Virus record (IMG/VR): IMGVR_UViG_3300048547_000037
Location: 1 to 22,532 of that record
Source: a virus
Strand: one strand, 5' to 3'
Length of the DNA stretch: 22,532 bases
The notes below the pieces were generated by a model that had not been told where the DNA came from, ran no database searches, and saw only the letters and a list, made by a program, of their open reading frames with translations. Positions 1 through 22,532 of the stretch are shown here, piece after piece (within the stretch, counting starts at the first letter, position 1; each line of letters starts with the position of its first letter). The translations under genes and the position numbers were made by a program.

Positions 1-2
1 CC

Positions 3-872
3 GTCCCGACTTCAGTTTTTAGAATTCAAGGGATTTCCCTTGGCGCGGTTGGTTTGTATTCTTATTTGCTATCGCATGACAACGACAAGCCGGTGACAAT
101 TTCGTTTTGTGCAAATAATTTCAAGGAAGGCAAAGACGCTATTCGCGCCCGGCTGAAGGAACTTGAAACCTTTGGTTTGGTGCGCCTTGAAACTGTAAAA
201 AATGAAGGTGTTTTTCGTGGTTACAATTACCATTTGATTGACCCCACCGCGTCGGAAAATCCGACACCCCGCGTTGGATTACCCGCAACGGAAAATCCGA
301 CACAAAGAAAATATAATGACAATATAGATATCTATAATGATAATATAATATATAATAACAATAAAGAAAATAATATCATAATAGAAAATAATATTCCTCA
401 AAATCCAAAAACGAAAGATTTTCCGCCGCATATTGAAAAAGCGTTTCCGCATTTTGTTGCATTGTTTCCAAAACGAAATCAACCCAAAACCAAGGCGCAA
501 AAACAAAAATGGTTGGATTGCCTTGACAAAATCGAACGCATTGACAAATACAACCTTCGGGACGTTTATGCCGTTTGCAAGCAACTGCGTCAAGATGATT
601 TTTGGCAAAACGTGTTTTTAAGCATTTTAAAGCTGCGTAATAACGACAAAAACGGCGTGAAGTATGTTGACCGCTTTATGTCACAAAACGCCCTTAGAAC
701 GCGCCCAAATGCGTTTAAACGTGTTTCGGGACTTATTGACTTTGTAACGTATGAAGACAAAGGAAAAAAAATAGGGGCGAAAACATCAAATGGAAATTTG
801 TTTGATTACAACTTGAAACAACTACTTTCCGAAACTGAATACAATGAACTATTCAAATACCTTTACAAATGA
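3..872 (+). CDS. Replication initiator-like winged-helix protein, 5' end cut by window edge
   Basis: The frame is open to the left edge. Codons from position 3 continue a typical N-terminus (VPTSVFRIQGISLGAVGLYS), so the TTG at 54 is not the real start, which lies outside the window. The first ~80 visible residues resemble the winged-helix DNA-binding domain of phage and plasmid replication proteins (SFCANNFKEGKDAIRARLKE as helix-turn-helix, then a beta wing). A low-complexity Asn/Ile linker follows (about nt 305-395), then a helical C-terminal domain rich in Lys and Trp that may contact the helicase or primase. The order of DNA-binding domain, disordered linker encoded by AT-rich DNA, and C-terminal interaction domain recalls lambda O. 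It overlaps the next gene by ATGA (869-872) and lies upstream of the primase-helicase. Initiation is inferred from architecture and context; a DnaD-like loader or a transcription regulator is the alternative. Confidence 0.65.
   Translation, partial: VPTSVFRIQGISLGAVGLYSYLLSHDNDKPVTISFCANNFKEGKDAIRARLKELETFGLVRLETVKNEGVFRGYNYHLIDPTASENPTPRVGLPATENPTQRKYNDNIDIYNDNIIYNNNKENNIIIENNIPQNPKTKDFPPHIEKAFPHFVALFPKRNQPKTKAQKQKWLDCLDKIERIDKYNLRDVYAVCKQLRQDDFWQNVFLSILKLRNNDKNGVKYVDRFMSQNALRTRPNAFKRVSGLIDFVTYEDKGKKIGAKTSNGNLFDYNLKQLLSETEYNELFKYLYK
251..303. repeat. Two iteron-like direct repeats
   Basis: A 15-base word, CGGAAAATCCGACAC, occurs exactly at 253-267 and again at 289-303, start to start 36 bases. 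The first copy lies within a perfect inverted repeat, GTCGGA-AAA-TCCGAC (251-265). The spacer has a further inverted pair (CGTTG / CAACG). The repeats sit inside the initiator-like gene directly before an AT-rich tract, the layout of initiator-binding sites. They also encode a repeated peptide (ENPT), so protein-level repetition is an alternative reason. Confidence 0.6.
304..400. other. AT-rich tract, candidate origin unwinding element
   Basis: Roughly nine in ten bases are A or T over about 90 bases, with many ATAAT/TATA steps, in contrast to the 40%-GC-like flanks. It encodes the Asn/Ile-rich linker of the initiator-like protein and follows the two iteron-like repeats, as a DNA unwinding element would. 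Origin function is inferred. Confidence 0.5.
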
Positions 873-1252
873 AAACAAACGACAATTTTGCTTATGATTT
901 GGAAGTCGGACAAAGGGGCGAAAACATATTTGCCGACCTACTTACGGGAAAAAAAATTGAAGTCAAAACCGACTTCATTGCGTCGCGAACCGGGAACCTT
1001 TATGTTGAATTTGAATGTTGGGGAAAACGAACCGGACTTGCAACAACCAAGGCGGATTTTTGGGTTTTCCTAATCATGAAACAAGGGACAAACAAAAATG
1101 AATTTGGACTTGACGAAATAGAAATTATTAAGTTTGTCAGCACAAATCGACTTAAAACCATTTGTCGCGAATGGTTGAAACACAATGAAAAAGTCAAAGG
1201 CGGACGCGAATCAAACGCCTTTGGTTGTTTAATTAAAATCAATGATATATGA
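869..1252 (+). CDS. PD-(D/E)XK nuclease-like protein
   Basis: 127 residues. The core is D23 (in FADLLTGKK), E31-x-K33 (IEVKTD), an acidic residue followed after a short hairpin by ExK, as in the PD-(D/E)XK nuclease fold. It is followed by a phage-typical segment (TGNLYVEFECWGKRTG and TTKADFWVF) predicted to continue the central beta sheet. Small enzymes of this kind in phage replication modules act on branched or replicating DNA, for example as Holliday-junction resolvases, but the substrate here is unknown. Its ATG overlaps the stop of the initiator-like gene (ATGA), so translation is probably coupled. Fold assignment is moderately firm; role is inferred from position. Confidence 0.6.
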   Translation: MKTNDNFAYDLEVGQRGENIFADLLTGKKIEVKTDFIASRTGNLYVEFECWGKRTGLATTKADFWVFLIMKQGTNKNEFGLDEIEIIKFVSTNRLKTICREWLKHNEKVKGGRESNAFGCLIKINDI

Positions 1253-1377
1253 ACATTTTTAAAAATGAAGTATTGCAATTCAGTTTCTTTGTATTGTTTT
1301 GCGTTTTTACATGGCTTATGTTTTTTGCTAACCTTGCAACGGCGTTTCACGATTGTACAAAATTTTGTACACCATGA
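1249..1377 (+). CDS. Small membrane protein, 42 aa
   Basis: The ORF starts at an ATG overlapping the nuclease stop (ATGA, 1249-1252) and ends at the TGA at 1375-1377. Residues ~9-32 are strongly hydrophobic (LQFSFFVLFCVFTWLMFF), consistent with one transmembrane helix near the N-terminus. Three Cys are present, two of them in the C-terminal tail (DCTKFCTP). No family is recognised. Support is the precise ATGA overlaps at both ends and the lack of any better frame here. Function unknown. Confidence 0.5.
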   Translation: MNIFKNEVLQFSFFVLFCVFTWLMFFANLATAFHDCTKFCTP

Positions 1378-1454
1378 GAACGAAATATGACTTTGCCGCA
1401 ATTGGCTTTTTTGGAATTTTGGTTTGTTTAATTTTTATATTTTTTGCGCAATGA
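1374..1454 (+). CDS. Membrane microprotein, 26 aa
   Basis: This very short ORF is linked to both neighbours by ATGA overlaps (1374-1377 and 1451-1454). After MRTKYDFAA it is almost entirely a hydrophobic helix (IGFFGILVCLIFIFFAQ), so a single-pass membrane peptide with a positively charged start is likely. No family is recognised. The double coupling and the helix make it more credible than a chance ORF, but at 26 codons this stays uncertain. Confidence 0.4.
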   Translation: MRTKYDFAAIGFFGILVCLIFIFFAQ

Positions 1455-1585
1455 AAGATTGGGATTTTATTCAGGCCTGCAAACATTTTAAAACTTTGAA
1501 GGCCGACGAATTTCGTGAAATACTACTGAACAAAGAACACCCGTTGAATGATTATGCGCGTGATTATTTTTATTCAATGGACTAA
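1451..1585 (+). CDS. Small hypothetical protein, 44 aa
   Basis: A soluble, charged 44-residue protein beginning MKDWDFIQACKHFK and ending DYFYSMD. Its ATG overlaps the previous microprotein stop (ATGA). It reads as two short helices and has no recognisable motif. It ends 13 bases before the primase-helicase start and is probably co-transcribed with it. Function unknown. Confidence 0.45.
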   Translation: MKDWDFIQACKHFKTLKADEFREILLNKEHPLNDYARDYFYSMD

Positions 1586-1598
1586 CTAAAAATAAACA

Positions 1599-3281
1599 AT
1601 GATTGAAAAACTTGCAAACCTTGGAATAAATTTGAAGAATAGAACAAACGGGGAATTAAAAACAAAATGTCCGAAGTGTTCACACAACAGAAAAAATAAA
1701 CACGACGAATCCTTGTCGGTTAACATTTCAACCGGACTTTACAATTGCCACAATTGCGGTTGGGCGGGCGGTGTAATGTTTCAAAAAAAATCGGAATACA
1801 TAATTCCGGAAAAAGTAAACGCCGACGTTACCGAACGCGTATTAAAATGGTTTGACGGGCGCGGCATAACCGAACCAACACTTGTTCATTGGCGCATTGG
1901 TGAATCACTTGAATACATGCCGCAAGTGGGTTCAAAGCGTCGTTGTATAAATTTCAACTACTTCCGGGACAATAAGATTGTGAACGTCAAATTTCGTGAC
2001 GGCGAAAAAAACTTCAAAATGACGTCCGGTGCTGAACTTATTTTTTACGGCATTGATAATATAAAAGAATCAAAAACATGTTACATTGTCGAGGGTGAAA
2101 TGGACGCGCTTTCATTGCATGAAGCCGGATTGTATTCTGTTTGTTCAGTTCCAAACGGGGCGTCAAAAGGAAATGCGCGCCTTGATTATTTGGACAACTG
2201 TTTTGAATACTTTAAAAACAAAACCGAAATCGTTCTTTGCACCGATAACGACGACGCCGGGTTGCAATTACGAAATGAACTTGCAAGGCGGTTTGGACAA
2301 CACCGCTGCAAATATGTCGATTTTGGCGACTTTAAAGATGCCAACGAGGTATTGACTACAAAAGGCGCGGAAACGTTACGAAACGTCATCAAAAGCGCGA
2401 AAAACTTTCCATTGGAAGGCGTTTTGAATGTCAATGATATTTGGGAAAACGTTTTGGCGTATAATGAAAAAGGCGTTCAGAATTATTCAATTGGACTTGC
2501 GGAATCGGATTCGTTTTTCAAAATGTCATGGGGCGAATGGACGGTTGTCACCGGCGTTCCCAATTCGGGAAAGTCCGACATTGTTGACCAAATCTTTTGC
2601 AACGTTGCGACAAAATATGGATTCCGTTGCGCTATGTTTGCGCCGGAATCATTTCCATACGAGGGTCATATCAAAAGGATTGCAAACAAACTGAACAACA
2701 AACTTTGCAACAACGACGACCTTGAAAACACAAAGGATTTCATTGAAGAACATTTTCATTGGATTCGGATTGACCTTGAAAATTTGACACTAAAAAACAT
2801 ATTGAATAAGTTCCGGGAACTTGTCTTCCAAAAAGGAATCAACGTTTTTTGTATTGACCCGTTCAATATGCTTGACCATTCGGCGCAAAGGGATTTCAGC
2901 TATATTGGAAAAATACTTTCCGAAATCACACAATTCGTTCAACAAACAAACACCCATTTATTTTTGGTTGCGCACCCGCGAAAAATAGAATCGGAAAATG
3001 GGGTGTACAAAAAGCCGACGTTGTATGACGTTTCGGGTTCCGCTGACTTTTTCAATAAAGCGTACAATGGTTTAATTGTTTACCGTTGCATCGGACAAAA
3101 GACAAGGTACAAATCCGACCTTGTGAAAATATATATTGAAAAAGTAAAGCGCAAGGAAAACGGTCAAATTGGTGATTTTGACGTTGCACCTGACTTTGGT
3201 TCCGGTGGGGTTTACAAACCTATTGACAAAAATGACAAAGCGTTTGAAGTGATAAAGGACAACACGAACATTCCATTTTAA
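1599..3281 (+). CDS. Bifunctional DNA primase-helicase (T7 gp4-like)
   Basis: 560 residues, near the size of T7 gp4. In order: a zinc-binding domain with C24-x2-C27 and C50-x2-C53 (CPKC, CHNC); a TOPRIM primase fold with E165 (VEGEMDA) and D216-N-D218-D219 (CTDNDDAG); and a RecA-type DnaB-family helicase with Walker A G319-x4-GKS326 (GVPNSGKS) and Walker B ending at D420 (VFCIDPF), followed by HLFLVAHPRK, a likely motif H3 region. It would lay RNA primers and unwind DNA at the phage fork as a hexamer. It lies in the replication module behind the initiator-like gene. All catalytic signatures are intact. High confidence. Confidence 0.93.
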   Translation: MIEKLANLGINLKNRTNGELKTKCPKCSHNRKNKHDESLSVNISTGLYNCHNCGWAGGVMFQKKSEYIIPEKVNADVTERVLKWFDGRGITEPTLVHWRIGESLEYMPQVGSKRRCINFNYFRDNKIVNVKFRDGEKNFKMTSGAELIFYGIDNIKESKTCYIVEGEMDALSLHEAGLYSVCSVPNGASKGNARLDYLDNCFEYFKNKTEIVLCTDNDDAGLQLRNELARRFGQHRCKYVDFGDFKDANEVLTTKGAETLRNVIKSAKNFPLEGVLNVNDIWENVLAYNEKGVQNYSIGLAESDSFFKMSWGEWTVVTGVPNSGKSDIVDQIFCNVATKYGFRCAMFAPESFPYEGHIKRIANKLNNKLCNNDDLENTKDFIEEHFHWIRIDLENLTLKNILNKFRELVFQKGINVFCIDPFNMLDHSAQRDFSYIGKILSEITQFVQQTNTHLFLVAHPRKIESENGVYKKPTLYDVSGSADFFNKAYNGLIVYRCIGQKTRYKSDLVKIYIEKVKRKENGQIGDFDVAPDFGSGGVYKPIDKNDKAFEVIKDNTNIPF

Positions 3282-3293
3282 AAAAATTTAATT

Positions 3294-3947
3294 ATGACAA
3301 ATATAACAAACGAGGATTGCATGGAATTAATGTCGCGATTTGACGACAACCATTTTGAACTTGCTATCGTTGACCCGCCTTATGGTATAGGTTTTGGCGA
3401 GTTTAACAGAACAAATAAGGATTCAAATGGCAATAGATATAAAGCCAATAAATACAAACAAGGTAATTGGGATGATTCAATACCGACAGATGATTATTTT
3501 ATAGAGTTAAAAAGAGTAAGTAAAAACCAAATAGTTTGGGGTGGTAATTACTTCCCATTTCTTTGGAAAAAAGGATGTAAAGGGTTTATTTTTTGGTTTA
3601 AAGATAACCCTGTACCAAACTTTTCTGATGGCGAATTAGCTTACACAAGTTTTAATAAAGTGGCTAAACAATTTAATTATCGCTATTATGGAAATTTAGA
3701 AGGTAATACATCGGCAAAAGAAAAATATCACCCAACACAAAAACCCGTTTCACTTTATGAATGGCTTTTGATGAATTATGCAAAAGAAGGCGACAAAATC
3801 CTTGACACCCATTTGGGTTCCGGTTCAATTGCAATTGCATGTCACAACCTTGGATTTGATTTGACGGCGTGCGAAATTGACAAAGAGTATTTTGACGCCG
3901 CAATGAAACGACTTGAACAACACAAAGCACAACAAAGATTGTTTTAA
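3294..3947 (+). CDS. DNA methyltransferase, probably N6-adenine, beta-class order
   Basis: 217 residues. The catalytic motif D27PPY30 precedes the cofactor motif (LDTHLGSGS, 170-178), the order of beta-class amino-methyltransferases. A conserved HPTQKP (146-151) comes just before the cofactor domain. DPPY favours adenine N6 over cytosine N4 as target. It has no restriction partner nearby, so it is an orphan enzyme that may protect phage DNA or mark it. The middle third (about nt 3396-3714) is more AT-rich and uses AGA and TTA codons that are scarce in the flanks, suggesting that the segment was exchanged. It overlaps the next gene by one base (TAATG). Confidence 0.88.
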   Translation: MTNITNEDCMELMSRFDDNHFELAIVDPPYGIGFGEFNRTNKDSNGNRYKANKYKQGNWDDSIPTDDYFIELKRVSKNQIVWGGNYFPFLWKKGCKGFIFWFKDNPVPNFSDGELAYTSFNKVAKQFNYRYYGNLEGNTSAKEKYHPTQKPVSLYEWLLMNYAKEGDKILDTHLGSGSIAIACHNLGFDLTACEIDKEYFDAAMKRLEQHKAQQRLF

Positions 3948-4156
3948 TGGACTACACAAAAGCATTCCGGGCGAAATCATGGTGCAATAAAAACGGCATC
4001 AAAATATACATTGTCGCAACCAAAAAAGGATTGTTCATTGACATTTGGGACAATGGCAAAATCACACGTTCGCCAAACATATATCGAAACAACAAAGACG
4101 CGTCCAAAAAGATTTGGGAATTGTATTTGTATCTTTGTGAAAAATACAAGTCATGA
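3947..4156 (+). CDS. Small hypothetical protein, 69 aa
   Basis: A basic, soluble 69-residue protein beginning MDYTKAFRAKSWCNKNGIKI with a C-terminal helix ending in CEKYKS. The start shares one base with the methyltransferase stop (TAATG), so translation is probably coupled. The pattern of short beta strands (KIYIVATKKGLFIDIW) then a helix suggests a small compact fold. No family is recognised. Confidence 0.55.
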   Translation: MDYTKAFRAKSWCNKNGIKIYIVATKKGLFIDIWDNGKITRSPNIYRNNKDASKKIWELYLYLCEKYKS

Positions 4157-4317
4157 TATTTTCGTTTAGCTTTTTTCCAATTGAGGGAATTGTGTTTGGT
4201 GTTCACTATATAAATTCAGACAACTATCCTGAATTGTTTCAAGAAGAAGTTGAACAAACGCATCATTCATTGCAATTTTTTATTTTAATTTTTGGAATTT
4301 CAATTGTTTGGAAATGA
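4153..4317 (+). CDS. Small hydrophobic protein, 54 aa
   Basis: Begins at an ATG overlapping the preceding stop (ATGA, 4153-4156) and ends at the TGA at 4315-4317, itself overlapped by the next ATG. It has two hydrophobic stretches (MIFSFSFFPIEGIVFG at the start and LQFFILIFGISIVW at the end) around a polar middle, compatible with membrane attachment. No recognisable family. The evidence is the coupled overlaps and composition. Confidence 0.4.
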   Translation: MIFSFSFFPIEGIVFGVHYINSDNYPELFQEEVEQTHHSLQFFILIFGISIVWK

Positions 4318-4442
4318 AATGGAACTTTACACAAATAGCACAAAAACCCCGTAAACGTCGCAAAGGCGTTCATTCAAAGAATGCATCAAAAGGGCAAACC
4401 GGGTACAAACAACCAAGACGGGGACAAGGGAAAAACAGATAA
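4314..4442 (+). CDS. Very basic 42-aa protein
   Basis: 42 residues, ATGA-coupled to the previous ORF. After MKWNFTQIAQ it is dominated by Arg, Lys, Gln and Gly (KPRKRRKGVHSKNASKG, then RRGQGKNR), with almost no acidic residue. Such composition suggests nucleic-acid binding and intrinsic disorder and resembles tails of ribosomal or DNA-binding proteins. No family could be named. It ends six bases before the next gene. Confidence 0.45.
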   Translation: MKWNFTQIAQKPRKRRKGVHSKNASKGQTGYKQPRRGQGKNR

Positions 4443-4448
4443 AACAAA

Positions 4449-4859
4449 ATGAGGTTTGAAAGTCAAAAAGACTTGGAACGCGAAACAAAAGCAATCAAAA
4501 CTTTTTGCGCCGCTTACAATCTAAACTTTGAAAAACAAAGTGATTGGGACGTTGACTTTGTTGTGTTCAATAGTGAATACAAAACGCATGTTGAAGTCAA
4601 AGGGCGGTTGCGATTGATTAAGGATTGTTTTCCTTTACCTTTAGCAATCCGAAAAATATATAAATTGAAAGAAGTCGCCGAAAATCCAATTGTCATTTGG
4701 GCGTGCTTTGACGGCATTGTTTATGCGAAACTGAATGACTTGATTGGTGAAATAAAAAAAGGCGGAAGGAAACCAAGACAAGGAAGTTCAAACGACATTG
4801 AAATCATGGCATACTATCCGAAACAAGAATCAATCAAGGTTTTAAAATATAATCCCTAA
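4449..4859 (+). CDS. PD-(D/E)XK nuclease-like protein
   Basis: 136 residues. An N-terminal helix with E10/E12 leads to D34-V-D36 (WDVDFVVF) and E49-V-K51 (HVEVKGR), which match the Asp and ExK positions of the PD-(D/E)XK core; later strands (NPIVIWACFDGIVYAKL) fit the rest of the sheet. A role in phage DNA recombination or repair, or cutting at packaging, is possible since it lies directly before the terminase genes. It shares only the core with the other two PD-(D/E)XK proteins in this window. Fold likely, role unknown. Confidence 0.6.
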   Translation: MRFESQKDLERETKAIKTFCAAYNLNFEKQSDWDVDFVVFNSEYKTHVEVKGRLRLIKDCFPLPLAIRKIYKLKEVAENPIVIWACFDGIVYAKLNDLIGEIKKGGRKPRQGSSNDIEIMAYYPKQESIKVLKYNP

Positions 4860-4879
4860 TTAAGGCGGTTTTTTTATTT

Positions 4880-4887
4880 TATCTTTG
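4880..4887 (+). promoter_or_regulatory. Putative promoter -7 box TATCTTTG before terminase genes
   Basis: TATCTTTG matches the Bacteroidota -7 consensus TAnnTTTG. It follows a T-rich run and lies only four bases before the small terminase ATG. No TTG is seen at -33 spacing. Transcription would begin at or almost at the start codon, giving a leaderless or near-leaderless mRNA. Confidence 0.55.
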
Positions 4888-4891
4888 CAAC

Positions 4892-5248
4892 ATGGCTACA
4901 AAAACCAACATACTAAAAAACAATTTGATAAAAGCGTTGGAACAATCACTTGGCGTTGTGACAACTGCATGTAAAAAAGTGAAATGCAATCGGTCAACGT
5001 TTTATAAGTATTACAACAATGACCCGAAGTTCAAAGCCGAAGTCGATGCGATTCAAGACATTGCACTTGACTTTGTTGAATCCAAATTGTTTGAACAAAT
5101 CAAAGACGACAATACAACCGCGACAATCTTTTATCTTAAAACAAAAGGAAAAAAACGTGGTTACATTGAACGCCAAGAAATCCAACACGACGGCACTATC
5201 GAATCAAAAATCATTGAATGGTCACCGGCAACGGAAAACGAAGGGTAA
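4892..5248 (+). CDS. terS: Terminase small subunit
   Basis: 118 residues. Residues ~18-45 form a helix-turn-helix (GVVTTACKKVKCNRSTFYKY), followed by a helix (VDAIQDIALDFVESKLFEQI) and the stretch ATIFYLKTKGKKRGY, a combination typical of phage small terminases of the phBC6A51 homeodomain-like type. The protein would recognise the packaging site and load the large subunit. Its gene precedes and overlaps the large terminase gene by 31 bases. It has its own TAnnTTTG promoter. Confidence 0.85.
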   Translation: MATKTNILKNNLIKALEQSLGVVTTACKKVKCNRSTFYKYYNNDPKFKAEVDAIQDIALDFVESKLFEQIKDDNTTATIFYLKTKGKKRGYIERQEIQHDGTIESKIIEWSPATENEG

Positions 5249-6399
5249 AGGAATTTTGCAACCGCCAATTTTATGAAGCGGTAAATTCAAAACAACGAAT
5301 CAAAATTTTTCAGGGCGGTTCGCGTTCCGGGAAATCATGGGCGTTGATGCAATACTGTCTTTACTTAATTACAACAGAATCAAAACCAATAACCATTTCA
5401 ATTGTCCGGAAAACATTGCCGGCATTGAAACGTTCAGTTCTTAGGGACTTCAATATCATTGCAAAATCCCTTGGCGTTTATTACATGGGTGAATTCAACA
5501 AAACCGAATTGGTGTTCAACTACAATGGACACACAATTGAATTCTTTTCAGCCGACGACGCGCAAAAGATTCGAGGTTCAACGCGTGACGTTCTTTGGTG
5601 TGAAGAATGCAACGAACTGAACATTGAAGACTTTCGACAACTTTCAATGCGTACAAAGCGCGAAATCTTAATGTCGTTCAACCCTTCCGACCCGGTGCAT
5701 TTCATTTACGACCTTTGTGAACGTGATGACGCCGACTTGTTCATTTCAACCTATCGTGACAACAAGTTCATTGCGCCGGAAGTGAAAAAGGAATTGGAAC
5801 GCCTGAAGAAACGCGACCCGGACTTTTGGCGTGTTTACGGTGAAGGACAACGCGCGGTGTTCAGTCAACGACAAATCTTTCGTGATTGGAACTACATTGA
5901 CGAATCGGAATTTCCTGAAGAACTTGATTGGTTCATGGGTTGCGATTTCGGCTACACAAATGACGTCGCGGCGATTTGTTTGATTGCAAAGAAGAATGAC
6001 AAAGTGTTTGTCAAAGAAGTATTGTATAAAACGGGAATGACAAATCGCGACATTGCAAATCATTTAAAGTCGTTGGGACTTGAAAACCTTTTGATGTATT
6101 GTGATTCCGCCGAACCAAAGTCAATTGAAGAATTGCGTCAAATGGGAATCTTGGCAAAGGGTGCAATTAAAGGCGCGGGTTCAATCAATGCCGGATTGTC
6201 ATTAATGAAGGAATTTGATTTCTACATTTCCAACAAAGCAACCAACGTCAAATCCGAACAAATGAAATATGTTTGGGAAGAATTAAAAGACGGTACAATT
6301 ATCAACAAAGCGGTTGACCGCGACAACCACGCAATGGATTGCTTGCGCTATGGGTTGTATTCTAAATTCAAAAACCGAAACGAATTCTTTGTCATTTAA
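5218..6399 (+). CDS. terL: Terminase large subunit
   Basis: 393 residues. Walker A is GGSRSGKS (33-40), Walker B with catalytic acid is VLWCEE (125-130), and the coupling region includes MSFNPSDP. The C-terminal RNase H-like nuclease has D243 (CDFGYTND), D296 (YCDSAEP) and D374 (HAMDCLRYG), the three metal-binding acids. It is the ATP-driven packaging motor and headful or cos nuclease. The ATG at 5218 lies within the small-subunit gene; a shorter product starting further in would lose residues before the ATPase, so this start is preferred. All key residues are intact. Confidence 0.95.
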   Translation: MVTGNGKRRVKEFCNRQFYEAVNSKQRIKIFQGGSRSGKSWALMQYCLYLITTESKPITISIVRKTLPALKRSVLRDFNIIAKSLGVYYMGEFNKTELVFNYNGHTIEFFSADDAQKIRGSTRDVLWCEECNELNIEDFRQLSMRTKREILMSFNPSDPVHFIYDLCERDDADLFISTYRDNKFIAPEVKKELERLKKRDPDFWRVYGEGQRAVFSQRQIFRDWNYIDESEFPEELDWFMGCDFGYTNDVAAICLIAKKNDKVFVKEVLYKTGMTNRDIANHLKSLGLENLLMYCDSAEPKSIEELRQMGILAKGAIKGAGSINAGLSLMKEFDFYISNKATNVKSEQMKYVWEELKDGTIINKAVDRDNHAMDCLRYGLYSKFKNRNEFFVI

Positions 6400-6414
6400 A
6401 ATTTCGTAAATTTG
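6399..6414 (+). promoter_or_regulatory. Putative promoter before portal gene
   Basis: TAAATTTG at 6407-6414 fits the TAnnTTTG -7 box. TTTG lies upstream at 6388-6391, with 15 bases between it and the -7 box, shorter than usual. The 16 bases AAATTTCGTAAATTTG recur identically at 16396-16411 before a tail gene, supporting a shared late-promoter motif. The portal ATG is 16 bases downstream. Confidence 0.55.
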
Positions 6415-6430
6415 AACAAAATTTTCTTTC

Positions 6431-8674
6431 ATGGCTTCATTACTTCAACGCCTTAGCAATCTAATCACAAAAAACGCGCAACAAACCGCCGCGGCATATA
6501 ATAAGGCAATATATCAGTATTTGGGTGAATCAATCATTTGGAATCCTGAAAATGATGATTCGTACATTCAACAAGGATATCGAAAGAACGCAACAATATA
6601 TTCACTTGTCAATATCATTACAAAAGCGGCAACAACCATTCCGTTTCAAGTGTACGAAAAAACAAATGAAAACGACTTAAAAAGATACAAGGCATTGACA
6701 AGCGGGACAATTGATTCCGGCGCACTTTACAAAGCCGAAATACTAAGAAAGCAAGCGTTGAATGAATTGGAAGGAACGCCGCTTCATGAACTATTGGAAC
6801 GTCCAAATCCTTCGCAATCTTACAATTCATTTTTGACTGAACTTGTTGCGTTTGGGAAATTGACCGGCAACCGATACGTTTATGGGATTGCACCGGAAAC
6901 GGGAATGAATCAAGGGCGTTATTCTGAACTTTATGTCATGCCGTCGCAAGTCATGGAAATTGTTTCGGGCGGTTTTATGCAACCGGTCAAAGGATATCGA
7001 ATTGAATACAACGGGACGTTTGATTTGCCCGCCGACGACATTTGTCACATTAAGGATTTCAACCCTTATTACGACGGAACGGGTTCACATTTATACGGTC
7101 AATCCCCATTGCGTGCCGGACTTCGTTCGCTTACAACAAACAATGAAGCGGTCACAACGGGTGTGAAGTATTTACAAAACCAAACGGCGCGTGGTGTCTT
7201 AATGAGTGAAGAAGGCGACCTTAATGAAATGCAAGCGCAACAATTGAAAGACAAATTCCGCCAACAATTCCAAGGTTCTTCAAACGCCGGTGATGTTATT
7301 ATAACACCAAAAAAATTATCATGGGTGAACTTCGGATTGAACGCCGCGGACGTGTCACTTATTGAACAATACAACGCGTCAATCAAAGATTTGTGCAATG
7401 TTTACAACGTACCCGTTCAGTTATTGAACAACACCGAATCAAGCACATACAACAATATGCGTGAAGCGAAAAAGGCGTTGTATCAAAATTGCGTTATTCC
7501 TGAACTTATCAAAGTACGCGACGAATTGAACCGTTGGTTGGTTCCAAAGTTTGGTGACAATTTATTCCTTGATTTTGATTTCACTTCGATTCCTGAATTG
7601 CAAGAAGAAACGGAAAAAGTCGTTGGACAATTGACGCAAGCGTGGTGGTTGACACCAAACGAAAAACGAATTGCGATGTCTTACGGTCAAGACGAAGACA
7701 CCCCCGCACTTGACGACTACTATATACCGGCGAACCTTATTCCAACACAAAACGTTGGTGTTGAAATGCCCGACCCCGAACCAATTGAAGACCGGAAAGA
7801 AGACAAACCAATTGACGAAATGGTCAAGCTATTCAAGGCACTTGTCCCGGGAATGACCGACGTATTCACAACGGTTGACGAAGCCGAAGCGCGTGCGGTT
7901 GAACTTGGCGGAACGGGACACCATGAACATTCGTTTGACGGCGAAACAGTTTACATGCCTTTTGATTCGCATGAAGAATATGAAGCCGCGATTGAATCGC
8001 AAAAGAACTATCACGATGAAGAAGAAGAAAAAGAAATTTCGGAACGTTTGAAAGCCGCGCTTGAAAATAAGGTTGAAGAACACAACGACGAAGTTGACAA
8101 CGACCCTGACAAATCAACTGACGTTGACACGTTGTTTGAAGTTTATGAACGTGGTGTTGGCGCATATAGAACCAACCCGGAATCAGTTCGACCGAATGTT
8201 TCGTCGCCTGAACAATGGGCAATGGGACGCGTGAATTCTTATTTGTTTGCACTTAGAAACGGAAAGTTTCGTTCAGGAAAACACGACACCGATTTGTTAC
8301 CCGAGGGACACCCAATGAGTTCAAAAGAAGAAGAAGAAAAAAACGGTGACACGTTTGACAACTATCCACAAAGCGCAACCAACAACGCAAAACGAATGAT
8401 TGAATGGCGCGAAAAATACGGTGACGAAGTTACTGCGGGAACGATGACGGGTTGGCGAAGGGCGCGCATGATAGCCGACCGCGACCCTTTGAATGTTGAC
8501 ATGTTGCGAAGAATCAATTCATTTTTTGCACGTCATGAAGGCAACGAGAAAATCGCTGAACAATACAAAGAAACACCATGGAAAGACAACGGGTTCGTTT
8601 CATGGAATCTTTGGGGCGGAACGCAAATGCGTGATTGGGTGAAAGAAACATTGTCCAAATTAGAAAACGAATAA
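6431..8674 (+). CDS. Portal protein with long C-terminal multi-domain extension
   Basis: 747 residues. The first ~440 are an HK97-type portal: IIWNPENDDSYIQQGYRKNA at the start, GTPLHELLERPNPSQS, the clip/stem region, and NVPVQLLNNTESSTYNNM. Portals of this family are usually ~380-450 residues, so the last ~270 are extra. That part contains three segments: EARAVELGGTGHHEHSFDG (~485-503); VYERGVGAYRTNP...PEQWAMGRVNSYL with HDTDLLPEGHP (~567-627); and TGWRRARMIAD...RINSFFARHEG...WNLWGG (~672-733). I recognise these as phage-type accessory domains usually seen in separate or minor head proteins. The linkers are acidic and Glu-rich. The twelve-fold ring would carry these domains at the packaging vertex. 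Confidence 0.9.
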   Translation: MASLLQRLSNLITKNAQQTAAAYNKAIYQYLGESIIWNPENDDSYIQQGYRKNATIYSLVNIITKAATTIPFQVYEKTNENDLKRYKALTSGTIDSGALYKAEILRKQALNELEGTPLHELLERPNPSQSYNSFLTELVAFGKLTGNRYVYGIAPETGMNQGRYSELYVMPSQVMEIVSGGFMQPVKGYRIEYNGTFDLPADDICHIKDFNPYYDGTGSHLYGQSPLRAGLRSLTTNNEAVTTGVKYLQNQTARGVLMSEEGDLNEMQAQQLKDKFRQQFQGSSNAGDVIITPKKLSWVNFGLNAADVSLIEQYNASIKDLCNVYNVPVQLLNNTESSTYNNMREAKKALYQNCVIPELIKVRDELNRWLVPKFGDNLFLDFDFTSIPELQEETEKVVGQLTQAWWLTPNEKRIAMSYGQDEDTPALDDYYIPANLIPTQNVGVEMPDPEPIEDRKEDKPIDEMVKLFKALVPGMTDVFTTVDEAEARAVELGGTGHHEHSFDGETVYMPFDSHEEYEAAIESQKNYHDEEEEKEISERLKAALENKVEEHNDEVDNDPDKSTDVDTLFEVYERGVGAYRTNPESVRPNVSSPEQWAMGRVNSYLFALRNGKFRSGKHDTDLLPEGHPMSSKEEEEKNGDTFDNYPQSATNNAKRMIEWREKYGDEVTAGTMTGWRRARMIADRDPLNVDMLRRINSFFARHEGNEKIAEQYKETPWKDNGFVSWNLWGGTQMRDWVKETLSKLENE

Positions 8675-8675
8675 A

Positions 8676-8954
8676 ATGAAAGAACTTTCAAAACAAACGA
8701 AATTCAACATGTCAATCGAAACAATGATTTCGTTGGCGGGCGGACTTATTATTGCGACGGGTTTTTATTGGAACTTAAAAGCGCAAATCAATGAGGCAAT
8801 GTTGCAACCCGCCCCGACAATATCGCGTGAAGAATTCGACATGAAAGACAACATGATTCGCAACGAGGTTATGAACAACCGGGAACTAATTGAAAAAAAC
8901 TTTGAAAAACTTGAAATCATTGAAGCGCGTTTGTATGAATTAAAAACGAACTAA
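8676..8954 (+). CDS. Small single-pass membrane protein with coiled coil
   Basis: 92 residues. After a short basic start there is a hydrophobic segment (ETMISLAGGLIIATGFYW, ~15-32) and then a charged helix (MIRNEVMNNRELIEKNFEKL, continuing into EIIEARLYEL) that looks like a coiled coil. It starts two bases after the portal stop. An alternative start is the Met at residue 12. The shape could suit a holin or spanin partner, a tail-vertex factor or a host-envelope protein; nothing in the sequence decides. It is the first of three consecutive membrane or exported proteins. Confidence 0.65.
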   Translation: MKELSKQTKFNMSIETMISLAGGLIIATGFYWNLKAQINEAMLQPAPTISREEFDMKDNMIRNEVMNNRELIEKNFEKLEIIEARLYELKTN

Positions 8955-8955
8955 A

Positions 8956-9285
8956 ATGAAAACTTTGTTGCTTGTCTTATTGGCTTTGTTTGTCCCTACA
9001 AAAACAATTAATGCGCCAATTGAAAGCAACGACATAACAGTTCTACAAATCAACGCCCGTTGGAATCAAAATAAAACAATCGACCTGAACGGATTGATTG
9101 GTTGCAAAGTTCAATTCGCTTGGCTTGAAAATCAAAACAGTCAAATGAAATCACAAATTCAAACCGTTCCAACAATTGTCGTTTACAAAGGAACGCGACC
9201 GGTTCAACAATGGGCGGCGGATTTGTCATTTTCACTTGACATTGATATAAACGAAATACAAAATTTCATTGATAAAATACGATAA
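8956..9285 (+). CDS. Secreted thioredoxin-like protein lacking the CXXC motif
   Basis: 109 residues. Residues 1-20 look like a signal peptide (MKTLLLVLLALFVPTKTINA). The rest follows a thioredoxin-like plan: a strand (ITVLQINARW) ending where WCxxC normally sits, a second strand (KVQFAWLEN), then TVPTIVVYKG with the cis-Pro signature, GTRPVQQWAAD, and a final helix (INEIQNFIDKIR). The redox cysteines are absent (ARWNQNK in place of WCxxCK), so an oxidoreductase role is unlikely and a binding or structural role more so. It lies between two membrane-protein genes inside the capsid module. Fold is by pattern, moderate confidence. Confidence 0.6.
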   Translation: MKTLLLVLLALFVPTKTINAPIESNDITVLQINARWNQNKTIDLNGLIGCKVQFAWLENQNSQMKSQIQTVPTIVVYKGTRPVQQWAADLSFSLDIDINEIQNFIDKIR

Positions 9286-9286
9286 A

Positions 9287-9652
9287 ATGAACATTCAAAA
9301 AGACAAAGAATTTCGCGGTTATATTGGTGCGGGAATTATTTTTTTCCTTGTCATCGGACTTTTGTTGTTTCTTAGTTTTTATGAAGTCCCACAATCAAAC
9401 AACGACATTTTCAAAGTGATTGTCGGAATGCTTGTCGGTTCATTGTCTTTGGTGATTGCAACTTTTGTCGGCAAAGACCCTGAAGAAGTTTCCAAAATGA
9501 AAGCGAAAAACGAAAGTTTGGAAAAACAAGTTGCGCAAATCATTGACGAAAAAGACAAGATTGAAAAAACGTTGCGTGACTTACAAACCGAAGTGATTGA
9601 AAAACTTTCCATTTCGGGCGTGAACTTTGAATTCAAAAACATAAAAAAATAA
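9287..9652 (+). CDS. Two-pass membrane protein with coiled-coil tail
   Basis: 121 residues from the ATG at 9287, one base after the preceding stop; an upstream in-frame TTG would overlap that gene and is less likely. Two hydrophobic helices (YIGAGIIFFLVIGLLLFLSF and FKVIVGMLVGSLSLVIATFV) are followed by a Lys/Glu-rich coiled coil (VSKMKAKNESLEKQVAQIID). The N- and C-termini probably face the same side of the membrane. No family is recognised. The layout could fit a holin, but a better holin candidate sits by the endolysin. Confidence 0.65.
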   Translation: MNIQKDKEFRGYIGAGIIFFLVIGLLLFLSFYEVPQSNNDIFKVIVGMLVGSLSLVIATFVGKDPEEVSKMKAKNESLEKQVAQIIDEKDKIEKTLRDLQTEVIEKLSISGVNFEFKNIKK

Positions 9653-9654
9653 GC

Positions 9655-10560
9655 ATGCCAACACTAAGGGAAAAAGAAATTGTCAAAAAAAATTTCGTTG
9701 ACGATTGGCGTTCGGCGTTTTCAAAGCGACTTGGACGTGCTGAAAACCGCCTTGTCGCGCGTTTAAAACGTTTCTACAAACGAAACTATTTTCAAGCGAT
9801 TGACACGTTCATTCAAACAAATAACATTCAAACTGAAGGTTTATTCAAAACCGATGATTGGAAAAACATATACATTGCAATTTACACCGATATCGGAATG
9901 GACTTTGCGAAATGGTATGCAAACAATTTCCGGCGGTACATTCCAAAATCATTTGATTCGGAAAAACTTGAAGACGTGTTTCAACAAGCGTTCAACGCTT
10001 ACGCTTTACAACATGCCGGAACGCAAATTGAGTTGGTTCAAGGAACGGCACTTGAAACACTAAAAAAGATTTTGCAAAGACGATTGCAAGACCCCGAATT
10101 CAATTCACTTGGCGAACGTGAACGCGCCCGGATATTGCGTTCAGAGTTCACACGATATTCCGATTTCCAAGCGCGTCGGTTGGTTCGTACTGAAGCGACA
10201 AACGCGGCAAACCTTGGCGTTGAAAAAGGCGCAACAACTTTGTTTCCGCCTGACCAATTGAATAAGCGTTGGATTACCGCGCGTGACGGTCGTGTTCGTT
10301 CTTTTTTTAACGGCGACAAAGCCGACCACGTTGAAATGGAAAGACACCCGGATATTCCTTTTGACGGGTTTTTTGACGTGCCAACTGAAATTTCAAGTGA
10401 TAAAATGCGACGCCCCGGCGACCCTTCAGGTTCGGCGGCAAATCGAATAAATTGTCGTTGCGGTATTATTCCAATTCCGATTGAAGGTGCGCAAGCGCGT
10501 GAAGGATTGACGGGGGTTGGTGTTGGCTTGTCCGGCGCGGGAACGTCGTCAATTGTCTAA
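9655..10560 (+). CDS. MuF-like minor head protein
   Basis: 301 residues. A helical N-terminal half leads to the signature of the phage Mu gpF / SPP1 gp7 family: RRLVRTEATNAANLG (174-188), KRWITARDGRVR (204-215), a His at 225, and NRINCRCG (263-270) preceded by GDPSGSA. Such proteins associate with the portal and enter the capsid in few copies. Position after the portal and before the protease fits. The end beyond residue ~280 is Gly-rich and probably flexible; there is no toxin domain. Confidence 0.85.
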   Translation: MPTLREKEIVKKNFVDDWRSAFSKRLGRAENRLVARLKRFYKRNYFQAIDTFIQTNNIQTEGLFKTDDWKNIYIAIYTDIGMDFAKWYANNFRRYIPKSFDSEKLEDVFQQAFNAYALQHAGTQIELVQGTALETLKKILQRRLQDPEFNSLGERERARILRSEFTRYSDFQARRLVRTEATNAANLGVEKGATTLFPPDQLNKRWITARDGRVRSFFNGDKADHVEMERHPDIPFDGFFDVPTEISSDKMRRPGDPSGSAANRINCRCGIIPIPIEGAQAREGLTGVGVGLSGAGTSSIV

Positions 10561-10580
10561 ATTAAAAATTTGTAAATTTG
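10553..10580 (+). promoter_or_regulatory. Putative promoter before prohead protease
   Basis: TTG at 10553-10555, 17 bases, then TAAATTTG at 10573-10580 match the -33/-7 arrangement reported for Bacteroidota. The -33 element overlaps the end of the minor head gene. The protease ATG is 14 bases after the -7 box, leaving a short A-rich leader. Confidence 0.65.
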
Positions 10581-10594
10581 TAAAAAATAAAAAT

Positions 10595-11278
10595 ATGTCT
10601 ATTTTATTTAAGACCGCACCCGTTGGGGAATTGCTTGACGCCGATGAGAAGGCGGGCATTGTCAAGGGTTACGGTTCATATTTTGGAAATAAAGATTCCG
10701 ACAACGACGTGATTGTCAAAGGTGCTTACAAAAAGACCATTGAAGAAAACGGCGAACGTGTGAAATACTTATATCAACACGACATGTTCAAACCAATTGG
10801 AAAAATGGTTGAACTATATGAAGACGACAAGGGCCTTGTTTTCGTTGCCGAGGTTGCCAAAACGCAACTTGGAATGGACACGATTGAACTAATGAAAGCC
10901 GGCGTCATCACCGAAAATTCGGTTGGAATCATGCCAATACAAAAACAACAAAAAGGGGATATTCGCGAAATATCAGAGGTTAAACTTTACGAAATAAGCG
11001 CGGTCACAATTGCCGCCAATGACCAAGCGAAAATCCTTGATGTAAAAAATGAAACGTTGACAAAGCAACATTGTGAACGTTTTGAAAAACTTGCCAAGCT
11101 AATACGCAAAGGCAATATATCGGACGAAATGGGATTGTCCATTGAAGCCGAATTGTTGAAGCTGAAATCATTGTTTGAACAATTCACAACGCCGGTTGAG
11201 GAAACCACGTTGCCGAAAAACGCGGTTGATGCTGACGAACCTTTTAATTATATGTTGAACCTTTTCCAAAAAATTTAA
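10595..11278 (+). CDS. Prohead (capsid maturation) protease, HK97 type
   Basis: 227 residues from the ATG at 10595. An upstream in-frame ATG (10517) lies inside the minor head gene and before the promoter, so the downstream start is preferred. The sequence begins MSILFKTAPVGELLDADEKA and contains GYGSYFGNKDSDNDVIVKGA, then H62 in YLYQHD and S109 in ITENSVGIM, the expected His/Ser pair of the S78 protease fold, followed by LYEISAVTIAAND. It would cleave the delta domain from the capsid protein and then itself. The C-terminal ~60 residues are helical and may act as the scaffold-interacting tail. Three bases separate it from the capsid gene. Confidence 0.9.
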   Translation: MSILFKTAPVGELLDADEKAGIVKGYGSYFGNKDSDNDVIVKGAYKKTIEENGERVKYLYQHDMFKPIGKMVELYEDDKGLVFVAEVAKTQLGMDTIELMKAGVITENSVGIMPIQKQQKGDIREISEVKLYEISAVTIAANDQAKILDVKNETLTKQHCERFEKLAKLIRKGNISDEMGLSIEAELLKLKSLFEQFTTPVEETTLPKNAVDADEPFNYMLNLFQKI

Positions 11279-11280
11279 TC

Positions 11281-12438
11281 ATGGAAGAAAACACAAAAAA
11301 TCAAATTGACGCGATTGCAAAAGAAATCGAAGTCAAATTTGAAAACGTTGCGTCAACTAACAAAGACGAATTCAACGCGTTGACTGAAAAATTCAACGAA
11401 CTGAATTCAAGAATTGACGCCCAAGAAGTAGCGACCAAAAAATTCAATGAAAGTCGTGAACCAAAATCATTCAAGAATACACTAACAAAAGCAATTTCCG
11501 AAGGTGCGATTGACGCCCTTAAAAACGGAAACGCCCGTTCAGCTAAGTTCGAAATCAAAGCGGACATGACAACCGGTGCGGATTTTACCGGTGAAGTTAT
11601 TCCGGCGGATAGAGTTGCGGGATATAAGTTTGACCCAACGCGTTCAACGCACGTTCGTCAACTTATTCCAACGGGTTCAACTGCGTCTGACGTAGTTCGT
11701 TTTGTAAAGGAAAGCGGATATTCAAACGGTGCAGCTGCAACGTCTGAAGGTTCGACCCTTACTCAATCGGATTTTGACATGACCGCAAGCGATGCAAACG
11801 TTCAAAAAATTGGAACGTACTTCAGAATTTCAGAAGAAATGCTTGCCGATACGCCACAACTTACAAGCTACCTTTCAGCGCGTGCGCCTGAAAAACTATT
11901 GGAAGTTGAAGACACACAAATTCTAAGCGGAACCGGTGTTGCCCCACAATTAAGTGGTATCATTACCGATTCAGCTGATTTCGCGGCGGGTGGCTTTGCC
12001 AACGCTATCGAAAGCGCAAATGAATTTGACGTTCTTACGGTTGCAATGAACCAATTGTCACTTTCAAACTACCAAGCCAACTATATCATGATTAATCCAA
12101 CGGATTTCCACAAGATATTGTTATTGAAAGATTCAAATAACAACTATTTGAAAGACCAATGGTATCAAGGTTTGGAACCACGAATCAACGGCGTTCCCGT
12201 AGTTCTTTCAACTGCAATCACTTCCGACAAGTATTTAATCGGAAACTTTAGCGTTGGAACACAACTTTGGGTTCGTGACAATGTTTCTGTTGAATTCTTC
12301 AGAGAAGACGGAACCAATGTCCGCGATGGATTCGTAACGTGCCGCGTCATGGAACGCGTTGCGCTTACTAACTACTTACCAAACGCATTTGTAAACGGTG
12401 ATTTCAGCGTTGACAAAGCCGCGCTTGAAACTGCTTAA
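11281..12438 (+). CDS. Major capsid protein, HK97 fold with N-terminal scaffold domain
   Basis: 385 residues. The first ~60 form a charged coiled coil, the delta domain that acts as built-in scaffold and is removed by the adjacent protease, perhaps near K93 (FEIKADMTTG) though the exact site is inferred. The remainder shows HK97-family features: VIPADRVAGYKFDPTRSTHV, TYFRISEEMLADTP, LEVEDTQILSGTG, MINPTDFHKI, and the closing INGVPVVLSTAI and SVGTQLWVRD strands. No separate scaffold gene is present. A hairpin terminator lies 22 bases after the stop, setting the end of the capsid unit. Confidence 0.95.
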   Translation: MEENTKNQIDAIAKEIEVKFENVASTNKDEFNALTEKFNELNSRIDAQEVATKKFNESREPKSFKNTLTKAISEGAIDALKNGNARSAKFEIKADMTTGADFTGEVIPADRVAGYKFDPTRSTHVRQLIPTGSTASDVVRFVKESGYSNGAAATSEGSTLTQSDFDMTASDANVQKIGTYFRISEEMLADTPQLTSYLSARAPEKLLEVEDTQILSGTGVAPQLSGIITDSADFAAGGFANAIESANEFDVLTVAMNQLSLSNYQANYIMINPTDFHKILLLKDSNNNYLKDQWYQGLEPRINGVPVVLSTAITSDKYLIGNFSVGTQLWVRDNVSVEFFREDGTNVRDGFVTCRVMERVALTNYLPNAFVNGDFSVDKAALETA

Positions 12439-12460
12439 TAAGTAAGCAAATAGACCATAA

Positions 12461-12488
12461 AAGGGGCGCATTTGTGTCCCTTTTTTTT
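12461..12488 (+). terminator. Intrinsic terminator after major capsid gene
   Basis: AAGGGGCGC (12461-12469), loop ATTT, GTGTCCCTT (12474-12482) form a nine-pair stem with two G-T wobbles, running into a tract of eight T. Confidence 0.8.
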
Positions 12489-12537
12489 GTGTCTTATATT
12501 CGTAGAAATAAAAAAAATTTGTTTTTTTTAAAATATA

Positions 12538-12570
12538 TTTGCAATTAATAGAATTATTTTATTATCTTTG
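12538..12570 (+). promoter_or_regulatory. Strong-looking promoter of the inserted cassette
   Basis: TTTG at 12538-12541, a 21-base spacer and TATCTTTG at 12563-12570 form the best complete -33/-7 match in the window. Both upstream flank and spacer are very AT-rich, which may serve as an UP-like element. The next ORF starts 20 bases downstream. Confidence 0.7.
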
Positions 12571-12590
12571 ACATATCAAAAAATGAAACA

Positions 12591-12770
12591 ATGAACAAAA
12601 ATTACAATTACAGAGTTTTAAATTCAGAAGGTTTAATCAAGTTTACAGGTACAAATTTAGGTAGTTGGTTCACACTTGAAAAAGCAAGAGAACTTCGCGA
12701 CAATGGTGATTTTGGTGACACCATATTTGAATATGACAACAACGGAAATCAACTTTGGGAAACATTCTAA
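12591..12770 (+). CDS. Small hypothetical protein, 59 aa
   Basis: The first ORF after the strongest promoter. It reads MNKNYNYRVLNSEGLIKFTG and goes on with LGSWFTLEKARELRDNGD and IFEYDNNGNQLWETF. The two beta-strand blocks with a helix between (strand-turn-strand, helix, strand) suggest a compact alpha-beta fold. Its codon use is a little richer in TTA and AGA than its neighbours, as for an added gene. Small proteins of this look are seen in Bacteroidota and their phages, but I cannot name a family or function. Confidence 0.6.
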   Translation: MNKNYNYRVLNSEGLIKFTGTNLGSWFTLEKARELRDNGDFGDTIFEYDNNGNQLWETF

Positions 12771-12773
12771 ACA

Positions 12774-12884
12774 ATGAAAAAATTTGAACAAATCATTTAC
12801 GTCGGCGTTTACTCAATTGGTGTTGGCGCGTTGATTGTTGGATTCCTTGCGTTCGCCGCTTGGTTTGACACGATTGTATTATGA
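12774..12884 (+). CDS. Single-pass membrane microprotein, 36 aa
   Basis: After MKKFEQIIY the sequence is a clear hydrophobic helix (SIGVGALIVGFLAFAAWF). The ORF lies three bases after the previous stop and shares ATGA with the next, so the three small genes form one unit under the promoter at 12538-12570. No family is recognised; a role at the host membrane is the simplest guess. Confidence 0.5.
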   Translation: MKKFEQIIYVGVYSIGVGALIVGFLAFAAWFDTIVL

Positions 12885-13030
12885 CACTTATTCAGCAAAT
12901 AAAAGAACAGTTGAAGGAATTGGAATCAAAATCGGATTTCATGACCATACATGACAAGATATTTTTGTCAAGGGTTTCAAAGAAAATTGAAGACCTTGAA
13001 CATCGCATTCGGCGAAAGTCGGATTTTTAA
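12881..13030 (+). CDS. Small coiled-coil protein, 49 aa
   Basis: Starts by ATGA overlap with the preceding microprotein. The sequence (MTLIQQIKEQLKELESK and SRVSKKIEDLEHRIRRK) is almost all amphipathic helix with leucine and isoleucine spaced as in a helical hairpin. A terminator follows 30 bases later, closing the unit. Function unknown. Confidence 0.5.
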   Translation: MTLIQQIKEQLKELESKSDFMTIHDKIFLSRVSKKIEDLEHRIRRKSDF

Positions 13031-13060
13031 TAATTGTTATTCATATTTATTTAGATGTTG

Positions 13061-13092
13061 AAAACCCGTTGAACATTCAGCGGGTTTTTTTT
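13061..13092 (+). terminator. Intrinsic terminator closing the small-ORF unit
   Basis: AAAACCCG (13061-13068) pairs with CGGGTTTT, extended by TTGA against TCAG, to give a long stem with a tight loop followed by T residues. Confidence 0.85.
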
Positions 13093-13120
13093 GTAATTTA
13101 GTTACAACCAACAAAAACAA

Positions 13121-13495
13121 ATGAACACCAACCAAAAAGGTTGTTTCGCTGAATACAAATTTGCAACCGCCGCAATGGAATGCGGTTTGAATGTTTCAAT
13201 GCCTTTGCTTGATTCGTCAAGGTACGATTGTATTGTTGAACATCAAGGGCGGCTTTCAAAAGTCCAAATCAAAAACGCAAATGACCGAAATGAATCTGAA
13301 GAAAAAAAAGGTGTTCATGTCACTATGCTACAAAGCGGAAATTTTTACAATAAAGATTTAGTTGACGTTTTTGCAATCTATGTTTTTGACGGTTTCTTTA
13401 TTATTCCAAATGAAGAACAACGCGCCTTCAGGTTTACACCCGGCGGAAAGTATTCGAATTTTTTTAATAACTTTGCACCATTCTTCAATCAGTAG
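13121..13495 (+). CDS. PD-(D/E)XK endonuclease, homing-type (PDDEXK_5-like)
   Basis: 124 residues. KGCFAEYKFATAAMECG supplies the N-terminal helix with E11, then SRYDCIVEH with D36 and KVQIKNA with Q49-x-K51. The D...QxK form, with Gln replacing the usual Glu, is typical of the group-I-intron-associated PD-(D/E)XK endonucleases. These are often free-standing mobile genes in phage genomes. It is flanked by terminators on both sides and lies between the capsid and connector genes, where no phage function requires a nuclease, so a selfish element is likely. It is the only clear gene here ending in TAG. Upstream, GTAATTTAG is a weak match to a -7 box. Confidence 0.7.
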   Translation: MNTNQKGCFAEYKFATAAMECGLNVSMPLLDSSRYDCIVEHQGRLSKVQIKNANDRNESEEKKGVHVTMLQSGNFYNKDLVDVFAIYVFDGFFIIPNEEQRAFRFTPGGKYSNFFNNFAPFFNQ

Positions 13496-13524
13496 GATTT
13501 TTTCATTGTTTCATTAGGAAAAAG

Positions 13525-13551
13525 CGTCGAATTTGTTCGGCGTTTTTTTTT
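13525..13551 (+). terminator. Intrinsic terminator after homing-type endonuclease
   Basis: CGTCGAA (13525-13531) and TTCGGCG (13536-13542) form a seven-pair stem with one T-G wobble around the loop TTTG, followed by nine T. Confidence 0.85.
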
Positions 13552-13560
13552 GTATTTTTG
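13532..13560 (+). promoter_or_regulatory. Promoter of the head-tail connector unit, overlapping a terminator
   Basis: TATTTTTG at 13553-13560 is a TAnnTTTG -7 box. The terminator's tetraloop TTTG (13532-13535) lies 17 bases upstream, correct for the -33 element, so terminator and promoter share bases. The next ATG is 19 bases downstream. Confidence 0.6.
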
Positions 13561-13579
13561 TTAAATAAAATCATTAATC

Positions 13580-13765
13580 ATGAAAGTAAAAATGACAAAG
13601 CGCATCAAGCATGGTTCAAACTTGTTTGAAGCCGGTGAAGTTTACACCGTCGGCGCAATCACCGGGCATTCATGGGTTTCAAAAGGTTATTGTGAAGAAC
13701 ACAAAGAAGAACCCAAACCCAAAGCAAAAAAGGCAAAAAAAGCGGAACCCAAAATTGAAGAATAA
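13580..13765 (+). CDS. Small structural-region protein, 61 aa, Lys-rich tail
   Basis: Residues 1-40 (MKVKMTKRIKHGSNLFEAGE, then VYTVGAITGHSWVSKGYCEE) resemble the short SH3-like proteins often placed before the head-tail connector in siphophages. The rest is a Lys/Glu/Pro-rich tail (KPKAKKAKKAEP) that is probably disordered. It shares one base with the next gene (TAATG). A virion role is inferred from position. Confidence 0.6.
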   Translation: MKVKMTKRIKHGSNLFEAGEVYTVGAITGHSWVSKGYCEEHKEEPKPKAKKAKKAEPKIEE

Positions 13766-14310
13766 TGCGACAAATTGAAATCGTATCGACAACGGGTTCG
13801 GAATTGATTACAACTTCAGACGTCAAAGATTACGTTCGTATTGACACGACCGCTGACGACACGTTGATTGACCGCATGATTGTCCAAGCGCGAATTTGGT
13901 GTGAAAACTACATTTCGCGTGACATAGTTGCAAAAGAACGAAAGTATTATTTGGACATTGTTGAAGGGTTTATTCAAATTCCTTTTGCGCCGGTTGCATC
14001 AATTGCAAGCGTGACCGTTCAGGGTTCGACCGCTGAATATCAGGAAAAAGGATTGAACAAAGAACAAATCATTTTGACAAGTGGTGTGAATCAAGTTTTG
14101 TCCGGTTCCAATACGCCGTACGCAAAAGAAGTTCTTATCACTTACACAACGGCGGGATTGTCGGACGATTTAATCAAACAAGCATTACTTCAAATGGTTT
14201 CAACTTATTATGACAATCGTGCTGACTTTGTCGAAGGCGGGCGCATATTGAATGAAATACCAACAAACGTGAAGTCAATTTTGTCTTCATATAAACAAAT
14301 GTTTGTATAA
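13765..14310 (+). CDS. Head-tail connector, HK97 gp6-like
   Basis: 181 residues. The N-terminal half (VKDYVRIDTTADDTLIDRMI, then ARIWCENYISRDIV) is the family signature of gp6-like adaptors: strand, a DDxLI helix, and an A-x2-W-C-E helix. The end carries a helix with ALLQMVSTYYDNRADF. It forms a ring under the portal. Its gene is the first of four overlapping connector genes. Confidence 0.85.
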   Translation: MRQIEIVSTTGSELITTSDVKDYVRIDTTADDTLIDRMIVQARIWCENYISRDIVAKERKYYLDIVEGFIQIPFAPVASIASVTVQGSTAEYQEKGLNKEQIILTSGVNQVLSGSNTPYAKEVLITYTTAGLSDDLIKQALLQMVSTYYDNRADFVEGGRILNEIPTNVKSILSSYKQMFV

Positions 14311-14633
14311 TGCAAAGCGGTGATTTCAATTCGCGAATTAAGATTTTGCGCCTTACAAAGACCGCGGACGGTTTCGGGGGGTTTACATCAACCGAATCAA
14401 CCATTGCGACGGTTTGGTGCAAACAAGTCGAGAAACGCGGGGAAATCGAACAAGAAGGCGGATTGCGGCAACGTAAACTCGAAATTGAATTGCAATTCAG
14501 GAAGAAGACCGCCGACCAAATTTTGGATTCGGACATTTTGCAATTTGACGGTGCAAGCGAAAAAATGAGAATCAACGACCGAATTGATTCGGTTGAAGAC
14601 TTTTTCACAACAATCAAAGTGACGGAAATATAA
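14310..14633 (+). CDS. Head closure / head-tail joining protein
   Basis: 107 residues. Begins MQSGDFNSRIKILRLTKTAD with GFGGFTSTESTIATVWCKQV, the pattern of the phage head-tail joining family (SPP1 gp16-like): an opening strand, D-x-F/G-G-F turn, then W. Ends with RINDRIDSVEDFFTTIKVTE, the last strand pair. It joins the connector ring to the tail. It shares one base with both neighbours (TAATG). Confidence 0.85.
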   Translation: MQSGDFNSRIKILRLTKTADGFGGFTSTESTIATVWCKQVEKRGEIEQEGGLRQRKLEIELQFRKKTADQILDSDILQFDGASEKMRINDRIDSVEDFFTTIKVTEI

Positions 14634-15088
14634 TGGCAAAATTTCAATACACCCGCGTATATGTTGACCCCATTGATTTGAAGGAACTTGAATCAAAAAT
14701 GAAACGTTTGTTCAAACTTTCAAAACAAGAATTGTCAAATGAGGTTGGTGTTTGGGGACTTTCAACGCAACGCCTTGCAAAGGAACGTGTCCCAAAAGAC
14801 AACAACGACTTGATGAAGTCAATCAAATCACAACGCAAAGGTGATGAAGCGGTTGTTGAAGCGGGTATGAATTACGCGCCTTATGTTGAATTTGGAACGG
14901 GGCGAAATGTTGATTTGTCCGAACTTGACGAACTTGGCATTCCACAATCGTATGCGGCGCAATTTAAAGGCAAAGGAATCAAAGAAGTCAATTTGCCGGC
15001 GCGTCCTTATTTGTATAATTCAGCGCGCCAAGCATTGCACGAAATGTTGTCAAACATGAATCGAAAAATTAAAAACATTGTCAAATGA
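14633..15088 (+). CDS. HK97 gp10-like neck/tail component
   Basis: 151 residues. The helix LESKMKRLFKLSKQEL is followed by ERVPKDNNDLMKSIKSQRKG, YAPYVEFGTGRNVD and LPARPYLYNSARQA, the characteristic order of the gp10 family (A-P-Y-x-x-x-x-E-F-G-T and A-R-P-F/Y). It works in the neck at the head-tail interface or tail top. It overlaps the next gene by ATGA. Confidence 0.88.
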   Translation: MAKFQYTRVYVDPIDLKELESKMKRLFKLSKQELSNEVGVWGLSTQRLAKERVPKDNNDLMKSIKSQRKGDEAVVEAGMNYAPYVEFGTGRNVDLSELDELGIPQSYAAQFKGKGIKEVNLPARPYLYNSARQALHEMLSNMNRKIKNIVK

Positions 15089-15522
15089 AAGACCCAATTC
15101 GTTTTGTCCGCAAAGGAATCCTTGACGCCCTTGACGGGAATGTTCAATTGGATTCGGTTGACGTGCCGGTTTATGGGCGCGTCCCTTCAAATGCGTCGTT
15201 TCCTTACATTCGCGTTTATTCACTTGAAACAAACGAAATTGACAACAATCGTGATTCATTCAACACCGAAGTCATTACACGAATCGAAGTCAATACGCGC
15301 TTTGATTCTGACACCGGGGGTGAACTTGATTGCAACATAATAACCGACAAAATTGCGCAAATCGTGCGCACACGTTCAGGCGGTTATGTTGACCTTGGTT
15401 CAAATGGTTTCAAAATATACACTTCGGAAATCGAATCAATATCGTATGTTGAAGACGACATGATTGACAAAACTTATTTTCGTTCAATTATGGAACTATC
15501 AAACCGCGTGTTTCAAATATGA
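15085..15522 (+). CDS. Tail terminator / completion protein
   Basis: 145 residues, opening MKDPIRFVRKGILDALDG, then VPVYGRVPSNASFPYIRVYS, a pattern shared by DUF3168-like tail completion proteins (P-V-Y-x-x-x-P-x-x-x-x-F-P-Y). The second part (ITRIEVNTRFDSDTGG and YFRSIMELSNRVFQI) supplies the beta strands. It caps the tail tube at its head end. ATGA overlaps at both borders. The family is assigned by pattern and position. Confidence 0.75.
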   Translation: MKDPIRFVRKGILDALDGNVQLDSVDVPVYGRVPSNASFPYIRVYSLETNEIDNNRDSFNTEVITRIEVNTRFDSDTGGELDCNIITDKIAQIVRTRSGGYVDLGSNGFKIYTSEIESISYVEDDMIDKTYFRSIMELSNRVFQI

Positions 15523-15956
15523 GAAGAATTGACCAAATCATTGTTCATTGTACGGCAACACCCGCCGGACGTGAAACAAGTGTTGACGAAATAAGAAGTT
15601 GGCATTTGCAAAGGGGATTTTCTGACATTGGCTATCATTTTGTCATTGGCCTTGACGGGTGCATTGAAGACGGGCGACCGATTGAAAAAATGGGTGCGCA
15701 TTGCAAAGGAAAAAACCGTCATTCAATTGGCGTTTGTTACGTTGGCGGAATGGACAAGGAAATGAAAAATTGGGTTGACACCCGAACGCCTGAACAATGT
15801 TTGGCACTTGAAGAACTACTTTGGCAACTTAAAGGATTGTTTCCGCATGCGGGAATCTATGGACACAACAATTTTTCGACAAAGGCGTGTCCAAGTTTTG
15901 ACGCCGTTGAAGAATACAAACACATCACAAACCAAAACGACGCGCACAATGTCTAA
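15519..15956 (+). CDS. N-acetylmuramoyl-L-alanine amidase endolysin (T7 lysozyme-like)
   Basis: 145 residues, the size of single-domain T7 lysozyme (Amidase_2). Zinc ligands are H10 (IIVHCTAT), H116 (YGHNNF) and C124 (TKACPSFDA), with Y39 (IGYHFVIG) and K122 in the positions of the T7 catalytic Tyr46 and Lys128. The enzyme cuts the amide between MurNAc and the peptide stem. No signal peptide is present, so release depends on the adjacent putative holin. The gene overlaps both neighbours (ATGA at the start, eight bases at the end). Confidence 0.93.
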   Translation: MRRIDQIIVHCTATPAGRETSVDEIRSWHLQRGFSDIGYHFVIGLDGCIEDGRPIEKMGAHCKGKNRHSIGVCYVGGMDKEMKNWVDTRTPEQCLALEELLWQLKGLFPHAGIYGHNNFSTKACPSFDAVEEYKHITNQNDAHNV

Positions 15957-16380
15957 AAAAAAGTCATTCAAGGAAACGAAAGTTGGAAAATTTTTGAATC
16001 AAATCGGTTCAACCATTGGTTCGGGACTTGACGACGTGTTGCCGGATTCGGGCGTTTTGGGGGTTGTCAAACGTTTAATTGAAAAAGACGAAACAATTCC
16101 ACAACCGGACAAAGAAACGGCATTGAAAATGTTGGAAATGGATTTGGTTGAAATGCAAGAAGTCACAAAGCGTTGGCAATCCGACATGTCGGCAACGGGA
16201 ACATGGCTGACAAAAAACGTGCGCCCTTTGACACTTGTATTTTTTTCGGTTGCGTATGTAACGGGTTGGTTTTTGGAATATCCTTTGCAATCAATCCAAG
16301 GGGTTTTGTCACTTATTGTTGGCGCATATTTTGGAAGTCGTGGCATTGAAAAAGTCATGGGAAACAACCGTCACAAATAA
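15949..16380 (+). CDS. Putative holin (GTA/3TM-type)
   Basis: 143 residues from the ATG at 15949, within the last bases of the endolysin gene; a longer in-frame reading back to 15775 would lie inside the amidase gene and is not credible. An amphipathic, charged N-terminal half (SGLDDVLPDSGVLGVVKRLI, then EMDLVEMQEVTKRW) precedes TWLTKNVRPLTLVFFSVAYV and, after a short turn, a second hydrophobic stretch (LQSIQGVLSLIVGAYFGSRG). The W-L-x-x-x-x-R-P motif before the first helix is typical of holin-like proteins of gene transfer agents and phages. Coupling to the amidase supports this. Confidence 0.75.
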   Translation: MSKKKSFKETKVGKFLNQIGSTIGSGLDDVLPDSGVLGVVKRLIEKDETIPQPDKETALKMLEMDLVEMQEVTKRWQSDMSATGTWLTKNVRPLTLVFFSVAYVTGWFLEYPLQSIQGVLSLIVGAYFGSRGIEKVMGNNRHK

Positions 16381-16395
16381 AAAAAGTTCAAATTC

Positions 16396-16411
16396 AAATT
16401 TCGTAAATTTG
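16396..16411 (+). promoter_or_regulatory. Putative promoter before first tail gene
   Basis: TAAATTTG at 16404-16411 within AAATTTCGTAAATTTG, identical over 16 bases to the element before the portal gene. No TTG stands at -33 distance. The ATG lies 16 bases further. Confidence 0.55.
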
Positions 16412-16427
16412 TAAAAAATACGGAATC

Positions 16428-16700
16428 ATGGCAAATGAACTGAAGTACACACATATTTTTCAACAAGTTTCTTTTGGTGATTTTGGTTTCCGCATATTAA
16501 GTGAAGCCGAAACAAGCGTTTCCGGTGAACACTTTTGCGCGATTTCGCCCCTTGAAGACGCAACGATTGATTTTACTTCAAACACTTCGGGCGGTGATTC
16601 AAGCGCAACGGATTTGGAACTGTTAACAGGAATGGCTATTTATGGAAATTTTTCGGACATCACCGTTGATTCCGGGAAAATAATTGCTTATTTGCGTTGA
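16428..16700 (+). CDS. Small virion-associated protein, 90 aa
   Basis: 90 residues of beta-rich sequence (FGFRILSEAETSVSGEHFCA at the front; DLELLTGMAIYGNFSDITVD and SGKIIAYLR at the end). The ending, G-x-x-I/Y-G-x-F-x-x-I-x-x-x-S-G-x-x-I-A-Y, is common to small structural proteins coded next to fibres in marine phages. Function in the particle is not established. It has its own promoter and precedes the fibre gene. Confidence 0.6.
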   Translation: MANELKYTHIFQQVSFGDFGFRILSEAETSVSGEHFCAISPLEDATIDFTSNTSGGDSSATDLELLTGMAIYGNFSDITVDSGKIIAYLR

Positions 16701-16701
16701 T

Positions 16702-16827
16702 ATGTTGGGAAATGGAAATGGTATTGCAAAAGCGTCGGTTCGGTTTTTAATTCAAGCCGGCTTGCGTTTTTGGAATCGAATGTCAAAAGAATGGAATAAA
16801 GCGGCGAACAAATGGAATTCGCATTAA
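16702..16827 (+). CDS. 41-aa protein with W-N heptad repeat
   Basis: An ORF starting one base after the previous stop. The sequence begins MLGNGNGIAKASVRFLIQAG and ends in three Trp-Asn pairs at residues 24, 31 and 38, spaced exactly seven apart. The tail-tube paralogue at 18303-18773 ends in the same spacing. The context between two structural genes suggests a virion peptide or adaptor; no family is known to me. Confidence 0.5.
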   Translation: MLGNGNGIAKASVRFLIQAGLRFWNRMSKEWNKAANKWNSH

Positions 16828-16839
16828 AAAAATAAAAAT

Positions 16840-18027
16840 ATGGCTTCACTTACGAACACAAAAATAAAAGATACTTATACCGGTTTGGTAAAAACAACCG
16901 GAAATACAACTTTGCCAACTTCCGGCAAAACTTTATTGACCGACGGTGGCGGAAATTCAAGCGCAATGAGTTTGGGACGCGCCAACAATGGGGTTGGTGT
17001 TACCGGTACATTAACCGCAAGTTCACTTGAAGTTGACGGCGATACACTTCATGTTGATTCAACAAACAATCGTGTTGGTATTGGTACAGATACACCCGAC
17101 GTGACATTGGAAATTGACGGGGTAACGCGTGCCGCGAGAGAAGGCATCGCATCACAATACATTGAATTTAAAAGTGATAGTTCGGGAAATCATATTACCG
17201 CCGAAGGTGACAACAAGCAATTTAAAATTTTTAATAATTCCGACACAGATTCAACAATTTTAATCAATGATTCATTAGGTGACGGGATTGAACTTCAACA
17301 AGGTGGAGTAACAAAAGCAAAACTTGATGACAACGCCGCTTTTACTGTTTTATCAGATTCCGAACCAACATTGCAAATTACAAGCACAAAAAACGGGACT
17401 TGGAGTGTTGGTGAATCATTTGGAAGGTTGAATTTTTATGGTTCGGACGCTTCAGGGGTTGGCGCGGGAACAAAAGGTTTTGTAAAAATGCTTGCGGACT
17501 CTATTTATGGCGCAAGTTTTGACATGACTTTTGGAACTTGCGACGGCGCAAGCGCGGCTACTGAAAGAATGAGAATTTTAGCGAACGGCGGATTGACATT
17601 CAATGGAGATACTTCTTCTTTGAACGCCCTTGATGATTATGAGGAAGGCGAATTTGACCCAACGTTTGTTGGAACCGGCGGAACAATTTCGGTCACTTAC
17701 GACGTGCAACAAGGTTTTTATACTAAAATCGGAAACGTTGTTCATTGTGTGATTGGTTTGGGAAGTGACGCGGTTTCAAACGCGTCCGGAAATTTAGAAA
17801 TTCATGGACTTCCATACACAGTTGCAAAAGAAGATAGTTCCGCAACAATTGGTTTGAATTATAGTTTTGGTCAAAATTTAGTTTCTTATAGATTCAGCGC
17901 ACAACAAAACACAACTAAAATTTTAATTTACAATAGCAATACGACATCACAGTATTCAGCGGCAAATTTACTCACCGGAACAAATTCAAATCGGTTGCGT
18001 TTACAATTGACATATTTAACAACATAA
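16840..18027 (+). CDS. Tail fibre / receptor-binding protein
   Basis: 395 residues rich in Ser, Thr, Asn and Gly. The N-terminus (MASLTNTKIKDTYTGLVKTT) is a likely virion anchor. TNNRVGIGTDTPDVTLEID (~77-94) is the repeated beta-turn motif seen in phage fibres that often carry a C-terminal S74 chaperone, which is lacking here. From ~265 a C-terminal domain begins with DYEEGEFDPTFVGTGG, then QQGFYTKIGNVVHCVIGL and ANLLTGTNSNRLRLQLTYLT, a phage-specific beta domain likely to bind the host surface. Adsorption is inferred. Confidence 0.75.
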   Translation: MASLTNTKIKDTYTGLVKTTGNTTLPTSGKTLLTDGGGNSSAMSLGRANNGVGVTGTLTASSLEVDGDTLHVDSTNNRVGIGTDTPDVTLEIDGVTRAAREGIASQYIEFKSDSSGNHITAEGDNKQFKIFNNSDTDSTILINDSLGDGIELQQGGVTKAKLDDNAAFTVLSDSEPTLQITSTKNGTWSVGESFGRLNFYGSDASGVGAGTKGFVKMLADSIYGASFDMTFGTCDGASAATERMRILANGGLTFNGDTSSLNALDDYEEGEFDPTFVGTGGTISVTYDVQQGFYTKIGNVVHCVIGLGSDAVSNASGNLEIHGLPYTVAKEDSSATIGLNYSFGQNLVSYRFSAQQNTTKILIYNSNTTSQYSAANLLTGTNSNRLRLQLTYLTT

Positions 18028-18038
18028 AATAAAAAAAA

Positions 18039-18293
18039 ATGAGTTTAGAAAAACAAACAACAATTGATAAAATTGAAATTGTAACAGAATTCAAATTCAT
18101 TCAAGTTCGTGAATTGACAAAGATTTTAGAAAACGACGAAGTGATTTCGGAAAAATACAAACGTTTTGTTTTCAATCCGAATGACGACTTGAATTCAATG
18201 CCTGAAGAAGTACGCGAAATCGCTGAAAATTTATGGAATGACGAAATCAAAAATTCTTACAATCAGTATTTGTCAGATTCTGAATTGTCTTAA
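18039..18293 (+). CDS. Small hypothetical protein following the fibre, 84 aa
   Basis: 84 acidic residues beginning MSLEKQTTIDKIEIVTEFKF, then IQVRELTKILENDEVISEKY, and a C-terminal helix ending in SDSELS. This pattern (I-E-V-V...I-Q-V-R-x-x-T-x-I) recurs in short proteins coded after fibre genes of marine phages. Possibly a fibre assembly chaperone or minor tail protein; function not known. Confidence 0.65.
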   Translation: MSLEKQTTIDKIEIVTEFKFIQVRELTKILENDEVISEKYKRFVFNPNDDLNSMPEEVREIAENLWNDEIKNSYNQYLSDSELS

Positions 18294-18302
18294 TTTTTTA
18301 AA

Positions 18303-18773
18303 ATGGGTGTAATAAACGGAACAACTTTTTTGTTGTACAAAGACGACGTTGCAATCGGTCACACGTCCGAAACGGCGGTATCTTTGAACGTTGATTTGCC
18401 AACAAGCACAACAAAGGAATCGGAAGGGTTTCAAGAAGTCCTTGCGGGCGTTCGTTCCGGTAGTGTTTCGGCGTCGGGTTTGGTGAACTATGACGACGCG
18501 GTAAACTTTGAAGAACTTGCGGACATGGTATTGACGCGCCAACGTGCTGAATTCTTTTTCACACAATCGACCGGGGCGGGCGGTTTGGTTTTCCAAGGCG
18601 AAGGGTTTTTGACAAGCGTTGAACAAGTTGCGGACAGTGAAGTTGCAACAACCTTTGACATTGAAATTTCAATCACCGGATTGTTTTCAATCATTGACGA
18701 AACCGACGGTGAAGTTTGGAACGCCGCGCAAGACATTTGGAATCAAATTGACGTCAATTGGAATGAAATTTGA
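18303..18773 (+). CDS. Major tail (tube) protein paralogue 1 with W-N extension
   Basis: 156 residues. The core (GHTSETAVSLNVDLPTSTTK, ESEGFQEVLAGVRSGSVSAS) is that of siphovirus tail-tube proteins of the TP901-1 MTP type and pairs closely with the gene at 18821. The last ~20 residues contain W139-N, W146-N and W153-N, seven apart, absent in the second copy. The first copy may cap, decorate or start the tube, or be a minor subunit; not resolved. No separate promoter is seen close upstream. Confidence 0.75.
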   Translation: MGVINGTTFLLYKDDVAIGHTSETAVSLNVDLPTSTTKESEGFQEVLAGVRSGSVSASGLVNYDDAVNFEELADMVLTRQRAEFFFTQSTGAGGLVFQGEGFLTSVEQVADSEVATTFDIEISITGLFSIIDETDGEVWNAAQDIWNQIDVNWNEI

Positions 18774-18796
18774 CAAATTAAAAAAACGTATATTTG
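18769..18796 (+). promoter_or_regulatory. Putative promoter before second tail-tube gene
   Basis: TTTG at 18769-18772, sixteen bases, TATATTTG at 18789-18796. This agrees with the -33/-7 pattern apart from one base of spacing. The ATG is 24 bases further. It would let the second tail-tube copy be made in higher amount. Confidence 0.6.
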
Positions 18797-18820
18797 TATA
18801 AAATTAAATATCATTAAACC

Positions 18821-19258
18821 ATGGCAACATCAGGAGTTTTTTCAGGAACTGACCTAATTGTGAAACTTGACACAAACGGCGGTACACTTGCAAAAGTTGG
18901 TCACACAACTTCATGTTCAATTTCACTTTCAAACGATTTGCCGGAAGCAACAACAAAAGATTCAGGCGGTTTTCAAGAAGTGATTGCCGGTGTTATTTCC
19001 GGGGAAATTTCATTTGACGGTTTAGTTGTTTATGATGAAAGCGGTTCACCAACACCAAAGAACGCGATTGACCTTGCGGATTTCTTATTGGCGCGCACAA
19101 AACTTGACGTTTCATTTGGAACTGAAGAAACGGGCGACGCGGTTTATTCCGCCGACGCGTTTTTATCAAGTGTTGAAATTAGCGCGGAAATGGAAAGTCC
19201 CGTTTCATATTCGGGTTCACTTACTTTGACCGGTGCAATCACCAAGTCAACGAATTAA
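18821..19258 (+). CDS. Major tail (tube) protein paralogue 2
   Basis: 145 residues, related to the previous gene across the whole core: GHTTSCSISLSNDLPEATTK and GGFQEVIAGVISGEISFDGL align with its counterpart without gaps in this stretch. It lacks the W-N extension. Its own promoter and place directly before the tail-assembly chaperones make it the more likely principal tube subunit. It would form stacked hexamer rings around the tape measure. Confidence 0.8.
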   Translation: MATSGVFSGTDLIVKLDTNGGTLAKVGHTTSCSISLSNDLPEATTKDSGGFQEVIAGVISGEISFDGLVVYDESGSPTPKNAIDLADFLLARTKLDVSFGTEETGDAVYSADAFLSSVEISAEMESPVSYSGSLTLTGAITKSTN

Positions 19259-19284
19259 TAAAATAACGTAAAAAGGGGTACATA

Positions 19285-19662
19285 ATGGCAAACAGAAAAA
19301 GGGGATTTTTCACCGTCAAACTTGGTGGGAAAAATCGAACGTTACATTTTAGCATGAATTTTTGGGCAAATTTCACCGACGAAATGGATTTGCCTATTGA
19401 ACAAATCGGAAATGTTTTCCAAGGGGGCGTATCAATTTCAGCGATTCGCGCCCTTGTTTATTCCGCTTTGTTGGCAAATGAACAGGAACAAGGAAACGAA
19501 ATTGATTTCACAATTTTTACCGTTGGCGCATGGCTTGAAGACCTTGACGCAACCGAACTTGAAAAAATTGTTGAAGCGATGACCGAATCAAAAATCCTTG
19601 GAAATGATTTGAACGCCGGCATAAAACGCAACGTCACAAAATCGACTAAGGCGGGAAAGTAA
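19285..19662 (+). CDS. Tail assembly chaperone, short form (gpG-like)
   Basis: 125 residues, opening MANRKRGFFTVKLGGKNRTL and mainly helical, with acidic segments (GNEIDFTIFTVGAWLEDLDA). Tail chaperones of this type coat the tape measure and are not part of the finished virion. The gene lies between tail tube and tape measure, the canonical place. It stops at TAA (19660-19662) directly after the slippery sequence GGGAAAG; most ribosomes end here and some pass into the second frame. An AGGGG six bases before the ATG is one of few SD-like sites seen in the window. Confidence 0.85.
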   Translation: MANRKRGFFTVKLGGKNRTLHFSMNFWANFTDEMDLPIEQIGNVFQGGVSISAIRALVYSALLANEQEQGNEIDFTIFTVGAWLEDLDATELEKIVEAMTESKILGNDLNAGIKRNVTKSTKAGK

Positions 19663-19715
19663 GAACCCGGCTGACTTGGAACCATTTACTTGACTACTAT
19701 ATTGGTCAAGTCGGG
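19653..19715 (+). promoter_or_regulatory. Programmed -1 frameshift site GGGAAAG with downstream stem
   Basis: GGGAAAG at 19653-19659 is in the right phase (G GGA AAG) for a -1 slip and is the heptamer used by lambda G/GT. The zero-frame stop TAA follows at once. Six bases later CCC (19666-19668) plus GACTTG (19673-19678) can pair with CAAGTC plus GGG (19707-19715), leaving a four-base bulge. An alternative seven-pair hairpin, ACTTGAC (19688-19694) with GTCAAGT (19705-19711), competes with it. Confidence 0.8.
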
Positions 19716-19997
19716 ATTTCGCCAAATGAGTTTTGGCAATATACATGGTCGGAAAATCAATTGCTTGGTGAAGCGCACAACATCAAACAAAATTTGGAAT
19801 GGGAACGAACACGTTACATTTCAACAATGTTGTTCAATACCAATTGCAACAAACGGGCGCAAATGATTACACCGGACAAACTTTTTCCGTTGCCACAAGA
19901 CGTCTATTTGGAACGTGGCAAACCTAAGTCAGACCCGAAACAAGCAATGGAATTTTTGAAACGGGTTGAAAAACTGAAAAAAGAAAAAGGGCAATAA
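19659..19997 (+). CDS. T-part of the tail assembly chaperone frameshift product (gpGT-like)
   Basis: This frame has no credible start of its own; it opens after a stop at 19647 and is entered by the -1 slip. The fusion joins 19285-19659 to 19659-19997, 237 residues. The added 112 residues begin VRTRLTWNHLLDYYIGQVGI and contain PNEFWQYTWSENQLLGEAHN, a conserved feature of phage tail chaperone T-parts. They end in a charged helix (VEKLKKEKGQ). In lambda the T-domain binds tail-tube subunits while G binds the tape measure. A separate protein from the TTG at 19761 is an alternative but would omit the conserved start. Confidence 0.8.
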   Translation, partial: VRTRLTWNHLLDYYIGQVGISPNEFWQYTWSENQLLGEAHNIKQNLEWERTRYISTMLFNTNCNKRAQMITPDKLFPLPQDVYLERGKPKSDPKQAMEFLKRVEKLKKEKGQ

Positions 19998-20009
19998 TGT
20001 CCTTTTTTT
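19984..20009 (+). terminator. Hairpin terminator at the end of the chaperone gene
   Basis: AAAAAGGGCA (19984-19993), loop ATAA, TGTCCTTTTT (19998-20007) give a ten-pair stem with one wobble, followed by T. The stop codon lies in the loop (19995-19997). A TAnnTTTG promoter follows nine bases further on. Confidence 0.65.
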
Positions 20010-20015
20010 ATTTTG

Positions 20016-20023
20016 TATTTTTG
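20016..20023 (+). promoter_or_regulatory. Putative promoter before tape measure gene
   Basis: TATTTTTG fits the TAnnTTTG -7 box, between a terminator and the tape measure ATG, 14 bases downstream. No TTG is present at -33 distance. Confidence 0.5.
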
Positions 20024-20037
20024 TTGAAAACTTATCC

Positions 20038-22530
20038 ATGGCAAACACCTTGAAAGTAGTATTGACGGGCGACGCGTCGCAACTGAATTCGGCACTTAAT
20101 AAAACAAGCGCACGTTTGAAAAACTTCGGTTCAAAGGCGCAAGCAATTGGTTCAAAGATTTCAAGGAATTTGACAATGCCGTTGACTTTGGTTGGGGGCG
20201 CATCGGTTAAACTTGCGGTTGACTTTGACAAGTCAATGACAAAGATTGAATCCCTTGTTGGAATTGCGGGTGAAGAAGTTGCCAAAATGGGGGACACCGC
20301 CAAACAAATGGCAACCGACACCGGACGTTCAGCAACTGAAGCCGCCGACGCATTGTTTTTTATTACGTCCGCCGGTTTGGAAGGTTCCGAAGCGATGAAC
20401 GTTTTGGACGCATCTTTGCAAGCCGCCGCGGTTGGACTTGGTGACACCGCAACTGTTGCCGACCTTGCAACGTCCGCAATGAACGCATACGGTTCGGACA
20501 CTTTGGGGGCGTCGGACGCAACCGACGTTTTGGTTGCCGCGGTTCGTGAAGGAAAACTTGAATCCTCTGAACTTGCCGGCGCAATGGGTTCGGTTTTGCC
20601 AATTGCATCAAACATGGGTGTTTCATTCAACGAAGTGGGTGCGGCATTTGCGGCAATGTCCCGAACGGGTACGAACGCCGCGGTTGCATCAACACAATTG
20701 CGTGGAATCCTTAATGGCTTATTGAAGCCAACAAAAGACGCTGAAGACGCGCTTTCCGGAATGGGATTGTCGTCGGCGGGACTTCGTCAATCTTTGAAAG
20801 AAGACGGGCTTTTGGCAACCCTTGAAATTTTAAAAACAAACTTTGAAGGCAATGACCAAGCCGCCGCAAAGGTGTTCGGAAACGTTCGTGCATTGTCCGG
20901 GGTTATGGATTTGTTGGGTGCGGGGGTTGATTCAACGCGTGAAATCTTTGCGGAAATGAACAACGTTCAGGGCGCAACGGCAACCGCATTTGAAGCAACA
21001 TCACAATCCGCGTCATTCCAATTGCAAAAAGCATTGAACGGCGTTCGTAATTCATTGACCGAAGTTGGGGGAACTTTATTGTCGGCGGTATTGCCACACA
21101 TTCAAAAATTCACAAGTTTCATTCAAGGATTGATTCAATCTTTTATGAACCTAAGTCCACAAACACAAAGTTTGGTTTTGGGACTTACTGCAATTGCCGC
21201 GGCACTTCCGGCAATTTTAAGCGTTGCGGGTGCATTAGCAACGGCACTTGGTGCGATATTGACGCCCGCCGGACTTGTTGTTGCCGCGCTTGCGGCGGTT
21301 GCAACAATTGTTGTTCAAAATTGGGGTGCGGTCAAAAAGGGACTTGTTGACGTTGCAAACTATTTTATTGACCTTTACAATGAATCATTGGCGTTTCGTT
21401 TAATCATTGAGGGGTTTGTCGCATTATTCAAAACAATTTTTGACGCCGGTGTTGCGCTTGTAAACGGCTTAATCAATCAATTCAAAATTGCCGGAAATTT
21501 TATTTCGGGACTTTTTTCAAACGTTGGAAAAATTGTGCAAGGTGCTTTTTCATTAAGTCCAAGCATGATAAAAGAAGGACTTGCGGGAATTAGTGACGCC
21601 CTTGTTGAAGGTGTTACGGAAACGGCGGGAAATGTCAAAGACGTGTTTGCTGACATTGGAACCGCGGGTGCTGACAACTTTACTGAAGCATTTGAAAAAT
21701 CTATGCGTCCGCAAAAGATTGCGAACGTGACTGAAGAAGGGTTGCAACAAGGAATTGACAATGGATTGCAACGACTTCAAAATGGAATTGCAAATATCGT
21801 TTCAGGCGGTGGGATTGCCGCAAGCGCAGTGGGCGGAACGACTGCAACAACAACCGGTGGGGGTGACGCCGACCCAACATTTGGAAGTACTTTTGGCGCG
21901 GTTGATAGCGGAATTGTTGACCCTGAAACAATTGAATTCATTGACGATTCGGTTGACTTTGACGCATTGCACCAAGGTATTGACGCAACGGTAACAAAAA
22001 TGCAAACAATGCAATCGGTTTCGCAAAAAATGGGACAAGGTATTCAAGACGCATTTGGACAAATGGGTGAATCAATTGTCGCAACCCTTGGACTTGCTGA
22101 CGGCGCATTTGGTGCATTTCTTTCGTCATTTATTACAAACGCATTACAATTCATTGCGGTCAATTTAGCGCAATCAATGGGGTTTGCGGTTTCGTCAGCG
22201 GCACAATCCGCCGCGTCGTCCGGTCCATTTGCCGCGTTTGTACTTCCGGCACTTATTGCCGGGGCAACCGCCGCCGTTTCGGGTGCATTCAAAAAGATTC
22301 CAAAATTTGCCGACGGTGGTATTGTGTCAACGCCGACAATGGGAATGTTTGGTGAATATACCGGTGCGCGTCAAAATCCTGAAGTTGTTGCACCGCTTGA
22401 CCGTTTGACATCAATGATTCAACCAAGGGGCGCGCAACAAGTTGACGTTGGCGGTTCATTCCAATTGCGTGGTCAGGACCTTGTCGTTGCATTGCAACGC
22501 GCTGAAACAAATCGTGGACGTATTAAATAA
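20038..22530 (+). CDS. Tail tape measure protein
   Basis: 830 residues, starting MANTLKVVLTGDASQLNSAL with the TP901-type core (AVDFDKSMTKIESLVG, ADALFFITSAGLEGSEAMNV, LRGILNGLLKPTKDAEDALS). A hydrophobic stretch at ~377-425 (SLVLGLTAIAAALPAIL and following) is the usual membrane-active region. The C-terminus has a second hydrophobic part and FADGGIVSTPTMGMFGE, typical of tape measure ends. It sets tail length and helps DNA entry: 830 residues at ~1.5 A each gives roughly 120 nm. Ends two bases before the window edge. High confidence. Confidence 0.93.
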   Translation: MANTLKVVLTGDASQLNSALNKTSARLKNFGSKAQAIGSKISRNLTMPLTLVGGASVKLAVDFDKSMTKIESLVGIAGEEVAKMGDTAKQMATDTGRSATEAADALFFITSAGLEGSEAMNVLDASLQAAAVGLGDTATVADLATSAMNAYGSDTLGASDATDVLVAAVREGKLESSELAGAMGSVLPIASNMGVSFNEVGAAFAAMSRTGTNAAVASTQLRGILNGLLKPTKDAEDALSGMGLSSAGLRQSLKEDGLLATLEILKTNFEGNDQAAAKVFGNVRALSGVMDLLGAGVDSTREIFAEMNNVQGATATAFEATSQSASFQLQKALNGVRNSLTEVGGTLLSAVLPHIQKFTSFIQGLIQSFMNLSPQTQSLVLGLTAIAAALPAILSVAGALATALGAILTPAGLVVAALAAVATIVVQNWGAVKKGLVDVANYFIDLYNESLAFRLIIEGFVALFKTIFDAGVALVNGLINQFKIAGNFISGLFSNVGKIVQGAFSLSPSMIKEGLAGISDALVEGVTETAGNVKDVFADIGTAGADNFTEAFEKSMRPQKIANVTEEGLQQGIDNGLQRLQNGIANIVSGGGIAASAVGGTTATTTGGGDADPTFGSTFGAVDSGIVDPETIEFIDDSVDFDALHQGIDATVTKMQTMQSVSQKMGQGIQDAFGQMGESIVATLGLADGAFGAFLSSFITNALQFIAVNLAQSMGFAVSSAAQSAASSGPFAAFVLPALIAGATAAVSGAFKKIPKFADGGIVSTPTMGMFGEYTGARQNPEVVAPLDRLTSMIQPRGAQQVDVGGSFQLRGQDLVVALQRAETNRGRIK

Positions 22531-22532
22531 AA

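Follow-up and report, generated by a model that had tools for sequence, protein, structure and literature searches.

Loss of GATC from a clade of uncultured phages probably infecting Flavobacteriia, most likely through bacterial restriction enzymes

Genes of the window

The window, which is the whole 22,532-bp stretch of viral DNA analyzed here, encodes a terminase large subunit (positions 5218 to 6399, plus strand) and a portal protein (6431 to 8674, plus strand; PF04860, phrog_12). The terminase served as the query for the closest relatives, with annotated terminases lying under its tblastn matches, and the portal protein is the basis of an 81-row family tree. The window also encodes a 217-residue N6/N4 DNA methyltransferase (3294 to 3947, plus strand), which matches phrog_67 and the C-terminal part only of the PF01555 profile, as well as two nucleases, a 136-residue putative phage endonuclease of the PDDEXK_14 type (4449 to 4859, plus strand; PF24579) and a 124-residue PDDEXK_5 endonuclease (13121 to 13495, plus strand; PF11645). 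No near DNA match to the window was found in the phage collection, and full-text literature searches for GATC together with Flavobacterium phage found no paper.

Absence of GATC and other words from the window

An exact string count found no GATC on either strand of the window, as the sequence-only reading had proposed. The roughly 80 sites expected by that reading hold for a zero-order model based on base composition (80.3), but stricter models give about half that number. A maximal-order Markov model predicts 38.0 sites, order-2 simulations (n = 300) gave a mean of 38.0 and a minimum of 19, and 500 synonymous-codon shuffles of 33 window genes (7,005 codons) gave a mean of 45.8 (s.d. 5.6). 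No shuffle contained fewer than 28 sites, which bears out the earlier claim that codon use is insufficient to account for the absence. The codon-level pattern that had been noted is exact, in that none of the 99 ATC codons is preceded by a codon ending in G and none of the 134 GAT codons is followed by C, while aspartate codons that precede C are GAC in 50 of 50 cases. With no GATC observed where 38 to 80 were expected, neither composition nor codon use accounts for the loss of the palindrome, and its absence is an effect at the DNA level.

GATC is not the only scarce word in the window. CTAG (6.6 expected), CTGG/CCAG (26.9 expected) and GAGC/GCTC (10.0 expected) do not occur, and GGCC occurs 4 times against 38.6 expected. 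Among trinucleotides, CTC/GAG is at 0.09, CTA/TAG at 0.21 and CAG/CTG at 0.30 of expectation in the window clade, where CTT/AAG is normal (1.16). This scarcity is independent of reading frame, as it extends to words that span two codons and to intergenic DNA. Other clades are short of different words, either ATC/GAT and TCA/TGA, or GAC/GTC, or CpG words. One locus inside the window's subclade (L004) carries CTGG/CCAG sites, indicating that loss of this word is incomplete in the subclade.

GATC in related phages

A terminase search of IMG/VR returned 18 loci, the first 100% and the rest 93-99% identical to the window's terminase, and each has no GATC. Absence of GATC is common to every clade contig examined, the clade total over 19 contigs (257 kb) being 0 sites against 447 expected. 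Relatives with 61-75% portal identity often have GATC at a normal level, and some of them come from the same metagenomes as members of the clade. In metagenome 3300030380, locus L047 has 0 sites against 37 expected and L077 has 30 against 32, while in metagenome 3300017910 the figures are 0 against 18 for L011 and 37 against 37 for L052. The comparison with related phages that had been called for thus finds avoidance of GATC in some relatives and not in others. In the portal family, for which the best 80 of 494 relatives were kept, 40 of the 81 rows fall below 0.15 of the zero-order GATC expectation, and the portal tree requires at least 10 changes of state for GATC, 9 for GGCC and 6 for CTAG. 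On this tree the avoidance state varies by lineage rather than tracking one composition. Contig G002 has no GATC through position 33,510 and 39 sites beyond it, where genes of a different phage are encoded. A host origin for this latter part of G002, and for that of contig G006, was considered but rejected, since their genes and their PHROG matches, to a second portal and a second primase, identify them as another phage.

Most of the words that these phages have lost are palindromes such as Type II enzymes recognize. Across 18 groups of relatives, which comprise 62 of the 81 portal rows (the other 19, L004 among them, being duplicates, short contigs or unplaced), a 4-mer was lost in 39 of 263 palindrome tests versus 13 of 2,076 non-palindrome tests. 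GATC is lost in 7 of the 18 groups by the Markov test, and the combination of lost palindromes differs from group to group, the window clade having lost GGCC and CTAG, and relatives CATG, CCGG, CGCG and ACGT.

GATC is also low in some other phages whose primase or capsid proteins are related to those of the window, though only about 32-37% identical. Flavobacterium phages snusmum9-1 (3 sites against 65 expected) and tooticki6-1 (2 against 66) and the Riemerella-type phage PJN03 (4 against 89) resemble the window in that both GATC and GGCC are strongly reduced, but unlike the window they retain 2-4 GATC in the 35 kb of each phage that was analyzed. Their other lost words differ as well, with CATG at 0 and ACGT at 1 in PJN03 and 4-5 CTAG sites remaining in snusmum9-1 and tooticki6-1. 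GATC is partly depleted in Cellulophaga phage phi10:1 (21 against 81 expected) and not depleted in Bacteroides phages BD166P1 (91 against 87) and BK745P4 (191 against 152).

Candidate hosts and restriction enzymes

A Flavobacteriia host for the clade is plausible. Alignment of the terminase against genome_contigs found no relative, and alignment of the portal protein found four contigs, of which two are distant and lie in Flavobacteriaceae MAGs; portals 49% identical to that of the window occur in an Aequorivita MAG and a Flavobacteriaceae MAG. The other two contigs are phage-like and belong to Rhodobiaceae and Woesearchaeota MAGs, where they look misbinned.

DpnII/MboI-type and Sau3AI-type enzymes cut GATC, and such systems would therefore select for loss of the site. 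A survey of restriction systems in the likely hosts, which the sequence-only reading had recommended, found GATC-cutter families in a minority of 199 Flavobacteriaceae genomes. A DpnII-type match over the cut-off was present in 3 genomes, each adjoining a D12 methyltransferase, and the MutH/Sau3AI family in 7, the single one tested being of the Sau3AI family. These 10 matches were the only ones for the GATC-cutter families tested, and the gene clusters come from genomes of one family rather than from a demonstrated host; the Aequorivita MAG had no DpnII or MutH match. HaeIII-type enzymes, a GGCC-cutting family, were found in 5 of the 199 genomes. According to the portion consulted of a study of Flavobacterium psychrophilum CSF259-93 (PMC11837570), this strain has enzymes for CCGG and CGCG together with a GATC methyltransferase that has no partner nuclease.

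Explanations for the loss of GATC

Of the two causes put forward in the sequence-only reading, restriction by GATC-cutting hosts is supported by a loss that codon use does not explain, by gain and loss of the site among relatives, by the pattern of lost palindromes and by the enzyme families of Flavobacteriaceae. We infer a restriction enzyme as the agent and Flavobacteriia as the hosts, and we put at about 0.85 the probability that selection purged GATC because hosts of the clade, past or present, had a Type II enzyme that cut the unmethylated site. Such hosts would carry a DpnII/MboI- or Sau3AI-like enzyme, phage DNA with no GATC site would escape cutting, and newly arising GATC mutants would be lost from the phage population. 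Weighing against this reading are the small number of Flavobacteriaceae genomes with GATC-cutter families, the lack of matches in the Aequorivita MAG, the unpartnered GATC methyltransferase of F. psychrophilum CSF259-93, the missing non-palindromic words of the window and the partial or absent depletion in phi10:1 and the two Bacteroides phages. The same process, with other enzymes, may have removed GGCC and CTAG from the window clade, and CATG, CCGG, CGCG and ACGT from its relatives.

It is possible, though improbable, that a defence other than Type II restriction, such as a phosphorothioate (Dnd-like) system, reads both GATC and GGCC. Phosphorothioation contexts include GATC, GGCC and GAAC/GTTC, and the window clade has lost the first two, but GAAC/GTTC is at a normal level in the window (144 against 135 expected), and the further palindromes lost in the clade (CTAG) and its relatives (CATG, CCGG, CGCG and ACGT) fit the range of Type II enzymes better.

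Self-avoidance, in which the phage's own nuclease or methyltransferase acts on GATC and so favors a site-free genome, is suggested by the small methyltransferase and the two PDDEXK nucleases but is quite improbable given how these genes are distributed. The methyltransferase, for which the best 80 of 591 relatives were kept, is sporadic in the clade, being present in the window, L044/L006 and L008 and absent from L047, L049 and L055, all of which have no GATC, and homologues occur in the GATC-bearing loci L052, L072, L081, L090 and L112. Homologues of the methyltransferase and of PDDEXK_5 are found in GATC-rich relatives (e.g., L052, L072, L081 and L083), those of PDDEXK_5 occurring in relatives both with and without GATC, while among the loci searched PDDEXK_14 is confined to the window, L001/L055 (one contig) and L008, or 4 loci from 3 contigs. 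No association of the methyltransferase or the nucleases with GATC state was seen among the loci searched, where protection by the phage methyltransferase would predict that its presence follows that state. The orphan methyltransferase described earlier is a real gene, but one with no link to GATC state among relatives.

The second cause put forward earlier, a methylation-linked process, is disfavored. If cytosine in GATC were methylated by the host or the phage, deamination would convert the site to GATT or AATC. Cytosine-type methylation of GATC is reported in F. psychrophilum (PMC11837570, in the portion consulted), and GATT (182 against 120) and AATC (177 against 122) exceed Markov expectation in the window, but this excess is an arithmetic consequence of GATC missing from the Markov table. 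In 151 comparisons with GATC sites of sister lineages, drawn from 59 alignments to 9 sister loci and being pooled, non-independent and unpolarised in direction, the window has GACC in 39, GTTC in 34, GAAC in 12, GATT in 6 and AATC in 2, and the encoded residues are the same in 82. The rarity of GATT and AATC at these positions indicates that cytosine deamination was not the route, which makes this process very unlikely. Least probable is that the loss reflects chance, codon use or an artefact of the sequencing library such as digestion with a GATC cutter, since, although the unusual trinucleotides of the window reduce the expected count from 80 to 38, the synonymous shuffles never approached zero, GATC-bearing contigs came from the same metagenomes (L077 and L052) and G002 regains the site within another phage's genes.

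Significance

Avoidance by selection under restriction is a known kind of strategy, and the best reading is that it is here complete and has turned over fast. Like phages in the part consulted of the study of restriction-site avoidance by Rusinov et al. 2018 (PMC6286503), the window has lost a Type II palindrome (near-)completely and beyond composition. It differs from the cases in that part in that its clade loses several sites at once, close relatives lack different sets of sites and non-palindromic words are missing as well. The clade, which probably infects Flavobacteriia, is a very clean example of this survival strategy, its loss of GATC most likely resulting from bacterial restriction enzymes.

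Type II palindromes do not explain the scarcity of CTC/GAG or the absence of CCAG/CTGG and GAGC/GCTC. An undescribed agent whose targets in this phage family are words of three letters and asymmetric words of four is a tentative and rather unlikely explanation. A defence or DNA modification that varies between clades and has very short recognition words would fit the trinucleotide losses, and lineage-specific mutation bias may alternatively be their source; comparison of scarce-trinucleotide conservation among close relatives did not separate mutation from selection. The losses beyond palindromes hint at further pressure on the phage family. Within this one family, avoidance of GATC, GGCC, CTAG, CATG, CCGG, CGCG and ACGT differs between relatives in a clean natural series, and such series could reveal the restriction systems met by each lineage and so help to assign hosts to uncultured phages.

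Absence of GATC from the window and its close relatives

An exact count finds no GATC in the 22,532 bases of the window, for which 80 copies are expected from base composition and 38 from a maximal-order Markov model. Order-2 simulation of the window gave 38 copies (minimum of 19 in 300 runs), and shuffling synonymous codons in 33 window genes gave 45.8 (minimum of 28 in 500 shuffles). The sequence-only reading had stated that ATC codons never follow a codon ending in G and that GAT codons are never followed by C, and both statements proved exact on recount in the window genes. Other words are also scarce, as GGCC occurs 4 times versus 38.6 expected, and CTAG, CTGG/CCAG and GAGC/GCTC are absent (6.6, 26.9 and 10.0 expected, respectively); the same word-count test found no reduction of TGCA, GCGC or CCGG. 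AATT lies below its Markov expectation in the window (299 versus 386) and matches the codon-shuffle expectation in the window genes (259 versus 260).

GATC is likewise absent from each of 18 loci found with the terminase, the first match being 100% identical and the others 93-99%. The total over 19 contigs of the window clade (256,654 bases, a figure in which small overlaps enter twice) is 0 versus 447 expected; only the first 28,000 bases of contig 3300030380 were included, as another phage follows. Because descent is shared, the GATC-free state of the 19 contigs is a single long-kept state rather than 19 independent ones. Two IMG/VR contigs, G002 (loci L029-L031, about 28361-35194) and G006 (L024-L028), join a window-clade member to a second phage that has its own portal and primase. 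The junction falls inside a long ORF and reflects either chimeric assembly or a genuine fusion of the two.

The window is an IMG/VR virus record, and its genes encode a primase/helicase, a small N6/N4 methyltransferase, terminase, portal, head and tail proteins, and an amidase. A 127-aa gene of unknown function (869-1252; phrog_13596) occurs only in window-clade contigs among the loci searched. No near DNA match to the window was found in the phage collection. Among the protein matches listed, the best for the amidase has 54% identity, and those for the terminase, primase and capsid have about 30-38% and are in many, though not all, cases from Bacteroidota phages. Portal relatives at 49% identity occur in one Aequorivita MAG and one Flavobacteriaceae MAG. 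From these protein matches and distant portal relatives we infer that a Flavobacteriia host is plausible. Two further phage contigs of the portal family lie inside MAGs labelled Rhodobiaceae and Woesearchaeota (L196 and L197), a placement that is probably misbinning.

Words lost across the portal family

Loss of GATC is not universal in the portal family. In a tree of the window and the best 80 of 494 portal relatives, GATC is below 0.15 of its zero-order expectation in 40 of 81 rows, GGCC in 55 and CTAG in 41, with at least 10, 9 and 6 state changes, respectively, the direction of change being unpolarised. A library artefact is very unlikely to account for the missing GATC, since contigs from the same metagenome differ in GATC state: 0 versus 37 expected in L047 and 30 versus 32 in L077 (both from 3300030380), and 0 versus 18 in L011 and 37 versus 37 in L052 (both from 3300017910).

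Lost 4-mers, taken as those below a quarter of Markov expectation in 18 groups drawn from 62 of the 81 portal rows, are mostly palindromes (39 of 263 testable palindromes versus 13 of 2,076 other 4-mers; by Fisher's test p is about 1e-27, with shared descent left uncorrected). GGCC is lost in 10/16 groups, GATC in 7/18 (two of the seven being both parts of the window clade), CCGG in 6/13, CGCG in 5/11, CATG in 5/18, CTAG in 4/17 and ACGT in 2/15, and the other nine palindromic 4-mers are lost in none of the 18. All seven lost palindromes are sites of well-known Type II enzymes. CATG is a further avoided palindrome in the distant Flavobacteriaceae-MAG relatives L199 (0 versus 41 expected) and L198 (0 versus 16). 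In the clade of locus L060, the Markov expectation for GATC is just 1-5, and L060 itself has 12 versus 4; GATC is rare there because GAT/ATC is itself rare, and the clade is therefore no evidence of GATC-specific loss.

Window words at GATC positions of sister loci

Window genes were aligned with sister loci from two groups, L051 and L077 (nine loci, 59 alignments). In these comparisons, which are pooled, non-independent and unpolarised in direction, the window keeps GATC at 0 of 151 sister-locus positions and has GACC at 39, GTTC at 34, GAAC at 12, GATT at 6, AATC at 2 and other words at the rest; the encoded residues are the same in 82 of the 151. Cytosine deamination does not fit as the source of the loss, as it predicts mainly GATT and AATC. 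The other avoided words are not kept either (GGCC 0/99, CTAG 0/32, CTGG 0/49, CCAG 0/41, GAGC 0/42, GCTC 0/24), while eleven control words are kept at 10-63%, from GTAC (6/58) to CATG (22/35).

Candidate restriction enzymes and phage genes

Among 199 genomes of the Aequorivita MAG's family, DpnII-type enzymes scored above the cut-off in three, each adjoined by a D12 methyltransferase; the one DpnII locus tested, L200, has the gene order Dam-family methyltransferase, DpnII, N6/N4 methyltransferase. MutH-family enzymes occur in seven genomes (open frames of 465-481 aa), and the only one tested, at L206, scores as Sau3AI family. HaeIII-type enzymes occur in five, and the only one tested, at L210, adjoins a cytosine methyltransferase. 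None of these three types was found in the Aequorivita MAG itself. Carriers are a minority of the 199 genomes, and the enzymes are candidate agents, their carriers putative hosts at most. For F. psychrophilum, one source gives an average of about 10 methyltransferases over 17 strains; it lists strain CSF259-93 as having enzymes for CCGG and CGCG, along with a GATC methyltransferase that lacks a nuclease (PMC11837570).

Neither the methyltransferase nor the two PDDEXK nucleases of the phage account for GATC state. The methyltransferase is found in the window, L044/L006 and L008 and was not found in L047, L049 and L055, three loci that are likewise free of GATC; its homologues are carried by L052, L072, L081, L090 and L112, all of which contain GATC. 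PDDEXK_5 homologues occur in GATC-bearing and GATC-free relatives alike, and PDDEXK_14 in four loci on three contigs among the loci searched.

Losses beyond restriction sites

The restriction-site reading does not account for the trinucleotide and non-palindrome losses in the window clade. In the window's closest group, CTC/GAG stands at 0.09 of expectation, CTA/TAG at 0.21 and CAG/CTG at 0.30, and CTT/AAG shows no avoidance (1.16). Counts across window codon boundaries are 10 and 10 for GAG (86 and 25 in shuffles) and 2 and 2 for CTC (25 and 76), and the 1,585 bases of intergenic DNA have 3 GAG versus 15. In twelve Flavobacteriaceae stretches (43 kb, taken from around restriction genes) CTC is near expectation (357.5 versus 372), so that a signature shared with hosts does not suggest itself as the cause. 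The trinucleotide skew is extreme at the DNA level and its pattern differs by clade: the L060 clade is short of ATC (0.25) and TCA (0.23), the L064 clade of GAC (0.19), and L098, L114, L102 and L099 of CpG words (0.12-0.39).

CCAG/CTGG is absent from the window and five of the close contigs, grouped with it, and some copies occur in L004, of the window's subclade, and in many other clade members. CTGG/CCAG and CTAG are both missing from the window, L002, L006, L007, L008, L014, L018 and G001 and occur in other close relatives, e.g., G002, L010 and L012. GAGC/GCTC numbers 0 in the window, 0 to 1 in most window-clade contigs and 7 in each 33-kb stretch of G002 and G006, mostly near the other-phage junction.

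Comparison with known phages

In 29-37 kb stretches of known phages, GATC counts versus Markov expectation are 3 versus 65 in snusmum9-1, 2 versus 66 in tooticki6-1, 4 versus 89 in PJN03, 21 versus 81 in Cellulophaga phi10:1, 91 versus 87 in BD166P1 and 191 versus 152 in BK745P4. GATC depletion is therefore common in Bacteroidota phages but not general, and GATC is completely absent from none of the six in the parts examined. There is ample documentation that phages eliminate Type II sites; one source describes the elimination as complete or almost complete in about one-tenth of viral genomes and as affecting almost solely orthodox Type II sites (PMC6286503). The window is a clean new case of this known phenomenon. 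The window clade stands out for the completeness of the loss and for the loss of several sites together, and the window's close relatives differ in the sites that they avoid.

Follow-up and report, generated by a model that had tools for sequence, protein, structure and literature searches.

Organization of the replication region

The sequence analysed, IMGVR_UViG_3300048547_000037, is a full IMG/VR record of 22,532 bases, hereafter the window, and all coordinates are window positions (Table 1). IMG/VR classes the record as 'linear', and because no end repeats were found it is probably a fragment. Its first ORF, an initiator-like gene, is truncated 5' by the contig edge, its relatives being ~28 residues longer N-terminally. 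The product matched PHROG families phrog_2514 ('DnaD-like helicase loader', E 1.5e-13), phrog_270 (4.5e-13) and phrog_186 (5.5e-13). The term 'DnaD-like' is a PHROG label only, as no Pfam match to DnaB_2 (DnaD C-terminal) was obtained at E <= 1; at the same threshold there was no match to Pfam RepA_N (PF06970). Pfam HTH_36 (PF13730) scored 16.6 bits against a gathering threshold of 25, which is below the cut-off, and a relation to this family is plausible.

An AlphaFold2 (AF2) model of the product, built on a 23-sequence alignment, showed an N-terminal winged-helix (wHTH) domain, a linker predicted to be disordered and a C-terminal part that is helical and modelled with low to moderate confidence, in agreement with the initial annotation, which had placed the elements described below inside the gene of a winged-helix protein and over a disordered linker. 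Foldseek searches with the wHTH domain returned wHTH folds of a generic MarR/ArsR-like kind (E 6e-3 at best), and kinship with RepA_N or DnaD by fold was unsupported because only such generic matches were obtained. The C-terminal part carries a motif resembling the C-terminus of lambda O; in hhalign the family aligned with lambda O 213-263 over 51 columns at 29% identity (E 7e-4, probability 27%), a weak direct match. The O-like family phrog_391 was matched at 6-8e-7 by the homologues L061/L033 and more weakly (0.005) by the window protein, and phrog_2514 is common to lambda O (3e-37) and the window protein (1.5e-13).

The ORF that follows (869-1252) matched phrog_13596 (unknown), and the primase-helicase encoded further downstream is the likely partner for helicase delivery. 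No P-like helicase loader was found adjoining the initiator-like gene in this fragment record, and a loader may lie elsewhere in the genome. In the remainder of the fragment, the portal protein (6431-8674) is extended at its C-terminus by ~300 residues, with DUF5824 matched below threshold at 565-619, an arrangement suggestive of a second domain fused to the portal. Two small PD-(D/E)XK nucleases are also encoded, at 4449-4859 (PDDEXK_14) and at 13121-13495 (PDDEXK_5), the second in the structural-gene region.

Table 1. Features of the candidate origin and of the genes involved (window positions).
Feature	Position	Strand	Remarks
Initiator-like gene	3..872	+	wHTH, disordered linker and O-like C-terminal motif
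Winged-helix DNA-binding domain	3..242	+	Residues 1-80, AF2 pLDDT about 70-87
Recognition helix KEGKDAIRARLKE	about 126-164	+	Within the wHTH domain
Predicted disordered linker	249..413	+	Residues 83-137, AF2 pLDDT below 50
Iteron 1, GTCGG-AAAAT-CCGAC	251..265		Perfect inverted repeat, 5-nt arms, 5-nt A-tract
Degenerate inverted copy TTGGATTACCCGCAA (reverse complement TTGCGGGTAATCCAA)	274..288		Between iterons 1 and 2
Iteron 2, ACGGAAAATCCGACAC	288..303		Palindromic core CGG-AAAAT-CCG at 289-299
A/T-rich tract, candidate unwinding element	303..392		88% A+T
TATAATGAYAATATA copies at 312-326 and 333-347, partial copy TATAATAACAATA at 351-363	312..363		18-nt period
O-like C-terminal motif W..xIDKIERID...QDDFW...FLS..KLR	489..641	+	hhalign to lambda O 213-263
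Primase-helicase, Toprim and DnaB-like	1599..3281	+	phrog_239, E 3e-90

Iterons and A/T-rich tract within the linker

The initial annotation had reported two exact 15-base repeats 36 bases apart, one of them inside a perfect inverted repeat, leading into ~90 bases of about 90% A/T, and each of these elements was recovered. The identical 15-mers CGGAAAATCCGACAC occupy 253-267 and 289-303 (36 nt start to start), the first overlapping the perfect palindrome of iteron 1, and the tract that follows is 88% A/T; to this list we add the third, degenerate copy between the two. The linker (residues 83-137, nt 249-413) coincides exactly with the repeats plus the A/T tract. A+T content over the longer stretch 303-413 is 84%, and the most A/T-rich 90-mer in the whole window begins at 306 (88.9%). 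A near-equal A/T stretch (~87%) lies at about 12481-12610, just 3' of the putative capsid gene. The A/T tract consists of an 18-nt unit, CTATAATGACAATATAAA, repeated in tandem in variable number (312-363 in the window, 3312-3381 in relative L003); the tract encodes NYNDNI units and contains several TATAAT boxes.

The linker peptide is itself of low complexity and repetitive (SENPT, Asn/Ile-rich), and the DNA repeats could in principle have come about by chance or codon use as a by-product of coding. No mononucleotide shuffle of the ORF contained a direct repeat of at least 15 nt (0/500). When the linker stretch was recoded with the peptide preserved and the phage's own codon usage applied, such a repeat appeared in 53 of 5000 draws (~1%), which leaves some room for a coding by-product, as does the fact that the peptide is also repeated. 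Two CGGAAAATCCG sites arose under peptide-preserving recoding with P = 0.0014, and the observed A/T content (88%) equalled the maximum of 2000 synonymous recodings, whose mean was 78%. Single-gene chance tests alone are modest evidence, and the comparative evidence is far stronger.

Conservation in close relatives

The element was kept in all 11 of 11 IMG/VR relatives compared (73-89% identity by best tblastn segment), with TCGGAAAATCCGAC of iteron 1 identical throughout. L008-L010 carry CGGTAAATCCA at the position of the degenerate inverted copy (window 274-288). In iteron 2 of L007-L010 the centre is altered (CGG-GAAAT-CCG, a change of E to G) and the arms CGG...CCG are retained; such a nonsynonymous change that leaves the palindromic arms intact argues against a by-product of coding. 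Across codons 84-100, 10 of the 11 residue-invariant codons were also codon-identical, as against 55% elsewhere in the gene, which is only modest evidence for constraint on the DNA because the relatives are close. The copy number of CTATAATGACAATATAAA ranges from 1 to 4 among the relatives, and the length of the A/T tract varies with it. The iteron cluster was confined to the linker site in contigs of up to 93 kb, with single near-matches at most elsewhere. GC skew, which had been proposed as a check, showed no turn at the repeats in the relatives' 29-93 kb contigs and followed gene strand and transcription; it neither helps nor refutes an origin at this position.

DNA rather than peptide is kept

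A more distant comparison was provided by L033/L061, whose protein is 42% identical to the window protein and has the same C-terminal motif. These genes match CGGAAAATCCG exactly at three sites; two are read in another frame, giving GKSEV-GKSEV, and the last yields ENP, whereas the window reads the same site as SENPT...TENPT. The conservation of the repeats, a check suggested in the initial annotation, was thus positive in the 11 relatives and independent of frame in homologues.

IMG/VR was then scanned for two CGGAAAATCCG within 5-35 nt. The scan yielded 54 paired stretches, 41 of which share an ORF with a recognisable wHTH and lie 3' of it. The 26 non-redundant wHTH genes with this site (CGG arms) include 10 in which it is read in two or three frames, and in L015, L016, L197 and L222 all three frames are used inside a single gene; in L015 and L016 the peptides GKSD, SENPT and RKIR all derive from one site type within the gene. 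Since the site is read in all three frames across phage genes, it is the DNA, not the encoded peptide, that is kept. The frames are non-random (n = 79: f1 (ENP) 55, f2 18, f0 4, reversed 2), so the peptide does matter a little and some preference exists. That ENP is the commonest frame speaks for a coding by-product, yet the same DNA occurs in different frames both across homologues and within single genes, and the strong form of the coding explanation is refuted by the three-frame genes. We regard an origin of these repeats in codon use or chance as very improbable.

The motif CGCAAAATGCG was tried as a composition control and rejected in that role, as it proved to be itself an iteron of the same grammar located mostly in wHTH genes: 25 of its 43 stretches lie in such genes, and it is read in multiple frames in 11 of 19 non-redundant genes (CGC arms), giving the peptides QNA, AKC and RKM. 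It represents a second, equally widespread iteron type (L197, L222, L185, L187, L208, L219 and others), and other types are defined by the arms GTGG, ATGG and GTAC. With the non-palindromic control CGGAAAATGGC, 2 stretches were obtained in all, counted irrespective of wHTH. The 90 nt that follow the iterons are A/T-richer than the gene in both the CGG set (P 1e-5) and the CGC set (P 3e-4).

In bacterial genomes the bare CGGAAAATCCG pair was rejected as a diagnostic, wHTH genes holding 6 of 118 clusters there; the pairs are mostly ENP, SGKSG or RKIRK repeat proteins, or intergenic repeats. Prevotella-type genomes (loci such as L072, L076, L079, L087, L120, L134 and L139) carry short tandem CGGAAAATCCGG-like repeats (SGKSG/RKIRK/ENPEN) upstream of which a wHTH was not recognised. 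On a Methanosarcinaceae contig, six CGGAAAATCCG sites occur outside any ORF (L069 4016-4176), possibly a non-coding iteron array. Literature searches for a CGGAAAATCCG-type motif gave matches to unrelated subjects only.

Iteron arms follow the recognition helix

An unbiased set of 55 non-redundant proteins was collected by HTH sequence alone, and their 240-nt linkers were examined for inverted repeats with GC-containing 4-nt arms and a 5-nt spacer, with dinucleotide shuffles supplying the expectation. The linkers contained 75 such repeats compared with 15.9 expected, an approximately fivefold excess, while neither the HTH region (19 vs 18.8) nor the C-terminal part (14 vs 13.9) was enriched; this restriction to linkers also speaks against a coding by-product. 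Spacers of 2-4 nt were likewise enriched in linkers, and the excess at 2 nt probably reflects arms of adjacent tandem copies. Repeat centres were mostly AAAAA, AAAAT or AAAAC, and arms included ACGG, GTGG, ATGG and GTAC.

Among 54 non-redundant proteins, identity in the recognition helix predicted a shared arm when the rest of the domain was taken into account (partial Mantel r 0.26, P 0.0005), whereas the rest of the wHTH added nothing once the helix was given (partial Mantel -0.05, P 0.86). Nearest neighbours shared an arm in 45 of 54 cases when chosen by helix and in 36 of 54 when chosen by the rest of the wHTH. For example, [ST][VI]xR helices pair with CGC arms, and most proteins with CGG arms have G[RK]D[AS]. 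The recognition-helix columns that ranked highest were 48, 42, 46 and 45 of the HMM. The associations of arm and helix suggest that each protein recognises the sites within its own gene; the case is strong but not final, because the pooled sets were partly arm-selected and kinship was corrected via identity over the remainder of the domain and not by a tree.

The same association bears on whether the sites act as DNA or as RNA. Iteron 1, with its perfect 5-bp arms and 5-nt loop, could fold into an mRNA hairpin controlling translation or transcription. Many sites, however, have arms of just 3-4 bp, both orientations occur (L042, L101, L201 and L223), and the arms track a recognition helix that belongs to a DNA-binding domain; we consider a hairpin very improbable.

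A predicted origin inside the initiator gene

Taken as a whole, nt ~249-413 very probably constitute the replication origin of the phage, embedded in its own initiator gene, and the window origin is a well-supported prediction of a lambda-O-type intragenic origin. The lambda O/ori arrangement put forward in the initial annotation is upheld at the level of sequence by the repeats kept as DNA, the A/T tract and the O-like motif. Counting against this reading are the small number of intact iterons (two), the lack of a P-like loader beside the gene, the non-random frames, the skew that does not turn at the repeats and the weak direct match to lambda O. In the proposed mechanism, the wHTH domain would bind each palindromic site, probably as a dimer, and the two good sites and the degenerate one would nucleate a small nucleoprotein complex, which would melt the adjacent 88% A/T tract. 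The O-like C-terminal region would then recruit the DnaB-like primase-helicase (1599-3281), either directly or via a host loader. The site may have been placed in the disordered linker because the peptide there is nearly unconstrained.

Repression of their own genes is common among wHTH proteins, and the repeats could be sites of the encoded wHTH and yet serve as an operator for autoregulation or as a brake on copy number, with replication beginning elsewhere. The association of arm and helix is compatible with this, as it indicates likely binding and not the effect of binding. The sites nevertheless lie 250 nt inside the gene rather than at a promoter, an A/T tract follows them in gene after gene, and both geometry and place match the proven lambda origin. 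We therefore consider a purely regulatory role improbable, and an origin remains our preferred reading.

The prediction gives a testable origin position for an uncultured virus, and origins placed within a gene, as in lambda, look common and not peculiar to that phage. What is added beyond the known lambda type is an iteron grammar, shared by many phages, that is coded in the arms and independent of frame; because the DNA is read in all frames, genome sequence is enough to recognise the site. The link of iteron arm to recognition helix could be used to predict origins and initiator specificity in metagenomic phages, and would explain the odd ENP, GKS, RKIR, QNA and AKC repeats in annotated phage replication proteins. 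We give about even chances to the broader proposition that self-contained modules of initiator and embedded iterons are found in phages of many bacterial phyla and follow a single rule, namely palindromic arms flanking a 5-nt A-tract, located in linker codons of any frame, with the arms set by the helix of the same protein. If that rule is true, origin and specificity would be predictable from one gene, and a joint swap of helix and arm should retarget the origin.

Comparison with known replication systems

In lambdoid phages, iterons and an A/T tract in the middle of O form the origin, and in lambda the two AT-proximal iterons together with the AT region are enough for unwinding (PMC7466680). 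In a Stx-phage origin plasmid, iteron mutations that preserve the O peptide abolish replication (PMC7466680). Lambda O/ori-lambda and its Stx-phage relatives carry the origin midway along the initiator gene, as is predicted for the window. The annotated lambda iterons inside O (ATCCCTCAAAACGAGGGA and three variants, of the build CCCTC-AAAAC-GAGGG) share with those of the window the order of arm, 5-nt A-tract and arm, and in both cases the iterons lie inside the initiator gene, an A/T-rich tract stands directly 3' of them, and the protein combines an HTH N-terminus with the O-like C-terminal motif. Lambda differs in having four iterons, as opposed to two intact copies and one degenerate inverted copy in the window. 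The window, from an environmental phage, differs in turn in its arm sequence, its wHTH subtype and its possession of a phage primase-helicase of its own with no P-like loader seen adjoining.

Initiators of the RepA_N type (pSK41, pTZ2162 and PLE RepA) use iterons built as inverted repeats that converge on a poly-A tract and are bound by the N-terminal wHTH (PMC7145576), an iteron design also found in the window. The window protein, unlike these, has no Pfam RepA_N match and a different C-terminal motif, RepA was absent among the 50 best Foldseek matches listed, and the PLE iterons lie outside the repA gene (NCR3). For a mycobacteriophage repA gene it has been suggested that the origin may lie within it (PMC7157519).

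Phage replication proteins of the DnaD-like/HTH_36 kind (PHROG 2514, 270, 186 and 428) share profile families with the window protein, and two cultured phages carry related genes. Cellulophaga phage phi18:3 gp006 resembles it in the C-terminal motif and has 11-nt repeats of its own after the N-terminal domain, but its N-terminus and repeat type are unrelated. Arthrobacter phage Kitkat gp42 has the GRDAV helix, ENP repeats and O-like motif in common with the window protein, while the repeats of gene 42 are imperfect (CCTGAAAATCCG) and nowhere in that gene is the A/T content strongly raised (maximum 53%).
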